Source of the DNA: Pseudotabrizicola sp.
Lineage (GTDB): Bacteria; Pseudomonadota; Alphaproteobacteria; Rhodobacterales; Rhodobacteraceae
Length of the DNA: 64,000 nt
Assembly: GCF_030684215.1 (NCBI RefSeq)
Contig: NZ_JAUXOV010000052.1
Coordinates: 1 to 64,000, forward strand
Direction: 5' to 3'
Part shown: positions 1 through 64,000 of the stretch, piece after piece
How positions within the stretch are numbered: position 1 is the first letter of the stretch
How the letters are laid out: the number at the start of each line of letters is the position of its first letter
Notes under the pieces: generated by a model
What the model was told of the DNA's origin: nothing
What the model saw: only the letters and a program-made list of their open reading frames with translations
Databases searched by the model: none
Position numbers and translations under genes: made by a program

Positions 1-2
1 CC

Positions 3-842
3 ATGACAAATCCCTGCATCATCTGCGTCGCCATCACGGGATCCTTGCCACGCAAGGCTGATAATCCCGCCGTACCGGTCACCGTGACCGAACAGATCGA
101 GTCGACCCATGCCGCGTTTGAGGTCGGGGCCACCATCGCCCATTGCCATGTGCGCAACGATGATGAGACGCCGTCATCAGACCCCGAGAAGTTCGCGGCA
201 CTCAAAGCGGGGCTGGAAAAGCACTGCCCCGGCATGATCGTGCAACTGTCGACCGGGGGCCGGTCGGGGGCGGGGCATACGCGGGGCGGCATGCTGCCCT
301 TGCGCCCCGATATGGCGAGCCTGTCGGTTGGGTCCAACAACTTTCCGACCCGCGTCTATGAGAACCCGCCCGATCTGGTGGATTGGCTGGCGGCTGAGAT
401 GAAAGCCCATGGCGTGAAGCCTGAAATTGAGGCCTTCGATCTGTCCCATATCCTGAAGGCCCGCGATATGTGGGACAAGGGCCAGATCACCGACCGCCCC
501 TATGTGCAATTCGTGATGGGCGTGAAAAACGCGATGCCCGCCGACCGTGAGGTGTTTGAGTATTATATCAAAACCGTGCATCGCCTGTTCGGGGCGGATG
601 CGCCGTGGTGCGCGGCCGGGATCGGCCCAAACCAGTTCGTGCTGAACGATTGGGCGGTGTCATCGGGTGGCCATGCGCGCACGGGGCTGGAAGATAACGT
701 GCGGCTGGACAAGGCCACGCTCGCGCCCTCAAACGCAGCGCTGGTGCGGCGCGTGGTGGATCTGTGCGACAAATACGAACGCCCCGTCGCCACCTGGGCG
801 CAAGCGCGGGCGATCCTTGGATTGAAGGACGTTGCGGCATGA
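3..842 (+). CDS. BKACE family beta-keto acid cleavage enzyme (DUF849)
   Basis: This is a 279-residue protein of the BKACE (3-keto-5-aminohexanoate cleavage enzyme) family. These enzymes are zinc-dependent and use acetyl-CoA to split a beta-keto acid into acetoacetate and a CoA ester. The metal-binding HCHVR motif is at residues 47-51 and the family motif GGHARTGLEDN lies near residue 225. The length is normal for the family. The ATG is three bases from the window edge, so its ribosome-binding site and any upstream partners are not visible. A PcaB-like lyase follows after 77 bases on the same strand. By inference the substrate could be beta-ketoadipate or a relative, which would let this enzyme replace the usual CoA-transferase and thiolase steps. 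Substrate specificity varies widely in this family and is not resolved here. Confidence 0.85.
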   Translation: MTNPCIICVAITGSLPRKADNPAVPVTVTEQIESTHAAFEVGATIAHCHVRNDDETPSSDPEKFAALKAGLEKHCPGMIVQLSTGGRSGAGHTRGGMLPLRPDMASLSVGSNNFPTRVYENPPDLVDWLAAEMKAHGVKPEIEAFDLSHILKARDMWDKGQITDRPYVQFVMGVKNAMPADREVFEYYIKTVHRLFGADAPWCAAGIGPNQFVLNDWAVSSGGHARTGLEDNVRLDKATLAPSNAALVRRVVDLCDKYERPVATWAQARAILGLKDVAA

Positions 843-919
843 AAAAGGGTTGTCCGACAAAACGGGCCGACCGATAACCGCTGCGGACACGTCCACTCAG
901 CACTGCAAAAAGGAACACC

Positions 920-2248
920 ATGCCCGCAGCCCTTGCCGATTCTGCCATTTATGGTCGCCTGTTTGGTGACGCTGAGGTTGCCCGCCTGTTTTCTGACAGC
1001 GCCGAGACCCGTGCGATGTTGATGGTCGAAGGGGCGCTTGCACGGGTGCAGGGGGCTTTGGGTCTTATCCCGGCCGACGCCGCGGCTTTCATTGACCGCG
1101 CCAGTCATGAGATCCAGATCGATCCGTCGTCGCTCGCCACCGAAACGGCGCGCAACGGGGTTCCGGTTCCGGCATTTCTGGCGGCATTTCGCAAGGCCGC
1201 CATGGCGCCCGAGCCGATGCAATACCTGCATTGGGGGGCCACCAGTCAGGATATCATGGACACCGCGCTGGCGCTGCGCCTGCGCCCGATGCTGGTCTTG
1301 TGGGAAACCCGGCTGGATGGTCTGTTGAGCGCTCTGGCCGCTTTGGCTGAAACCGGGGCGACGTTGCCGATGGCCGCACGGACTTATGGCCAGTTTGCCA
1401 CCCCTACCAGTTTTGGGGCCGTGGTTGCGGGGTGGGGCTGGCCGCTGCTGGAGTGGCGCGCGCGGATGTCACCTTTGCGCACAGATCTTCTGAAAGTCTC
1501 GCTTTCCGGGGCGGCGGGCACGTTGTCCGCGATGGGTGACGCGGGGCCGCAGGTGCGCGCGGCGCTTGCCCACGAGCTTGGTCTGACCGACCCCGGCCAC
1601 AGCTGGCATAGTGACCGTAGCGCTCCCGGACAGCTCGGCGGCTTTGCCGCAGGTCTTGCGGGCAGCCTGGGCAAACTGGGCGAGGATGTGCTGGCCCTGT
1701 CGCAATCCGGGTTGGGCGAGGTCAGCTTTGCCGGCGGATCGGGGGCGTCTTCGACCATGCCACAGAAGCAAAATCCGGTTGCGGCCTCGGCGCTGGTGGC
1801 GTTGGCGCGGCATGTGATCGGGCTGGCAGGTTTGGTGCAGGGCGCCGCACTTCACCGTCAGCAGCGCGATGGGGCAGCGTGGTTCAGTGAATGGCTTAGC
1901 CTGCCGCAGCTGTGCATCTGTACCAGCCGGATGCTGTCGCTGGCAGAAGAAATTGCCCCCAGTCTGGCACCAGATGGTGTCGCCATGGCGCGGCTGCTGG
2001 ATGGCGGTCTTGGCCTGATCCATGCCGAAGCGCTGACCTTTGCCTTGGCGGAGCAGATGCCGCGTCCTGACGCGGTGGCGGCAGTGAAAGAGATGTGCCA
2101 AACGGCCCAGACGGCCCAAACTCCCCTGCCAGAGCTTGCCAATCGGCGGTTTCCCGGCACCGACTGGGCGGCGAAATTGGCCACAGGTGGCCTTGGTCAG
2201 GCACCTGTTGAGGCGATGGCTTTCGTAGCACGGGTGCGGGCGGGTTGA
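920..2248 (+). CDS. pcaB: PcaB-like 3-carboxy-cis,cis-muconate cycloisomerase (fumarase/lyase superfamily)
   Basis: The 442-residue product belongs to the aspartase/fumarase/adenylosuccinate lyase superfamily. The signature loop SSTMPQKQNP lies near residues 275-285 and an HWGATSQD segment near residue 105. Overall spacing resembles PcaB, which converts 3-carboxy-cis,cis-muconate to gamma-carboxymuconolactone in protocatechuate breakdown. A good ribosome-binding site (AAAAAGGAA) precedes the ATG. It is the second gene of a plus-strand pair with the BKACE gene, and its TGA directly abuts the TGA of the convergent GntR gene. No other beta-ketoadipate pathway gene is visible, so the true substrate could be a related carboxymuconate-like compound. 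Confidence 0.75.
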   Translation: MPAALADSAIYGRLFGDAEVARLFSDSAETRAMLMVEGALARVQGALGLIPADAAAFIDRASHEIQIDPSSLATETARNGVPVPAFLAAFRKAAMAPEPMQYLHWGATSQDIMDTALALRLRPMLVLWETRLDGLLSALAALAETGATLPMAARTYGQFATPTSFGAVVAGWGWPLLEWRARMSPLRTDLLKVSLSGAAGTLSAMGDAGPQVRAALAHELGLTDPGHSWHSDRSAPGQLGGFAAGLAGSLGKLGEDVLALSQSGLGEVSFAGGSGASSTMPQKQNPVAASALVALARHVIGLAGLVQGAALHRQQRDGAAWFSEWLSLPQLCICTSRMLSLAEEIAPSLAPDGVAMARLLDGGLGLIHAEALTFALAEQMPRPDAVAAVKEMCQTAQTAQTPLPELANRRFPGTDWAAKLATGGLGQAPVEAMAFVARVRAG

Positions 2249-3622
2249 TCAGCCGCGTCCGACACGGGCAGTGATGGCACCGCTGGCCAGCGCGTGGCGC
2301 ACCCCGCCGGTCAGGTGCTCTTGCAAGATTGCACCGGCGGCGGCGGCATCGCGGCACATTGCGGCATCCATCAGCGCGCGATGTTCGCGGGCGGATACGG
2401 CGCTGCGAAACGACAGGGCAATCATCTGATACCGCAAATAGCGGTTGAGAACAGCGCTGTGCAGCCATGAGAGTGAGCCGGAACCGCAGGCAGAGATCAA
2501 CGCCTGATGAAACTCCAGATCATATCGTTTCCAGATGTCGATATGGCTGCGGTCGCCGGTTTCCATCTTTGCTTCCATCGTGGCAAGCTTGTGCCATGCG
2601 GCCAGCACCCGGCTTTCCCATTCGACATCACCATTGCGGAAGGAATCCGCCAAAGCGCGGCTTTCCAGCAAGTGCCGCAGATGCGCCAGATCCTCAAGAT
2701 TGGCGGCAGAAACGGGGGCCACCTCAAATCCGCGCTGGCCTTCGGCAACCACCAGACCTTCGGTCGCCAGACGGTTCAAAACTTCACGAAGGGTGCTGAC
2801 GGATGCGCCACAGGTTACGCGCAGCGATTCAAGCCGCAGTTTCAGTCCGGGTGCCAGCCGACCTGAAAGGATATCGCCCCGCAATTGCCGGAAGACCGTT
2901 GCAGCCACCGTGTCTTCCTCGGGTGCGATTGCCAGAGTGGCCGGCGCGGGGTCCAGTGTTCCAGCTGCCAGCGTATGTTCAACGCAAGCGGTGATGTGGC
3001 GGGTCAGGATTGCGGCTGCTGTTTCGGCATCGCGGTTCAGGGCGGCTTGTAGCAGTGCGCGGTGTTCGTCCGCCGCCGCCTCTCCCCGGAAAATCACAGC
3101 AACGATCTGGTAACGCAGATAGCGGTCAAAAACCCCACTGTGCGCCGCCAGCAATTCCTCCGACGCACAGGCCGAAATCAGGGCGTGGTGAAATTCCTTG
3201 TCATAGCGTTTCCAAAGCTCTGACCGGCTCCGGTTGCCAGCCAGCATTTCACGTTCAATCATTTCCAGCTTATGATGGGCACCCACGATGCGGCCTTCCC
3301 ATTCCAGATCGCCCCGCGCAAAGGACTGGCGCAGAGCGTGACCTTCGAGCACATCGCGCAGGCTTGCCAGTTCGCGGAACTCGTCTTGGGTTACGGGTGC
3401 CACGGCAAAGCCGCGCTGACCTTCGGCCAGCACAAACCCTTCACCGGCCAGACGGTTCAGGCATTCGCGCAAGGTGGTGACAGATGCGCCATAGCTTTGG
3501 CGCAGACGGTCAAGGCGCAGCCGTGCGCGTGGGGGTTCACGCCCGGCAATAATATCTGCACGCAGGGCGCGGTATGTGCTTTCCCCGGTCGTATCCAGCA
3601 AAGTTTGGCGTTCGTCTTTCAT
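2249..3622 (-). CDS. Tandem-duplicated GntR/FadR-type regulator (two complete copies in one protein)
   Basis: The product is a 457-residue transcriptional regulator holding two full GntR-FCD units. Each unit has a winged helix-turn-helix followed by an all-helical FCD ligand domain. Copy 1 covers about residues 15-230 and copy 2 about 238-450. The copies share segments such as AEGQRGF, WKRYD-EFH-ALISAC and NRYLRYQ or DRYLRYQ, so they look like an internal duplication. Ordinary family members are about 220-250 residues and dimerise; this one could act as a covalent pseudo-dimer. The ATG at 3622 is preferred over one at 3694 because the longer version would run through AT-rich operator-like DNA. 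It is divergent from the TRAP operon, which it probably controls. Confidence 0.85.
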   Translation of the reverse strand: MKDERQTLLDTTGESTYRALRADIIAGREPPRARLRLDRLRQSYGASVTTLRECLNRLAGEGFVLAEGQRGFAVAPVTQDEFRELASLRDVLEGHALRQSFARGDLEWEGRIVGAHHKLEMIEREMLAGNRSRSELWKRYDKEFHHALISACASEELLAAHSGVFDRYLRYQIVAVIFRGEAAADEHRALLQAALNRDAETAAAILTRHITACVEHTLAAGTLDPAPATLAIAPEEDTVAATVFRQLRGDILSGRLAPGLKLRLESLRVTCGASVSTLREVLNRLATEGLVVAEGQRGFEVAPVSAANLEDLAHLRHLLESRALADSFRNGDVEWESRVLAAWHKLATMEAKMETGDRSHIDIWKRYDLEFHQALISACGSGSLSWLHSAVLNRYLRYQMIALSFRSAVSAREHRALMDAAMCRDAAAAGAILQEHLTGGVRHALASGAITARVGRG

Positions 3623-3671
3623 AGCTGAAGACTTGTCACGACCGATACTCCTCCGGCAACAGGCAATCTTA

Positions 3672-3741
3672 TTATCGTATAAAATGCTTATCATATGTTA
3701 AAAAGATAAAAAGCGGTTGAAATATAAAGCATCATAGATAA
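3672..3741. promoter_or_regulatory. Candidate operators between the tandem GntR gene and the TRAP operon
   Basis: This AT-rich stretch lies between the divergent regulator and dctP genes. It has two direct copies of TTATC(G/A)TAT, at 3672-3680 and 3688-3696, starting 16 bases apart. A related inverted copy, TTATCTATGA, lies on the minus strand at 3732-3741. The tetramer pattern and placement suit binding by the neighbouring GntR protein. The assignment is inferred from sequence alone. Confidence 0.4.
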
Positions 3742-3803
3742 TGTGCTTTGATATTGGTCGGGACGGGGCCAACACACATAAGATTCCATGGGAGGATGAG
3801 ACG

Positions 3804-4799
3804 ATGGCAGGATTTACGCGCAGAGTGTTGCTTGGGGGGGCCGCAGTCGTGGCCCTGACAATGGGGCAACTGTTTTCGGGCGCTGCGATGGCGCAGGACA
3901 AGCCGGTGCTGCGGTTCTCGGCGGTATTTTCCGATCAGGATATTCGCGCCCAGATGGTGCAACAGCTTGGCAGGGCGGTGGCAGATAAAGCCTCGCTGGA
4001 ACTGCACTATGGCGGCACACTTTTCACCCAAGGCACCGAACTCGTCGCGCTTCAGCGGGGCAATCTTGAAATGGGCAACATCGCCCCGCAAGACATCGCC
4101 AACCAGATCCCGGCATGGTCTTTGCTGACCTCTGCCTATCTGTTCCGCGACCCGGATCATCTGATGGCCTTCTTTGCGTCGGATGCCGGGGCAGAGATGA
4201 AGAAACTGGCCGAAGACCAGCTTGGTATTCACATCCTTGGGCCAACGTTCTTTGGCACGCGCCATGTGGGGCTGAAATCGGATAAAAAGATCAGCACTCC
4301 CGCGGATATGGCCGGTGTTCGGCTGCGGATGCCGCCTGGCGAAGCGTGGCAGTTACTGGGCGAAGCCTTGGGCGCAAACCCGACCGCCATGGCCTATGCC
4401 GAGGTTTATACCGGCCTGCAAACCGGTGCGATTGATGGTCAGGACAACCCGCTTCCCAACGTGCAGAACATGAAGTTCTACGAAGTGATGAGCCAGATTG
4501 CACTGACCAGCCATCTGGTTGCATTCGATCTGCTTACCATCTCGACCTCGGCGTGGGAGGCGATGTCTGCGGAACAGCAGGCGGCGTTTCAGGCCGCAGC
4601 AGATGAGGCCATGGCATGGAGTGCGGCAGAGCATCTGAAGCGTGAAGTTGAACTGGCCGAATTCTTCAAGGCAGAGGGTCTGGATATATATGCCCCTGAT
4701 GTCGATGCCTTCCGTCAGGCTGCGCAAGCGAAGTATCTGTCATCCCCGATTTCGGCCGATTGGCCCGAAGGTATGCTGGACCGCATCAACGCGATGTAA
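3804..4799 (+). CDS. dctP: TRAP transporter substrate-binding protein (DctP family)
   Basis: This is a 331-residue periplasmic solute-binding protein of a TRAP transporter. The N-terminus carries FTRRVLLGG followed by a hydrophobic stretch and an AMAQD cleavage region, consistent with a signal peptide and possibly Tat export. The motif GVRLRMPPGEAW near residue 170 holds the arginine that typically binds a ligand carboxylate. The ATG at 3804 is chosen because GGAGG sits eight bases upstream and because it gives a clean signal peptide. The two membrane subunits follow. The ligand is probably an organic acid; the flanking aromatic-type genes hint at a quinate-like or aromatic-derived acid. Confidence 0.88.
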   Translation: MAGFTRRVLLGGAAVVALTMGQLFSGAAMAQDKPVLRFSAVFSDQDIRAQMVQQLGRAVADKASLELHYGGTLFTQGTELVALQRGNLEMGNIAPQDIANQIPAWSLLTSAYLFRDPDHLMAFFASDAGAEMKKLAEDQLGIHILGPTFFGTRHVGLKSDKKISTPADMAGVRLRMPPGEAWQLLGEALGANPTAMAYAEVYTGLQTGAIDGQDNPLPNVQNMKFYEVMSQIALTSHLVAFDLLTISTSAWEAMSAEQQAAFQAAADEAMAWSAAEHLKREVELAEFFKAEGLDIYAPDVDAFRQAAQAKYLSSPISADWPEGMLDRINAM

Positions 4800-4807
4800 T
4801 GTACAGT

Positions 4808-4834
4808 ACGGGCGGCCATAAAATGGCCGCCCGT
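4808..4834 (+). terminator. Intercistronic hairpin between dctP and dctQ
   Basis: A perfect 12-bp stem (ACGGGCGGCCAT at 4808-4819 pairing with 4823-4834) closes a three-base AAA loop. No T-run follows. It lies between the binding-protein gene and the membrane-subunit genes, where such hairpins usually protect the upstream message or partly stop transcription, so that more binding protein is made than permease. Confidence 0.65.
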
Positions 4835-4850
4835 CCACCGGGGGGAGGGG

Positions 4851-5363
4851 ATGATGGACACTCTGCGAAAGGTGGCAAACCTGCTGTCGCGTGCCGCCGA
4901 GGCGGTCGCTGCACTGATGCTGGGCGTCATGTTTTGCTCGTTTCTGATCACCATTCTGTTTCGCTATGTGCTGAACCGGCCCTCTGGCAGTGCCTCTGAA
5001 CTCAGCTCGGTGATGTGGCTGTGGCTGGTGTTGTTCGGTGCGGGCTTTGTGCTGCGCGAGCGTGAGGAGATCCGGTTTGATATCCTTTACAGCGCCGTGT
5101 CGCCTGCGATCCGCCGGCTGTTCATGGTGGTGATCGCAAGTGTCGTTGTGGGGCTGTTCCTGCTGTCACTGCCTGCGGTCTGGGATTACGTGACCTTTAT
5201 GAAGGTGCAGCGCACGGCCTATCTGCGCATCCGGTTCGACTGGTTGTTCTCGGTCTATGTGCTGTTCGCTGGCGGCGTCATCCTGCGCTATTCTTGGCTT
5301 GCCCTTCGCGCCCTTCGTGGCCATGACCCCATGCCGCCGGTTTTGCCCGGAAAGGACGATTGA
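4851..5363 (+). CDS. dctQ: TRAP transporter small permease (DctQ family)
   Basis: This 170-residue membrane protein is the small TRAP subunit. It has four predicted membrane segments: about residues 18-40, 53-70, 90-110 and 128-148. The order dctP-dctQ-dctM is the standard one. A purine-rich GGGGGAGGGG precedes the ATG. Its TGA is one base from the TTG start of the large subunit, suggesting coupled translation. It works with the large subunit in Na+-driven uptake of the ligand bound by the upstream protein. Confidence 0.88.
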   Translation: MMDTLRKVANLLSRAAEAVAALMLGVMFCSFLITILFRYVLNRPSGSASELSSVMWLWLVLFGAGFVLREREEIRFDILYSAVSPAIRRLFMVVIASVVVGLFLLSLPAVWDYVTFMKVQRTAYLRIRFDWLFSVYVLFAGGVILRYSWLALRALRGHDPMPPVLPGKDD

Positions 5364-5364
5364 G

Positions 5365-6657
5365 TTGGACCCCTTTACCGCTGGCCTTGTTCTGATTTGC
5401 TTTCTGGCCCTTCTGGGCCTGCCGATCGGGCTTTCGATGATCACCGGCTCGATCCTGTATCTGTGGATGCGCGGGCAGGATATGGGTCTGGTGGCGGAGC
5501 GCCTGCTGAATTCGATGTTCACTGGCTATGTAATTCTGGCCGTGCCACTGTTCATTCTGGCGGCAGAACTGATGAACAGCGGGTCGATGACCGACCGCCT
5601 GCTCAGGTTCTGCAATGCCTTTGTGGGACGGTTCCGAGGCGGGCTGGCACAGGTCAATATCGTTCAATCGGTTATCTTTTCGGGCATGTCCGGCTCTGCC
5701 TTTGCCGATGCGGCGGGCACCGGCCGAATCATTGCGAACATGATGACCCGCAATGGCCGCTATACGCGCAGCTTTGCGGCGGCTCTGACTGCCAGTTCTG
5801 CCGTGATCGGCCCGATTATCCCGCCGTCCATTCCGATGGTGCTTTACGCGCTGGTGTCGAATGCCTCGATCGGGTTCCTGTTTCTGGCCGGAATTCTGCC
5901 GGGGCTTCTGATGGCCTTGATGCTGATGACACTGGTTGTCGTGCAATCGCGTCGCCTGAACTTTCCGGTCGAAACCCCTGTTCCCATTCGCGAGTTGCCG
6001 GGCATCACGCTGGGTGCGTTTCCTGCGCTTCTGATGCCTGTGGTGCTTTTGGGTGGGATCTATTCCGGAGCGATGACCCCGACCGAAGCAGCCGCTGTCG
6101 CTGCCGCCTATGCGCTGCTGGTGTCGTCGCTGCTGTATCGGTCAATCTCGCTTGGCCAGCTTTACCGGGCCTTGACCTCGGGCGCGCGGTCCTCGGCGTC
6201 GATTGGCATGTTGATCGCCGGGGCACTGGTGTTCAACTATGTTGTCACGGCAGAGAACATCCCGCAAAAACTTAGCATTTATCTGACCGGATGGGATCTG
6301 ACGCCGCTGCAATTCCTGCTGTTGGTGAATGTTGTGCTGTTATTGATCGGCGCGCTGCTGGAAGGCACCGCAATTCTGCTGATCATCGTGCCGGTGTTTA
6401 TTCCAACAGCAACCGCGTTGGGCATTGACCCCGTGCACTTCGGCGTCGTGGCAGTGGTCAACATCATGATTGGCCTGATCACTCCGCCCTATGGCCTGCT
6501 GATTTTCATCATGCAAAGCATCACGGGCGCGCCCTTGCGCCATCTGATCCGGGATCTGATCCCGTTTATCATCGCGCTTCTGGTGGCGCTGATGATCATC
6601 ACAGTCTTTCCCGACTTCGTTCTCTGGCTGCCTCGGCAGTTCGGATACCAAGGATGA
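5365..6657 (+). CDS. dctM: TRAP transporter large permease (DctM family)
   Basis: This is the large transport subunit, 430 residues if translated from the TTG at 5365, with about 12 membrane segments. Family features include VPLFILAAELMNSG near residue 60, FSGMSGSAFADAAGTG near 110, and a repeated fold in the second half (GLITPPYGLLIF near 375). The TTG is chosen over an upstream in-frame ATG inside dctQ because it gives the typical family N-terminus, lies one base after the dctQ stop, and has AAAGGA upstream. It completes the three-part transporter; an aroQ-like gene follows 19 bases later. Confidence 0.88.
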   Translation: MDPFTAGLVLICFLALLGLPIGLSMITGSILYLWMRGQDMGLVAERLLNSMFTGYVILAVPLFILAAELMNSGSMTDRLLRFCNAFVGRFRGGLAQVNIVQSVIFSGMSGSAFADAAGTGRIIANMMTRNGRYTRSFAAALTASSAVIGPIIPPSIPMVLYALVSNASIGFLFLAGILPGLLMALMLMTLVVVQSRRLNFPVETPVPIRELPGITLGAFPALLMPVVLLGGIYSGAMTPTEAAAVAAAYALLVSSLLYRSISLGQLYRALTSGARSSASIGMLIAGALVFNYVVTAENIPQKLSIYLTGWDLTPLQFLLLVNVVLLLIGALLEGTAILLIIVPVFIPTATALGIDPVHFGVVAVVNIMIGLITPPYGLLIFIMQSITGAPLRHLIRDLIPFIIALLVALMIITVFPDFVLWLPRQFGYQG

Positions 6658-6676
6658 CAATAAAAGAGAGGGCGAC

Positions 6677-7123
6677 ATGCCTGCTGCGATTCACGTTCTG
6701 AACGGCCCAAACCTCAATCGTCTTGGCTCGCGAGAGCCTGAAATCTACGGCCACACGACGCTGGCCGAGGTAAAGGCGATCTGCGAAGACGCCGCAGGCG
6801 CGCATCCGATGGTGTTCCTGCAATCAAATGCCGAGCATCAGATCATCGACTGGATTCACGAAGCGATCGATGCTGGGGCTGGGGCAATCGTGATCAACCC
6901 GGCCGGGCTGACGTTTACTTCGGTTCCGATTATGGACGCGCTGAAGATGTTCCCCGGTGTGGTGATCGAGCTGCACATATCGAACATCCATCGGCGTGAG
7001 GCGGTGTATCACCAGTCACTTGTCTCAAAGGTTGCCACTGCCGTTATCGCTGGTCTGGGGCCAGACGGCTACCGCAGCGCCGTTGACGGCGCTCGTCGGA
7101 TTCTGGGCGCTATAAAGTCTTGA
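6677..7123 (+). CDS. aroQ: Atypical type II 3-dehydroquinate dehydratase (AroQ-like)
   Basis: This 148-residue protein has the AroQ flavodoxin-like fold. Type II enzymes interconvert 3-dehydroquinate and 3-dehydroshikimate, either for biosynthesis or for quinate breakdown. Catalytic residues Arg19 and Tyr24 (REPEIYG), the NGPNLN start motif and the IELHISNIHRRE segment (Glu98, His100) are present. The normally invariant NPGAYTHTS loop reads NPAGLTFTS here, so the conserved substrate-contacting histidine is Phe80. It is the last gene of the TRAP operon, which suggests a catabolic paralogue rather than the shikimate-pathway enzyme. The altered loop may mean a different substrate. Confidence 0.8.
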   Translation: MPAAIHVLNGPNLNRLGSREPEIYGHTTLAEVKAICEDAAGAHPMVFLQSNAEHQIIDWIHEAIDAGAGAIVINPAGLTFTSVPIMDALKMFPGVVIELHISNIHRREAVYHQSLVSKVATAVIAGLGPDGYRSAVDGARRILGAIKS

Positions 7124-7459
7124 CGATGGACAGATAAATCCGGCTTCTTCGGTCGAACCTGCCTGATTTGTCGGGCGCTGTTGGTGGTACGGAGAGCGTT
7201 CAAGCACCACCACCGGGGCCTTGCCGCCCAGCCCCAGAACGGTGGGTTTAAGTTCTTCGCCTGCAATGTGCCTGATGTCGCGGAACATGTGCCATCTGGC
7301 GGGATTTTTGCTTCACTTCATGCTTGTCAAAACAGATTACGGTCCGCCTGAGACAGCCTTGCTGACATCCGCCGTCATCATTGGCCTTGATCCGCATTTA
7401 ATTTCAGCGGGCTGGCACTTTTTTGGCATGAAATTACAGGTCAGTGGGCGTGCGTACTT
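7124..7459. other. Gene-free stretch
   Basis: This 336-base stretch follows the TRAP/aroQ operon. Short frames exist on both strands but none resembles a known family. No membrane domain for the following ABC ATPase fragment can be found here, so it is probably decayed sequence. Confidence 0.4.
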
Positions 7460-8245
7460 TTGTGGCGCATTCAGCAGGTGAGGCGAAAGCGTCTCGAAGA
7501 TGCGCTGCCCGCCCCCAACCTCGACCACAGTATCAGCTTCAGCGACGTTGCCCAAGGGCAGGACAAAGCCGCACTTGAGGATGTTTCGTTCAATATTCCG
7601 TCAGGTACTTCGGTCGCAGCAAGCGGGCGGTCGGGGTCTGGCAAAACGACCATAGCGAATCTGATCTGTGGGTTCATTGCCCATATCGAAGGCGAAATAC
7701 TTGTCGACGGCGTTCCTCTTGTCCAAGTCGAACGAACGTCGTGGCTTTCAAGGGTTGCGATGGCCAGTCAGGAACCGGACCTGTTTGACGGCACGATCAC
7801 CGAAAATATTCTTTGTGGTGACTCTGACCCTGGCTTTGAACAGGTTTTTGCCGCGGCAACTGCTGCCGACCCGGATGGGTTCATCCGCAATCTGCCAGAT
7901 AGTTACGACACGCTTGTCGGCGATCTTGGCCTGAACCTTTCCGCTGGTCAGCGGCAGCGGCAGCGGGTTGCCCTTGCTGGCGCCTTGCTGCGAGAACCAC
8001 GTTTGCTGATCCTCGATGAAGCAACAAATGGCATGGACATTCTGTCTGAAGCGACCGCTCTCAAGATCCTTGCAGATCGAAATGGAACGCGCACCACTAT
8101 CTTGATCAGCCATCACTTGTCGTCGATCCGTTTGTGCGACAGCTACATTCGGATGAACGAGAGCCGCATCAACGCGTCAGGCCCTCGTGCCGCCTTCGAT
8201 GACGCCACTTTGGACGATATGCTAAACGGTGCGGTGGCAAACTGA
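7460..8245 (+). pseudogene. ABC exporter ATPase domain lacking its membrane domain
   Basis: The 261-residue frame encodes a complete nucleotide-binding domain of the exporter (MsbA-like) type. It has Walker A GRSGSGKTT, a Q-loop region ASQEPDLFDGTITENI, signature LSAGQRQR, Walker B LLILDEA and an H-loop ILISHH. The residues before it (RRKRLEDALPAP) look like the linker that normally follows a transmembrane domain of about 300 residues, yet none is found upstream. The only starts available are TTG at 7460 or GTG at 7478. It is most simply a 5'-truncated exporter gene. A functional stand-alone ATPase is possible, since its motifs are intact. Confidence 0.6.
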
Positions 8246-8833
8246 ACGTAAGAGGGCTGCAGACTCTACCCAGATCTGGTCCCGTGAGGGGCGTTTTCAG
8301 TGACACGTCAACCATGTGGCACCTTCCCCTTGGCTTATGGCAGCAGCGAATGTTGGCCGGTCATGTGGGCAGCGGCACCCGGTCGGGGTCCGGGCGGAAG
8401 CCGAACAACAGCGCATACAGCACCTGCACCACAACCATCGTCAGCACCGTTGCAAGGGCCAGCCCGCACGTGATCGTCACCTCTCCCCCAGAACCGCGTG
8501 GCGCGGCCTGCTGATAGAGCCCTCCTGTGGGAAACGCCAGACGCATCGACTGCAGTGGCAGGACCAACCCCCTTCATGACCTGCTGGTTTCAGAAAGAGG
8601 CCTCGTTTTGACTGCTGCAGTACGAGCAAGGTATCGCGCAAACCTATCGTTCATCATTTGCAGGCCATTCGAACAGCAATCGGCTTCCACAAACACTAAG
8701 CTGTGTCTTTGATTGTGCGAGATTCAGACGGAAATTTCTAGCCAGCAACATTGGAAGCTCCTTCGGCTTTCGACACACTTTTGACAAAGTCTCTGCTCAA
8801 AGTTGATTGAAGAACGTCTATTTGTAGGCAGTC
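8246..8833. other. Decayed intergenic region
   Basis: This 588-base stretch has no intact gene. It contains the RND-pump tail remnant listed separately (8361-8567, minus strand). The rest, including an AT-richer part at 8620-8830 upstream of the response regulator, shows nothing recognisable and may include that gene's promoter. Confidence 0.45.
8361..8567 (-). pseudogene. C-terminal remnant of an RND efflux pump
   Basis: The minus-strand frame ends with a hydrophobic segment (GLALATVLTMVVVQVLYALL), then a short FGFRPDPDR tail and a stop. This is the pattern of the last membrane helix and C-terminus of AcrB/CusA-type RND transporters. Only about 65 residues remain of roughly 1,050 and no further pump sequence is visible upstream. 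It is called from resemblance to the family ending only. Confidence 0.45.
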
Positions 8834-10117
8834 ATGGCGACTGTCGCGGGAGATTGCGTGATGGTGCTAGGCTACGTTGTTGTTGGGATGGTGGGCGGAG
8901 CTGTCGGCTTTGTGGCATCCTTGACACTAGGGGCATCCTTTTGGTCAGCCATTCTGACTTACGGCCTGGTTGGGTCGATTTCGACGCTGATCCTTCCCAT
9001 TGCACGCCTCGCTTCGGACAGCGCACAGCACGTGACGCCTACAAATGCGGATACTGCGACAAGTGTCACGCCGGTCGCAGGGCAGGTTGACCATGTAGTA
9101 CCGAATGGCGCGGAAGCTGCCCCCCTGCCTGCGACCGATGTGAAAATGAGAATCCTTGCTGTTGACGACGATCCCTTCATTCTGGAGCTCGTTCCGAAGA
9201 TTGCAGCAAAGGTTGGGTGCCCGGACATCACGACAGTCAATTCCGGCGCAGATGCACTGGCCATGATCGCACAGGCGGACAAACCGTTCGATTGCCTTCT
9301 TCTGGATATCAACATGCCGGGTATGGACGGGATCGAGCTGTGCGCCCGCATCCGCGCAACGCCCGGCTATGATGAGGCTTCGATCATCATGCTGACGGCT
9401 ATGACCGACACGGATTATCTTGAGCGGGCTTTTATTGCTGGCGCTAATGACTACACCTCCAAGCCGTTTGACATCACCGAATTCGGTGAGCGTATGCAAA
9501 TCGCGCAGGCATGGACAGCCGTCAGGCGCGCCGACTTGCGTGGCGAAGATGGCCGGGGGATGGTCGGCAACGATCCCTCCCGCGACAGCCTGCGGGCCTC
9601 TAAACTGCTTCCCGGTGTTGTAAAAGCGCACTTGCTGATCAACGAAGACGCGCTCCAAAATTATCTCGCGCGATTGCCAAGTTCGGATCAGGTAAGTGCC
9701 TATGTTATGGCAATCGCCCTTGACGAGGTTGCCGAGCTTGCTGATGCCCAGCCTTCTGCAGAAGTTCTGACTGGGCTTGCGCGCGTCGCGGTTGCGATTG
9801 ATGATGTTTTCAAGGTTGATGGCTATGTCATGGCATTTGCTGACGAGGGCAGGTTTATCGTTGTGTCGCGTGCGCACAACCTTCCTGCTGCGCAGGTGAT
9901 CGAAGCTGCCATTCAGGATCGTCTTGACAAAGAGCAAATGGAAACTGGGGCAGAGCGCAGAGACCCTCCGCAGGTTTCCGTTGGCAACGCGGTGCGGCCG
10001 GGCGGGCGCAGCTCCCAGCGGGCTCGGATGGCAGTGAATTCAGCCGTCCATCTCGCCGAAGCGCGGCAATTGCAGAAAATCGGTATTGCCCCACCCATCC
10101 CCGCGATCCGTGCGTGA
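8834..10117 (+). CDS. Membrane-anchored response regulator with receiver and degenerate GGDEF-like domain
   Basis: The 427-residue product has two predicted membrane segments (about residues 9-30 and 38-58), a linker, a receiver domain (about 105-225) and a C-terminal domain (about 265-420). Receiver residues are intact: acidic Asp111/Asp112, phosphoacceptor Asp158 in LDINMPGMDG, Thr188 and Lys210. The C-terminal domain resembles a GGDEF fold, but the signature position reads ADEGRF, so cyclase activity is unlikely. It shares this architecture with the regulator at 12545-13519. An alternative ATG at about 9147 would give a soluble protein. A histidine kinase lies downstream on the same strand, separated by an IS66 remnant. 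Confidence 0.75.
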   Translation: MATVAGDCVMVLGYVVVGMVGGAVGFVASLTLGASFWSAILTYGLVGSISTLILPIARLASDSAQHVTPTNADTATSVTPVAGQVDHVVPNGAEAAPLPATDVKMRILAVDDDPFILELVPKIAAKVGCPDITTVNSGADALAMIAQADKPFDCLLLDINMPGMDGIELCARIRATPGYDEASIIMLTAMTDTDYLERAFIAGANDYTSKPFDITEFGERMQIAQAWTAVRRADLRGEDGRGMVGNDPSRDSLRASKLLPGVVKAHLLINEDALQNYLARLPSSDQVSAYVMAIALDEVAELADAQPSAEVLTGLARVAVAIDDVFKVDGYVMAFADEGRFIVVSRAHNLPAAQVIEAAIQDRLDKEQMETGAERRDPPQVSVGNAVRPGGRSSQRARMAVNSAVHLAEARQLQKIGIAPPIPAIRA

Positions 10118-10657
10118 TAGTGATGCCTGCGCAGGCCCGGTATTGGCGTTAAGGCCGCAAGCGGTACTGACCCCCGTAAGGCTTTCAGGTTGACGGCTTT
10201 TGGAATGCCCATGGCACAAGGGCGCCGCTGCGTGACGCGGGCTGGCATTTGGCGATAGCGGTCAGGGTCTTGATCAGAGAAGCGATGTCGCATTCGTCAT
10301 AACCAGCAACGAGCGCAGCCCTTTTTACAGGTCTAATTGTGTTTTCGACACGGTTGGCATCCTTTTCCTCTGGGCCATCAATGACCTTTACCCGGACGGC
10401 CTTCGATCCACCTGATCCGTCCGGTTTTCGAGTTGGTGCGTAACCGCAATCCCCCTGCAAACTCGGGTTGCAGACCGGCATGCCTCAAACGTCACCACAC
10501 CGAAACCTTGGGCGAACCTAGCGCTTGCCCGAGACTATTTCGATCAGCCGGGTTAGTGTATTTCGAATGAGAGGATTGCCTGTTCCGCCCCAACGGTGGA
10601 TGAACGAGTTTGGCTTGGGATGTTCAACTCCTACACTTCGCCAACAACAGGTGCCCG
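10118..10657. other. Intergenic region with transposase remnant
   Basis: This 540-base region separates a response regulator from its probable kinase. It contains the IS66-like remnant listed at 10185-10355. The remainder shows no convincing gene. If the two genes were once an operon, this insertion and its decay would have separated them. Confidence 0.45.
10185..10355 (-). mobile_element. IS66-family transposase C-terminal remnant
   Basis: The minus-strand frame reads NRVENTIRPVKRAALVAGYDE, then IASLIKT, then a closing PASRSGALVPWAF. These match in order the C-terminal landmarks of IS66 TnpC transposases (VEN-IRP, LFAG-DE, IASLIET, LPW-F), with residues missing between blocks. It is a decayed fragment without visible ends. 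Confidence 0.5.
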
Positions 10658-12505
10658 ATGGATACGATCACGATGAACACGGATGCGCTCACTGCCGTTG
10701 GGCTTGCAGTGCTGGTTCTCGATGAGCAGAACCAAATTATTGATGGCAATGTCTCTGCATTCCAACTTCTGGGCCGAGAGCCGGATGAGGTGATCGGCAA
10801 ATCAGTTCTTTCCCTTTTGCCACTAACTGTTTTGCACGAACGGGAAGCCACGTGCCCAAAGGCCCCAAAGCTGATTATGGCACAGGAACTGGTCGTCCGG
10901 GCCCCTACGGAAAGCCCCCTTTTTCTTTCCGTAAGCGTTTCAAGCTGTACCGATGCCTTGGGTCAGGTTCGGTCAACGGTTCTGATGCGTGACGTATCTG
11001 CAGAACGCAGGGATCTGGACATTGCCCAAAAGGAACTGGCGCTATCCGCACATGCCATCCAGAGGGCCAAGATCGGCGTCTTTGAGTACGACCCGGCAAC
11101 GGACACCGTTACTGTGTCAGCCGTGTGGCGGGAACTATTGGAGATAGCGCCAGACGAGCAGCTTGACATGCAGGAGGAATGGCGGAGCCGCGTCCATCCA
11201 GATGATCTGGCCATAGCAATCAGACCCGTTCAACTTTGTCTGGAGGGCCTCGTTGAGCGCGCAAGCTGCGAATACCGGCTTCAGTCGCGAGATCGGACGC
11301 ACTGGCGATGGATGCAAACCAACATCGCGGTTCTGCATCGCGATTCATCAGGATCAGCAACGCGGATCGTGGGTGCGCAAATTGATGTCTCCGAGCGGAA
11401 ACAAACCGAAGAAGATCTGCAACGCAGCCTTGAGCAATTTCGCTCTTCATTCGAGCATGCGCCAATCGGCAAGGCTATCGTACGGCTGGACGGACGTTGG
11501 TTGAAAGTAAACTCCGCCCTGTGCAATCTGTTCGGCTACACAGAAGAAGAATTGCTTCAAACCGATTTTCAGTCTTTGACCCATCCTGATGATCTTGAAG
11601 CTGATCTCGCCAATGCCGCCCCCTTGATTAAAGGCGAGATTAACTCCTATCAGATGGAAAAGCGCTATATTCGGTCAAACGGCGCAGTCATGTGGTGTCT
11701 CTTGAGCGTCGGTCTGGTCCGGGATGGACAGGGTCGGCCAGATCACGGCGTGGCACAGGTCGTTGACATCACAGAACAGCGACGTCTAGATCAGCTGAAA
11801 AGTGATTTTATTGCAGTTGTAAGCCATGAATTGCGCACACCGCTGACATCAGTTCTCGGCGCAGTCTCTTTGCTTGAGACGTTTGAGGATGAAGGTTTTT
11901 CTGATGAAGTGCAGCGGCTATTGTTTATCGCAAAGACAAATGGCGAACGACTTCGCAATCTGATTAATGATATTCTCGACTTTCAAAAGTTTTCTGCCCA
12001 TCAAATGCGATTTACAATTGTGCCATGCCCGGTCGCGTCGCTGGTTGAAGAAACCCTGCTTGCCAACCTGGCTTTGGTTGACAAATATACAGTGCGCTTC
12101 AAACCTACCCTTCCTGACCGATCCTTGGTGGGTCTGATCGATCCGAAACGGTTTCACCAGATCATGGCCAATCTTCTGACCAACGCCGCAAAATTTGCAC
12201 ACCCTGAAACTGAAATTGAAGTAACTGCAAACGGGTTGGGATCCACTATTCGCGTCTCAATCAGTAACATAGGTCCGGGAATTCCTGACTCGTTTCACAA
12301 TCTGGTATTCAAACCCTTTTCTCAGGCAGAGAATCCTTCCGACCGCAAATCCGGAGGGACGGGATTGGGGCTTAGCATAACCAAGCAGATTGTTGAGCAG
12401 ATGGGTGGCACAATCGGCTTTGAAAGCGCCCCAGGTGCCCTAACGACATTCTGGTTCACCTTTCAGGCTACAAGTTCCGGGACGTTAGGATCTGAAAGTA
12501 AGTGA
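10658..12505 (+). CDS. Soluble sensor histidine kinase with three PAS domains
   Basis: This 615-residue kinase has no membrane segment, so it probably senses a cytoplasmic signal. Three PAS-type domains cover about residues 8-120, 135-260 and 265-375; the second and third have the HPDDL motif typical of PAS_3 folds. A HisKA domain follows with SHELRTPL (phosphorylated His near 390), then an HATPase_c domain with NLLTNAAKF and the G-box GTGLGLSI near 575. The ATG at 10658 follows AACAGGTG; the upstream in-frame ATG at 10610 is less likely. Response-regulator genes flank it on both sides, and these are its likely partners. No output to a specific gene can be inferred. Confidence 0.85.
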   Translation: MDTITMNTDALTAVGLAVLVLDEQNQIIDGNVSAFQLLGREPDEVIGKSVLSLLPLTVLHEREATCPKAPKLIMAQELVVRAPTESPLFLSVSVSSCTDALGQVRSTVLMRDVSAERRDLDIAQKELALSAHAIQRAKIGVFEYDPATDTVTVSAVWRELLEIAPDEQLDMQEEWRSRVHPDDLAIAIRPVQLCLEGLVERASCEYRLQSRDRTHWRWMQTNIAVLHRDSSGSATRIVGAQIDVSERKQTEEDLQRSLEQFRSSFEHAPIGKAIVRLDGRWLKVNSALCNLFGYTEEELLQTDFQSLTHPDDLEADLANAAPLIKGEINSYQMEKRYIRSNGAVMWCLLSVGLVRDGQGRPDHGVAQVVDITEQRRLDQLKSDFIAVVSHELRTPLTSVLGAVSLLETFEDEGFSDEVQRLLFIAKTNGERLRNLINDILDFQKFSAHQMRFTIVPCPVASLVEETLLANLALVDKYTVRFKPTLPDRSLVGLIDPKRFHQIMANLLTNAAKFAHPETEIEVTANGLGSTIRVSISNIGPGIPDSFHNLVFKPFSQAENPSDRKSGGTGLGLSITKQIVEQMGGTIGFESAPGALTTFWFTFQATSSGTLGSESK

Positions 12506-12544
12506 GAACCAAAGAGACCTGCGCTTCACGCAAAGTCTAAAAAA

Positions 12545-13519
12545 CTAGCCGTGCCGAATGTTTATCGTAGGCTTTGCGTCTCGCTTGGCAATCGATCTGC
12601 TCTCTGCGCGGGCTACTGCTCTTATGATTGACCGTGGTACTTCGGCGATATCATTGCAATCAGGCCTGATCGGGTTGCCGATGGAGATCTCGATATCCAT
12701 AGGATCACCATTATCATATTCGGTGTTCTTTTCGTCGAGCACATACTGAACTTCTGCTTCGATCTCTGATGACGAAAGCAAGGCAGCGCTGTTCGAAAGA
12801 GCAATGAATGTTCCGTTTCCTGCGTAGGACAGGAAGCTCAGATTTGTCCTCAGGACTTCATTTATCGCATCCGCGATATCGCGGAGCGCATGGCCCATCT
12901 CTTCGGGGAGGGCCTTGGATTGGATCCTCTCCACCCAGTCAATCTTTACTCCAATGACCTGAGATGCGGCGAGTCCGGCACGCGAGCTTTGCGTCAAGTA
13001 GTTCTTAAGCGCGTTGATGTCGATGAAGTTCTCTACCCCTTGAAAACTGGTGGGGTGGCCAAGGTCAAGCATGTCCTTCGTTGCACTGTCCTGTTGCTTT
13101 TCAGTCGCCGAAGCAATGGCCGTAAGAGCCTCTCTGCGCGCGACAACAAGTTCCTGCGCCATACGAAGTCGCGCACCTAGCTCTTTAATATCAAAAGGCT
13201 TGGTCGCATAATCAGTCGCGCCTGCTTTGAAGGCGCGATCAAGGAACTCGCTTTCGTGCATCGCTGTCAGCATAATGATGGGTGTTTTTTGATGTTTCTC
13301 AAGCTGTCGGATACGGCTACAAAGCTCGATCCCGTCCATGCCAGGCATGTTCACGTCGAGGAGTAGACAGTCGAATTCAAGACCGTCCTGAGCGAGAATT
13401 TTCAGCGCATCGCTTGCTGACGAGCAAGTCGTAACCTCGGGAAATCCGGCCTTCGCGGCAAGCATCGGGATCAGCTCAAGGATGAAGGGCGTATCGTCCA
13501 CCGCAAGGATTTTCATCAT
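12545..13519 (-). CDS. Response regulator with receiver and degenerate GGDEF-like domain
   Basis: The 324-residue protein has an N-terminal receiver domain with Asp8/Asp9, phosphoacceptor Asp55 (LLLDVNMPGMDG), Thr85 and Lys107. A linker leads to a C-terminal domain that aligns with the one in the regulator at 8834-10117. At the GGDEF position it reads AGNGTF, so it should not make cyclic di-GMP. The start at 13519 (MMKILAVDD) fits the receiver fold; a longer frame to 13564 would add an unrelated leader. It is convergent with the kinase gene, with only 39 bases between the stops. The two regulators may compete for the same kinase. Confidence 0.8.
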   Translation of the reverse strand: MMKILAVDDTPFILELIPMLAAKAGFPEVTTCSSASDALKILAQDGLEFDCLLLDVNMPGMDGIELCSRIRQLEKHQKTPIIMLTAMHESEFLDRAFKAGATDYATKPFDIKELGARLRMAQELVVARREALTAIASATEKQQDSATKDMLDLGHPTSFQGVENFIDINALKNYLTQSSRAGLAASQVIGVKIDWVERIQSKALPEEMGHALRDIADAINEVLRTNLSFLSYAGNGTFIALSNSAALLSSSEIEAEVQYVLDEKNTEYDNGDPMDIEISIGNPIRPDCNDIAEVPRSIIRAVARAESRSIAKRDAKPTINIRHG

Positions 13520-13859
13520 TGTCTTCTTATCACCGCCTGGAGGCCAACTGTGATCCAAAAACATGGATGATCTACTGACAATGGCGAACTTTCACCTTCG
13601 CGTTGTATCATGCACAGAATGCCGTTGGATACTTTTTTGTGAGGAGCTGGCCAAAATTCGGAGTGGATGCGGTTGGCGCATCGGTTTTTCGGGGGGGTGA
13701 GCAAGTCTTGGGGGTCATCAGGTAGCGCGGTGGTTTTCTTGTTTCTGAAACCACCATGGAACGCGGATAGCCGTCGTGGCAAGGCCTGAAAACCGAACCA
13801 CAAAAACGCATCTTATTTGGATGTGTGGGCAAGGCGAAGGTGGGCCGCACTGCGCAAGT
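13520..13859. other. Gene-free stretch with a hairpin
   Basis: This 340-base region lies between the regulator and the downstream end of the EamA transporter gene. An 8-bp inverted repeat (GGTGGTTT at 13729-13736 with AAACCACC at 13748-13755) could form a hairpin. No frame resembles a known protein. Confidence 0.4.
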
Positions 13860-14717
13860 TCATCGACGCAGGACGATCAACCCTGACACAACAATAAGAA
13901 ACGCCCCGATCAGCATTGCCGGAGCAGGCACATCGCCAAAGACAAGAAAGCCGAAAGCCGCGCCCCAAACCAGCAAGGAATATTGCAGCGGGGCGACCAC
14001 AGAGGCATCCGCCAGTTTCAGCGCGCGTGTCACCAGCATGTGTGCTGCCGTCGCCACCACCCCCAGCAAAAACAGCAGTGCCAGATCGCTTCCCGACTGG
14101 ACCGGCTGCCAGTCAAACGGCGCGAGTGCCAGACCGGCAAGCGTTGCCGCCGCAAGCTGGAAAAAGACCAGATCACGGTCGGCGGTTTCACGAAGCGACC
14201 GACCCAAAACCATGATCGCCGCAAAGGCTGCGGTGCCCAGCAAGGCAAAGAACGCGCCCGTGCCAGATATTTGCAATGACGGGGCAAGCAGGATCAACAC
14301 TCCGGTAAAGCCAACAGCAACCGCAACCCAAGTGCGTTTGCCAACGTGTTCACCCAACAGAAAGGGCGAGATCGCAACAACATAGATCGGCGCGGCCATC
14401 CAGAACGCCATGACATCGGCCAAAGGCATGGAAGACACGGCAAGATAAAAACAAAAGACCTCGGCCGTGGCACAAAATGCTCGCAGGGCTTGCAGGCGCG
14501 GGCGGGGCGCCGACCGGATACGATCCAAGACGCGACCGCCTCGCATGAGAAGTGGTGCCATAATCAATCCGGCCGCCAGCGAACGCAGCAAAATTACCTG
14601 CGCCACCCCGTAATCGGCGACCAGCCATTTGCCAATCGCATCATTGCCGGCAAAAGCCGCCATTCCCAGCAGCATCAGAAGCGCGCCGGCCATATTGCCC
14701 GTCAGTCCCGGTTTCAT
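13860..14717 (-). CDS. EamA/DMT-family transporter
   Basis: This 285-residue inner-membrane protein has ten predicted helices arranged as two EamA repeats (about residues 8-140 and 155-285). The first repeat shows the typical conserved start AFAGNDAIGKWL; the second contains PLQYSLLVWGAAFGFLVFGD. Such proteins export or exchange metabolites or amino acids; the substrate cannot be predicted. It lies downstream of the TRAP/XylX operon on the same strand, behind a strong hairpin, so it is probably transcribed separately. Confidence 0.8.
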   Translation of the reverse strand: MKPGLTGNMAGALLMLLGMAAFAGNDAIGKWLVADYGVAQVILLRSLAAGLIMAPLLMRGGRVLDRIRSAPRPRLQALRAFCATAEVFCFYLAVSSMPLADVMAFWMAAPIYVVAISPFLLGEHVGKRTWVAVAVGFTGVLILLAPSLQISGTGAFFALLGTAAFAAIMVLGRSLRETADRDLVFFQLAAATLAGLALAPFDWQPVQSGSDLALLFLLGVVATAAHMLVTRALKLADASVVAPLQYSLLVWGAAFGFLVFGDVPAPAMLIGAFLIVVSGLIVLRR

Positions 14718-14738
14718 TATAAGGCCCCGTTATCATTC

Positions 14739-14774
14739 AGGCACCCGGAAGCCGGTATCGGCCTCCGGGTGCCT
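14739..14774 (-). terminator. Hairpin terminator after the sugar-acid TRAP operon
   Basis: An 11-bp outer stem (AGGCACCCGGA at 14739-14749 with 14764-14774) and a 4-bp inner stem (GCCG/CGGC) close a GTAT loop, with single-base bulges between them. It lies 30 bases after the dctP stop and before the EamA gene. There is no clear U-run on the minus strand, so it may act as a partial terminator or as an RNA 3' end. Confidence 0.7.
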
Positions 14775-14804
14775 TGTCAGTGAAAGATGCTCACGACGCG
14801 CAGG

Positions 14805-15818
14805 TTATTGGGCAGCGCGCAGTTCGGTCAGGATCTGCTGAACCTGATCGACGACATCTTCCCCGATGGTCGCTTTGTGCTTTTCATAGACGACCTGTGA
14901 TTTCTCCAGCATGGCCGCCTGGTCTTCGGGCGAAATGGTGTTGAACTTCAATCCGGCCTCTTCCATCTTGGCCAGGGACTTCAGGTTAAGCTCCTGAATT
15001 GCTGCGCGTTCCACGTCGCGCCCGACGATGGTGCAGTCGCGCAGGGCCTGCTGTTCTTCGGGCGAATAGGTGTTGAAGATCGCCTTTGAGAACAGGAACA
15101 GGAATGGCGTATAGGCGTGCCGGGTTTCGCTGATGTACGATTGCACCTCGTAGAACTTTGACGTGTCGATGGTCACATATGGGTTTTCCTGTGCATCAAT
15201 CGCTTTGGTTTCCAGCGCCGAGAAGACCTCGCCAAAGGACATGGGCGTCGCATTGGCCCCAAAGTTCGAGAAGGTGTCGAGGAAAATGTTGTTCTGCATC
15301 ACCCTCACTTTCATTCCCTCGAAATCTTCCCATGTCTCGATGGGCCGCTGCGAGTTGGACATGTTGCGGAAGCCGTTTTCCCAGTAGCCCAGGTTGACCA
15401 GCCCGACCGCGTCCAGCTTTTCGTTCAGACTTTCGCCAAAAGGCCCGTCCATCACGGCGTAGGCCTCTTCCGGGGTGCGGAACAGGAAGGGCAGGTCAAA
15501 GACGCCAAGCGCGGATTCCATGCCGACCAGCGGTGATGACGACGTGACAACTGCCTCTTGCAGACCGCTGCGCACGGCTTGCGTTGCCTGCAGGTCACCC
15601 CCAAGCGCACCGCCCCAGAAGCCTTGCATCTTCATCATGCCGCCGGTCTTCTCGTCCAGACAGGTCTGCATGGCTTGCATGCCAACAGCGACGGGATGAT
15701 CCTCGTTGATGCCGTTCGAGACGCGGAATGTCCGCTCTTTGAACTGCGCGAATGCGGGGCTTGCAGCTGCAATCACCGTTGTCAGGCAAAGTGCCGTTCT
15801 AAGTACAGAGTGTTTCAT
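14805..15818 (-). CDS. dctP: TRAP transporter substrate-binding protein (DctP family)
   Basis: This is a 337-residue periplasmic binding protein with a Sec signal peptide ending near AFAQF. The segment FEGMKVRVMQNN near residue 165 carries the ligand-carboxylate arginine, followed by the ALETKAIDAQENP motif typical of the family. The ATG at 15818 has a strong GGGAGGAAAC upstream; the longer open frame is spurious. It is the last gene of the XylX-dctQ-dctM-dctP operon. That position, next to XylX and XylD enzymes, suggests that it imports a sugar acid such as a pentonate. Confidence 0.88.
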   Translation of the reverse strand: MKHSVLRTALCLTTVIAAASPAFAQFKERTFRVSNGINEDHPVAVGMQAMQTCLDEKTGGMMKMQGFWGGALGGDLQATQAVRSGLQEAVVTSSSPLVGMESALGVFDLPFLFRTPEEAYAVMDGPFGESLNEKLDAVGLVNLGYWENGFRNMSNSQRPIETWEDFEGMKVRVMQNNIFLDTFSNFGANATPMSFGEVFSALETKAIDAQENPYVTIDTSKFYEVQSYISETRHAYTPFLFLFSKAIFNTYSPEEQQALRDCTIVGRDVERAAIQELNLKSLAKMEEAGLKFNTISPEDQAAMLEKSQVVYEKHKATIGEDVVDQVQQILTELRAAQ

Positions 15819-15841
15819 AGTTTCCTCCCTTGGATTTGTCG

Positions 15842-17119
15842 TCAGTAGAACCATTTTGCCGGGACGATCACGAGGCTGGGAAACGCGACCAGCAGCAGGA
15901 TCACCAGAACTTGGGCGATCAGGAACGGCCAAACGCCGCGTATGACCTTGCCAAGCGGCACCCGTCCCACACCGCTGACCACGTTCAGCACGACGCCGAC
16001 CGGCGGCGTCAGCAAACCGATGCAACAGTTCATGATGAACATGACGCCGAAATAGACTGGGTCGATCCCGGCCTTGGCGACGATTGGCATCAGCACAGGT
16101 GTCAGGATCAATATCGTCGGTGTCAGATCGAGCGCGGTGCCCACCACCATGATCAGCAGCATGATGACCAACATCAACACGCGCGGGCTATCGATCAGCG
16201 GCTCGATATATCCGATGATTTCATTCGGAATATTGGCCGCCGTGATCAGCCAGGCCGAAACCAGCGCCGCGCAGACCAGAAACATGATCGCCGACGTGGT
16301 GCGCCCGGCTGCGATCAACACGCGCGGCAGGTCTGAAATCTTGAGTTCGCGGTAAACAAACACACCAACGAACAGCGCGTAGAAGGCAGCAATGACCGCC
16401 GCCTCGGTCGGGGTAACCACGCCCATCTTGATGCCACCCAGGATGATCACCGGCATGCCAAGCGCCCAAACCGCCCGACCTGACGCCCGGCCTCGTTCCG
16501 CCCACCCGGTCCGCGGCAGTGTTTCCACATTGTCGTTGCGGGCCACGATCAGCCAGGTCACAACCAAGGCCAACCCCATCATCATACCCGGCACGATGCC
16601 TGCCATGAAGAGCTGCGAGATCGAGACGTTGGCGGCTACACCGAAGATAATGAACGCCATTGACGGCGGGATCACAGGCGCGATGACCCCGCCCGCAGCG
16701 ATCAGCCCCGCCGACCGCGGCACGTTATAGCCCGCCTTTGCCATCATAGGAATCAGGATCGCGGCCAGTGCCGCTGTATCCGCTGCCGCTGACCCCGAGA
16801 TAGATGCCATGATGACAGCCGCAATAATCGCAACCAGACCAAGCCCACCCCGGATATGGCCGACGCAGGTGATTGCAAACTCGATGATGCGTTTGGACAG
16901 ACCACCGGCATTCATCAGCTCACCCGCAAGGATGAAGAAAGGAATGGCCAGCAGCGTAAAAGTGTCTGCACCGATCAGCATGTTTTGGGCGATGATCTGG
17001 GTGTTGAACATGCCCATGAAAGACATGAGCATCACGCCGCAGAAAATCAGCGCAAAGGCTACTGGCACACCAAGCGCCATAGACCCCAGAAGCGACACAA
17101 TGAAAACGAGCAGGGTCAT
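15842..17119 (-). CDS. dctM: TRAP transporter large permease (DctM family)
   Basis: This 425-residue membrane protein is the transport subunit, with about 12 helices. Family motifs include IPFFILAGELMNAGG near residue 60, ASISGSAAADTAAL near 107 and CIGLLTPPVGVVLNVV near 360. Its ATG overlaps the dctQ stop by four bases (ATGA), and dctP follows after 23 bases. It forms the Na+-dependent channel for the ligand delivered by the downstream binding protein. Confidence 0.88.
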   Translation of the reverse strand: MTLLVFIVSLLGSMALGVPVAFALIFCGVMLMSFMGMFNTQIIAQNMLIGADTFTLLAIPFFILAGELMNAGGLSKRIIEFAITCVGHIRGGLGLVAIIAAVIMASISGSAAADTAALAAILIPMMAKAGYNVPRSAGLIAAGGVIAPVIPPSMAFIIFGVAANVSISQLFMAGIVPGMMMGLALVVTWLIVARNDNVETLPRTGWAERGRASGRAVWALGMPVIILGGIKMGVVTPTEAAVIAAFYALFVGVFVYRELKISDLPRVLIAAGRTTSAIMFLVCAALVSAWLITAANIPNEIIGYIEPLIDSPRVLMLVIMLLIMVVGTALDLTPTILILTPVLMPIVAKAGIDPVYFGVMFIMNCCIGLLTPPVGVVLNVVSGVGRVPLGKVIRGVWPFLIAQVLVILLLVAFPSLVIVPAKWFY

Positions 17120-17670
17120 TCGCCGCGGTCCCCCGCCTTGACCTTGTCGGCCGTGCCGTAAAGATCTTCTATTTCGCCGCCAAATCCCCGAATTTCAGCT
17201 TCGGTGATGCGGCCTGTGGCCAAGCGTAAAAGACGCTCCAGCGTGATCAGGATGATGCCAGCTCCGGTGAACAGCCCAATCCCGTAGACCCAGGCCATAG
17301 ACAGGCCAGAGACGGGCGCATTCATCGAGGCATTGATGGGCAGCTGTTTCCAGGTGCCATGCGTCAACACAACCGCACAGCCCAAAATCAGCAGATCTGA
17401 CATTCCCATCAACACCAACCGGCCCTGACGCCCGAATTGCGCCACAACGGTTTCCATCCCCATGTGCTGGCGATGGTGATAGACGACAACCGCTCCGATA
17501 AAGGTCAGCCAGACAAAGGCAAAACGCGATAGCTCGTCCGAAAGCGGAATGCCTGAATTCATGGTGTAGCGCATGACAACGTTCACGAAGACCATAAGCG
17601 CCATGCTTGCCAACAACAGGGCAAGGAGGATGTCCAGGAACTGAAAAAAGAACCGCGACACCCGCTTCAT
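17116..17670 (-). CDS. dctQ: TRAP transporter small permease (DctQ family)
   Basis: This is a 184-residue four-helix membrane subunit. The ATG at 17670 gives the natural N-terminus KRVSRFFFQFLD and begins one base after the stop of the XylX-like gene; AGGG lies upstream. The conserved SDELSRFAFVWLTFIGAV segment is near residue 45. It is co-transcribed with dctM and dctP. The C-terminal tail is charged and somewhat longer than in the TRAP set at 4.8 kb. Confidence 0.85.
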   Translation of the reverse strand: MKRVSRFFFQFLDILLALLLASMALMVFVNVVMRYTMNSGIPLSDELSRFAFVWLTFIGAVVVYHHRQHMGMETVVAQFGRQGRLVLMGMSDLLILGCAVVLTHGTWKQLPINASMNAPVSGLSMAWVYGIGLFTGAGIILITLERLLRLATGRITEAEIRGFGGEIEDLYGTADKVKAGDRGE

Positions 17671-17671
17671 G

Positions 17672-18838
17672 TCAAACCCTGTCGCCCAGGCCGCGCGCAA
17701 TCAGGTTCTGCATCAGAGCGCGGGTTCCAAAGGTCCATTCGGGGCAGCGGTCAGTCCGGTCGACCCAGTTGACCAGTCGTCCAAGACGGGGCGAGGCGAT
17801 CTCGACCCGGTCACCGACCTCATGCGTAAAGCCCTGTCCTACGCCGCGACGATCCTTTACAGGCGCGAACATTGTGCCCAAAAACAGCACTGCCCCGTCA
17901 GGATATTGGTGCGAGCGGTTCAGAAGCTGGCCCGCCAGATCAACCGGGCTGCGGCTGATCGCCTGCATTGGGCTTTCGCCTGTCATCACGAACCCGTCTT
18001 GCCCCTCAACGTGCAGCGATACCGTTGTCCGGTCCAGATCATCCTGAGTAAACCCTGCGTCAAACAATCGGATGAACGGGCCGATGGCGCAGGACGCGTT
18101 GTTGTCCTTGGCCTTGCCCAGCAACAGGGCCGATCTCCCCTCGACGTCACGCAGGTTCACATCATTGCCAAGCGTCGCGCCCAGAATTGTGCCATCCGAG
18201 CGTATGGCCAGCACGACCTCTGGTTCGGGGTTGTTCCATTCCGACATCGGATGAATGCCGACCAGATCGCCACAGCCCATCGAAGACATCGGCTGTGCCT
18301 TGGTGAAAATCTCGGCATCCGGGCCGATGCCGACCTCCAGATACTGCGACCACAGGCCCATGTCCTGCAGCAGCGCCTTAACCTGCTTTGCCTTTTCGGA
18401 CCCAGCCTGAACGCCACGCAGACTGTCGCCGATGACCGGAGCAAGCCGTGCCCGCACTTCTGATGCGCGCGCACTGTCACCGCGCGCCTGTTCTTCGATT
18501 ACGCGTTCCAGCATGCTGTCCGCAAAGGTGACGCCGGCAGCCTTGATCGCCTGCAGATCGACCGGCGCCAGCAGACGACCAGCCCCTCCGTTCAGAAATC
18601 TGTCCAGTGGCCCAAGATCCGTCAGATCTGTGGCGCCAAGGGCAGCATGCAGATCATCTCGCTCCAGAAGACCTGACATCGTAGCCGACACATTGCTAAG
18701 GTCGAACACATGCCCGTCGCGCAGGACGAAAGGGCAGGGTCCACCTTGCTGATCGGACCAGACCCGCCCAACGAGGGTTGCGCTTGCGGCATCGTCGGGC
18801 AACAGCCCAGAGGCTGCCAAAGCTTGCAGTGAAGTCAA
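17672..18838 (-). CDS. xylX: XylX-like 2-keto-3-deoxy-sugar-acid dehydratase (FAH superfamily)
   Basis: This fumarylacetoacetate-hydrolase-fold protein closely resembles Caulobacter XylX, which dehydrates 2-keto-3-deoxy-D-xylonate to alpha-ketoglutarate semialdehyde in the Weimberg pathway. Shared blocks include LWSQYLEV-IGPDAEIFTK, WNNPEPEVVL (metal-binding acids), LGNDVNLRDVEGRSALL and KAKDNNASCAIGPF. A TTG at 18838, preceded by GGGAGAGAC, gives 388 residues, near the Caulobacter length. The ATG at 18910 would put operator-like DNA inside the gene and is less likely. It heads the operon with the TRAP transporter. The exact 2-keto-3-deoxy acid is inferred. Confidence 0.82.
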   Translation of the reverse strand: MTSLQALAASGLLPDDAASATLVGRVWSDQQGGPCPFVLRDGHVFDLSNVSATMSGLLERDDLHAALGATDLTDLGPLDRFLNGGAGRLLAPVDLQAIKAAGVTFADSMLERVIEEQARGDSARASEVRARLAPVIGDSLRGVQAGSEKAKQVKALLQDMGLWSQYLEVGIGPDAEIFTKAQPMSSMGCGDLVGIHPMSEWNNPEPEVVLAIRSDGTILGATLGNDVNLRDVEGRSALLLGKAKDNNASCAIGPFIRLFDAGFTQDDLDRTTVSLHVEGQDGFVMTGESPMQAISRSPVDLAGQLLNRSHQYPDGAVLFLGTMFAPVKDRRGVGQGFTHEVGDRVEIASPRLGRLVNWVDRTDRCPEWTFGTRALMQNLIARGLGDRV

Positions 18839-18880
18839 TTCTGTCTCTCCCGTTTGCGTCGGCGCCTCCAGCACCGTGCA

Positions 18881-18897
18881 GTCTGATAATGTCAGAC
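18881..18897. promoter_or_regulatory. Operator-like inverted repeat upstream of xylX
   Basis: The sequence GTCTGA-TAATG-TCAGAC is a perfect inverted repeat with a five-base centre. It contains TTATCAGAC on the minus strand, a motif repeated at 19780-19788 in the divergent gntR/dehydrogenase region. It is a likely binding site for the adjacent GntR-family regulator. Confidence 0.55.
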
Positions 18898-18974
18898 AAC
18901 ATGATGACATGACCTTACTTTGGAGCGCTCTGGCCTGTCTACCGAATTATTTATCGAACGGCGGCCTGCTGTGA

Positions 18975-19691
18975 TCAGAGGTAAAACTCCAGCCGAAGCG
19001 CGATGCGCTCGGCCGATCCAACCATGTGGGCCCGCATCGCGGCGCGCGCCCGGACCGGATCGCGAGCAGCAATGGCATCGCGCAATTCAGTGTGTTCCCG
19101 GTTCACGATGGCGACGATTTCGTCAAGACGAATCCGTTCGCGCGACTCAACGATGGTTTGCAGGATGCGATCCGACACAGCGCCCAGAAACTGCACGAAA
19201 TAGTCATTTCCCGTCGCCGAGGCGATGGTCCGGTGAAAATCAAGGTCTGCAACAATGCCGTCGCCAGCGCCGTCATCCGTGACATTCATGCGCTGCAACG
19301 CCTCATCCAACTGCCGCAGATGCTCGGCGCGGTGATAGGTTGCTGCCAGTCCTGCTGCCTCAATTTCCAGTGGCACGCGCAGTTGGAACAAGTCACGGAA
19401 CCCGTGGGGATCCATCTGACGGCGATCATCCAGACGGATATGGCGAGTGGGGCGATCAATGACGAAAGCACCGACACCTTGGCGTGTCTCGATCATACCC
19501 TCATTGCGCAATTGCGCGATCGCCTCACGAATTACGGTGCGACTGACACCAAAGCTCTTGGACATTGCGTTTTCGGTTGGCAGCTTGTCGCCTGGCTTCA
19601 GGTCACCTTCCTGGATCTGCCGTGCAAACTGAGCCGCAATTCGGGCGGGCAGATGTTCCGTGCGGCTGATCTGAGTAAGCGAACCAGTCAT
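18975..19691 (-). CDS. GntR/FadR-family regulator of the sugar-acid genes
   Basis: The 238-residue protein has an N-terminal winged helix-turn-helix (about residues 10-78, with LPTENAMSKSFGVSRTVIREA) and a C-terminal FCD domain (about 90-225, with the DLDFHRTI metal-binding helix and a final H-T-LRDAI helix). The start at 19691 is supported by AAGGAGC eight bases upstream; a longer frame to 19790 has no such site. It is divergent from the dehydrogenase gene and directly upstream of the xylX operon. Shared TTATCAGAC motifs in both promoter regions suggest it controls both. Confidence 0.87.
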   Translation of the reverse strand: MTGSLTQISRTEHLPARIAAQFARQIQEGDLKPGDKLPTENAMSKSFGVSRTVIREAIAQLRNEGMIETRQGVGAFVIDRPTRHIRLDDRRQMDPHGFRDLFQLRVPLEIEAAGLAATYHRAEHLRQLDEALQRMNVTDDGAGDGIVADLDFHRTIASATGNDYFVQFLGAVSDRILQTIVESRERIRLDEIVAIVNREHTELRDAIAARDPVRARAAMRAHMVGSAERIALRLEFYL

Positions 19692-19779
19692 TTCTCTGCT
19701 CCTTGTGTCACCAGTCTGGACTGTACCCCATTCTTTGCGCTGGTCATCGTTGGTTTTCTCTTTGCTTGAAGTTTTCAGG

Positions 19780-19790
19780 TTATCAGACAA
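19780..19790. promoter_or_regulatory. Second TTATCAGAC regulator half-site
   Basis: TTATCAGACAA lies in the region between the divergent gntR and dehydrogenase genes. It matches the half-site in the inverted repeat at 18881-18897. It probably marks autoregulation and control of the plus-strand genes by the GntR protein. Confidence 0.4.
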
Positions 19791-19844
19791 TCATACTATC
19801 TCAAGAGGGTGGTTTGCCGCTCAAGACCACGAGGAGACGCTACC

Positions 19845-20825
19845 ATGCACATCATGATCACCGGCGCCGCAGGCATGCTGGGCCGTAAGATTGTTCCCCG
19901 TCTGATGGCCAACGGTCTGGCAGGCCGCAAGATTACCGCGCTGACATTGGTTGATGTTGTCGTGCCTCAGACGCCTGACGGGTTCGCCGGGCGTACAGAC
20001 TGCCTCTGCGCAGACCTGGCGGACCCCGGCACGGCCCAACAGCTGATCGACGGACGGCCTGACGTGATTTTTCATCTGGCGGCCATCGTCTCCGGAGAGG
20101 CCGAGGCGGACTTTGACAAGGGGTACCGCATCAATCTGGACAGCACGCGCGATCTGTTCGAAGCCATCCGCCGCGCGCATCTGGCTGATGGTTATTGCCC
20201 GCGCGTTGTTTTTGCGTCGTCCATCGCAGTGATGGGCGCGCCGCTGCCGTTTCCAATCCCGGACACGTTCCACACCGCCCCGCTGACCAGTTATGGCACG
20301 CAGAAGGCGATCTGCGAGCTTTTGCTGGCTGACTATTCCCGCCACGGGTTCTTTGATGGCATCGGCATCCGTCTGCCCACAATCTGCATTCGTCCCGGCA
20401 CACCGAACAAGGCGGCGTCGGGGTTCTTTTCCAACATCCTGCGCGAACCCTTGGTGGGCAAGCCTGCCATCCTGCCAGTGCCCGACAGCATCCGGCACTG
20501 GCACACCTCGCCGCGCTCTGCCGTGGGATTTATGATCCATGCGGCGACGATGGATCTGAAAACCGTGGGCCCGCAACGAAACCTGTCGATGCCGGGCCTC
20601 AGCGCTACGGTAGGTGAGCAGATCGATGCTCTGCGCCGCGTTGCGGGGGAAAGTGCCGTGGCCTTGATCCGCCGCGAACCTGATGCAAACATTACCCGCA
20701 TGTGTGAAGGCTGGGCGCCGGGCTTTGAGGCTGCCCGCGCTCGCGCTTTGGGCTTCACCGCCGAGGACAGCTTTGACCAGATTATCCGCGCCCATATCGA
20801 AGATGAACTTGGGGGGGATAGATGA
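19845..20825 (+). CDS. DenD-like NAD-dependent dehydrogenase/epimerase (extended SDR)
   Basis: This 326-residue extended short-chain dehydrogenase starts with the NAD-binding GAAGMLG motif (residues 7-13) and has catalytic Ser-Ser (FASSIAV) and YGTQK near residue 150. Segments such as PLTSYGTQKAICELLLADY and IRLPTICIRPG resemble D-erythronate dehydrogenase (DenD), which oxidises a four-carbon sugar acid. The ATG at 19845 follows GAGGAG. It is divergent from the GntR gene and upstream of xylD. Here it may oxidise an aldonate or a similar hydroxy acid feeding the XylD/XylX steps; the substrate is inferred from context. Confidence 0.75.
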   Translation: MHIMITGAAGMLGRKIVPRLMANGLAGRKITALTLVDVVVPQTPDGFAGRTDCLCADLADPGTAQQLIDGRPDVIFHLAAIVSGEAEADFDKGYRINLDSTRDLFEAIRRAHLADGYCPRVVFASSIAVMGAPLPFPIPDTFHTAPLTSYGTQKAICELLLADYSRHGFFDGIGIRLPTICIRPGTPNKAASGFFSNILREPLVGKPAILPVPDSIRHWHTSPRSAVGFMIHAATMDLKTVGPQRNLSMPGLSATVGEQIDALRRVAGESAVALIRREPDANITRMCEGWAPGFEAARARALGFTAEDSFDQIIRAHIEDELGGDR

Positions 20826-20930
20826 CGACGAACTGCTGCCGGAGGCAGCAAATATGATCATGCTCATAGTAAGGCTTTCGCTGATCGTGGGCGCAAATAA
20901 ATGGCCCCAGCATGAACACAAGGACATTCC

Positions 20931-22709
20931 ATGACCGACCCGTCGCCTCGCCGCCTCCGTTCACAGGACTGGTTCGATAACCCCGATCATGCAGACATGA
21001 CCGCGCTGTATCTGGAGCGGTTCATGAACTATGGCACAACGCCCGAAGAGCTTCGCTCCGGTCGACCCATCATCGGCATTGCTCAGTCGGGCAGCGATCT
21101 GAACCCTTGTAACCGCCACCATCTCGATCTGGCCAAACGCGTGCGCGACGGCATTCGTGATGCAGGTGGTATCGCCATCGAATTTCCGTCGCATCCGCTG
21201 TTTGAGAATTGCAAGCGCCCGACCGCTGCGTTGGACCGAAACCTGGCCTATTTGGGTTTGGTAGAGCTTCTGTACGGCTACCCGTTTGACGGAGTTGTGC
21301 TGACCACCGGCTGCGATAAGACCACCCCTTCGGCTATCATGGCAGCCGCGACAGTGGATATTCCGGCCATCGTTTTGTCGGGCGGGCCGATGCTGGATGG
21401 CTGGCACGATGGGCGGCTGGTTGGGTCTGGCACCGTCATCTGGCAGTCACGCCGAAAATACGCCGCAGGGGAGATCACGCGCGATGAGTTCCTGCAGACG
21501 GCGCTCGATTCAGCCCCCTCGATCGGGCACTGCAACACGATGGGCACAGCATCTACCATGAATGCCATTGCCGAGGCACTTGGCATGTCACTGACCGGCT
21601 GCGCGGCCATACCGGCGGCATATCGGGAGCGGGGCCAGATCGCATATCGCACCGGAGTGCGGGCCGTACAACTGGTGCGCGAAGATCTGCGCCCCTCGCA
21701 GATCCTGACGCGGGCAGCGTTTCTGAATGCGATTAGGGTCAATTCTGCCATTGGCGGATCGACCAATGCGCAGCCGCATCTGATGGCGATGGCCCGTCAC
21801 GCAGGTGTCGAGTTGCACCCGGAAGACTGGCAGACCCATGGATATGACGTGCCGCTTCTGGCCAACGTCCAGCCAGCCGGTGCCTATCTTGGGGAGCGGT
21901 TCCACCGTGCGGGTGGTGTCCCTGCGGTGATGTGGGAATTGCTGCACGCTGGTCAGCTGGACGGCGCTTGCCCCACCGTGACCGGGAAAAGCATGGCCAT
22001 CAATCTGGAAGGGCGCAAAGCGACTGACCGCGAGGTGATCCGGCCCTATCAGACCCCGATGATGCAGCGGGCAGGATTTCTGGTTCTGCGTGGCAATCTG
22101 TTTGATTTCGCCATCATGAAAACCAGCGTCATCTCAGACGACTTCCGCGCCCGCTATCTGTCCGAAGCGGGGCAGGAAGGAGTGTTTGAAGGCACTGCCT
22201 TTGTCTTTGACGGATCAACCGACTATCACGCCCGCATCAACGACCCTGCGCTCGATATAGACGAGCATTCGATACTGGTGATCCGTGGGGCCGGGCCGCT
22301 TGGCTGGCCAGGATCCGCCGAAGTGGTGAACATGCAGCCACCAGACCGGCTGATTCAGCGGGGGATATCCAGCCTGCCAACCATTGGCGACGGGCGGCAA
22401 TCGGGCACAGCTGACAGCCCGTCGATCCTGAACGCCTCTCCGGAAAGTGCTGCGGGCGGCGGCCTGGCCTGGCTGCACACTGGCGACCGGATCAGGATTG
22501 ACCTGAATGAAGGACGCTGTGACATGCTGGTGGCACCTGATGAAATCTCCGCCCGAATGAAAAAGGGTGTTCCCGCCGTCCCCGCCTCTGCAACTCCGTG
22601 GCAGGAAATGTACAGAGCCACAGTCACCCAGCTTGTCGAAGGAGCGACCATTGAGGGGGCCGAAAAGTTTGTGCGTATCAGTAGCTCTCTGCCACGGCAC
22701 AATCACTAG
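20931..22709 (+). CDS. xylD: XylD-like D-xylonate/sugar-acid dehydratase (IlvD/Edd family)
   Basis: This 592-residue enzyme of the IlvD/Edd family is very similar along its whole length to Caulobacter D-xylonate dehydratase XylD. It removes water from an aldonate to give a 2-keto-3-deoxy acid, the substrate of XylX. Fe-S cluster cysteines are visible in NPCNRHH, TTGCDKTTPS and GHCNTMGTAS. The conserved C-terminal GWPGSAEVVNMQPPD and the final LPRHNH are present. It lies 105 bases after the DenD-like gene on the same strand. With XylX and a TRAP transporter it forms most of a Weimberg-type route. No semialdehyde dehydrogenase is visible nearby. Confidence 0.87.
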   Translation: MTDPSPRRLRSQDWFDNPDHADMTALYLERFMNYGTTPEELRSGRPIIGIAQSGSDLNPCNRHHLDLAKRVRDGIRDAGGIAIEFPSHPLFENCKRPTAALDRNLAYLGLVELLYGYPFDGVVLTTGCDKTTPSAIMAAATVDIPAIVLSGGPMLDGWHDGRLVGSGTVIWQSRRKYAAGEITRDEFLQTALDSAPSIGHCNTMGTASTMNAIAEALGMSLTGCAAIPAAYRERGQIAYRTGVRAVQLVREDLRPSQILTRAAFLNAIRVNSAIGGSTNAQPHLMAMARHAGVELHPEDWQTHGYDVPLLANVQPAGAYLGERFHRAGGVPAVMWELLHAGQLDGACPTVTGKSMAINLEGRKATDREVIRPYQTPMMQRAGFLVLRGNLFDFAIMKTSVISDDFRARYLSEAGQEGVFEGTAFVFDGSTDYHARINDPALDIDEHSILVIRGAGPLGWPGSAEVVNMQPPDRLIQRGISSLPTIGDGRQSGTADSPSILNASPESAAGGGLAWLHTGDRIRIDLNEGRCDMLVAPDEISARMKKGVPAVPASATPWQEMYRATVTQLVEGATIEGAEKFVRISSSLPRHNH

Positions 22710-22749
22710 ATGTAGTGCCCCCTTATCGTTGATTGCAGAGCAATCAACT

Positions 22750-22990
22750 GCCAGGCAATGGACGCGACCTATTTGAAGGCACATCCTACGGCGAGCAGCC
22801 TGTGGCCGAAAAAGGGTTGCCCGAGGGCCAGCGGTGCCGTTTGATCGCTTGGACCAAAGTCGGTGTGAACTGGCTTTTCATGGCCGCAGTCCAAGTACGT
22901 GATTACATGGGTGCGGCAGCCTTGCCAGGCAGCTTGGCTGCTTGCTGACCGAGGCTCCCGAAACCCGGCTGATCACCGGCCAGAGGGCCA
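22750..22990 (+). mobile_element. IS5-family (IS427-like) transposase remnant
   Basis: Three frames together recover pieces of an IS5-family transposase. The first, starting at 22758, reads MDATYLKAHPTASSL-PKKG. The next frame gives RLIAWTKVGVN, then FMAAVQVRDYMGAAAL-GSL. The third gives AWLLADRG. The order matches the family (DATYLKAH, RLIGRTKGG-N, FMTAGQ-SDY-GAAAL, WLLADRG), with frameshifts and a small internal deletion. The element is dead. Confidence 0.7.
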
Positions 22991-23154
22991 ATGTCGGGCA
23001 GTGGTGTCCGAAATCCAAATCTGTGCAGGCGCGTCTCTTGCGCCGAGGGGTTTAGCAATTCACGCGGGTTGCCCTGACCTTGGCAAGGTCTTCTTTCTGC
23101 GGCAGAAAGGGGCGCTCACCTTCGGGTTCTTGTCGTGGACTATGTCGTTGGACC

Positions 23155-23395
23155 GTAAGAGGCGGCTCCAACCCATTGAATTGACGTGTTCCTGACGCGT
23201 GATGTGCCTGCGCGAAGATCTGCGTGAGCAGATGGAGGTTTGGCATGCCGGATGGTGGCGATGGATTTGTTGGCCGGTGCGAGGTCGTTGAGCCTCGGCG
23301 GCGCGGCAAGCGGCGCTGGTCGAATGGGATGAAGGCTCGGATCGTCGTCGAAAGCCTTCAGCCGGATGTTCGGGTCAGGGGCCAACTTCCAGACC
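23155..23395 (+). mobile_element. IS66-family end with truncated first transposase ORF
   Basis: A GTAA at 23155 resembles the terminal bases of IS66 inverted repeats. About 90 bases on, an ATG at 23245 starts a frame containing GFVGRCEVVEPRRRGKRRW, then KARIV-ESLQPDVRV. This looks like the N-terminal half of the IS66 TnpA-type protein. The homology stops near 23370 and the other end is absent. Confidence 0.6.
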
Positions 23396-23410
23396 AAGTG
23401 TCCGATAGAC

Positions 23411-24586
23411 CTATCGCTCCCGCAAAGCCTCGTTGGCTTTGTAGAGCGGCTTTGTCATGTAGGTGAGCAATGTCTTTCCGCCGGTCTGCAGTTCCACCGT
23501 AGCCTGCATGCCGGGACGGATCTCGAGCGATTTCTGGCGCTCTGTCAGGTGCGAGCGGTCTACGCGCAGCGTTACCTTGTAATGCGGATCACCATCTGGG
23601 GTGCGCGCGCGCTCATCCTTGAAGGTGTCGGCAGAGACGAAAGACACATGCGCCTGCAAACTGCCAAAGATAGTGTAATCATACGCCGACAGTTTGACCG
23701 TCGCCGCCTGACCCAACTGCACTTGTGCAATGTCACGCGGCTTGACGCGGGCTTCGACGAACAGCTCTTCATCCAGCGGGATGATCTGCATGATCTCCTC
23801 GCCGGGGCGCACGACGCCGCCGATGGTTGTAAGCGACAGCTTGTTCACCACGCCACGCATCGGCGCCACAAGCTCGGTTCGCGACAGCTGATCCTGCGCC
23901 TGTTTCAGACGTTGCCGCAGCGACGCAAGCTGGCCCTGCGTTTCGGAATAGGTGTTGGCGCGGTCCAGTTCCGCCATTGTGCGGGCCTCTGACAGTTGGG
24001 CCTCGGCATCCGACGCCGCTTTGCGGGCGCGGGTTACCTCAATCAATGGCGCGATTTCTTGCTTATACATCCGTTCCAGCAGCTCGCGTTCGGTTTCCGC
24101 CTGCTTGAGAATGGCCCTGGCCCCCGTAACCCGCGCGCTTTGTTCCGACATGCGCGCGTTAAGCAGGGTGCGTTCCGATGCAACGACATCTGGTACCCGC
24201 ATCGCAATGTCGTCTGCGACGGGGAAATCATTCTCCCCCGCCAGCTCCGCTTCAAGCCGCAGCTTGCGGACTTCCAGCGTCGCAATCTGATCGCTCAGAT
24301 CGTCGACAGCAGATTGATATTGTGTGCCATACAGCCGCGCCAGCGTTTGCCCCGGTTCTACCGTATCGCCCTCTGCGACGTTCAGTTCGGCCAGAATGCC
24401 GCCTTCAAGGTTCTGAATGATCTGCGGGCGTGAGGATGAGACGATCTGCCCCTCGGCCCGCACAATTTCGGCCAGCCACGCAAATGAGGCCCAGAGGATG
24501 AACACAAGAACCGCAAGCCCGATTGTCCAGATCGTCAGCGACGGCCCCCGCATGCGCTGATCCAGCCCGTGGTCAAAGGTGGTCAT
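23411..24586 (-). CDS. Type I secretion membrane fusion protein (HlyD/LapC family)
   Basis: The 391-residue periplasmic adaptor has one N-terminal membrane helix (about residues 18-40), a biotinyl-lipoyl-like half motif (GGILAELNVAEGDTVEPGQ near 80), a long helical hairpin (about 120-250) and a C-terminal beta region ending with the usual short L-RER tail. It bridges the inner-membrane ABC ATPase to the outer-membrane channel. It is the last gene of the operon; its ATG overlaps the ABC stop by four bases. The gene end is intact even though an IS66 remnant begins about 15 bases beyond it. Confidence 0.88.
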   Translation of the reverse strand: MTTFDHGLDQRMRGPSLTIWTIGLAVLVFILWASFAWLAEIVRAEGQIVSSSRPQIIQNLEGGILAELNVAEGDTVEPGQTLARLYGTQYQSAVDDLSDQIATLEVRKLRLEAELAGENDFPVADDIAMRVPDVVASERTLLNARMSEQSARVTGARAILKQAETERELLERMYKQEIAPLIEVTRARKAASDAEAQLSEARTMAELDRANTYSETQGQLASLRQRLKQAQDQLSRTELVAPMRGVVNKLSLTTIGGVVRPGEEIMQIIPLDEELFVEARVKPRDIAQVQLGQAATVKLSAYDYTIFGSLQAHVSFVSADTFKDERARTPDGDPHYKVTLRVDRSHLTERQKSLEIRPGMQATVELQTGGKTLLTYMTKPLYKANEALRER

Positions 24587-26823
24587 ACTGGTGTTCCCCC
24601 GACCATTGCCGCCGCTTGCGGTTGCGATTTCATCAGATGGGCCAGAACCGCATCGCGTGGCCCATCAACCGCCAATTTGCCATTTTGCAAAATCAACGTG
24701 CGGGTTGTCAGTTGCAAAATCGGCACCCGGTGTGTGGCGATGATCGCGGTCCGGCCTTCCAGCCAGATCCGCAGACGACTGACCAGTGTGCTTTCCAGCG
24801 TCTGGTCAAGGGCTGCTGTCGGTTCATCCAGAATGGCAACTGCCGGGTCTTGCAGCCAGATCCGCGCCCAGCCAAGGGATTGGCGCTGGCCAACCGAAAG
24901 ACCTTCACCCATTTCCTTAATTTCCAGATCCAGCCCGCGCGGGTGGTTGCGCACGAACTGGCCAAGCCCTGCAAAATCAAGTGCGTCCAGCAAACGGTCG
25001 TCATCGCGTTCCAGCTGGGTGGTGTTCAGGTTATCCCGAAGGCTGCCTGCAAACAGCCGCACTTCTTGCCCCAGATACCCGATCCCGCGGCGCAGATCCC
25101 GCGGATGCACCTGCCCCAGATCGACCCCGTCGATCAGCACCCGGCCCGACGTGGCGTCATAAAGTCCGGCCAAAAGCCGTAACAGGGTCGATTTTCCCGA
25201 TCCGTTGGTGCCAAGAACGGCTATGTGCTGACCTGCGGGAATGGCCAGAGCCGCAATGTCGACCATGGGCGCCGACGCCGGGTCGTAGCGGAATTCCAGA
25301 TTGCGCAACTCGAACGCGCCGGTCAGTTTCTCCCGGCGCAGATATTTGCGCCCCGCGTCTTCGGCCTGCGCCGCATCTGCGATGGCCGACAGCGCCTCGA
25401 GTGCGCCCTTCACATTCGACCACCGCGCCATTGTTCCCGAAAGCTGCGCCAAAGGGCCAAGCGTGCGCCCGGTCAGAATGCCGATGGCGATGATAGTGCC
25501 GACTGTGAAATCACCCGAAAACACCATGAACGTGCCGACCATCACCGCGCCGACATAGGTGGCCTGTTGAACGCCCTGCGCCCAATAGGTCAGCAGTGAG
25601 GTCAGCTTGCGCTGTTCGGAGGACTTGACGGCATTCAGCGTCACCAACTCTGACCAAAGCCGCTTGATGCGGTCTTCGCCACGGGTGATGGATACGGTTT
25701 CTGTCTCGAACACAGCTTCATACAGCAATTTCGCCTGCCGAGTGCTGGCTCCTTGGGTTGCTTTTGTCATCTCGACCATTTTGCCGCGCAACAAAAAGCC
25801 GGGCAGAACCATCAAGATGCCGCCCGCAATCAAAACCCAGACCAGATTGCCGCCAATGGTTGCAACAAGCGCCAGAAAGATCAGGATAAACGGCAAGTCA
25901 GCGATGGTGCCGATGGTTGACGCAGTGAAGAACTCGCGGACTGACCCGAATTCGCGCATCGCGTTAAAGGTCTGGCTTGGGCGGCGTTCGTGCGGATTGG
26001 TTTTCATGCCCAACAGCCGCGCCATCAGGCGATCTTGCACCACAAGCTCGATGCGCCGCCCGGTCATGTCCATCAGACCAGAGCGCGCGCCCTTGAGCAT
26101 GCCTTCCAGCACAATTGCCAGCATTGCACCAAGTGCAAGAACCCACAGGGTCGGCTCTGACTGGTGGGGAATAACACGGTCGTAGACCTGCAACGAGAAC
26201 AGCGCGACCGACACGGCCAGAAGGTTGGCGAACAACGAACCGGCCGCGACCTCCAGCAATTGGCGTTTGTACTTTCTGAACTCGCCCCAAAACCAATGCA
26301 CACCGCTTTTGGGTGTGTGCCGGGCCTCAAGCTCTGCCATCGTGGTCTGCGCGCGCAGGATAGATCCCGCATATACACTTGAAAAATCAGCCTTTGAAAC
26401 CTCGGCCCTGCCATCGGGAACGCTGGGATCATAGATCTCGATGCCATCGTCACTCTCGGCCAGCACCAGAACAATCTGCCCCGATGACATCTCGGCCAGG
26501 GCGGGCCAGTGGCTTGGACCAGGCTTGAGGGTCCGCTCAACCTTTGCTATCAGGCCGCAGCCGCGCAATGCGGTGCAGATTTCACCCAGCCCAAGTTTAC
26601 CGGCGCCCGCCGCAATCTGGATGTGCTCCAGCAAATCAGCTGCGGCAACTTCTGCGCCCAGAATGGCTGCATAGACACTTGCAAGTTGGGCGCGGTGCAT
26701 CGCGCGATTGGTGTGGCGGGGCCGTGACTTCCGGGCACTTGGGGCCGGACGTGCCGAAGCAAGGGTCGCCGAAGCGCCCTTGCCGGCATTCATGTCAAAG
26801 GAAACGACCCGGTCTGTTGTCAC
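24583..26823 (-). CDS. Type I secretion ABC transporter with degenerate C39-like domain (LapB-like)
   Basis: This 746-residue exporter has an N-terminal C39-like domain (about residues 40-160) without the catalytic Cys and His, then six membrane helices (about 195-460) and an ATPase domain with GTNGSGKST (Walker A), LSVGQRQ (signature), VAILDEP (Walker B) and IIATHR (H-loop). A non-cleaving C39-like domain is typical of systems that secrete large proteins without a leader peptide. The start is GTG at 26823, overlapping the upstream stop (GTGA). It probably exports the adhesin encoded first in the operon. Confidence 0.88.
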   Translation of the reverse strand: MTTDRVVSFDMNAGKGASATLASARPAPSARKSRPRHTNRAMHRAQLASVYAAILGAEVAAADLLEHIQIAAGAGKLGLGEICTALRGCGLIAKVERTLKPGPSHWPALAEMSSGQIVLVLAESDDGIEIYDPSVPDGRAEVSKADFSSVYAGSILRAQTTMAELEARHTPKSGVHWFWGEFRKYKRQLLEVAAGSLFANLLAVSVALFSLQVYDRVIPHQSEPTLWVLALGAMLAIVLEGMLKGARSGLMDMTGRRIELVVQDRLMARLLGMKTNPHERRPSQTFNAMREFGSVREFFTASTIGTIADLPFILIFLALVATIGGNLVWVLIAGGILMVLPGFLLRGKMVEMTKATQGASTRQAKLLYEAVFETETVSITRGEDRIKRLWSELVTLNAVKSSEQRKLTSLLTYWAQGVQQATYVGAVMVGTFMVFSGDFTVGTIIAIGILTGRTLGPLAQLSGTMARWSNVKGALEALSAIADAAQAEDAGRKYLRREKLTGAFELRNLEFRYDPASAPMVDIAALAIPAGQHIAVLGTNGSGKSTLLRLLAGLYDATSGRVLIDGVDLGQVHPRDLRRGIGYLGQEVRLFAGSLRDNLNTTQLERDDDRLLDALDFAGLGQFVRNHPRGLDLEIKEMGEGLSVGQRQSLGWARIWLQDPAVAILDEPTAALDQTLESTLVSRLRIWLEGRTAIIATHRVPILQLTTRTLILQNGKLAVDGPRDAVLAHLMKSQPQAAAMVGGTPV

Positions 26824-28157
26824 ATGCGCGCCCCATCCACCAGCACGCCGCGCTCAAGCGCAATCTGCAACCGCAAATCCGTGGCAATGTATTTTAGGGC
26901 AACCTGATCCCGCTCGATGCGGGCAAAGCTTTCGTATTGCTGCACCAGTTCAAGAAGCGAGCGGCGTCCGACCTTATACTGTTCAGTGAACATGGTCAGG
27001 TTTCCACCAGTCTGGCGCAGAACCTCTGCGCCCTCTGACTCGCGGCTCTGCACGCTTTGCATTTCGCGCTGCAACGTCACGATGCGGCGGTTGGCATCTT
27101 CGGCCGCCTGCGCTGTGCGCCGATCCACCAGATCGCCTGTGGCATCCAGCGCCTCACGCGTGGCGCCAGTGCCAACGCCAAACGCACCGCCGCCCAGCCC
27201 GATACCACCGTCAACTCCGCCTTTACCGATCGCTGCGCTGGCGGTCAGTCCGGGCAACATGTCAGCCTTTGCCATATCTGCCTCGGCCAGAGTGCGGGCC
27301 CCTTCGCCACGGACGCGCGTTACTGCAAGCGGTTCTGGTGTGGGTTGGTCTGGCGGCAGGCTTTGCAGTCCGCGTAGGCGGGTCAGGTCACGGGTTGTCA
27401 TTGCGCCAAGCTCGGCCATGGCCGTGACCTCTGCCTGCCTGTCCGCCGCAAGATTGGCGTGCATTTCGGCCAGTTTCTGCGACAAGACCCGCTGTTCGGA
27501 TCGGTCAGACAACCCGCCATCAACCCGCAGCGACATGATCCGCTCAAATTCGGTCAGGCGCTCTACGGCGCGTTCGGCCACGGCTGCCTGATCGCGGGCG
27601 CGCTCTGCCTGAAGATAGTGTTTCAGGCCATCATAGACCCTTTTATTGCCTTCGCTGGCCAACGTAACCGCAGCAACTTCGACATCTGCCGCCGCATAGG
27701 CACGCTCTGCTTTGCGCTTTCCGTTGTCGAACAGTGTCTGCTCTACCAGTATAGACGCCACCAGTGCCCCGAGTGACGTCAGGTTCGCCGTAGGGCCGAT
27801 ACGAGGCAGCCAGTTCTTTGCCTTTGCCTCGGCGCGCAATCGGGCCACGCGCATCTCGGCTGCGGCAACACCTGCTCCGGCTTCTGTCACTGCCAAAGAT
27901 ACCGCAGCAAATGGGCCATCGGGCGGTAAAACCGACCGTCTCGATTGAAGGTCGGTGATCAATGCAGACCGCACCTCGCCCTGAGAGGTCAGGGCGGGCG
28001 CGGCAGGATCGGCGGGGGCCTTGCCCGCGCCAAAACCCATTTTTGATACGTTTGACAAGCCATCGGTGACACAGGCCGACAGCAGACAAAGCGCGGCAAG
28101 CATCAGGGCGGGGCGCTTGACCCCAAACCTGATCCGTGCCGTATCCATTCTCGGCAT
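26820..28157 (-). CDS. TolC-like outer-membrane efflux protein (lipoprotein)
   Basis: The 445-residue protein is a TolC/LapE-type outer-membrane channel. It has a lipoprotein signal (LMLAALCLLSAC), a repeated helical region with R-EAKAKNWLPRIGP near 110-120, and a second repeat ending in YKVGRRSLLELVQQYES near 410, which is characteristic of the OEP fold. The start at 28157 is 14 bases after the adhesin stop; an ATG at 28148 is also possible. It forms the outer part of the type I secretion channel with the ABC and HlyD-like proteins encoded downstream. Confidence 0.85.
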   Translation of the reverse strand: MPRMDTARIRFGVKRPALMLAALCLLSACVTDGLSNVSKMGFGAGKAPADPAAPALTSQGEVRSALITDLQSRRSVLPPDGPFAAVSLAVTEAGAGVAAAEMRVARLRAEAKAKNWLPRIGPTANLTSLGALVASILVEQTLFDNGKRKAERAYAAADVEVAAVTLASEGNKRVYDGLKHYLQAERARDQAAVAERAVERLTEFERIMSLRVDGGLSDRSEQRVLSQKLAEMHANLAADRQAEVTAMAELGAMTTRDLTRLRGLQSLPPDQPTPEPLAVTRVRGEGARTLAEADMAKADMLPGLTASAAIGKGGVDGGIGLGGGAFGVGTGATREALDATGDLVDRRTAQAAEDANRRIVTLQREMQSVQSRESEGAEVLRQTGGNLTMFTEQYKVGRRSLLELVQQYESFARIERDQVALKYIATDLRLQIALERGVLVDGARM

Positions 28158-28171
28158 GACAGGGCCCCCCG

Positions 28172-31100
28172 TCAGACCGTTTGGATGTCTTCGTCGAGCA
28201 GAATTGTCGCGCCAGAGGAACCGACGGTGTAGATGTGGTAGGTTTCGCCGTCGATGTCCCGCGTCTGGCCGGTATTGACGCCACCGATGATCTCGACACG
28301 GTCATCATCGCCGCCCTTGATCACGACGGTCTTGTCTGCGCCCGTGATGCTCAGGATCTGGGCTTCGGTGATCGTCAGATCAGCATCCGGAGCAAAGGTC
28401 AGATCGATCGCAGAGAAATCAAACTCGGTCAGTCCCGGTCTCGACAAATCAACATTCGGAGCATTGGTGTTGTTCACGATCAGCAGGGTCGAGCTTTGGT
28501 TGCCCGCCACATCGGTCGTATCCACCACCAGATAACTGCCGTCCGGAACTGGGGTCGGACTAAACCCGGTAGATGTACGCGAGCCAAAGGTGATGTTTTC
28601 GTCACCCGTCACTTCATCAACAGAGCGAACCGCGTTGATCTGAGATGCGTTGCCATTGGCGTCGATGCGGGTGAATTCATAGCTGCCATCAGAATCCTGG
28701 GTGACAATCCGGGTCAACCCGGCGCTGACGCGTTCAAACTTCACCACATTTGGCGCACCGGGAGCGACCGTATCGATGATCAGCGGCTGACTGTAGCTGT
28801 CGACGTTGCCCGCCAAATCGCGTGCCGTCACAACAACTTGCGTCTCCAGCTCTCCTCGCGGAAGATTGCTGCCGCTGAACGTTGCTGACCAGTTCCCTGT
28901 CGCGTCAGTCACGATGCGGATGGGGGTGCCTAGAACCTGATCACCGACCATGATCTGAACAGTCACGGTCGAGTTTGGTTCAGATGTTCCGACAACGGTC
29001 AGTCCTTCTGACGCCTCTTGTGCATTCAGATAACCATCGCCAGCCAGAACAGCCTGTCCGGGCCGTAGCGGTGTGACCTCACGGTCGATCGCAACCATCT
29101 CGCGATGCACTCCGACGTTGCCAACGCGGTCAGTTGCGGTGACGACCAATTCGCCCGAGGTTGTGCCGCCAGGGATCAGGGACGCTGGAATGGTGATCGA
29201 CCATGTTCCGCCAGAAACAGTGGCGGGGCGCGCTGCATGTCCGTCAAAGCTGACCATAACGGTCGAGCCTGCCTCGACGGTTCCGGTCACGGTCAGGCCG
29301 CGGCTTGCTTCGGCATCGTTCAGAATGTTGTCGCTGCCCGTCGACATCGTGCCACGGGTCAGGGGCACAACTTCGGTGTCGATGTTGACGACATGGCTGG
29401 CGGTGGCGGTGTTGCCAAAGCTGTCGGTGGCCCGCACCGACACTGTGGCCGTGCTGGTTCCTGACGGAATGCCCGATGTGCTGACAGGCAAAGACCAGCT
29501 GCCGGCACCATTTGCGCGCACATTTTCATAGGTGACGTTGTTGAAGGTCACGCTCAGCATTGCGCCGGGTTCGGCGGTTCCGGTCAGAGTGATTCCTGCC
29601 AGACGTTCAGCACCCGAGATGATGTTGTCGCCCGCTTGCTGTGCGCCGATGCTTACGCTGGTTTCAGTATCAACCGCGATTGTCTGCGTGTCGGTGGCAA
29701 CGTTGCCCGCCGCATCGCGTGCCGACACCGATACCGTGGCCTGATAGGTGCCAGCGGGAAGTTCGCCGGGTCCGTAAGCGATGGACCATTGGCCGTTTGC
29801 GCCCACAGTGGCCGGATGGGTGACAGTTCCGCCTGGCGTGGTGACACTTACCGTCAAGACGGCCCCGGCTTCACCGGTGCCATTCAGGCTGAACCCAGTA
29901 TCCCGTTCCGAGCCAGAAACCCGGTTGTCGCCAACCTGGGTCTCATCAAGGCTTACGGCGATTTCGGTATCAACCAGAATATCCCGGCGATCTGTCGAGG
30001 TGTTGCCAGCACTGTCGGTGGCCGTCACAACTGCCGTGGTCGCGTAAGTGCCGCCCGCAACCGAGCCCGCCGGGAAGGTGACAGTCCAGTTGCCGTCGGC
30101 ATCAACCGTGCCGGGGCGTCTTGAACCTGACCATTCAACCGAAATTGCGGATCCCGGAGCCGTCGTTCCGGTCATGGTGATCGCGCCCGCAGCCTCAACA
30201 GCGTTAACAATGTTGTCGCCTGCGATGGCCGATGGGGCAAAGGCCACATCAACCTCGGTATCGACCGCAAAGGTGCGCGTCGTCGAAGACGGGTTGCCTG
30301 CGCCATCGACTGTCGTCAGTGTTGCCGTGGCATCATAGGTGCCAGAGGGCAGGGTGCCTTCCGGGAAAGACTGCTGCCAGTTGCCGGAGGCATCCGACGT
30401 GATGGTGCGCGTGACGACACGCCCGCCGCCTTCGACCACCAGTGTAACTGCGGTATTCGGGCTGGTGCTGCCGGTCATGGTAAAGCCGGCATTGAATTCG
30501 GCTTCATTAACCAGATTGTTGTCTGTCACCGGGTCAATCGAAACCGGATGCGGGATGGTGTCAATCACCAGCCGGTCAGTGATAACTGTCGTGTTGCCCA
30601 GCGGATCGGTCGCCGTGACCGTTACATCAAGCGTGCGCTCACCGCCTGCAATCTCATCCTGTGTGAAGGTGAATGCCCAGTTGCCCTGACCGTCAACAAC
30701 GGTCTCGCGCGTCAGGCCGCCAACCTCAATACGGATTGAAGCGCCCACTTCGCCTTCACCTGCGATTGTAATGCCATCGGCATAGTCGGCGAGGTTTTCG
30801 ATGTGGCCGACGCTGTCCGTGCCTTCATTGATCGCAACAGCCGGGGGCGTCATGTCGATGATATAGTCCGGTCCGTCCAGCACATGCTGGGTGCCGCCCG
30901 GTTCCGTCACAACCACGACCGAAGAATAGCTGCCATCGGCAGGCAACTCGTCGCCCTCAAAATCAACACCCCAAGTGCTATCAGATCCGATCACAGTCTC
31001 TTGGGTCCGGTCGCCCACGGTGACCACAACGGTATCGCCGGGTTCACCTGTGCCAGTAATCACGATAATCGGGTTGGTTGTGTTCGTTGTAAGAACATCC

Positions 31101-31816
31101 TCTGCGTTCGGATCATCGACAGCAGGTGAAATACGATCCGTACCGCCGTCGCCGGGTGCAGTGTCCGTGCCGCCGCCACCGGGCGTGGTGTCCGTACCGC
31201 CGTCGCCGGGTGTAGTGTCCGTACCGCCGCCACCGGGCGTGGTGTCCGTGCCGCCACCACCGGGCGTGGTGTCCGTGCCGCCGCCACCGGGCGTGCCGCC
31301 GCCGCCCAACAAGCCAAGGCCAATCAGGCCCGCACCTGCGGCGCCAATGCCCCCAAGGCCGCCTAGCATAGCCGGAGCGAACAGGCCCATTCCGGCGGGT
31401 TCATCCGTGATCGGAGATCCGTCGACCACACCGTCCGCAGCCGAGAAGCGCAGGTCGTCTAGCGGGCTCCATTTTTCCATGGGTTGCGCGGGGCCGTAGC
31501 TGGCCATCAACACGCCACTTCCATCGCCCGACAAGACAACTTCGGTGATTTGATCATCTGAGCTTAGATAAAGATGGTTTGCACCGCCTGCGGCATCAAA
31601 ATAGCCTGACAGGACGATGACACGTCCATCGGCGAGTTTGATAACCAGATCGCGGCCCTGTTGCTCATAGGCGACCACGCTTGATGGGGAAATGTTCAGC
31701 GAAATGCTGTCCCCGACCCCGACCTGAATGAAGTTTCCTTGCCCTTCGCCAGCTACAGTTCCGTGCTGACGACCGCCCACAGAACTGCGGACAGCGAAAC
31801 TAATCGCATTTACCAT
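28172..31816 (-). CDS. Large secreted adhesin with Bap-type Ig-like repeats
   Basis: The 1,214-residue protein has no signal peptide. A BapA-prefix-like N-terminus (about residues 1-150) contains VVAYEQQGRDLVIKLADGR, followed by a Gly-rich hydrophobic stretch and six GGGGTDTTP-type repeats (about 170-230). Then come about nine Ig-like repeats of 90-100 residues, each with W--TFP or similar, AT--VTATD-AGN and an IDTE motif. The C-terminus (SITGADKTVVIKG to the end) is a type I secretion signal of the Bap class without RTX nonapeptides. The ATG at 31816 is preferred to a TTG at 31834. It heads the secretion operon and likely functions in surface attachment or biofilm formation. Confidence 0.87.
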   Translation of the reverse strand: MVNAISFAVRSSVGGRQHGTVAGEGQGNFIQVGVGDSISLNISPSSVVAYEQQGRDLVIKLADGRVIVLSGYFDAAGGANHLYLSSDDQITEVVLSGDGSGVLMASYGPAQPMEKWSPLDDLRFSAADGVVDGSPITDEPAGMGLFAPAMLGGLGGIGAAGAGLIGLGLLGGGGTPGGGGTDTTPGGGGTDTTPGGGGTDTTPGDGGTDTTPGGGGTDTAPGDGGTDRISPAVDDPNAEDVLTTNTTNPIIVITGTGEPGDTVVVTVGDRTQETVIGSDSTWGVDFEGDELPADGSYSSVVVVTEPGGTQHVLDGPDYIIDMTPPAVAINEGTDSVGHIENLADYADGITIAGEGEVGASIRIEVGGLTRETVVDGQGNWAFTFTQDEIAGGERTLDVTVTATDPLGNTTVITDRLVIDTIPHPVSIDPVTDNNLVNEAEFNAGFTMTGSTSPNTAVTLVVEGGGRVVTRTITSDASGNWQQSFPEGTLPSGTYDATATLTTVDGAGNPSSTTRTFAVDTEVDVAFAPSAIAGDNIVNAVEAAGAITMTGTTAPGSAISVEWSGSRRPGTVDADGNWTVTFPAGSVAGGTYATTAVVTATDSAGNTSTDRRDILVDTEIAVSLDETQVGDNRVSGSERDTGFSLNGTGEAGAVLTVSVTTPGGTVTHPATVGANGQWSIAYGPGELPAGTYQATVSVSARDAAGNVATDTQTIAVDTETSVSIGAQQAGDNIISGAERLAGITLTGTAEPGAMLSVTFNNVTYENVRANGAGSWSLPVSTSGIPSGTSTATVSVRATDSFGNTATASHVVNIDTEVVPLTRGTMSTGSDNILNDAEASRGLTVTGTVEAGSTVMVSFDGHAARPATVSGGTWSITIPASLIPGGTTSGELVVTATDRVGNVGVHREMVAIDREVTPLRPGQAVLAGDGYLNAQEASEGLTVVGTSEPNSTVTVQIMVGDQVLGTPIRIVTDATGNWSATFSGSNLPRGELETQVVVTARDLAGNVDSYSQPLIIDTVAPGAPNVVKFERVSAGLTRIVTQDSDGSYEFTRIDANGNASQINAVRSVDEVTGDENITFGSRTSTGFSPTPVPDGSYLVVDTTDVAGNQSSTLLIVNNTNAPNVDLSRPGLTEFDFSAIDLTFAPDADLTITEAQILSITGADKTVVIKGGDDDRVEIIGGVNTGQTRDIDGETYHIYTVGSSGATILLDEDIQTV
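31136..31297 (-). repeat. Six tandem 27-bp repeats inside the adhesin gene
   Basis: Six back-to-back 27-base units (31136, 31163, 31190, 31217, 31244 and 31271) each encode a nine-residue Gly-rich unit of the type TPGGGGTDT. Units differ by a few bases, mainly a GGC/GAC change giving Gly or Asp. They form a flexible linker and could vary in copy number by slippage. Confidence 0.85.
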
Positions 31817-32029
31817 TCTACCACTCCGCCTCAAGCCCGGATCTTTAGTGACCCGATGTGATTATTTGCCCTCAGTTTCGAGGTGCAATTGCCTGATCCA
31901 TACAGGTATTCGCATACCATTTCTAGAGCCTATGTCTTGCTACACCATAGATTGGGGACGTTTTTCCAATTGGTGTGTCCCGCAAGACAATTGCTACCAT
32001 ATTTTGAAAACCGCAGGTTGTGCAGATGA

Positions 32030-33025
32030 TCAGCGTAATCTTTTACCGGTGGTGTCAAAATGAAACGCGCGTGCAGGCTCGACACACAAGCGCACGTCAC
32101 TGTCGACGTTATAGTCATGTTCGCCAAAAAGTCGCACCGTCAAGAGTCCATGCGGCTCTGCCCGGACATAAACAAGCGTCTCCCCTCCCAGCTTTTCCAC
32201 ATGACTAACTGTGCCTTTTATCGGCCCCTCAGCGGTGATCTGCAGATGCTCGGGGCGAATGCCAGTGGTTTCACCCGATAAACCAAGCGCTGCTGATTTA
32301 AGGAAATTCATCTGCGGGCTGCCGATAAACCCGGCAACAAACGTGTTATCCGGATCATTATAAAGGTGCATCGGACTGCCAACCTGTTCCACGCGCCCGT
32401 CACGCAGGACCACGATCTTGTCGGCCAGCGTCATCGCTTCGACCTGATCATGGGTGACATAGATCATGGTCGCACCCAACTCGCGATGCAGGCGCGCAAT
32501 TTCGATCCGGGTCGCGACCCGTAGTGCCGCATCCAGATTAGAAAGCGGCTCATCAAACAAGAACAGCTTTGGTGTCCGCACGATGGCACGCCCGATAGCC
32601 ACCCGCTGTCGCTGTCCGCCTGATAGTTCCGCCGGGCGGCGGTCCAGCAACTTTTCCAGCGACAGCATGCCAGCCGCTTTATCCGTGGCCTTGATGATAT
32701 CAGCCTTCACCACGCCTGCCTGCTTCAGGGCCAGCCCCATATTGTCGCGCACTGTCAGATGCGGATAAAGCGCGTAAGACTGGAAAACCATCGCCAGTTC
32801 GCGCTTGGCCGGGGCCACGTCATTGACCCGCTTGCCATCCAGCAAGATATCGCCGCCTGACGCATCCTCCAGCCCGGCAATAATCCGAAGCAGAGTAGAT
32901 TTGCCACAGCCGGACGGGCCGACAAAAACACAAAACTCACCCTCGGCAACCTCGAGATTGACGCCTTTGATCACATCGGTAGAGCCAAAGGATTTGGTGA
33001 CAGATTTCAGTTCCAGCGCACCCAT
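32030..33025 (-). CDS. Sugar ABC transporter ATPase (UgpC/MalK/MsmK type)
   Basis: This 331-residue ATPase has Walker [11 protein letters not shown]-loop [10 protein letters not shown], signature LSGGQRQR, Walker B LFLFDEP and H-loop YVTHDQ, followed by a C-terminal TOBE-type regulatory domain (about 230-331, with GIRPEHLQ). This is the standard layout for CUT1 sugar importers. The ATG at 33025 fits the family start ([13 protein letters not shown]); the longer open frame has no support. It is the last gene in the murQ-linked operon and should energise the two permeases upstream for import of an amino sugar or a related glycan fragment. Confidence 0.88.
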
Positions 33026-33032
33026 AGCGGCC

Positions 33033-34055
33033 TCACAATTTGACAGGTTGGCCAGAGCGCACCGACTGGTCGGCGGCAAGGCAGATCGCAAGTGACTGAA
33101 CCGCGTCTTGCATATGGCGCGACAGGTCCAGATTTTCGGCAATGGCACGGGCCATGAACGCTTGTTCACGTTCGCACAAATCCTGATGCCCCGGCTCGTC
33201 TGCCATGCTCAGATCTTCATTCGGCTGGCCATTCCGATGCACCCGGATCACGGATGTTTTAGTATGCGTGTCATGGTCGTCTGACCGCGCATTTTCCGGC
33301 ATGCGGATCGACACGGCCCCGTTCGGGCTGACCACATCTTTCACAAAAAACGCGGTATCCGACATCATCGGGCCCCAACCTGCCTCATACCAGCCAAGGC
33401 TGCCATCATCGAACAGCACCTGAAAATGGCCGTAGTTATACATATCGGGCGCAATTTCGTCGGAGAGGCGCAGACCCATGCCCCGCACCTCGACCGGCTT
33501 TGCATCGGTGATCTGGCACATCACATCAACATAATGCACACCGCAATCGACCAACGGACTGGTGCTTTGCATCAGAGTCTTGTGCACCTCCCATGTCGGG
33601 CCATTGCTTTGCTGGTTCAGATTAAGCCTAAACACATAGGGTCCGCCAAGCGCGCGCGCCTCGGCAATCAGTCGTTGCCAGCTTGGATGATGGCGCAAGA
33701 TATACCCCACTACCAGCTTGCGCCCGTTGGCAATCGCGCAATCCACCACCCGCTGCGCATCGGCCACTGTGCTGGCCAGCGGCTTTTCAACAAAGACATG
33801 CGCCCCGGCTTCCATCGCCGCGCACGCATATTCGGCGTGGCTGTCGGAATAGGTCGAGATGTTGACCAGATCTGGCTTCAGCCTCGCCAATGCCTCATGG
33901 AAATCGGGGGTCACTGCGTAACCCTCCAACGCGGCATCCAGCCGCGGGGTGGACCGGTTTACCAGCCCTACCAGATCAAAGTATTGGTTGCGATGATAGG
34001 CCAGCGCATGACTGCGACCCATCGTGCCAAGCCCAGCTACAAGTGTCCGGATCAT
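33033..34055 (-). CDS. Gfo/Idh/MocA-family NAD(P)-dependent oxidoreductase
   Basis: The 340-residue protein has an N-terminal Rossmann fold ([11 protein letters not shown], residues 6-16), the family EKPLA motif near residue 100 and a C-terminal alpha/beta domain with DCGVHYVDV near 190. Its ATG overlaps the upstream permease stop (ATGA). Members oxidise or reduce sugars, inositols and their derivatives. Its place inside an amino-sugar ABC operon suggests it modifies the imported sugar, for example by epimerising or oxidising it, but MurQ/Nag pathways do not normally need such an enzyme. The substrate is unknown. Confidence 0.82.
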
Positions 34056-34891
34056 TTCACAGCCCCCGCCGTAATGCCGCGGATCAGTTGCCGCGAAAAG
34101 ATAAGATACAGAACCAGAACCGGAAGGATCGCGAGCGACAGGGCTGCCAGAACTGCATTCCAGTTGGTCACGAATTGCCCGATAAAGATCTGTGATCCCA
34201 AAGTGATGGTCTTCACCCCCTCTGCCGGGGCAAGGATCAGCGGGAACCACAGGTCATTCCAGATCGGGATCATGGTGAACACTGCGACAGTGGCCATGGC
34301 AGGTCGAACCAAGGGCAGAACCAGCGTGAAAAAAATCGCATATTCTGACAGTCCGTCGATTCTTCCGGCATTCTTGAGATCATCCGATACGGTCTTCATG
34401 AACTCTGACAGGATGAATACCGCCAAGGGCAGGCCCTGCGCCGTATACACAAGGATCAACGCCGTCAGCGTGTTGACCAGCCCCCCCGCAACCATGATTT
34501 GCAAAATCGCTACCGTTCCCAACCGGATCGGAATCATGATCCCCAGCGCCAGATACAGACCCCACAGCAAGTTGCCTTTGAACCGGTATTCCGACAGCGC
34601 AAAAGCCGCCATCGCCCCGAACAACAGCACAAAGAACAGACTGAATACTGTGACGATCATCGAGTTCTGAAAGTAGCCAAAGAAATCGCCCTGTTTCAGA
34701 ACCGTGGTATAGCCCACAAGATCAAAATGCTCGGGCCATGGCAGGGCCAGCGGATCGGCAAAGATCGCCCGGCGTGATTTGAAACTGTTGATCACGGTCA
34801 CAAACACCGGAAACAAGGCGATCACGGTCCATGTTATCAGAATGGCATGGGCAGCAAAGGTGCGGCCAAGCGAGGTACGAGCGCGTGCCAT
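34052..34891 (-). CDS. Sugar ABC transporter permease (MalG type)
   Basis: This 279-residue inner-membrane subunit has six helices and the EAA loop (KNAGRIDGLSEYAIFFTLVLP near 175), which contacts the ATPase. The N-terminus is short, as in the MalG branch of CUT1 transporters. The start at 34891 overlaps the stop of the partner permease by one base (TGATG). It pairs with the permease encoded upstream and with the UgpC-type ATPase downstream. Confidence 0.86.
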   Translation of the reverse strand: MARARTSLGRTFAAHAILITWTVIALFPVFVTVINSFKSRRAIFADPLALPWPEHFDLVGYTTVLKQGDFFGYFQNSMIVTVFSLFFVLLFGAMAAFALSEYRFKGNLLWGLYLALGIMIPIRLGTVAILQIMVAGGLVNTLTALILVYTAQGLPLAVFILSEFMKTVSDDLKNAGRIDGLSEYAIFFTLVLPLVRPAMATVAVFTMIPIWNDLWFPLILAPAEGVKTITLGSQIFIGQFVTNWNAVLAALSLAILPVLVLYLIFSRQLIRGITAGAVK

Positions 34892-35808
34892 CAGAACTGA
34901 TACCTCCGCAAACGGGTCTGAATGCCGAACAGATATATACAAACCCCCAGCAGGATGATGCCAAACATCGCCCCCGCAATCGCCGATCCCATATAGGGAT
35001 CGCCAAGCTGCAACTGAAAACCAAAGAAGGTGCGGTACAGGAACGTCCCCAGAATGTCCGTGCTGAAATCCGGCCCCGCCAGCGCCCCTTGTGCCACATA
35101 GATCAAATCAAACGCGTTGAAGTTTCCAACAAAGGTAAGGATCGAGATGATCCCGATGCTGGGCAGGATCAGCGGCAACTTGATCTTCCAGAACTGGCTT
35201 GTGCCGGTGATGCCATCCATCTCAGCGGCTTCCAGAATCTCGTCAGGAATAGACAGCATGGCTGCATAAATCAGCATCATCGGAATGCCTACGAACTGCC
35301 AGACAGAGATCAGCGCCAGCGTGGTCAACGCATATTCCTCGCGCCCCAGCCATGGCGCAAACAGGCTTTTCAGGCCCACCATGTCCAGCAAGCCCGGTGC
35401 AATTCCCCAGATTGGTGACAGGATCAGCTTCCAGACAAAGCCAACAATCACGAAACTCAGGATCGTCGGTATGAAAATTGCGGTGCGGTAAAATGCCGCC
35501 ATCCGTAAACGCGGCGTGGACAGGATGGCCGCCAATGCAATACCAATCGGGTTTTGCACCAGCATGTGGATCAGGAAGAACCACGCGTTGTTGCCAAGTG
35601 CGTTCCAGAACGATGCCGACCAGCGCGGATCGCCAAACAGCGTGGCAAAATTCGACAGTCCGACAAACTCAACACCCCCCGGCCCTTTGTTGAACAAAGA
35701 CAGGTTCAGTGTGCCAAACAGCGGAATGATCATAATAGCGGTATAGACCAGCACAGCAGGCGCTAGAAATACCAGAATATGCCATCGGAAGGGTCTCCGG
35801 GCCGCCAT
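34891..35808 (-). CDS. Sugar ABC transporter permease (MalF type)
   Basis: This 305-residue permease with six helices carries an EAA-type loop (LEAAEMDGITGTSQFWKIKLP near 190). The ATG at 35808 is preferred over one at 35823 because GGAGG lies seven bases upstream. It follows the binding-protein gene after a GC-rich hairpin and is the first of the membrane subunits in the operon. Confidence 0.86.
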   Translation of the reverse strand: MAARRPFRWHILVFLAPAVLVYTAIMIIPLFGTLNLSLFNKGPGGVEFVGLSNFATLFGDPRWSASFWNALGNNAWFFLIHMLVQNPIGIALAAILSTPRLRMAAFYRTAIFIPTILSFVIVGFVWKLILSPIWGIAPGLLDMVGLKSLFAPWLGREEYALTTLALISVWQFVGIPMMLIYAAMLSIPDEILEAAEMDGITGTSQFWKIKLPLILPSIGIISILTFVGNFNAFDLIYVAQGALAGPDFSTDILGTFLYRTFFGFQLQLGDPYMGSAIAGAMFGIILLGVCIYLFGIQTRLRRYQF

Positions 35809-35851
35809 GTCGCCTCCTGCCATTTTCTGTTGAAAAATATCCTCGGGGGGT

Positions 35852-35874
35852 CCGGGGGGCAGACAGCCCCCCGG
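35852..35874 (-). terminator. GC-rich hairpin between binding-protein and permease genes
   Basis: A perfect 9-bp stem (CCGGGGGGC at 35852-35860 with GCCCCCCGG at 35866-35874) has a five-base loop. It follows the binding-protein gene and precedes the permeases, with no T-run. It probably stabilises the upstream transcript or lets only part of transcription continue. Confidence 0.65.
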
Positions 35875-35889
35875 TGCTTCAGCTTGCGC

Positions 35890-37137
35890 TTACTTCTGAG
35901 GGTCGTACCAGCTTGCCAGCCCATCCTGCAGACGCTTGGCAGCATCTGCCGGCGTTTCTGATCCGCGGATCACATTGGCGCTCGCGTTCCAGGTCTCGTT
36001 CTCCAGGTTCGGCGTGCCCCGCGACAGGATCTGATAGGTGGACCGGATTGTCGGCTCGCACTTGCCGCGCCATGATACGAACTCCTGCGCCAGCGGGTCT
36101 TCCATTTCGACCGGGGTCGAATTCAGGCTGAAGAAACCGGGCAGGGCGTTGGCATAAAGCGTGGCAAACGCTGGGCTGCCAACCCAATCCAGAAACACCC
36201 GTGCCGCTTCGGCATTGGGCGAAGCCGCGTTCAGGCCGATGGCGATGTCAGTATGGTCGCTGATATAGCAGGTGTCCCCCGCTGCGGCGACAGGCGGTGC
36301 AAAAGCGCCCATCTTGAAATCAGCCTGGGTGTTGAAGCCGCTGATTTCCCAAGATCCAGCCGGATAAACGGCGGCCCGGCCGAGCGTGAACAGGTTCTGG
36401 CTGTCCGGGTAGGTCTGCGCTTCAAAGCCGTCGCCCAGATAGTCTTTCCACTTGGCCAGTTGCTCAAACGGGGCAACCCATTGCGGATCGGTCAGCTTTT
36501 GCTCGCCCGCGATCAGCGCACGGCGGCCTTCTTCGCCCTTCCAATAGGTCGGGCCAATGTTGTTATAGCCCATCGTCGCAGCTTCCCACTGGTCGTTGGT
36601 GCCCATTGCCAGCGGAATATAGGTGCCGTCTGCCTTGATCTTGTCCAGCGCGGCATAGAATTCAGCCTCGGTGGCCGGAACGTCAATTCCCAGCGCTTCA
36701 AACGCATCGGCGTTGTAGATGAAGCCATGGATCACCGATGCCATCGGCACGCAGAAACTGGCCGCTCCATCATCTGTCTGCCAAGCCGACTTCGCCACGT
36801 CCGAGAAGTTGGACATGCCTGCCAGATCGGTCAGATCCGCAAGATGGCCCTGATTGAACAGCTCCAGCGATGCATCAAACGGGCGGCAGGTGATCAGATC
36901 CCCCGCGCTGCCCGCAGACAGTTTGGAGTTCAGCACAGCGTTGTATTCAGCGGGTGCCGAAGGCGAAAAAACTACGGTGATATCAGGGTGTTGCGCATTG
37001 AATGCCGGGATGATGCTGTCTTGCCAGATCACCAGATCGTCGTTGCGCCAGCTTTCGATTGTCAGGGTCGTCTGCGCAAGGGCAGGCCCGGCCAGCAATG
37101 TGCTGGTCAGCAGGGCTGTCAGATAGGTCTTTTTCAT
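35890..37137 (-). CDS. Sugar ABC transporter substrate-binding protein
   Basis: The 415-residue periplasmic protein has a Sec signal peptide (MKKTYLTALLTSTLLAGPALAQ would be cleaved after ALAQ) and a family-1 solute-binding fold (TLTIESWRNDD, SAGDLITCRPFD, GRAAVYPAGSW). These proteins bind sugars or oligosaccharides for CUT1 importers. It lies 41 bases after murQ on the same strand, so the ligand is probably an N-acetylated amino sugar or a small cell-wall or chitin fragment. This is inferred from the neighbouring genes only. Confidence 0.86.
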   Translation of the reverse strand: MKKTYLTALLTSTLLAGPALAQTTLTIESWRNDDLVIWQDSIIPAFNAQHPDITVVFSPSAPAEYNAVLNSKLSAGSAGDLITCRPFDASLELFNQGHLADLTDLAGMSNFSDVAKSAWQTDDGAASFCVPMASVIHGFIYNADAFEALGIDVPATEAEFYAALDKIKADGTYIPLAMGTNDQWEAATMGYNNIGPTYWKGEEGRRALIAGEQKLTDPQWVAPFEQLAKWKDYLGDGFEAQTYPDSQNLFTLGRAAVYPAGSWEISGFNTQADFKMGAFAPPVAAAGDTCYISDHTDIAIGLNAASPNAEAARVFLDWVGSPAFATLYANALPGFFSLNSTPVEMEDPLAQEFVSWRGKCEPTIRSTYQILSRGTPNLENETWNASANVIRGSETPADAAKRLQDGLASWYDPQK

Positions 37138-37178
37138 CGTCGTCTCCCGGTTGGTGGGCTTTTTGCCCGGTTGATTAT

Positions 37179-38060
37179 TTAGGTCAGCAAAGGTGCCAAG
37201 TGGCCGCCGCTTTCGGCCAATGCGTCCTGTGCCTGTTGGGGTGTCAGGCCGCGGGCGACCAGAATGGCGGACTTCACGGCACCATCGGTCAGGATCAGGG
37301 CCGCGCGCGCGCCGTCAATCCCGGTGCCTGATACGTCAGCCACGATCCGTGAAGCGCGATCAACCAGCTTTGCGTTATCTGCCGTCACGTTGACCATATA
37401 GCCATCATGCACATGACCCAGATCAATCGCGACCAGAACCGACAGCATGTTCAGCGCAACTTTCTGCACCGTTCCCGCTCCCATGCGGGTAGACCCAGAG
37501 ACAATCTCGGGCCCGGTATCCAGAAGCACAGGCATATCAGCCAGTTGCAAAAGCGGAGAGGATGCCACGTTGGAAAAGCCAACAACCGTTACCCCGCGCG
37601 CCTGCGCCAGTTTGGCGACTGTCAGTGTGTAGGGCGTCGCGCCAGAAGCGGCCAGACACAGCACCACATCCCCCTTGGACAACTGCGCGCGGTCCAGATC
37701 GGCCTGCGCAAGGTTCGGGTCATCTTCGGGCGCACCCTGCATATGCAGCAGCGCCTCGACACCCCCGGCAAACAGCATCGGCACGCGATCCGGCGCAATG
37801 CCAAAAGTGCCCGGCAATTCAAGACAATCGGCAAGCGCCATCAACCCCGAAGACCCGGCCCCCGCATAGGCCATTTTTCCACCATGCCGCAAAGCCTGCG
37901 CACCAGCGCTGGCGGCCAGGGTAATAGCATCGAAAGCGGCGGGAAGCGCGGCAAGCGCATGGGTCTGTCCCACCAGAATGCGCGAAAGAACCTCTTCGGC
38001 GGCAACGGCATGAAGACCATTGGACAACGTGTGTCTGCGTTCTGTGCTGCGCTCTGCCAT
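37179..38060 (-). CDS. murQ: N-acetylmuramic acid 6-phosphate etherase
   Basis: The 293-residue SIS-domain enzyme removes the lactyl ether from MurNAc-6-phosphate, giving GlcNAc-6-phosphate and lactate. Visible features are RRHTLSNGLHAVAAEEVL at the start, YAGAGSSGLMALADCLELP near 65-83 (the catalytic region), the ASGATPYTL loop, and GSTRMGAGTVQKVALNMLS near 190. The ATG at 38060 follows GGGGGAA; the long upstream frame is promoter DNA. The N-terminal TE motif of MurQ is slightly changed (STERRH instead of TE-RN). It is divergent from the kinase and nag genes and heads the ABC operon. Confidence 0.87.
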   Translation of the reverse strand: MAERSTERRHTLSNGLHAVAAEEVLSRILVGQTHALAALPAAFDAITLAASAGAQALRHGGKMAYAGAGSSGLMALADCLELPGTFGIAPDRVPMLFAGGVEALLHMQGAPEDDPNLAQADLDRAQLSKGDVVLCLAASGATPYTLTVAKLAQARGVTVVGFSNVASSPLLQLADMPVLLDTGPEIVSGSTRMGAGTVQKVALNMLSVLVAIDLGHVHDGYMVNVTADNAKLVDRASRIVADVSGTGIDGARAALILTDGAVKSAILVARGLTPQQAQDALAESGGHLAPLLT

Positions 38061-38095
38061 GTGATTCCCCCTGTCTTGATGACAATGCCAAAATA

Positions 38096-38202
38096 ATACC
38101 AATTGTAAAGAATTAAGTTTCACATTCGCATTTTTCCTTGTATTTTGGCTGTATCTTGCTAGTAAAAAGATACCACTTTCTAAATGGTATTGTTTTGGTA
38201 TC
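38096..38202. promoter_or_regulatory. Cluster of GntR-type operator half-sites between murQ and the kinase gene
   Basis: The AT-rich divergent promoter contains ATACCA at 38096-38101 and 38170-38175, and TGGTAT at 38185-38190 and 38196-38201. The second and third form ATACCA-N9-TGGTAT. Overlapping them is GTATCTT (38151-38157) with AAGATAC (38167-38173), also nine bases apart. They are likely sites for the NagR-like regulator encoded at 39065. Confidence 0.5.
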
Positions 38203-38222
38203 TTGGTGCTTGGGGGAATCGA

Positions 38223-39068
38223 ATGACGTTTTTTCTGGCAATTGATGGCGGTGGCACCGGATGCCGGGCAGCGGTAGCGGACGATTCTGGCTGTGTGCTT
38301 GGCCATGGCCATGGGGGGCCTGCCAACATCGCATCTGACCATGAGGCAGCCCGCAGTAATATTCTTGCGGCTACTGAAATGGCGCTCGCAGCCGCCTTGG
38401 GTCCGACCGAGGTACGCCAGGCGCTGCCGCAGCTTGTCGCTGGTCTTGGCCTGGCGGGGGCCAACGCGGCGGGTGTTGCGGGCCGCTTGCGCCTTGCCTT
38501 GCCATTTGCGCGCACCCGGATTGAAACCGATGCGATCGCAGCGGCAAAGGGTGCCTTGGCCGACGCCGATGGCATTGTCGCTGCATTGGGCACCGGGTCT
38601 GTCTTTGCCGTTCAGTATCAGGGCTCAATCCGGACTTTTGGCGGATGGGGGCTGGTGCTGGGGGATGAAGGCGGCGGTGCTTACCTTGGCCGCGCCGCTC
38701 TATCGCTTGCCCTGCGCGCAGTGGATGGATTCGCGACGATGACACCCTTTCTTCAAGGCCTGCTCGATGAACACGGCGGTGCCGCTTCGGTGGTAAGCTT
38801 TGCTCAATCCGCGCGTGCTGCTGATTTTGCACAACTGGCCCCGCGCGTTGTTCAAAGCGCCGATCCGGCGGCACAATCCCTTTGGTCTGCTTGCACCGAC
38901 GGTGTCTCAGCCGTCATTGCCGACCTGCGCAAAGGCACTGATTTGCCCGTGACGTTTATTGGCGGTCTGGGGCCGTTCTATGCCGAAGCACTGCGCCAGA
39001 TTCCGCAGGTTAAGGCAAAGGGCACCACCTTGGATGGAGCCATGCTTCTTGCGCGTGAGGTGGGATGA
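38223..39068 (+). CDS. BadF/BadG-family amino-sugar kinase (NagK/MurK-like)
   Basis: The 281-residue actin-fold kinase starts with the phosphate-binding motif AIDGGGTGCRAAVAD and has AALGTGSVFAVQ near 120 and GGWGLVLGDEGGGAYLG near 143. BadF-type kinases phosphorylate N-acetylglucosamine, and some (MurK) also MurNAc. The ATG at 38223 has GGGGGAATC upstream. It is divergent from murQ and begins the kinase-nagR-deaminase-nagA operon. Because MurQ needs MurNAc-6-phosphate and the sugar comes in through an ABC transporter without phosphorylation, this kinase probably supplies both MurNAc-6-P and GlcNAc-6-P. Confidence 0.82.
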   Translation: MTFFLAIDGGGTGCRAAVADDSGCVLGHGHGGPANIASDHEAARSNILAATEMALAAALGPTEVRQALPQLVAGLGLAGANAAGVAGRLRLALPFARTRIETDAIAAAKGALADADGIVAALGTGSVFAVQYQGSIRTFGGWGLVLGDEGGGAYLGRAALSLALRAVDGFATMTPFLQGLLDEHGGAASVVSFAQSARAADFAQLAPRVVQSADPAAQSLWSACTDGVSAVIADLRKGTDLPVTFIGGLGPFYAEALRQIPQVKAKGTTLDGAMLLAREVG

Positions 39069-39847
39069 TGGACATGATTTTCTCTCCCATTGGTTTTGAC
39101 GACGCGGGGTCTGGCCCGTTGTATCTTCAGCTGCAAAAGCGTCTGGTCGAAGCGATCAGCGCTGGCCGACTTGCCGCTGGCGACAGCCTGCCTGCAGAGC
39201 GCGACATGGCCACCATGACCGGGCTTTCGCGTGTTACCGTGCGCAAGGCAGTGCAGGCGCTGGTTGCCAACGGTCAGTTGGTTCAGCGCCGGGGCTCAGG
39301 CACTTTTGTCGCACCAAAGGTCGAACGGCTGGAGCAGGCACTGTCGCTGCTGACATCGTTTACCGAAGATATGGCGCGGCGCGGCAAATCGGTGGAATCG
39401 GTCTGGATATCGCGTCAGATCACGTCCCCCTCACCTGAGGAGGTGATGGCTTTGGGACTTGGCATCGGGGATCGCGTGGCCCGGCTGGAACGCGTGCGCA
39501 GGTCCGATGATGTGCCCTTGGCGATTGAGCGCGCCTCGCTTTCCACCGCAACGCTGCCAGACCCGGGACTTGTGCAAACCAGCCTGTATGCAGTGCTTGA
39601 ATCCCGCGGATTGCGACCCGTGCGGGCAGTGCAACGGATTTCGGCCGCAAATCTTGGTGCGCGGGATGCCGAACTGCTGGGCGTGCCCATCGGTGCCGCT
39701 GGCCTTCGGATCGAGCGGATCGGCTATTTGCCATCTGGCCGGGTCGTGGAATTTACCCGCTCTCTCTATCGCGGCGATGCGTATGATTTCGCTGTGGAAT
39801 TGACGTTGCCGCCTCAGACTGGCGCTTTGGAAAGGACACCGACATGA
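39065..39847 (+). CDS. nagR: GntR/HutC-family regulator (NagR-like)
   Basis: The 260-residue protein has an N-terminal winged helix-turn-helix (about residues 18-85, with LPAERDMATMTGLSRVTVRKA) and a C-terminal UTRA ligand domain (about 100-250). It overlaps the upstream kinase by four bases and the downstream deaminase by four bases. Such regulators sense GlcNAc-6-phosphate or GlcN-6-phosphate and repress nag genes. Operator-like ATACCA/TGGTAT repeats in the divergent promoter at 38.1 kb are its likely targets. Confidence 0.85.
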   Translation: MMDMIFSPIGFDDAGSGPLYLQLQKRLVEAISAGRLAAGDSLPAERDMATMTGLSRVTVRKAVQALVANGQLVQRRGSGTFVAPKVERLEQALSLLTSFTEDMARRGKSVESVWISRQITSPSPEEVMALGLGIGDRVARLERVRRSDDVPLAIERASLSTATLPDPGLVQTSLYAVLESRGLRPVRAVQRISAANLGARDAELLGVPIGAAGLRIERIGYLPSGRVVEFTRSLYRGDAYDFAVELTLPPQTGALERTPT

Positions 39848-40869
39848 CCCAAACGCATATGGCGCGCGAAGTGGCAGAGATCCCCGCCGCAGCTGAACGG
39901 TTCTTGGCGCAAACCCGTCCTGAGGTGACAGAGGCCGCCGCGGTAATGCGCAAACTGGACCCAAGCCTGATCGTGACGGTTGCACGCGGATCGTCCGATC
40001 ATGCGGCAACCTATCTGAAGTATGCGGTCGAGTTGCTGGCAGGCGTGCCCGTGGCCTCGGTCGGGCCATCGGTGGCGTCGATATATGGCCGCCCCCTTCG
40101 TCTGGCGGGCGCGGTATGTATTGGCATCTCGCAATCTGGTCAAAGCCCGGACATCGTAGAGATGATGCGCGCTGGCCGGAGTGGCGGCGCGCTTTCGGTA
40201 GCGATCACCAACTTTGCCGACAGCCCGATGGGGGCTGCTTCCAACCATTGCCTTGCCTTGCAGGCCGGGGTGGAACACAGCGTTGCGGCCACTAAAACCT
40301 TTGTTGTGTCGGTACTGGCGGGTCTTTCGCTTTTGGCGGAATGGCAACAGGATGATGACTTGCGCCGAGCGATAGCAGACCTGCCCGACGCGCTTGGAAA
40401 GGCCCTGCATCTGGACTGGTCACCGCTGGCGGCGCGCCTTTCTCGGGCAAATTCGGCCTATGTTCTGGGGCGCGGCCCTGCCTTTGCCATTGCAAATGAA
40501 TCGGCGCTGAAGCTTAAGGAAACCTGCGGTCTGCATGCGGAAGCCTATTCCGCCGCAGAGGTGCTTCACGGCCCTGCGGCCATAGTGCAGGCGCAGTTTC
40601 CGGTGTTTGCGCTGGGCGTCGAAGACGCCGCCCTGTCGCATGTTGTTTCGACGGCAGAGCGTCTGGCTGCCCAAGGTGCCGATGTGTTCCTGACAGGGGC
40701 CCCGGCAAAGGGTGCTACTTTACTGCCATCGGTTCCGAATCTGCACCCGCTTGTCGCACCCTTGGTTTTGGGAACCGCGTTTTACAGCTTTGTCGAAGAA
40801 CTTGCCCGCCGCCGTGGGTTTGACCCCGATACACCGCCCCATCTGCGCAAGGTCACGGAGACCGTCTGA
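39844..40869 (+). CDS. SIS-domain glucosamine-6-phosphate deaminase (NagB-II type)
   Basis: The 341-residue protein has two SIS domains (about residues 35-165 and 200-335). Motifs include ARGSSDHAATYLKY, ISQSGQSPDIVEMMR, AGVEHSVAATKTFV and GPAFAIANESALKLKETC. This is the isomerase half of GlmS without the glutaminase domain, as in NagB-II, which converts glucosamine-6-phosphate to fructose-6-phosphate and ammonia. The gene lies between nagR and nagA with overlaps at both ends, which supports a catabolic role. An AgaS-like deaminase role is the main alternative. Confidence 0.85.
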   Translation: MTQTHMAREVAEIPAAAERFLAQTRPEVTEAAAVMRKLDPSLIVTVARGSSDHAATYLKYAVELLAGVPVASVGPSVASIYGRPLRLAGAVCIGISQSGQSPDIVEMMRAGRSGGALSVAITNFADSPMGAASNHCLALQAGVEHSVAATKTFVVSVLAGLSLLAEWQQDDDLRRAIADLPDALGKALHLDWSPLAARLSRANSAYVLGRGPAFAIANESALKLKETCGLHAEAYSAAEVLHGPAAIVQAQFPVFALGVEDAALSHVVSTAERLAAQGADVFLTGAPAKGATLLPSVPNLHPLVAPLVLGTAFYSFVEELARRRGFDPDTPPHLRKVTETV

Positions 40870-41993
40870 TGACAACCGCATTCACTGGTGCACGGGTCTT
40901 TGATGGTCTGACGCTGCACGACGATGCTGTTCTGCTTGCCGATGGCGCGCGGGTTATCGGCCTTGCGTCATCAGTGCCGGCGGATGCCGATGTGATCGCA
41001 CTGGGGGGCGGTATTCTGTCGCCCGGTCTGATCGACCTTCAGGTGAATGGCGGTGGCGGGCTGATGGTCGATGGCCAGTGCAGCGCCGAGACCCTTCGCG
41101 CGATCTGTGCAACGCATGCGCAAATGGGAACAACGGGGATTTTGCCGACCCTGATCACCGATACCGCCGCCGCCACGGCGCATCTGATCGAGACGGCGAT
41201 CGACTGCATCGGCGCGCCGGGCTTTCTTGGCCTGCATCTGGAAGGGCCGCATCTGGACCCGCGTCGCAAGGGTGCGCATGATCCGCGCCTGATCCGGCCG
41301 ATGGGAGACCAGGATCTTGACGTGCTGATCAGTGCCGCGCGTCGCCTCCCTGCCGTGATGATTACGGTCGCGCCCTCTGCTGTACGTCTTGATCAGATCA
41401 TGGCCCTTACGCAGGCTGGTGCGATCGTCAGCCTTGGCCACACCGAATGCACATTTGCCGAGGCCGAAGCCGCCTTTGCAGCTGGTGCGCGCTGTGCGAC
41501 CCATCTGTTCAACGCGATGAGCCAGCTTGGCAATCGCGAACCCGGCCTTGTAGGGGCCGTGCTGGCCCATGACATTGCCGCCGGGATCATTGCAGACACA
41601 ATTCATGTGGCACCCGCAACTTTGCGTATTGCGTTGGCCGCCCGGCCTGAGGGGCTGTTTCTTGTATCAGATTGCATGGCCGCTGCTGGCACCGATCAAA
41701 CCGAATTCAACCTTGGCGGCCGCAAGATCTTGCGTCGCAACGGGCGTCTAACACTGGAAGATGGCACGCTTGCGGGTGCTGATCTGACTTTGCCACAGGC
41801 CATTGCGATCATGGTACATACCATCGGCCTGCCGCCTGAACGCGCACTTGCCATGGCAACCCGCGCACCTGCGCAAGTGATTGGGCGCGACGATCTGGGC
41901 CATCTGAACGCAGGCTCATGCGCCGATCTGGTGCATCTGAGCGATGAGTTTCAGGTGCAATCCGTCTGGCAGAGTGGTCAAAAACGGCTCTAA
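40869..41993 (+). CDS. nagA: N-acetylglucosamine-6-phosphate deacetylase
   Basis: The 374-residue metal-dependent amidohydrolase removes acetate from GlcNAc-6-phosphate. It shows DLQVNGGGG near 57, the HLEGPHLDPRRKGAH motif (metal Glu) near 120, LGHTECT near 190, ATHLFNAMSQ near 212, and the catalytic Asp in VSDCMAAAGT near 270. Its ATG overlaps the deaminase stop by one base. It converges with hyuB, and the two stop codons overlap (41990-41993). Together with the kinase, MurQ and deaminase it completes breakdown of MurNAc/GlcNAc to fructose-6-phosphate. Confidence 0.9.
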   Translation: MTTAFTGARVFDGLTLHDDAVLLADGARVIGLASSVPADADVIALGGGILSPGLIDLQVNGGGGLMVDGQCSAETLRAICATHAQMGTTGILPTLITDTAAATAHLIETAIDCIGAPGFLGLHLEGPHLDPRRKGAHDPRLIRPMGDQDLDVLISAARRLPAVMITVAPSAVRLDQIMALTQAGAIVSLGHTECTFAEAEAAFAAGARCATHLFNAMSQLGNREPGLVGAVLAHDIAAGIIADTIHVAPATLRIALAARPEGLFLVSDCMAAAGTDQTEFNLGGRKILRRNGRLTLEDGTLAGADLTLPQAIAIMVHTIGLPPERALAMATRAPAQVIGRDDLGHLNAGSCADLVHLSDEFQVQSVWQSGQKRL

Positions 41994-43672
41994 CCTTGCC
42001 AGTTCCACAAAGCGCGCGCTTGGTTGGCGGTATAGCGGCCCAACCGTACATCTTCAGCGACCAAGGCCGGATCGCGCTGTGACGGGTCGCCAAACCCACC
42101 CCCACCAGGCGTGCGCACGCGTACACTGTCGCCGGGCGACAAAACGATATCCTGTGCCTTTGATAAGTGGGGCGGGACAAAAACCGCCCCGTCCCGGATT
42201 ACCTCGACCCGGTTCACCTCTCCGTCTTGTCCTCCTTGTGCCCCCAATGGCCCGGTCAGGCCGTGGTCCATTACGAAACTGGCCCGCGCCTCGCCGCGCA
42301 ACAACTCTATCTCGTAATCAAGGCCAAACCCGCCCCGATGCATGCCCGCCCCGCCGCTGCCTTCGTGCAAAGCATAGCGCCGATACAGCACCGGGAACTT
42401 TTGCTCCATGATTTCAACCGGCGGCGCCTTTGAGATTCCAATCGTGGAACATCCGTTCGACAGACCGTCATGATCGGCGTTTCCACCATAGCCACCACCG
42501 GAAATCTGATACATGACAAAGCTTTGCCCGGTATTTGGGTCGAAACCACCCAAGCCGAAATTGCCACTGGTGCCTGCCGGAGCCGCCGTCACCCGATCAG
42601 GAATGGCCTGCACCAAGGCCGCAAATACCGCCTCGGCAATGCGCTGGCTGACCTCTGCCGCACAGCCTGACACTGGACGCGGATAGTGGGCATCCAGAAA
42701 GGTGCCCTCAATCCCGGTGACGTGCAGCGGTTCAAACGCCCCGGCGCTGATCGGCACATCGGGGAAAATATGGCGCATCGCCAGATAAACCGAAGACAGC
42801 GTTGTGGCCCGAACCGAGTTCATCGGCCCCGTGCAGGGTGGCGAGCTTTGTGCGAAATCAAAGGTCAACTCACCCGCGGCTTTCGACACTGTAACAGCGA
42901 TTTTCAGCGGTTCATTGACCACGCCATCAGAATCGACAACCGCAGTAGCTTGATAGTTGCCGTCTGCGATCAGTCCAATCATCGCGCGCATTTGTTGCGC
43001 TGCGCGGGTTCGCATTTCCGCAATTGCCTGACTTACGGTCGCATCGCCATAGCGGTCAAGCAGGCGCACCAACCGTTCCGCCCCGATCAACAGCGCACTG
43101 GCTTGTGCCTGTACATCCCCGATCCGCTGCTCTGACACGCGAATGTTCGAACAGATAATTTGCCAGATTTCAGGGTCTAACATGCCTTTTTTGAACAGTT
43201 TTACCGGGGGAATCCGCAACCCCTCCTGCTCGGCGCTGATGGCGCTGGCACTGAATCCACCCGGAACTGCACCCCCGGTATCAGGCCAATGCCCTGTGTT
43301 AGACAGCCAGCAGTAAATCACGCCCTCACGCCAGACGGGCATGGCAAAACGCACATCCATAAGGTGTGTGCCGCCCAGATAGGGGTCGTTCACCATATAG
43401 ATGTCACCCGGTTCCGGCGCTGCGGTCAGGCCGTCGCGGATCCGTTCTATGATTGTACGGGTCGAAAACTGCATCACGCCAACAAACACTGGCAGGCCCT
43501 TTGACCCTTGGGCGATAAGGCTGCCGTCTTCGGCGCTGTAAATCCCGTCTGACCTGTCATCCGCCTCGGCGATCACGGGCGAGAAAGCGGCGCGGCTGAA
43601 GGTCAAGTCCATCTCGTCGCAGACCTGCTGCAAGTTGGCCTGAATGACGGCAAGCGTGACAGGATCAAGCAT
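41990..43672 (-). CDS. hyuB: Hydantoinase B/oxoprolinase-type subunit (HyuB)
   Basis: The 560-residue protein is the catalytic B subunit of ATP-dependent hydantoinase/oxoprolinase-type enzymes. Family features include the start DPVTLAVIQANLQQVCDEM, DPYLGGTHLMDV near 105, and GSGGAGMHRGGFGLDYEIELL near 430. With HyuA it uses ATP to open lactam-type rings such as 5-oxoproline or N-methylhydantoin, or in other members to carboxylate ketones. It overlaps hyuA by eight bases and ends the long operon. A lactam product of the upstream ring-reducing enzymes would be a logical substrate; this is inferred. Confidence 0.85.
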   Translation of the reverse strand: MLDPVTLAVIQANLQQVCDEMDLTFSRAAFSPVIAEADDRSDGIYSAEDGSLIAQGSKGLPVFVGVMQFSTRTIIERIRDGLTAAPEPGDIYMVNDPYLGGTHLMDVRFAMPVWREGVIYCWLSNTGHWPDTGGAVPGGFSASAISAEQEGLRIPPVKLFKKGMLDPEIWQIICSNIRVSEQRIGDVQAQASALLIGAERLVRLLDRYGDATVSQAIAEMRTRAAQQMRAMIGLIADGNYQATAVVDSDGVVNEPLKIAVTVSKAAGELTFDFAQSSPPCTGPMNSVRATTLSSVYLAMRHIFPDVPISAGAFEPLHVTGIEGTFLDAHYPRPVSGCAAEVSQRIAEAVFAALVQAIPDRVTAAPAGTSGNFGLGGFDPNTGQSFVMYQISGGGYGGNADHDGLSNGCSTIGISKAPPVEIMEQKFPVLYRRYALHEGSGGAGMHRGGFGLDYEIELLRGEARASFVMDHGLTGPLGAQGGQDGEVNRVEVIRDGAVFVPPHLSKAQDIVLSPGDSVRVRTPGGGGFGDPSQRDPALVAEDVRLGRYTANQARALWNWQG

Positions 43673-45685
43673 GGCTCACCTGCACAATCAGGTTTCCATC
43701 ACTGTCCGAAGTTACCAGACACCCCGGTTCAATCACGATCGTTGTATCCATTTGCTCTATAATTGCAGGGCCTTGAAGTGACAGTTGCAACGGCAGATGG
43801 TCGCGCCAATACACCGGCGCCTCAACCCAGCCGTTGAACCAGACAGCACGAACAGATGCCGGCACTGCCTCGTTTCGCCGCCCAGCCCGGTCAATCAAAG
43901 CCGACAGGTCCATTTCCGGGCGCTCGCCAATGACCGAGACGTTCAGGTTGACCAGATTGGCCTTGATCGTCGGCAGTTCCACCCTGAACCGCAGGTGATA
44001 AGCGGCTTCAAACAAGCGCTGCAATTCAGCGCGAGAAGGCGAGCCGTTTGGCAAGGCCACGCGCAGCAGGTGGGTTTGGCCGACAAACTGCATATCGGCA
44101 GAATACTCGGCGCGCACGTTGGTCAATCGAATGTTTTCAGCCCCGATCAAACGCCGGCCTTCGGCCTCCTGATCAGCCAATACGCCATGCACAGTGTCGA
44201 TTTCAATGTGATCAAGTGGCTGGTTTAAAGTGCGCACAAAATCTTGCCGCAGATCGGCGACCACACAACCCAACGCATTGGTGATACCTGGCCGCGCCGG
44301 GATCAGCACTTTTGGCACTGCCAGTTCGCGCGCCAAAGCGACGGCGTGCAGCGGTCCGGCGCCACCAAAAGCAAACAGCGCGAAATCGCGGGGATCGGCC
44401 CCCATGCTGATGGACACCATGCGGATTGCCCCGGCCATGTGAACATTGGCGATCTGCACAACGGCTTCGGCTGCTTGCTCCACCGAAAGACCCAGCGGCG
44501 CCGCAATCTGGTCTGCCATCGCCTGCCGTGCCGCATCGGCCGCCTGCCCGAACCGACTGGCAGGCAAACGCCCGAGCAGCAGATTGGCGTCAGAGATCGT
44601 CACCTTTGTCCCGCCGCGCCCGTAGCAGACCGGGCCGGGGGTCGATCCCGCACTGTCCGGTCCCACCCGCAGCATTCCGCCCGCATCAATACGTGCGATG
44701 GACCCGCCCCCTGCGCCCACGGTTCGCACATCAACCATCGGCACATGGATCGGCATGGCATATTCCACCTCGATCTCGTTTGACACCGGCGCCCGCCCGT
44801 CGCGGATCATCGCCACATCGGTCGAGGTGCCACCCATGTCATAGGTCAACAGGTTGTTTATCCCCGCCCGCCGCCCCGTCGCCACGGCTGCCATCACGCC
44901 AGAGGCAGGGCCGGACATTACGGTCTTTACAGCCTCTTTCGACACTAATTTTGCCGAAACCATCCCGCCATTGCCATTCATCACCAGTAAATCGTGCCGG
45001 TAACCTTTGGCTGTCAATTGATCCGCAAGGCGCGAGACATAGCGCTCCAGCAAAGGTTGCACGCTGGCATTCACCGCCGCAGTGACTCCACGTTCGTATT
45101 CACGGCTTTCTGACAGCAGGGAATGGCCCATGGTGATATAGCTGTTGGGCCAGACTTCGGCGGCAATCTCTGCTGCACGCCGCTCATGAGCCGGGTTCGC
45201 ATAGGCGTGCAAAAAGTGGATCACAAGACTTTCGCACCCCATTTCCCGCAGTGTCAGAGCCGCTTTGCGCATGGCATCCGCATCAAGCGGAACCAGAACG
45301 GACCCGCGCGCATCCATCCGTTCCGGCACTTCAAGGCGCAGATCGCGCGGGATGATCGGCGTGAAGCGTCCGTGCATGCCATAGGCATTTGGCCGGGTAC
45401 GCCGCCCCAGTTCCAGAATGTCACGAAAGCCCATGGTTGTTATCAGCCCGGTCTTCGCAAGCGTCCGTTCCAGCACTGCATTGGTGGTCGTGGTCGTTCC
45501 GTGAACGATCAGGTCAATCTGCGACAAGTCCGCACCGGCCTCTGCCAGAGCATTCAGCACGCCGGGTGCCTGATTGGGCAGGGTGGTTGATACCTTTGCC
45601 AGCTTTACCGCCCCGGTCGCAGGATCGACGATCACCAGATCGGTGAACGTTCCACCGACATCAACTCCGGCCACAAGTCCCGCCA

Positions 45686-45686
<1 letters not shown>
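43665..45686 (-). CDS. hyuA: Hydantoinase A/oxoprolinase-type ATP-binding subunit (HyuA)
   Basis: The 673-residue subunit has the actin-fold ATP motif GVDVGGTFTDLVI at the start, HGTTTTTNAVLER near 65, LTYDMGGTSTDVAMI near 290 and FGGAGPLHAVALARELAVPKVLIP near 450. It activates the substrate with ATP for HyuB. The ATG at 45686 overlaps the livF stop by one base; a TTG one codon upstream is less likely. Being in the same operon as a branched-chain-type ABC transporter and a molybdenum hydroxylase points to a ring-opening role in catabolism of an imported heterocycle. Confidence 0.87.
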
Positions 45687-46367
<681 letters not shown>

Positions 46368-46381
<14 letters not shown>

Positions 46382-47087
46382 GATCAACCCCCAGGTAGGC
46401 GTCCTGAACGACCCTGTTCATACGGATTTCTTCAGGTGTGCCCACCGCCAGAACCTGCCCGAAGTTCAAAACGGTGATCCGGTCGGCAAGGTCCATCACC
46501 ACATCCATATTGTGCTCGATCAGCAGTATTGTGGTCTGCGGCACAAGGGACCGGATCAACGCCTTGAAGCCCGCGATTTCGCCCGAAGCAAGACCCTGCG
46601 TCGGCTCATCCAGGATCAGAACCGAAGGTTGCAGGGCAAGGCCCATCGCCACCTCAAGCAAGCGCTGATGGCCATAAGACAGCGTGCCTGCCAAGGCCTG
46701 TTCCAGACCAGCCATGCCGACACGGTTCAACGCGTCCGCCACCTCGGCCACAACATCGCCAGCGCCCCGGCTTTGTGCGGCCAGCGCAACATTGTCGAAG
46801 ACGCTTAGCCGTGGATAAACCGAGGTGATCTGGAACGTATAGGCCACGCCCGCCCGCACACGAAGATGGGCAGGCATGTGGGTGATGTCGGTCCCGTTCA
46901 GCATGATGGAGCCCGATTGCACCGGCACCCGGCCAGACAACAGGCTGACAAAAGTAGTTTTGCCCGCGCCATTCGGCCCGATTAAACCATGAATCTCGCC
47001 TTGTTGGAGCCTAAAATCCACACCGTCCACGGCCCGCAACCCACCGAAATACCGGGTCAGCCCGCGCGCTTCGATCACGGCAGCCAT
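46368..47087 (-). CDS. livG: Branched-chain-type ABC transporter ATPase (LivG)
   Basis: The 239-residue ATPase shows GPNGAGKTT (Walker A), AYTFQITSVYPRLSVFDNV (LivG-type Q-loop region), LSYGHQRLLEVAMGLALQPSVLILDEP (signature and Walker B) and LLIEHNMDVV (H-loop). It overlaps livM by 13 bases. It is the second ATPase of the HAAT importer. Confidence 0.87.
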
Positions 47088-48019
47088 GGGGCGATCCTTT
47101 CGCGCAACGTGCCCAGTATGCCCTTGGGCGCGAACAGCACCAAGCCCACAAGGGCCGCACCCACAACGAACAAATAGGCGTCGGTATAGCCGCTGGTGAT
47201 GTCGATCAGATAGAACATCAAAAGCGCCCCAAGAAACGGTCCCAACACCGTGCCCGCCCCGCCAAGCAGCACATAAAGCATTGGCAGGATCGAATATTGG
47301 ATCGTTGCAAAGGTCGCCCCGACATAGCCAAACAGCATCCCATAAGCCGCCCCCGCCGCCCCAGCATATACGCCCGACACAATCAGCGCGATGAGTTTGA
47401 TCCGGAACGGGTCGTATCCCAGCATCCGACTGCGTTCCTCATTCTCGCGCATTGCTACCATCACCCGGCCAAGCGGCGACCGGACCAGCCACAAACACAC
47501 CAGCATAGCGCAGGCAAACAGCGCAAACGCGGCCATAAAGCGCGGCGTGTCGGTGGCCAGATCCAGTCCGCCCAGAACACGCGCTGTGCGCGCAACGACA
47601 AAGCCTTCGTCGCCGCCGGTCCATGTGTTTAGATACAAAAGCGTCAGATAACCCGCTTGGGCAAACATCAGCGTGACAATCATAAAACTGACCCCCGCCG
47701 TGCGCAGCGCCAAAAGCCCGACCGCGCCGGCAAGCAAGCCCCCAACCATCAGTCCCGCAATCAGCGCGGGCAGGGGCAGCCAGCCCAGATGCCAGATCGG
47801 CAGGCCCATTGCATAGAACCCCGCCGCAAAGAACAGCGCATGCCCCAGCGACAAAAGGCCGGTGTAGCCAAAGGCAATGTTATAGCCCATCGCGAACACT
47901 GCCAGCACCATGATCCGCGCCAGATTGGTCATGTGATAGGACGGCAGCACGAATTGCGCCGCAAACACCACCACCAGGATCAGGAGGTGCAGGCCCCAGA
48001 TCTTCGCCCCCTGGGTCAT
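47075..48019 (-). CDS. livM: Branched-chain-type ABC transporter permease (LivM)
   Basis: The 314-residue permease has about eight to nine helices and family segments YNIAFGYTGLLSLGHALFF near 45-65 and GGAGTVLGPFLGALLMF near 253. It overlaps livH by four bases (ATGA). It forms the transport channel together with LivH. Confidence 0.86.
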   Translation of the reverse strand: MTQGAKIWGLHLLILVVVFAAQFVLPSYHMTNLARIMVLAVFAMGYNIAFGYTGLLSLGHALFFAAGFYAMGLPIWHLGWLPLPALIAGLMVGGLLAGAVGLLALRTAGVSFMIVTLMFAQAGYLTLLYLNTWTGGDEGFVVARTARVLGGLDLATDTPRFMAAFALFACAMLVCLWLVRSPLGRVMVAMRENEERSRMLGYDPFRIKLIALIVSGVYAGAAGAAYGMLFGYVGATFATIQYSILPMLYVLLGGAGTVLGPFLGALLMFYLIDITSGYTDAYLFVVGAALVGLVLFAPKGILGTLRERIAPWLP

Positions 48020-48894
48020 GCGCGGGCTCCGAACAGGCCCTGCGGGCGGAACACAAGCACCATTGCAACCAGCAGCGTTGCGATGATTTTTGCCAGCGTG
48101 GGGGAAAAGAACATGCTGATCACCCCATCTGAAAGCCCGATCACCAGCGCCGCTACCAGTGTGCCCCGGATCGACCCAAGTCCTCCGATAATGACCACGA
48201 TAAAGGACAGCAAAAGCGGGTCATGCCCCATCAGGTAATGCGCCTGCTGTATCGGCACGATCAGCACCGCCGCTGCTGCCGCAAGCGCCCCACCAAGGGC
48301 GAAAGTGCCCGCATAGACCCGATCTACGTTGATACCAAAGGCCTGCGCCGTTTCACGGTCCACCTGCGTTGCCCGCATCACAAGGCCCGCCTTGGTGCGC
48401 GTCATGAACACCCAGACCGCCACCAGAATGATCGCCGCCGCCAGCACGACAAACAGCTTGTACCCTGAATACCCGAACCATGGCAGTTGGATACGCCACT
48501 GAAACGGGGCGACAACCGGGCGCGCGTCTGATCCGTAAAACGTCAGCGCTGCCTGTTGCAGCATGTAAAGCAGACCGATGGTGGCCACGATCGTGGCTTC
48601 GGGGTCATAGTTCAGGCGCTTCAGAACCAGCGTATCGGCAAGCGCTGCAATCAGCGCAACGGCCAAAGGCGCAATGATCAGTGCTGCCAGCCAGGCAAGC
48701 GCAGGCGGAAACGGCAGATAATAGGTCACAAACCATGCGACCACCGCGCCGATCATGTAAAACTCGCCATGCGCCACGTTCACCACGCGCATCACGCCGA
48801 ACACCAGCGACAGCCCTACGGCTGTCAGTGCCAGCACCGCAGCCATGACAGTGCCTTCCAGTAGCGCAAGAAGAAGAAAAGGTCCGAAGGCCAC
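48016..48894 (-). CDS. livH: Branched-chain-type ABC transporter permease (LivH)
   Basis: This 292-residue permease has about eight helices and typical family segments GLSLVFGVMRVVNVAHGEFYMIGA near 27-50 and IVVIIGGLGSIRGTLVAALVIG near 232. It lies 43 bases after the binding-protein gene. It is one of the two channel subunits of the importer. Confidence 0.86.
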   Translation of the reverse strand: MAFGPFLLLALLEGTVMAAVLALTAVGLSLVFGVMRVVNVAHGEFYMIGAVVAWFVTYYLPFPPALAWLAALIIAPLAVALIAALADTLVLKRLNYDPEATIVATIGLLYMLQQAALTFYGSDARPVVAPFQWRIQLPWFGYSGYKLFVVLAAAIILVAVWVFMTRTKAGLVMRATQVDRETAQAFGINVDRVYAGTFALGGALAAAAAVLIVPIQQAHYLMGHDPLLLSFIVVIIGGLGSIRGTLVAALVIGLSDGVISMFFSPTLAKIIATLLVAMVLVFRPQGLFGARA

Positions 48895-48912
48895 AGCGCC
48901 CGCCTGTTATTT

Positions 48913-48931
48913 GGGCCGGTTTCCCCGGCCC
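48913..48931 (-). terminator. Hairpin between binding-protein gene and livH
   Basis: A 7-bp GC stem (GGGCCGG at 48913-48919 with CCGGCCC at 48925-48931) with a five-base loop lies just after the binding-protein stop. No U-run follows. It likely stabilises the upstream message so the binding protein is made in excess. Confidence 0.5.
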
Positions 48932-48937
48932 GTTTCG

Positions 48938-50218
48938 TCAGAACGATTGCGTCGTGTAATCCACTGCATCGGGATACATGCCGTCTTCGATGCTGGTCGT
49001 ATGCACCTTCATCAGCTTGCCACCTTCGACCCTGCTGATGAACTGATGGCCAAACACCTGATGCGTCTTGCCATTGAAAACCTTGTTTCCCTGCACATGC
49101 GCAAGACTTTCTGGCATGTCACTCATGGCCTCGACCGCTTCGACAAACTTTTGCCGATCCGCCGGGCTTTGATAGCCAGAGGCCTCCATCCCCGCCTTGA
49201 TGATGTGCAACGTTTCCCACACAGAAAACATGTGGGCATAGGTGGACACGTCCTTGGCATCGGACACTGACGCGCCATTGTCATCGACGCCAACAGCGGC
49301 GCGATAGGCGACCTCGTGTTCCGACGCGTCAGGCTGCTTGACCCGGCAATGACCTTCCCAGAAATGGGTGCCTTCAAGGAACTCCAATCCGGGAGAGGCG
49401 GTATCGACCGCTTCAAGCGAGTCGATAAAGCCAAAGATCTGCGGCTTGGCCCCGGTGCCGTAGAACTCGCCCAATTCCTTGACGAAGGTCAGAACTGCCG
49501 GGCCAACCATCACATGATACAGAACTTCGGTATCATTGGGGATCTGCGGCAGATACCGGGTGAAGCTGGTTTCGGTCGGTGGCACTGCAATCTGGGCGAT
49601 GACCTGCCCGCCGCCCGCCTCGACCGCGGCAGTAAAGTAATCGCGGTGATCGTGACCAAAGGCATAATCGGGGAACACCATGGTTACCTTCTTGCCAAGG
49701 TTTTCCAGAACCCAAGGCGCCATCGAGCTGACCTGTGCGCGGACATCGGTAATGCCGGGCTGCATGGTCCAGCGGTTCAGCATGCCGCTGGCCACATGGA
49801 ATCCTTCAGAGCAAACAAGGTAAGGCACCTTCAACTCACCTGCACGCGAGGCCGATCCGATGACCACATGGCTGAAAAGCGGTCCGAAAATCATGTCGCA
49901 GTTGTGCTGGCTGACCAGCTTTTCCACGACCTCGGACCCGCGTTTCGGGTCTGTGCCGTCATCTTCAAACACAATCTCGACCGGGCGGCCGTTGATGCCA
50001 CCTGCATCGTTCACCTCCTTCAGGGCTGCTTGCGCCGTGCGCTCATACCAGCGCCCATAGGCGGCGCCGATCCCGGTGCGGTGCAACTGGAACCCCAGCT
50101 TTACGGGCGCCGCCTGTGACCAGACGGGTGCCGCAAAGCCTGCCGCCAACAGCCCGGCGCCCGCACCCTTCAGAACGGCGCGCCGCGATGGCGCAAGGCC
50201 AATGAGTTTCTGTGTCAT
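48938..50218 (-). CDS. Branched-chain-type ABC transporter substrate-binding protein
   Basis: The 426-residue periplasmic protein has a twin-arginine-type signal (SRRAVLKGAGAGLLAAG, then VWSQA), followed by a Peripla_BP_6 fold (KLGFQLHRTGIGAAYGRWYER, DAGGINGRPVEIVFEDDGTDP). The ATG at 50218 follows GGAGATTTTGGAA; a GTG at 50233 would add five residues. Relatives bind amino acids, amides, short-chain amides or aromatic acids. It lies between the ring-modifying genes and the permease genes of the same operon, so its ligand is likely the heterocycle or amide that the operon degrades. Confidence 0.85.
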   Translation of the reverse strand: MTQKLIGLAPSRRAVLKGAGAGLLAAGFAAPVWSQAAPVKLGFQLHRTGIGAAYGRWYERTAQAALKEVNDAGGINGRPVEIVFEDDGTDPKRGSEVVEKLVSQHNCDMIFGPLFSHVVIGSASRAGELKVPYLVCSEGFHVASGMLNRWTMQPGITDVRAQVSSMAPWVLENLGKKVTMVFPDYAFGHDHRDYFTAAVEAGGGQVIAQIAVPPTETSFTRYLPQIPNDTEVLYHVMVGPAVLTFVKELGEFYGTGAKPQIFGFIDSLEAVDTASPGLEFLEGTHFWEGHCRVKQPDASEHEVAYRAAVGVDDNGASVSDAKDVSTYAHMFSVWETLHIIKAGMEASGYQSPADRQKFVEAVEAMSDMPESLAHVQGNKVFNGKTHQVFGHQFISRVEGGKLMKVHTTSIEDGMYPDAVDYTTQSF

Positions 50219-50305
50219 TTCCAAAATCTCCACTGTTGCGGCACACCTCTGATGGGGCCTCTAGTTTAACACTTTGCTGGAACGATTGGTTTGTCCATGG
50301 TTTTT

Positions 50306-51652
50306 TCACCCGGTCCGTGCGGTAGAAAGCAGCCACAGCCCCAGAACGGTATATCCCACCATGAGCGCGGTCATCGGCAGATGTGCCACCGCCCGCGTCG
50401 GACCCGCCAGCCGCAGGGTCAACAGCACGGCCAGCAGATGCGCGCCAAGGATTGCGGCAAACTGCACTGCGTAGATTATCGGCATGACGGTCCGGTCGGT
50501 AAGAAAGCCGAATGACACATAAAACGGCGGCAGGCCCAGCAAGGCATCACCGCGAAAAAGCGGGTCGTTCAGCGCTGCGAGCGTGTATTGCCCGGCGGTC
50601 AACAGGACCACCAGATAATGCGCGGCATGGTACCCCGCCGCGATGGCCAGAAACGACAACATCACTGGCCCCGTCGCAAAACGCGCACCGGACAGGGCTT
50701 TCCCCAGCCGGATCACGCCCCAAAGCGCCAGACTGGTCAGCCCCCAGACCGCCAGCAGCCCAATAGTATTGACCCCCATCACCGCTGACCGCCCGGTCGG
50801 CTCCAGTGGGTTTTCCCCGATTACGCTGTGCCACCAGAATGTTTCCATCAGCCCGTCGAAGGTCAGCGCAGACAGCGCCAGCGTTATGAAGCCCATGGCC
50901 GAGAACGAAAGCCCCGGCATCCGCATCACTTGCGCCCCCGGCCAGCCGCGCATAAGCGTCGCGCGACCGTCGTCCAAGTCAAGCCAGAACGGTGCCACCT
51001 TGGCCAGATAGCCCATCAGAACAGTCAGGAACTCGCCCTGCGCCAACCACTCCTCGCCCTCGGCCACGGCCAGCGCAAAGATCACCAGCCAATAGGTCAG
51101 TGCGACCCATGCCAGCACCGTCGGGTCATCGGGCGCCATCGACACAAGCTGAAACCATGTAAACCCCGCGTAGCCCGCCACCGCCGGCCAATGGCCCAGC
51201 CGTGACAGCCCGACAGACCCGGTCCTCCCAAGCAGTGTGCGCGTGATCCGCACCGGCGCGGTCCATGGGTTTATAGGCCGCCACAGATTCCCCAAGAGCA
51301 TCGACCCAAGCGGCACCGCGATCCAGATGCCGGTCCAGAACACCAGCGTCATCAGATTGTGCATCGGGTCGCGCGCCCCGAACAGGCCCACCAAGACCAG
51401 CCCTAGAAAGCACAGGAACGACAGGTATGACGACACCGACACCGGCACCCAGACCCGCCGGGTCAGCACCGGCACCGCCTGCAACTGCGGCAAGGACCGC
51501 GCCATCGCCCCCATCGCGGCAGTCACGGCGACGGTCGCTGCTGCGCCTGCAATGTAATGGCCTGTTGGCAGCGTCAGGATTACCGAAGGCGGCAAGGCGC
51601 AGGCAAACGCCGCGCCGGGCAGGAGCGTGAGTGCCCCTGCAAGCGCCCTCAT
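50306..51652 (-). CDS. Polytopic membrane protein of unknown function
   Basis: The 448-residue protein has about 11-12 predicted helices and a conserved-looking segment GSMLLGNLWRPINPWTAPVR near residue 120. It looks related to a family sometimes labelled fenitrothion hydrolase in databases, though nothing in the sequence shows hydrolase motifs. Its ATG overlaps the DUF1185 gene by four bases, so it is made with the ring-reducing enzymes. It may be a transporter, or a membrane partner such as an electron-transfer anchor for the reductase. I do not recognise a definite function. Confidence 0.6.
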   Translation of the reverse strand: MRALAGALTLLPGAAFACALPPSVILTLPTGHYIAGAAATVAVTAAMGAMARSLPQLQAVPVLTRRVWVPVSVSSYLSFLCFLGLVLVGLFGARDPMHNLMTLVFWTGIWIAVPLGSMLLGNLWRPINPWTAPVRITRTLLGRTGSVGLSRLGHWPAVAGYAGFTWFQLVSMAPDDPTVLAWVALTYWLVIFALAVAEGEEWLAQGEFLTVLMGYLAKVAPFWLDLDDGRATLMRGWPGAQVMRMPGLSFSAMGFITLALSALTFDGLMETFWWHSVIGENPLEPTGRSAVMGVNTIGLLAVWGLTSLALWGVIRLGKALSGARFATGPVMLSFLAIAAGYHAAHYLVVLLTAGQYTLAALNDPLFRGDALLGLPPFYVSFGFLTDRTVMPIIYAVQFAAILGAHLLAVLLTLRLAGPTRAVAHLPMTALMVGYTVLGLWLLSTARTG

Positions 51653-52230
51653 CGCAAGCCATCCTCACCCTTGACCTGATCAACCTCAAGCCCGCCCATC
51701 CGGCTGTGAACCCGCCCCCCGCGCGCCATGGCAAGTGCAAACAACACCTCGCCCGACCGCGGTCCATCCTCGCAGGCGACCGTGATCACATCGAACCGCG
51801 ACCGCACATAAGCGGCATTCAGGTGGCCCAGCGGAATATCCAGCGTGGCACCCATGCCGCCCACCTTCATTGTTGAGGGCACGATGGCGCGACATTCGCC
51901 CAAGCGTTCGCGCATGCCGTAGCCGCCTGCCACATGCCAGATCGCGCCATGCTCGGCCTCGCCTGCTTCGCCCACGATGGCGCCTTTGCCATAGGCGTCA
52001 ATCCCGTCGCGCCCGCCCATCGCCGCGACCAGACGGTCGGTCAGCAAAAGCGCAAGGGGCTTGAGCGCATCCATCGCCGGGGCCAGATTTTCAACATAGC
52101 GTCCGGCAAAGGGGTTGGCGCAAACGGCAAAGATCGCGCCCCGGATAACGGGCGTGGCCGTCACGGGGCCGCCTTCATGCAGGATATCTTCGATCTGGAT
52201 GGTGATCTTGCGGATGGCAAAGTCAGACAC
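51649..52230 (-). CDS. DUF1185 (amino acid synthesis family) protein
   Basis: This 193-residue protein belongs to the DUF1185 family, small soluble proteins labelled amino acid synthesis proteins without proven activity. Conserved-looking parts include IQIEDILHEGG at residues 11-21, NPFAGRYVE near 39 and KVGGMGATLDIPLGH near 122. The start is GTG at 52230, overlapping the UPF0280 stop. I recall these genes as frequent neighbours of UPF0280 and 6-hydroxynicotinate reductase-like genes, which points to a role in ring or amide metabolism. The reaction is unknown. Confidence 0.72.
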   Translation of the reverse strand: MSDFAIRKITIQIEDILHEGGPVTATPVIRGAIFAVCANPFAGRYVENLAPAMDALKPLALLLTDRLVAAMGGRDGIDAYGKGAIVGEAGEAEHGAIWHVAGGYGMRERLGECRAIVPSTMKVGGMGATLDIPLGHLNAAYVRSRFDVITVACEDGPRSGEVLFALAMARGGRVHSRMGGLEVDQVKGEDGLR

Positions 52231-53059
52231 AGGTAAGTTCCTTTAGGGCAAGCGGGCCAAGTGTCCGCACCTCAGGGTGCAGGAAAAGAGCTGCGGCTTC
52301 AATAAGTCCCTGCGACCGGAACGCCTCCGCTGCTGCTTCACCCGCGTTCAAGGCGCGGAAGCGGTCGGCTTCGGTTAGGCCCGACACCGCCACGGTGACC
52401 AAGCGCGCGCCAAGGTCGCTGTCAGTCTGCATCTGGTGCGCCGGGCGCCGGGTGATGCCGGGGTGGTCGGGCAGGTTGACCGCGTTGGCGATCATCGTTG
52501 CTGCCGCATCGGCCATTGCGGACGTTTTCGCCAGCACAGAGACGGAATCGGCAATACCACACGACCAGCTGCGCCCGCGCCAGCCGCTTGTAGCAATGCC
52601 GCGCACGGTGTCTTCGGCGCGAAGCGTTACCCGGTCGGGCATGCCGGGTCGCGCGGCGATGGCGCAGCTCAGGCTCTCGCCGGGGTCCAGGTGCAGCGCT
52701 ATGTCGCCACCGTTGTTCACGTAGGCACGCCGCACGCCGGGCACGGCGAGTTCGGCCAGAAGCACATCTGCCACGGCCCCGGCCACCGCGGCCATCGGTG
52801 TGATGAAGGCGGGGGTAAAGACGGTCGTTGCGCGCACCATCAGCTGCGCAATCGGGCCGGTGGGTTGCCCGCTCTCGCGCCGAAGTTCGGGCAGTTCAGA
52901 GGCTAATTCCGCCAACACAGAGCCGAATCGTGCCACCATCCGCGCCTCGCCGGAAGCGACGGAGGCGGGGCTGCCCCATGCTTGTGCGATGATGTCGATG
53001 GGGCCGTGGTGCAGGTGCAACCGCCCATCTGGCAGACGCGCACAGGTGGCACTGGTCAC
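52223..53059 (-). CDS. UPF0280 family protein (ApbE-like fold)
   Basis: The 278-residue protein belongs to the UPF0280 family, related in fold to ApbE flavin transferases. The segment TPMAAVAGAVADVLL near 85 and AYVNNGGDIALHL near 113 resemble the ApbE nucleotide-binding region. The start is GTG at 53059, overlapping the reductase stop (GTGA). A speculative role is maturation of, or flavin transfer to, a neighbouring oxidoreductase. Nothing in the sequence proves activity. Confidence 0.72.
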   Translation of the reverse strand: MTSATCARLPDGRLHLHHGPIDIIAQAWGSPASVASGEARMVARFGSVLAELASELPELRRESGQPTGPIAQLMVRATTVFTPAFITPMAAVAGAVADVLLAELAVPGVRRAYVNNGGDIALHLDPGESLSCAIAARPGMPDRVTLRAEDTVRGIATSGWRGRSWSCGIADSVSVLAKTSAMADAAATMIANAVNLPDHPGITRRPAHQMQTDSDLGARLVTVAVSGLTEADRFRALNAGEAAAEAFRSQGLIEAAALFLHPEVRTLGPLALKELTCV

Positions 53060-54510
53060 GATGGCACCTCTGGCGGTGCGGTCAGGTGGGCGTGGGTCTG
53101 ATACTCGCCACCCTCTGCGCGTACCTCACCCAGCGTGCGGATGGCCGTGTCGTGCCCGCCCATGGCCAGATAATCGGCGCGCGGCAGGGTGAATTCCAGC
53201 GGTGCCACAAGGGCCGGGGTCGGCACATAGCCGAACGCGCCTTCGGGCAGGCGGGTAACATCGACCATAAAGGTGATCCCACCGCCCGGCCAGATATAGC
53301 AGGGCGCGCCGCCGCTGGTCAGCCGGGTTTGCCCCGCCTGCACCGACCGGGTCAGCCGCACCGGGTTTTGCGTGACGCCCGCGCGCAATGACCCGCCCGC
53401 GCCGCCCATGAACAGCACCGTGCACAGAGACGGCTCGCAGTTTTCGTCTATCATCCCGACGGTGGCGCGCAAAGCTGGCGGAAGATCCTTTTTTTGCGGT
53501 GTCAGAGACTCATCCAGCTCATAATAGCCGAACTCCTCGCCCGTGGTGGAAACCATCAAAAGCCGTAATCCCGCCCGCGCACCGCGCCGCGCTTCCCACG
53601 GGCCAAGAATTTCCAGCGGGTCGGTCAGACGTGTGCCGCCCCAGCCAAGCCCCGGCTCTGACACCCGGAAATAGCGTCCGGGGGTGGAGCGGTGGCCTTT
53701 TACCCGGATGCCGGTGGGTTGCCAGCCCAGCACTTTGCCGGCCTGATGTTCGCTGACAACGCCGGTGATGTGGTCGTCAACCACCACCACCTCATCCACC
53801 AGCCCGACCCATTGGCTGGCGAACATGCCGATGGTGGCTGAGCCGCAGCCGACCCGCATCCGGCGCTCCGGAGTGCCGTCCACAATGGGGGGGTGACCTG
53901 CCTGCACGGTGACGCTGGACCCGCCGTCGATACTCAGGGTGACAGCCGCGCCATTACAAAGAGCCAGAAGCGTGGCGCAGGTGATACGCCCCTCGGGTTT
54001 GCTGCCGCCGGTCAGGTGATGCACGCCGCCCAAGGACAGCATCTGGCTGCCGTATTCGGCGGTTGTGACATGGCCCACAGGCTCACCCTCCGCCCGGATG
54101 ATCGCGCCTTCGGCTCCCAGATGACGGTCGGTGTCGATCTTCACCTTGACGCCGCAATAGGAAAAGATCGCCTCTGTAACAACCGTGACCATATCGGCCC
54201 CATCAACATCGGAAGCGACGATGAAAGGAGCGGGCTTGTAATCGGGATAGGTGGTGCCAGAGCCGATTCCGGTCACGACCGTATCTGCGGGGAAGGCGTC
54301 ACCATCCCAGTCGCGGGTGGCAAAGGGCACAATGCGGCCACCGGTATCAAGGCTGCGTGTCAGCATCACCACCGGATCGGTGCGCAGGATGCGCCCATCT
54401 TGATTGGCATAGCGGTCGCAGGCCCCGGTCTGGCCGGGGGCGATGTAGCACATCACCGGACAAGCGTCGCAGCGGATTTTTTCCGTGCTGCTGGTGGGCT
54501 GCCCGGTCAT
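53056..54510 (-). CDS. 6-hydroxynicotinate reductase-like Fe-S protein
   Basis: The 484-residue protein resembles 6-hydroxynicotinate reductase, the enzyme that reduces the pyridine ring of 6-hydroxynicotinate to a tetrahydro-oxo product in clostridial nicotinate fermentation. An N-terminal cysteine cluster (CDACPVMC, then a further Cys after nine residues, at about residues 14-30) could bind a 4Fe-4S centre. Further cysteines occur near 130, 180 and 360. It overlaps the small ORF upstream and the UPF0280 gene downstream. Together with the molybdenum hydroxylase genes upstream it suggests hydroxylation and then reduction of a heteroaromatic ring. The family name is recognised with moderate confidence; the substrate is unknown. 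Confidence 0.7.
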   Translation of the reverse strand: MTGQPTSSTEKIRCDACPVMCYIAPGQTGACDRYANQDGRILRTDPVVMLTRSLDTGGRIVPFATRDWDGDAFPADTVVTGIGSGTTYPDYKPAPFIVASDVDGADMVTVVTEAIFSYCGVKVKIDTDRHLGAEGAIIRAEGEPVGHVTTAEYGSQMLSLGGVHHLTGGSKPEGRITCATLLALCNGAAVTLSIDGGSSVTVQAGHPPIVDGTPERRMRVGCGSATIGMFASQWVGLVDEVVVVDDHITGVVSEHQAGKVLGWQPTGIRVKGHRSTPGRYFRVSEPGLGWGGTRLTDPLEILGPWEARRGARAGLRLLMVSTTGEEFGYYELDESLTPQKKDLPPALRATVGMIDENCEPSLCTVLFMGGAGGSLRAGVTQNPVRLTRSVQAGQTRLTSGGAPCYIWPGGGITFMVDVTRLPEGAFGYVPTPALVAPLEFTLPRADYLAMGGHDTAIRTLGEVRAEGGEYQTHAHLTAPPEVPS

Positions 54511-54644
54511 TGCTGGCCTGCGAGGGGCTTGGTGGCCAGTGGAGCACCAAAGGTTTTACCCCGCCCAGCCAGTGGTTTCTCGGACCAATGGCTGCCCGCG
54601 GAGTATTTCGGGCCAAGATGAAACGCATGGGCGGGAAAGGTCAT
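54507..54644 (-). CDS. 45-residue ORF coupled between the hydroxylase and reductase genes
   Basis: An ATG at 54644 overlaps the stop of the molybdenum hydroxylase gene by four bases (ATGA). The frame runs 45 codons to a TGA at 54507-54509, which overlaps the ATG of the reductase-like gene by four bases. It starts MTFPAHAFHLGPKYSAGSHW and ends LATKPLAGQQ. The predicted peptide is basic and rich in Gly, Ala and Pro, with several His and aromatic residues and no cysteine or membrane segment. I do not recognise a family. The double overlap strongly suggests that it is translated. A role as a small subunit or assembly factor of the reductase or hydroxylase is possible. Confidence 0.6.
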   Translation of the reverse strand: MTFPAHAFHLGPKYSAGSHWSEKPLAGRGKTFGAPLATKPLAGQQ

Positions 54645-57304
54645 CGATTGGCCTCAAGTGCGGCAAGAATGCGGTGGGGAAGGGCGGGTACGCACGTAAG
54701 GGTTGCGCCTGTGGCATGGCGGATTGCGTTCAGGATCGCGGGTGCGGTGGGGATCAGCACATGTTCTCCCAGACCTTTGGCGCCGAAGGGGCCCTCGGGA
54801 TCTGGCACCTCGATCAAAAGGCTGTCGATTCTGGGCACATCGCCGATGGTGGGGATCAGATAGTCGTGCAGGTTTTCGGTTCGGCCGGGCAGGTACTCCT
54901 CCATCAGCGCAAGACCAATGCCTTGTGCGATGCCACCCTCGATCTGGCCGGTGGCAAGCTGAGGATTGATGGCGCAACCCACATCATGCGCGGCGGTGAT
55001 TTTCAGCAAGCGCACGGTGCCAAGCGCCCGGTCCACCTCTAGTTCCACCATTTGCGCCCCGTAGCCATACAGCGCATAGGGCGTGCCCTGCCCGTTCGCA
55101 TCGAGTGCCGAGGTGGGCGGGTCGTAGGTTGCGTCTGCACTAAGCGCATATCCGTGGGTGTCCGGGGGCAGGCTGGCCAATGGGATCTGGCGGCGTGCGC
55201 CGGCTTCAGTGATCGTCAGAACCGCGCCTTCAAGCGATAGGGATGCGCTGGTGCCAGCATTCGTCAGGCGCAAGATTTGACTGCGCAGCGCCTCTGCCGC
55301 CGCTTTGGCTGCGCGCCCTGATACGAAGGTCTGTCGGCTGGCCGATGTTTTGCCCGCATCAGGCGTCAGCATGGTGTCAGGGCCGATCAGGGTTATCTGG
55401 TCAAGCGGAAGGCCAAGGGCCTGTGCTGCGATTTGGGCGATGACGGTATTCGACCCTTGGCCGATATCCGTCGCGCCTTGATGCAGCACCACGCGACCCT
55501 TCTGCGACAGGCCGATACGGATGGTGGACGGGTTAGGCAAGGACGTGTTGCCACAGCCATACCAACAAGACGCAATGCCGACACCACGGCCCGGAACCTT
55601 CTCTGACAAGGCCCTTTTCCAATGAGGGCGCAGGGCGGTGAGGCATGGTTTTATACCCGTCGCCTGCAACACCTGCCCGGTGGCCGTTGCATCGCCATCG
55701 CAAATTGCGTTCAGAATGCGGAACTCCAGCCGGTCCAGTCCGGCTTTGTCTGCCAACTGATCAAACAGTGTTTCCTGCCATAGCGCCGCTTGTGGCACGC
55801 CAAAGCCGCGAAACGCGCCCGAAACCGGGCCGTGGGTGTGAATGGCACGGGCGCGGGCGGTGACATTCGGGGTCAGGTAGGGACCGGTCACGTGCACCGG
55901 CACCCGATTTGCGACCGTTGGACCCCAACTGGCATAGGCGCCGGTGTTGAACCGCCCTTCAAATGCAAGGGCCGTGATCCGACCGTCTGCATCGCAGCCG
56001 ATCTGGCCCTGCATTTCGGCTGGATGACGTTTCGTGGTCGATGTCATGCTCTCGGTGCGGGAATAGACCATCCGGCAGGGGAGGCCAGTTTTCAGCGCAA
56101 CAAGACCAATCAGCGGTTGCAGACTGACATCGAGTTTTGACCCGAACCCACCCCCCACAGCCGACGGAATGATCCTGACCCGTTCCGGCGGCAAGCCAAG
56201 GATCAGGGCGGTGTCGTCGCGGTCCATGACCGGGGCTTGGGTGCAGGCGCGGATGGTCAGCGTATCCGCGTCCATCCAAGCGGTGCCTGCCTCGGGTTCG
56301 ATATAGGCGTGTTCGACATAGCCGGTCTGAATCGCACCGCTGACAACATGGGCCGAGTTTGCAAGCGCCTGCGCGGCATCGCCCTTGACGACACGGCCCT
56401 CGATCAGGCGGTTGTCGGGCCGGTCAGGATGAATTTGCGCAGCCCCGAGTGACTCGGCCTCGGCCGGGGTGGAAAGGGCCGCCAAGGGTTGCCAGTCAAT
56501 TGGGAAATCGGTCAGATCAGGCTCTGTTCCGGCCTTAAACGCCACCAATGCCACACATTCGCCGCGAAACCGGGCTGGGGTTTCGGCAATTGCGGGCTGG
56601 TCGGCAAAGGCGGGAATGACACCAAAGGCGTTTCGGCCCGGAATGTCGGCAGCGGTGAACACGCCTGCCACGCCGGGGCGCTGGGCATAGTCTGCCAGAT
56701 CGCCAAACCGAAACGATGCATGGGCGTGCGGAGAGCGGACCGCCACCACCGTCAGCGCACCATCCGGTATATGGTCAGCGCCGAAATTGTCGCCGCGCAC
56801 CTTGGCCTCACCGTCCAGTCGTTGCACAGGGGTGCCAATACCCCCCGTAAAGATCGGTTCAGGCAGCCCCGTGTCGCAGATCGCCGCGATGATCTTGCGA
56901 TATCCAGTGCAGCGGCACAGCACACCGCCTAGCGCATCCTGCACCTGACTTTCTGATGGTGCCGGCACGCGACGCAAAAGATCCATCCCGGCCATCAGCA
57001 TGCCGGGGGTGCAGATGCCGCATTGCGCCGCACCGTGGCGCAAAAAGGCCTGCCGCAGCCGGTCCAGATCCAGGGCTTGCGATTCTATGGTTTCAACCTC
57101 TCCACCCGCCGTCCGCGCGGCAGGCACCATGCAGGCGCAGACCTGTGCGCCGTTCAAAAGCACCGTGCAGGCCCCGCAATCGCCCGCGTCGCAGCCAACC
57201 TTTGTGCCCATCAGCCCAAGGTGATCGCGCAAAACGGTGGTCAGGCGCGCGGTCGGGTCGGCGTCGCAGGTGACGGGCTGGCCATTCAGCGTAAAGCGGA
57301 TCAT
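54641..57304 (-). CDS. Molybdenum hydroxylase with fused 2Fe-2S and molybdopterin subunits (xanthine dehydrogenase family)
   Basis: The 887-residue protein joins an N-terminal Fe-S subunit (about residues 1-155) to a molybdopterin-binding subunit (about 165-887). Fe-S cysteines appear in CDAGDCGACTVLLNG and in CGICTPGM followed by CRCTGYRK. Molybdopterin motifs include GGGFGSKLDVS near 383, GAFRGFGVPQAALWQE near 487, GKTSASRQTFVSGRA near 645 and GGIAQGIGLALMEE near 800 with the likely catalytic Glu. Such enzymes hydroxylate carbon atoms of N-heterocycles. It overlaps the FAD subunit gene by four bases and the small ORF at its other end. The fused layout is less usual than three separate genes. 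Confidence 0.85.
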   Translation of the reverse strand: MIRFTLNGQPVTCDADPTARLTTVLRDHLGLMGTKVGCDAGDCGACTVLLNGAQVCACMVPAARTAGGEVETIESQALDLDRLRQAFLRHGAAQCGICTPGMLMAGMDLLRRVPAPSESQVQDALGGVLCRCTGYRKIIAAICDTGLPEPIFTGGIGTPVQRLDGEAKVRGDNFGADHIPDGALTVVAVRSPHAHASFRFGDLADYAQRPGVAGVFTAADIPGRNAFGVIPAFADQPAIAETPARFRGECVALVAFKAGTEPDLTDFPIDWQPLAALSTPAEAESLGAAQIHPDRPDNRLIEGRVVKGDAAQALANSAHVVSGAIQTGYVEHAYIEPEAGTAWMDADTLTIRACTQAPVMDRDDTALILGLPPERVRIIPSAVGGGFGSKLDVSLQPLIGLVALKTGLPCRMVYSRTESMTSTTKRHPAEMQGQIGCDADGRITALAFEGRFNTGAYASWGPTVANRVPVHVTGPYLTPNVTARARAIHTHGPVSGAFRGFGVPQAALWQETLFDQLADKAGLDRLEFRILNAICDGDATATGQVLQATGIKPCLTALRPHWKRALSEKVPGRGVGIASCWYGCGNTSLPNPSTIRIGLSQKGRVVLHQGATDIGQGSNTVIAQIAAQALGLPLDQITLIGPDTMLTPDAGKTSASRQTFVSGRAAKAAAEALRSQILRLTNAGTSASLSLEGAVLTITEAGARRQIPLASLPPDTHGYALSADATYDPPTSALDANGQGTPYALYGYGAQMVELEVDRALGTVRLLKITAAHDVGCAINPQLATGQIEGGIAQGIGLALMEEYLPGRTENLHDYLIPTIGDVPRIDSLLIEVPDPEGPFGAKGLGEHVLIPTAPAILNAIRHATGATLTCVPALPHRILAALEANR

Positions 57305-58128
57305 GCCACAGCCTCAGCAATGGCGCGGCGCAGCAACTCTGCGGCGGCTGTCCGGCGATAGAGTGCTGTGGCCCGGATATCGTCGATAGGCGACAAGGCC
57401 CCGGCAAGATCATGTGGTGTCACAAGCTGCGGCGCATCAACCGGTTTGGCCCCGATCAGCGCGGCCTCTGCGACGGGCAGACGTTGCGCCACGCCAGAGC
57501 ACGCCCCTACAGCAAGTGCAGCGCCGGTGATCCGGCCATTTTCAACCTGAATCCGCGCTGCTGCCATCGCAATCGAGATCACCAGATAGGCCCGTGCGCC
57601 CAGTTTGACGAAAGCTGATCGCCCGGTCAGTGCTGATGCGGGCAGGATCACGGCGGTCAGGATTTCATCTGACGCGCGCAAGGTTTGGCGCGGCCCGATC
57701 AACAATTGTGTAAGCGGCACCCGGCGCAGACCCAACGGCCCGGCCAGTTCGACCACCGCATCCAACGCCAAGAGCGGCGGCACACCATCGGCAGCGGGCG
57801 AGGCGTTGCACAGGTTTCCCCCAATTGTACCCATATTCTGCACCTGCCGTCCGCCCACCTGTCGTGCGGCCTGTTGCAAGGCGCAAAGAGCGGGCGGAAG
57901 CGCCGCTTCGGCAATCATCGTCCATGTGGTGCAGGCCCCGATGCGCAGGCCATCGCCTTGGGTAATGCCACACAGCGCGGGAATGGCTGTCAGATCAAGA
58001 ATGTCGCCATCAATCCGGCGGCCAACGGTCGGATAAAGATCTGTCCCGCCTGCAAGAATCCGGCGCGGCGTCTGCGCCATCAGTCCGACTGCCTCATCCA
58101 GAGTTTGTGGTCGCGCATAGTCGCGCAT
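57301..58128 (-). CDS. FAD-binding subunit of the molybdenum hydroxylase (CoxM/CutM type)
   Basis: The 275-residue protein has the FAD-binding segments RRILAGGTDLYPTV near residue 23 and MGTIGGNLCNASPAADG near 102, then a C-terminal CO_deh_flav_C-like domain. It passes electrons from the Fe-S clusters of the neighbouring hydroxylase to an acceptor. The ATG at 58128 follows GGGGGAA and gives the normal N-terminus MRDYARPQTLDEAV; the longer frame extends into the divergent promoter. It is the first gene of the long minus-strand operon. Confidence 0.86.
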   Translation of the reverse strand: MRDYARPQTLDEAVGLMAQTPRRILAGGTDLYPTVGRRIDGDILDLTAIPALCGITQGDGLRIGACTTWTMIAEAALPPALCALQQAARQVGGRQVQNMGTIGGNLCNASPAADGVPPLLALDAVVELAGPLGLRRVPLTQLLIGPRQTLRASDEILTAVILPASALTGRSAFVKLGARAYLVISIAMAAARIQVENGRITGAALAVGACSGVAQRLPVAEAALIGAKPVDAPQLVTPHDLAGALSPIDDIRATALYRRTAAAELLRRAIAEAVA

Positions 58129-58282
58129 GAATTCCCCCGCGTCATTTACTGGCGAGAGTGGGGCCGCAAGCCCCGCCCTGTCAACGGCACTTGGGCGGCA
58201 GGAACAGACATCCAGCAGTCGTTTTCTTCTCAGCACGCCGCGTGATGCAAACCTAGGCTGTCAGAAAACAGGAAGGTGCCAG

Positions 58283-60316
58283 ATGTCCAGCGACCCGTTG
58301 TTGCAGCCGTATCAGCTAAAACACCTGACCCTTCGCAACCGGATCATGACCACAAGTCACGAACCGGCCTATCCCGAAGACGGGATGCCAAAAGATCGCT
58401 ACCGCCTGTATCATCTGGAACGGGCAAAAGCGGGTGTAGCCCTGACCATGACTGCGGGATCGGCTGCGGTGTCAAAGGACAGCCCACCGGTGTTCAATAA
58501 CATCCTCGCCTACAAGGACGAGGTGGTGCCATGGATGAAACGCCTGACTGACGATTGCCACGAAGCCGGGGCGGCGGTGATGATCCAGCTGACCCACCTT
58601 GGCCGCCGCACCCGTTGGGACAAGGGCGACTGGCTGCCGGTGGTCGGCGCTGGCCCCTCGCGCGAACCGGCGCACCGGGCCTTTCCCAAGGTTGCAGAAG
58701 ATTGGGACATCGCCCGCATCATCACCGATTACGCTGATGCCGCCGAACGGATGCAGGCGGCGGGTCTCGATGGGGTGGAATTCGAGTGCTATGGCCATCT
58801 GATGGATCAGTTCATGTCGCCCTTTACCAACGCTTTGGCCGCGCCTTATGGCGGCAGTCTGGAAAACCGGGCGCGCTTTGCGATGGATGTGCTGGCCGCC
58901 TGTCGCAAGCGGGTGGGAAACGGCTTTCTGCTGGGCGTGCGCTATACTGCTGACGAGGCAGAGCCGGGCGGGATTGATGCCGATGAAGGCATCGCGATTG
59001 GCAAGATGTTCCGCGACTCTGGCTTGGTTGATTTTCTGAACATCATCAAAGGGCGCATCCACACCGATCCGGCGATGACCGATGTTATCCCGATTCAGGG
59101 CATGAAATCCGCGCCTCACCTTGATTTTGCCGGGCGTGTGCGGGCCGAGGTCGGGTTGCCGACCTTTCACGCCGCGCGCATCCCCGATGTGGCCACCGCG
59201 CGCTATGCGGTGCAGTCGGGGCAGTTGGATATGGTGGGCATGACGCGGGCGCACATGGCCGACCCGCATATCGTGCGTAAGATCATCGAGGGCCGCGAGG
59301 AAGATATCCGTCCTTGCGTCGGCGCGACCTATTGCCTTGACCGGATCTATCAGGGCGGCATGGCGCTGTGCATCCACAACCCGGCGACGGGGCGCGAAGA
59401 AACCATGCCGCATACCATCCTGCCCGCCCCGGTGGCAAAGCATGTGGTGATCGTCGGCGCGGGGCCTGCCGGGCTGGAAGCCGCGCGCGTCGCCGCCGAG
59501 CGGGGCCACCGGGTGACAGTGCTGGAGGCCGCAGACCAACCCGGTGGTCAGGTGCGGCTGACCGCACAGACCAAGCGCCGGGCCGAGATGATCGGCATCA
59601 TCGATTGGCGCATGGCGCAATGTGCGGCGCGCGGGGTGGCGTTTAATTTCAACACCTGGGCCGAAGCCGATGATGTGCTGGCCCTGTCGCCCGATGTGGT
59701 GATCATCGCCACGGGCGGTCTGCCCGACATGGCGGTGCTTGAGGCTGGCAACGATTTGACGGTCAGTGCGTGGGATATCTTGTCTGGTGATGTCAAGCCC
59801 GGCACGAATGTGCTGCTTTATGATGACGCGGGTGACCACACCGCCCTGCAAGCCGCGCAACTGCTGGCCGAATCTGGTGCCACGGTCGAGGTGATGACCC
59901 CGGACCGCAGCTTTGCACCCGAGGTTATGGGGATGAACCTTGTGCCCTATATGCGGGCTTTGCAGGATAAACCTGTTACCTTTACAGTAACTTACCGTTT
60001 GCGCAGTGTCGCGCGAGACGGAAACCAACTGCGCGCCACCATCGGGTCTGACTATATGGATGTCTCCAAGCAGCGCAGCTTTGATCAGATCGTGGTCAAC
60101 CACTCGACCCAACCGCTCGCCGATGTTTACTTCGATCTGAAGCCTCGGTCGCACAATCTTGGCGGTGTTGAGTATGACGCCCTTATCGCGGGCATGCCGC
60201 AGCCTGCGGGGCAGGGGCCAGAGGGCTTTGCGCTGTATCGAATCGGGGATGCAGTCGCGTCGCGCAACACGCATGCGGCGATCTATGATGCATTGCGATT
60301 GGTCAAAGACATATAG
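58283..60316 (+). CDS. Fe-S flavoprotein of the Old Yellow Enzyme/trimethylamine dehydrogenase family
   Basis: The 677-residue protein has an FMN barrel domain (about residues 5-350), an Fe-S region and a C-terminal FAD/NAD-binding domain (GAGPAGLEAARVAAERGH near 395). This layout is shared by 2,4-dienoyl-CoA reductase, trimethylamine dehydrogenase and N-methylproline demethylase. The Fe-S motif reads CVGATYC, then Cys after 11 residues. Compared with CIGCNVC the second cysteine is alanine, leaving three of the four ligands. The ATG at 58283 follows AGGAAG. It is divergent from the hydroxylase operon across 154 bases, suggesting shared regulation. It may reduce a ring double bond or remove an N-methyl group. 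Confidence 0.82.
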   Translation: MSSDPLLQPYQLKHLTLRNRIMTTSHEPAYPEDGMPKDRYRLYHLERAKAGVALTMTAGSAAVSKDSPPVFNNILAYKDEVVPWMKRLTDDCHEAGAAVMIQLTHLGRRTRWDKGDWLPVVGAGPSREPAHRAFPKVAEDWDIARIITDYADAAERMQAAGLDGVEFECYGHLMDQFMSPFTNALAAPYGGSLENRARFAMDVLAACRKRVGNGFLLGVRYTADEAEPGGIDADEGIAIGKMFRDSGLVDFLNIIKGRIHTDPAMTDVIPIQGMKSAPHLDFAGRVRAEVGLPTFHAARIPDVATARYAVQSGQLDMVGMTRAHMADPHIVRKIIEGREEDIRPCVGATYCLDRIYQGGMALCIHNPATGREETMPHTILPAPVAKHVVIVGAGPAGLEAARVAAERGHRVTVLEAADQPGGQVRLTAQTKRRAEMIGIIDWRMAQCAARGVAFNFNTWAEADDVLALSPDVVIIATGGLPDMAVLEAGNDLTVSAWDILSGDVKPGTNVLLYDDAGDHTALQAAQLLAESGATVEVMTPDRSFAPEVMGMNLVPYMRALQDKPVTFTVTYRLRSVARDGNQLRATIGSDYMDVSKQRSFDQIVVNHSTQPLADVYFDLKPRSHNLGGVEYDALIAGMPQPAGQGPEGFALYRIGDAVASRNTHAAIYDALRLVKDI

Positions 60317-60384
60317 GTGATCGCCCAGTTATCGCGCATTCACGTCAAGAAATCAGGGCAGATCAGTAAAAACGACAACTGCGC

Positions 60385-60430
60385 TTGACCTTTTCGTGAA
60401 TTTGCCTATTTGCTGAATGAACGTTCATTC
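60385..60430 (+). promoter_or_regulatory. Promoter and palindromic TetR operator for the efflux operon
   Basis: A -35-like TTGACC (60385-60390) and a -10-like TATTTG (60407-60412) precede a perfect 16-bp palindrome, GAATGAACGTTCATTC, at 60415-60430. The tetR start is at 60442. The position right after the -10 element suggests that TetR represses its own operon. Confidence 0.65.
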
Positions 60431-60441
60431 TTTGGCATTTC

Positions 60442-61059
60442 ATGGCTGTTGTATCCCCTGTTCCACTGGCTGATCAACGATCGGCAGAGATTTTGGACAG
60501 TGCCCGCCGCGCTTTTGCGGAAAAGGGCTTTGATGGCGCATCAATGCAAGACATCGCCCGTCAGGCGGGCATGAGCGTTGGTAACTTCTACCGCTATTTT
60601 CCGTCAAAATCGGCAATCGTCGAAGCCTTGATCGCGCTGGATATGGCCGAGATGGAGCAGGACTTTGCAACAATTCTGGCGCACCCCAATCCGATTCTGG
60701 CGCTCCGGGAAACGATCGAGCGTAAGATCACCGAGGCTGATTGCCAAGGCGACGGCCAGATCTGGGCCGAAATAACTGCGGCCTCACTTCGCAAGCCGGA
60801 AATTGGCGACGCGACCTTACGGATGGAGGTCGGGATCGTGGCGCATTTGACCACGATCTTTGCCCTGGCCGCTGGCGTGGCAAAGGAAGAAGCGCAAACC
60901 CGTTGGACGGCACATGCCCATCTGATCGTGATGCTGGTCAAGGCCTGCGCGATGCAACATCCCGATAACCCGATCACGGCTGACCTGACGCGTCTTGTGA
61001 TGCGTAATATTAACCAGACTCTTGATGACATTGCCACATCTGCCGCCCTGAAAGGCTGA
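60442..61059 (+). CDS. TetR-family repressor of the RND efflux operon
   Basis: The 205-residue protein has an N-terminal TetR helix-turn-helix (about residues 14-60, with GFDGASMQDIARQAGMSVGNFYRYF) and an all-helical ligand domain. It sits four bases upstream of the membrane fusion protein gene, and a perfect 16-bp palindrome overlaps its promoter. It probably represses the pump until a toxic compound binds. Confidence 0.87.
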   Translation: MAVVSPVPLADQRSAEILDSARRAFAEKGFDGASMQDIARQAGMSVGNFYRYFPSKSAIVEALIALDMAEMEQDFATILAHPNPILALRETIERKITEADCQGDGQIWAEITAASLRKPEIGDATLRMEVGIVAHLTTIFALAAGVAKEEAQTRWTAHAHLIVMLVKACAMQHPDNPITADLTRLVMRNINQTLDDIATSAALKG

Positions 61060-61063
61060 ATTT

Positions 61064-62245
61064 ATGCGTTCCCTTGCTTTTGTGCTGCCGCTTGCTCTCA
61101 CGTTTGGCCTTGTCGGCCCGGCGATTGCCGAAACTGCGGCTGCTGCAACCGATATAGCTGCAACGGCGACACAAATTGCCCCGGCCATCACCGTATCAGT
61201 TGTTGAAAAGCGCGTGTTACGAGACCGGGTGATCGCCTCTGGCCTGATTTCTGCGATTGAAAACGTGCAGGTCGCCCCCCTGATTGAGGGCCAGCCGATC
61301 GAGGCGCTTTTGGTCGATATCGGTGACGTGGTGGAAGTGGGCCAGGTGCTTGCGGTTTTGTCCAAGTCAACGCTTGAGCTGCAAAAAAGCCAGTTTAACG
61401 CCTCGCTCGCCTCGGCGCGCGCCACGGTTGCGCAGGCCGAAGCCCAGATGCTGGAAGCGCGCAGTTCCGCTGACGAGGCGCAGCGTGTCAGCCAGCGCAC
61501 TTCGGCGCTGCGTCAGCAAGGCACTGCCTCGCAAGCCGCTGCCGATACGTCACAGGCCAACGCCATATCGGCAACGGCCCGCGTCACCGTCGCTGTGCAG
61601 TCGCTGGAGGCCGCGCGCGCACAGGTTGCGCTGGTTGAGGCGCAGATGGCGAATATCGACCTTCAACTCAGCCGAACCGAGGTGAAAGCTCCGGTGTCTG
61701 GCGAGGTTACCGCCCGCAATGCACGAGTAGGGTCCATTGCCTCGGCCGCGGGTGAGCCGATGTTCACGATCATCCGCGACAATGCGCTGGAAGTGCTGGC
61801 CGATGTGGCCGAGGCGGATATCATGCGCCTTGCCCCCGGTCAAACTGCGCATTTGCGGCTGGTAGGGGCGTCAGAGCCACTGACTGGCACGTTGCGGATG
61901 GTAGAGCCGACCATCGGCGTTGCATCGCGTTTGGGCCGAGTGCGCATTGCCGTGGACGACGAAACCGGTGTGCGGTCCGGCATGTATGTCGAGGCGGAAA
62001 TCTTGGTCGCAGAACATGATGTGATTGCTGTTCCTGTCACGGCGGTTGGATCAGGCCCAGATGGCACATCGGTCATGAAAGTTACGGGCGACAGCGTTTC
62101 GCGTTTGCCGGTGCAGACCGGTATTCGTGATGGCGGTTGGGTCGAAATTCTCTCTGGCCTGACGGAAGCGGATGTCGTGGTGACCAAAGCAGGCGCATTC
62201 GTGCGGGACGGTGACCGGATCAACCCGATCCCGGCTATGAACTGA
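61064..62245 (+). CDS. RND efflux membrane fusion protein (AcrA/HlyD type)
   Basis: The 393-residue periplasmic adaptor has a Sec signal peptide (ending near AIAET), a lipoyl-like half motif (IEALLVDIGDVVEVGQVLAVL near 83), a long Ala-rich helical hairpin (about 105-200), and beta-barrel and membrane-proximal domains (MYVEAEILVAE near 305). It links the inner-membrane RND pump to an outer-membrane channel, which is not encoded in the visible part. It is nine bases upstream of the pump gene. Confidence 0.87.
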   Translation: MRSLAFVLPLALTFGLVGPAIAETAAAATDIAATATQIAPAITVSVVEKRVLRDRVIASGLISAIENVQVAPLIEGQPIEALLVDIGDVVEVGQVLAVLSKSTLELQKSQFNASLASARATVAQAEAQMLEARSSADEAQRVSQRTSALRQQGTASQAAADTSQANAISATARVTVAVQSLEAARAQVALVEAQMANIDLQLSRTEVKAPVSGEVTARNARVGSIASAAGEPMFTIIRDNALEVLADVAEADIMRLAPGQTAHLRLVGASEPLTGTLRMVEPTIGVASRLGRVRIAVDDETGVRSGMYVEAEILVAEHDVIAVPVTAVGSGPDGTSVMKVTGDSVSRLPVQTGIRDGGWVEILSGLTEADVVVTKAGAFVRDGDRINPIPAMN

Positions 62246-62254
62246 CAGGGGCGG

Positions 62255-64000
62255 ATGATGAACTTTTCCTCATGGGCCATCAAAAACCCGATTGCACCGA
62301 TCCTTGGGTTTTTCCTGCTTATGGTGTTGGGCTGGAACAGCTTTAACACCCTGCCGATCACCCGCTTCCCGAACATCGACGTGCCGTTGGTTGGCATTAC
62401 GGTTGTGCAACCCGGCGCAGCCCCGGCCGAAATGGAAAGTCAGGTCACAAAGGAAATCGAAGATGCCGTTGCGGGCATCAACGGGGTGAAGAACGTCAAC
62501 TCTACCGTCAATGACGGCATTTCGACGACAGTGGTCGAATACCGGATGGAAGTGCCGACCGAAAAGGCCGTGCAGGATACCAAGGATGCCATCGACCAGA
62601 TTCGCGGAAATCTGCCAGCATCAATCGAAGCCCCCATCGTCACCCGGATCGACGTGGAGGGTCAGGCGATTATGACTTTTGCCGTCACCGCCCCCGACAA
62701 GACGCTGGAGGAATTGTCATGGTTTGTCGATGACGTGATCACCCGTGGCTTGCAGGGTCGTCCCGGCATTGGCCGTGTGTCGCGCTTTGGCGGTGCTGAC
62801 CGTGAAATCCGGGTGGAGCTTGACCCGGTTCGGCTGGACAGTTTCGGCATCAGTGCCTCGGCCGTGAACCAGCAGCTGCGCGCCACCAACGCCAACCTTG
62901 GCTCGGGTCGGTCGGAACTTGGGTCGGGTGAGCAGGCCATTCGCACTCTGGGCGATGCCGCGACGGTGGACCGTTTGGCCGACACAACCATTGCTCTGCC
63001 ATCGGGGCGCAAGGTGCGCTTGTCTGACCTGGGCGAGGTGATCGACAGCTATGAAGAGTTGCGCAGCTTTTCCAGTTTGAACGGCAATCGCGTGGTCAGC
63101 TTCGCCGTCTACCGTGCCAGTGGCGCATCCGAAGTGTCGGTGGCGGAAACCGTGAACGCGCAGCTTGATGTGATCCGGGCGAATAACTCCGAGGTTGGGA
63201 TCGAACTGGTCGATGAAACCGTGTTCTACACCTACGGCAACTACGAATCCGCTCTCCACACCCTGATTGAGGGCGCGATTCTGGCGATTCTGGTGGTGCT
63301 GGCGTTTCTGAAGAACTGGCGTGCGACCATCATCGCGGCTGTGGCCCTGCCGCTTTCTGCCGTGCCGACCTTCTTTATCATGGACTTGTTGGGCTTTTCG
63401 CTCAACCTCGTGTCCTTTCTGGCGCTGACGCTGGCGACTGGCATCTTGGTTGATGACGCGATTGTCGAGATCGAGAATATCGCGCGACACATTCGCATGG
63501 GCAAAACCCCGTTTCGTGCTGCAATCGAAGCGGCTGACGAAATTGGTCTGGCGGTTGTTGCCACCACTTTCACCATCGTCGCCGTTTTTGTTCCGGTGTC
63601 TTTCATGCCCGGCATTCCCGGTCAGTATTTCCGGCAATTCGGCATGACCGTTGCGATTGCCGTGATCTTCTCGCTGATCGTGGCGCGGTTGATCACGCCA
63701 ATGATGGCGGCGTATCTGATGCGCGACAAAGACGGGCATGAAGACAGCCACAATGACGGCTGGATCATGACCGGTTATCTGCGCCTGATCCGCACATCCT
63801 TGCGCTTTCGCTATGTCACGCTGCTGTCGGCGATCGGGGTGCTTGTGGTCTCGGTCTACTACATGCTTCAGATACCGGGGTCGTTTCTGCCGCCGGAAGA
63901 TGTCAGCCGTATCGCTGTGTCGGTCGAACTTCCGCCCGGCACCACGCTGGATGAAACCGAGCGCACGACCAAGGCGATTTACACCGCCATCGAAGATCTG
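62255..64000 (+). CDS. RND efflux pump inner-membrane protein, partial (AcrB/MexF family)
   Basis: The frame starts at ATG 62255 (or the next codon, 62258) and stays open to the window edge, giving 582 of about 1,030 residues. It begins with NFSSWAIKNPIAPILGFFLL, the usual RND first helix. The pore-domain part and the membrane block follow, with the proton-relay motif LATGILVDDAIVEIENIAR near residue 400 and SFMPGIPGQYFRQFG near 450. The 3' part, and possibly an outer-membrane partner gene, lie outside the window. It exports drugs or other hydrophobic compounds using the proton gradient. Confidence 0.9.
   Translation, partial: MMNFSSWAIKNPIAPILGFFLLMVLGWNSFNTLPITRFPNIDVPLVGITVVQPGAAPAEMESQVTKEIEDAVAGINGVKNVNSTVNDGISTTVVEYRMEVPTEKAVQDTKDAIDQIRGNLPASIEAPIVTRIDVEGQAIMTFAVTAPDKTLEELSWFVDDVITRGLQGRPGIGRVSRFGGADREIRVELDPVRLDSFGISASAVNQQLRATNANLGSGRSELGSGEQAIRTLGDAATVDRLADTTIALPSGRKVRLSDLGEVIDSYEELRSFSSLNGNRVVSFAVYRASGASEVSVAETVNAQLDVIRANNSEVGIELVDETVFYTYGNYESALHTLIEGAILAILVVLAFLKNWRATIIAAVALPLSAVPTFFIMDLLGFSLNLVSFLALTLATGILVDDAIVEIENIARHIRMGKTPFRAAIEAADEIGLAVVATTFTIVAVFVPVSFMPGIPGQYFRQFGMTVAIAVIFSLIVARLITPMMAAYLMRDKDGHEDSHNDGWIMTGYLRLIRTSLRFRYVTLLSAIGVLVVSVYYMLQIPGSFLPPEDVSRIAVSVELPPGTTLDETERTTKAIYTAIEDL

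What the first reader, a model, noticed from the sequence alone, without database searches (positions are those of the whole stretch)
41990..60316. Long overlapping operon likely for nitrogen-heterocycle breakdown
From 58128 down to 41990, fourteen minus-strand genes follow one another, mostly with overlaps of 1-14 bases and two gaps under 90 bases. They encode a molybdenum hydroxylase (FAD subunit plus fused Fe-S/Mo subunit), a 45-residue ORF, a 6-hydroxynicotinate reductase-like protein, UPF0280, DUF1185, a membrane protein, a branched-chain-type importer and HyuA/HyuB. An Fe-S flavoprotein is divergent. From known family chemistry this is import, ring hydroxylation, ring reduction and ATP-driven ring opening. 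Molybdenum hydroxylase plus Hnr is known for nicotinate; using HyuAB in place of a simple amidohydrolase and the added conserved unknown families would make a distinct route. The substrate is inferred only as an N-heterocycle.
Basis: partly seen in the sequence, partly recalled or inferred. Interest (0 to 1): 0.75.

Follow-up and report, generated by a model that had tools for sequence, protein, structure and literature searches.

The report
Nicotinate operon with ATP-driven ring opening
This bacterial operon very probably imports and breaks down nicotinate (vitamin B3), using an ATP-consuming enzyme pair to open the ring where the known form of the pathway uses a simple hydrolase; related bacteria carry almost always one enzyme or the other.

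Summary
The operon is real, except the 45-residue ORF. Its Hnr-like gene marks a widespread alphaproteobacterial cluster: 77 of 292 sampled genomes of the order hold it full-length, and the same 77 hold UPF0280. Its make-up fits the nicotinate cluster described for Azorhizobium and Bradyrhizobiaceae (PMC3511419, passages), so nicotinate via tetrahydro-6-oxonicotinate (THON) is the likeliest route.

New here: ring opening has two exchangeable forms. Of the 77 genomes, 39 have only an enamidase (a representative matches E. barkeri enamidase 2vun at E 7.6e-106), 37 only the HyuAB type seen here, one both, none neither. In 51 further alphaproteobacterial genomes it is 21 against 30, none with both. 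The Hnr tree needs 5-6 switches. HyuB keeps caprolactamase's four metal ligands. I infer an ATP-dependent THON lactamase; the paper listings seen do not report one. UPF0280 always accompanies Hnr in that order, but tests for a canonical ApbE-type flavin transferase failed. No activity was tested. Verdict: new variant of a known pathway.

The parts
57301..58128 (-). FAD subunit of the molybdenum hydroxylase (xdhB type); likely start at the internal ATG 58128 (ORF from 58236)
   Evidence: FAD_binding_5 E 4.8e-40, CO_deh_flav_C; ORF
54641..57304 (-). fused Fe-S/molybdopterin subunit (887 aa), inferred nicotinate hydroxylase
   Evidence: MoCoBD_1/2, Fer2, Fer2_2; PDB relatives include E. barkeri nicotinate dehydrogenase 3hrd (E 2e-68) but aldehyde oxidoreductases score higher; beside hnr in 72 of 76 order loci
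54507..54644 (-). 45-residue ORF, judged not a gene; part of an insert with a palindromic repeat
   Evidence: no matching ORF at the junction of 10 relatives
53056..54510 (-). Hnr-like protein (484 aa), inferred 6-hydroxynicotinate reductase; N-terminal C-x2-C-x3-C-x9-C motif and further conserved cysteines
   Evidence: public annotation of relatives; conserved Cys 14, 17, 21, 31, 119, 222, 358 in all rows of A1 and A3; no Pfam/NCBIfam/PDB relative
52223..53059 (-). UPF0280 (COG2122), inferred maturation or accessory factor of Hnr
   Evidence: NF003322; PDB 2o34; same 77 of 292 genomes as Hnr
51649..52230 (-). DUF1185 / AA_synth protein, role unknown
   Evidence: Pfam E 1.7e-64; PDB 3byq, 2qtp
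50306..51652 (-). membrane protein of a family without a Pfam or NCBIfam model; goes with the type-1 importer
   Evidence: no family; with type-1 liv genes in 27 of the 29 order loci that hold it; AF2 mean pLDDT 76.3, no PDB fold match
48938..50233 (-). livK, substrate-binding protein of the importer
   Evidence: Peripla_BP_6 E 1.6e-51
48016..48894 (-). livH permease
   Evidence: BPD_transp_2
47075..48019 (-). livM permease
   Evidence: BPD_transp_2
46368..47087 (-). livG ATPase
   Evidence: ABC_tran, BCA_ABC_TP_C
45686..46387 (-). livF ATPase
   Evidence: ABC_tran
43665..45689 (-). hyuA, ATP-binding subunit of the inferred THON lactamase
   Evidence: Hydant_A_N, Hydantoinase_A; DxGGTxTD motifs, Asp10 46/46 and Asp291 48/48 in relatives of at least 60% identity
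41990..43672 (-). hyuB, metal-site subunit of the inferred THON lactamase
   Evidence: Hydantoinase_B; Asp39, His103, Asp106, His128 align with the metal ligands of PDB 6yra_B, 33/33 in relatives
58127..60316 (+). divergent Fe-S/FMN flavoprotein of the OYE family; weakly linked, probably not part of the core
   Evidence: Oxidored_FMN E 2e-47; a relative of at least 70% identity in 3 of 76, 0 of 7 and 8 of 80 loci

Best explanation
A catabolic operon for nicotinate by the reductive (THON) route. A Liv-type importer, with the membrane protein as its partner, takes nicotinate up; the Mo hydroxylase makes 6-hydroxynicotinate; Hnr, matured or assisted by UPF0280, reduces it to 1,4,5,6-tetrahydro-6-oxonicotinate (THON); HyuAB then opens this six-membered lactam at the cost of ATP (activation of the lactam in HyuA, metal-assisted hydrolysis in HyuB, as proposed for caprolactamase), giving the open-chain aminomethylene acid, which would lose ammonia to 2-formylglutarate and go on to glutarate. 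HyuAB thereby replaces the enamidase of the described pathway. Shown here: the genes, their recurrent company, and the near-perfect exchange of HyuAB and enamidase. Inferred: every substrate, the direction of transport, the ATP use, the order of steps and the maturation role of UPF0280.
For: Hnr full-length in 77 of 292 genomes of the order. Enamidase relatives in 40 of the 77 (37 at 77-92% identity, 3 at 49-51%), HyuB relatives of 74-100% in 38 of the 77 with the next class at 44% or less; one genome has both, none neither. Among the 215 other genomes of the sample none shows HyuB at that level and one shows an enamidase-like protein of 42%. In 51 further alphaproteobacterial genomes: 30 HyuB (64-75%), 21 enamidase (66-78%), none both, none neither (counted). 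The Hnr tree needs 6 changes for HyuAB and 5 for enamidase (shuffled mean 28; supported branches force 5 and 4), including three HyuAB genomes inside the enamidase part of the tree. Two of those three have HyuAB beside the membrane protein and type-1 importer. The enamidase is identified by PDB 2vun, E 7.6e-106 over the full length. Metal and ATP motifs of HyuAB are intact (PMC8453981, passages). ATP-dependent OplAB opens six-membered valerolactams (PMC11033972, passages). The hydroxylase is itself exchanged for NicAB-type genes in 2 of 76 order loci and 3 of 7 plasmid loci (names nicA/nicB). PMC3511419 (passages) describes Hnr, hydroxylase, ABC transporter and two unknown proteins in nicotinate clusters.
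Against: No biochemistry, expression or growth data. Enamidase works without ATP (recalled), so why a cell should spend ATP on THON is unexplained. HyuAB lies within 10 kb of hnr in only 18 of the 76 order loci and enamidase in 29; the partition is at genome level. HyuB relatives of 55-60% occur in genomes that appear to lack Hnr, and one genome has enamidase without Hnr (G372). Three enamidase calls rest on 49-51% identity; without them three genomes would have neither. Only 4 independent pairs exist on supported branches, all in the expected direction but p = 0.125; Fisher p 2.9e-21 ignores kinship. I did not compare the window's Hnr with the E. barkeri or Azorhizobium sequence. The NCBIfam cut-offs for caprolactamase are not reached.
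Confidence: 0.72

Rival explanations
1. HyuAB does not act on THON but on a further reduced, saturated lactam (6-oxopiperidine-3-carboxylate), so that the HyuAB lineages run a longer reductive route; ATP is then needed because saturated lactams are hard to hydrolyse.
For: ATP-dependent enzymes of this family act on saturated lactams (PMC8453981, PMC11033972, passages); an OYE-type reductase is divergent from the operon in the window and some relatives.
Against: No second reductase is constant: the OYE is near hnr in 3 of 76 order loci and also in a locus of the enamidase type (L091). Switches between the two enzymes within one Hnr tree are simplest if both take the same substrate.
Confidence: 0.1
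2. The operon degrades another pyridine or N-heterocycle, and the family name 6-hydroxynicotinate reductase is over-annotation.
For: The Mo subunit is no closer to nicotinate dehydrogenase than to other hydroxylases; no substrate was tested; the Hnr family has no curated model here.
Against: Relatives share the cluster with enamidase, an enzyme of the nicotinate route, and with genes annotated as nicotinate dehydrogenase; SG-6C Hnr is 42% identical to the E. barkeri enzyme in a strain that degrades nicotinate (PMC3511419, passages).
Confidence: 0.13
3. An ordinary known nicotinate cluster; HyuAB is a passenger (hydantoin or oxoproline use) and an unrecognised hydrolase opens THON.
For: The window genome has five further HyuB-like genes, so the family is common; an amidohydrolase lies convergent at 40869-41993.
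Against: The convergent amidohydrolase is not an enamidase relative: no match to enamidase at E 0.001 in the window genome. The HyuB class of 74% or more is confined to Hnr genomes in the order sample and complements enamidase there and in the class sample.
Confidence: 0.05

Closest known systems
Nicotinate fermentation cluster of Eubacterium barkeri (Alhapel 2006, PMC1562527: not held, recalled; mentioned in PMC3511419 and PMC9304392, passages)
   Same: Mo hydroxylase, Hnr and ring opening of THON as successive steps
   Different: E. barkeri uses enamidase; here no enamidase is found in the genome and HyuAB is present. Hydroxylase subunits are arranged differently (fused Fe-S/Mo here).
Nicotinate cluster of Azorhizobium caulinodans ORS571 and Bradyrhizobiaceae SG-6C (PMC3511419, passages; Kitts 1992, PMC207495: not held)
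   Same: Aerobic alphaproteobacteria; Hnr, hydroxylase, putative nicotinate ABC transporter, two conserved unknown proteins; route via THON and glutarate
   Different: The paper says the cluster holds the genes of the first three steps, found by BLAST with the E. barkeri cluster; I did not fetch those loci, so whether they use enamidase or HyuAB, and whether the two unknowns are UPF0280 and DUF1185, was not checked.
Caprolactamase CapAB / 5-oxoprolinase OplAB / hydantoinase HyuAB (PMC8453981, PMC11033972, passages)
   Same: Two-subunit architecture, ATP motifs, four metal ligands; six-membered lactams are substrates of OplAB
   Different: Separate sequence class (NCBIfam caprolactamase cut-offs not reached); company of Hnr, inferred substrate THON
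COG2122/UPF0280 of the DUF39 homocysteine pathway (PMC5764234, passages)
   Same: Same protein family, obligate partner of another enzyme
   Different: Partner here is Hnr, not DUF39; I did not search these genomes for DUF39
ApbE flavin transferase (PMC12052999, passages)
   Same: Distant likeness; Ser and Asp of the catalytic triad align
   Different: Catalytic His missing, Pfam cut-off not reached, no ApbE target motif in Hnr

Membership tests
THON-type nicotinate cluster | Mo hydroxylase beside Hnr | tested here: met
   xdhAC of at least 50% identity in 72 of 76 order loci, nicB in 2, neither in 2
THON-type nicotinate cluster | 6-hydroxynicotinate reductase homologous to E. barkeri Hnr | tested here: inconclusive
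   annotated so in relatives; direct comparison with E. barkeri Hnr not made; 42% for the SG-6C homologue is from PMC3511419
THON-type nicotinate cluster | enamidase | tested here: not met
   no match at E 0.001 in the window genome; relatives with enamidase identified through PDB 2vun. Hence filed as a variant, not as a plain member
THON-type nicotinate cluster | growth on nicotinate with THON as intermediate | not testable with these tools
   no experiment
ATP-dependent lactamase (CapAB/OplAB/HyuAB) | Hydantoinase_A and Hydantoinase_B domains over the full length | tested here: met
ATP-dependent lactamase (CapAB/OplAB/HyuAB) | Asp-His-Asp-His metal ligands of the B subunit | tested here: met
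   Asp39, His103, Asp106, His128 against 6yra_B Asp41, His99, Asp102, His124; 33 of 33 relatives
ATP-dependent lactamase (CapAB/OplAB/HyuAB) | DxGGTxTD ATP motifs of the A subunit | tested here: met
   46 of 46 (Asp10) and 48 of 48 (Asp284, Asp291) relatives; which of the latter equals CapA Asp295 was not settled
ATP-dependent lactamase (CapAB/OplAB/HyuAB) | ATP-dependent lactam hydrolysis | not testable with these tools
   no experiment
Caprolactamase proper (NF050156/NF050157) | curated score cut-off | tested here: not met
   501.7 and 305.8 bits against 1000
ApbE flavin transferase (for UPF0280) | Pfam gathering score | tested here: not met
   19.4 against 25.6 bits
ApbE flavin transferase (for UPF0280) | Ser-His-Asp triad | tested here: not met
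   Ser158 and Asp184 in 21 of 21 rows; no conserved His between them; the HxxDP loop of the window genome's own ApbE has no counterpart in a weak alignment (hhalign probability 7.7)
ApbE flavin transferase (for UPF0280) | target motif D-x-x-[ST]-G-A-[ST] in the partner Hnr | tested here: not met
   0 of 130 Hnr rows

The most novel reading that the evidence does not exclude
UPF0280 is a dedicated maturase of Hnr that works by a chemistry other than ApbE's (for instance attaching the covalent flavin reported for E. barkeri Hnr, recalled, at a new kind of site, or building one of its clusters), Hnr itself is an unseen fold, and HyuAB is a new ATP-dependent THON lactamase; together this would be a separately evolved reductive nicotinate module and would give COG2122 a general role as maturase of oxygen-sensitive enzymes, the homocysteine pathway included.
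Probability: 0.2. Interest if true: 0.8.

Novelty: new variant of a known kind. Interest (0 to 1): 0.55.

Why it matters
Two unrelated enzymes (a metal hydrolase and an ATP-dependent lactamase) appear to be freely exchanged at one step of a vitamin B3 catabolic pathway that is common in soil and marine alphaproteobacteria. That gives a defined substrate prediction for a large class of genes now called only hydantoinase/oxoprolinase, and a clear puzzle: why spend ATP on a step another enzyme does without. The one-to-one company of UPF0280 with Hnr gives a second, simpler setting than homocysteine synthesis in which to find out what COG2122 does.

Tried and rejected
UPF0280 as a canonical ApbE flavin transferase of Hnr: the idea came from the covalent flavin of E. 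barkeri Hnr (recalled; paper not held) and the weak ApbE hit. Rejected in its canonical form: catalytic His absent, target motif absent in 130 rows; PMC5764234 (passages) also says the likeness does not reach the flavin-binding region.

Fold of Hnr and of the membrane protein: AF2 models (mean pLDDT 77.5 and 76.3; alignments of close relatives only) gave no Foldseek match at E 0.001 (best E 0.14 and 0.18). This does not prove a new fold. Sequence search of the PDB with the Hnr profile gave nothing credible.

45-residue ORF: rejected. Search for further genes conserved near hnr: the clusters were mostly antisense ORFs of this G+C-rich DNA; only a CaiB-type CoA-transferase in 8 of the 77 regions was usable. 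Three of the eight were scanned: best NCBIfam succinate-glutarate CoA-transferase, 531-551 bits, under its cut-off of 750; the window genome's best is on another contig, 601 bits, also under it, and 5 of 14 control genomes ring too. Weak support for a glutarate route.

Hnr in viral contigs: none. Class-wide count in one joined search scored only two candidates per genome, so absence there means little; 51 genomes were searched again with up to 11 scored. Those 51 are the 46 genomes, apart from G000, in which one search showed Hnr plus five with a strong HyuB or enamidase only; genomes with HyuB of 55-60% were not searched again. One search had some Hnr rows in the wrong strand; replaced and not used. 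The 80 contig loci are the best 80 of a capped list, lean towards the window's kin and overlap in part with the order sample, so their counts are not independent. Absences hold for the candidates scored (up to 8, 6 and 4 per genome).
Full report
Observation. The operon stands as described except for the 45-residue ORF. The window is contig C41 of a 4.44-Mb genome in 81 contigs; the best named relatives of its Hnr are a Pseudotabrizicola MAG (88%), a Paracoccaceae MAG and a Cypionkella MAG.

Company of Hnr. In 292 sampled genomes of the order, Hnr was matched in 78, one of them a 76-residue fragment with stops (G150), so 77 full-length. UPF0280 was matched in 77, the same handles, with none of the other 215. 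In the 76 fetched order loci (20 kb; 19.9 and 17.9 kb in two) UPF0280 is present in 76 and directly downstream in 74; a DUF1185 gene in 74; two DUF1185 genes in 45; the fused hydroxylase in 72 and a NicB-type one in 2; a MarR-type regulator in 66; type-1 importer genes in 33 and type-2 in 22 (thresholds in the script). The 7 plasmid loci agree: UPF0280 in 7 of 7, DUF1185 in 7 of 7, fused hydroxylase 3, NicB 3, neither 1. Of the 80 contig loci, many of them short, 76 hold UPF0280 and 68 a DUF1185 gene.

Which pathway. Loci with Hnr contain, in place of HyuAB, an amidohydrolase that matches the solved E. barkeri enamidase over its full length. PMC3511419 (passages seen) reports a nicotinate cluster in Azorhizobium, Bradyrhizobium, Rhodopseudomonas and strain SG-6C with hydroxylase, Hnr (42% to E. 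[quoted passage not shown] PMC9304392 (passages) states the THON route and the bifunctional enamidase of E. barkeri. This makes nicotinate the likeliest substrate. Against certainty: the Mo subunit scores higher with aldehyde oxidoreductases than with nicotinate dehydrogenase, and no substrate was tested.

The exchange. I searched the 77 Hnr genomes for enamidase and for HyuB. Enamidase relatives: 40 (37 at 77-92% identity, 3 at 49-51%; two of these three, G121 and G129, lie about 18 kb from hnr and the third, G176, about 5 kb, by the coordinates). HyuB relatives at 74-100%: 38; the next class is at 44% or less. The two sets cover all 77 and share one genome, G206. Among all 292 genomes, HyuB at that level is found in those 38 only, enamidase at E 1e-60 in the 40 plus one 42% protein in an Hnr-less genome (G013). 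Fisher's test gives 2.9e-21 but ignores kinship. On the Hnr tree of 84 rows (76 order loci, the window, 7 plasmid loci labelled by locus only) HyuAB needs 6 changes and enamidase 5, against 28 when shuffled; supported branches force 5 and 4. Three genomes inside the enamidase part (G078, G141, G178) have lost it and have HyuB of 75-76%. Four independent pairs can be drawn on supported branches; all four go the opposite way, p = 0.125, the least four pairs can give.

A second sample. A joined query against 318 genomes of the class showed Hnr in 47, the window's included (two candidates scored per genome). The 46 others plus five with HyuB or enamidase only were searched again: 30 have HyuB (64-75%), 21 enamidase (66-78%), none both, none neither (count checked). 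Hnr is seen in 50 of the 51: in two pieces in G318, in part in G520, not in G372, which has enamidase. HyuB of 55-60% identity occurs in genomes that appear to lack Hnr (for example G404, G506, G595, G302, G385, G471, G410, G513), so the wider class of HyuB has other uses.

Where HyuAB lies apart from hnr. Of nine such HyuAB loci fetched (L200-L202, L204-L209), four (L201, L202, L205, L206) lie beside the membrane protein and importer genes of type 1. In the order loci, the membrane protein occurs in 29 and in 27 of them with type-1 importer genes, never with type-2 alone. So it is a partner of the importer rather than of the enzymes.

Mechanism of ring opening (inferred). HyuA and HyuB are full-length members of the ATP-dependent lactamase superfamily; best named families are the caprolactamase subunits, under their cut-offs. 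HyuB Asp39, His103, Asp106 and His128 align with Asp41, His99, Asp102 and His124 of 6yra_B, the numbering given for the metal ligands of caprolactamase CapB, whose mutants are inactive (PMC8453981, passages); they are kept in 33 of 33 relatives. HyuA keeps its DxGGTxTD aspartates (46/46, 48/48). ATP-dependent OplAB hydrolyses six-membered valerolactams (PMC11033972, passages). THON is a six-membered lactam (chemical knowledge), so ATP-driven opening of THON is chemically plausible. Why ATP is spent remains open.

UPF0280 and Hnr. Strict company argues for a maturation or accessory role. PMC5764234 (passages) shows COG2122 to be needed with DUF39 for homocysteine synthesis and mentions both the distant likeness to ApbE and a suggested role in persulfide modification. 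I tested the ApbE idea: Ser and Asp of the triad named in PMC12052999 (passages) are kept in 21 of 21 rows, the His is not, and the D-x-x-[ST]-G-A-[ST] target motif is in 0 of 130 Hnr rows (rows of two sets, the window counted twice). So a canonical flavin transferase is unlikely; the mechanism stays open. Hnr keeps seven cysteines in all rows of both alignments (14, 17, 21, 31, 119, 222, 358) and two more (178, 185) in over 90%, enough for Fe-S clusters.

Literature. The listings I saw do not link HyuAB with nicotinate: 2 papers; 20 listed; 6, none with hydantoinase beside a nicotinate term; 15 of 100 listed; 12 of 15 listed. The library is open-access only, and key older papers are not held, so prior mention elsewhere is possible.

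Verdict. The operon is a HyuAB-bearing variant of the known reductive nicotinate pathway. The finding of interest is the repeated exchange of enamidase and an ATP-dependent lactamase, and the one-to-one company of UPF0280 with Hnr.

Noticed in passing
window 40869-41993 (+) and 37179-40869: Amidohydrolase convergent with hyuB, next to SIS-domain and solute-binding genes; looks like amino-sugar use (inference), not an enamidase (no match).
   Followed up: partly
window 58128-58280: The window and its nearest kin (L044, L120, L122) lack the MarR-type regulator found beside most clusters and have the OYE gene directly divergent; best own-genome match to the regulator is 29% identical.
   Followed up: partly
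window 54510-54641 and junctions in L044, L048, L120, L121, L045, L124: Short G+C-rich palindromic repeat inserted between xdhAC and hnr, seen in several relatives and not in others; it may act as an attenuator or be a mobile repeat.
   Followed up: no
L203 (G206:C33): The one genome with both enzymes has its enamidase beside two further DUF1185 genes and a different importer, away from hnr.
   Followed up: no
L210 (G013:C15): An Hnr-less genome with an enamidase-like protein of 42% beside a DUF1185 gene: perhaps a related pathway without Hnr.
   Followed up: no
genomes G404, G506, G595, G302, G385, G471, G410, G513: A HyuB class of 55-60% identity in genomes that appear to lack Hnr; substrate unknown.
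   Followed up: no
window 24583-31834: Ig-repeat protein of 1220 aa with a BapA-type start, an ABC exporter and an outer-membrane efflux protein: looks like a type I secretion unit for an adhesin.
   Followed up: no
L076, L077: UPF0280 and a DUF1185 gene lie upstream of the hydroxylase instead of downstream of hnr, the only two of 76 order loci so arranged.
   Followed up: no
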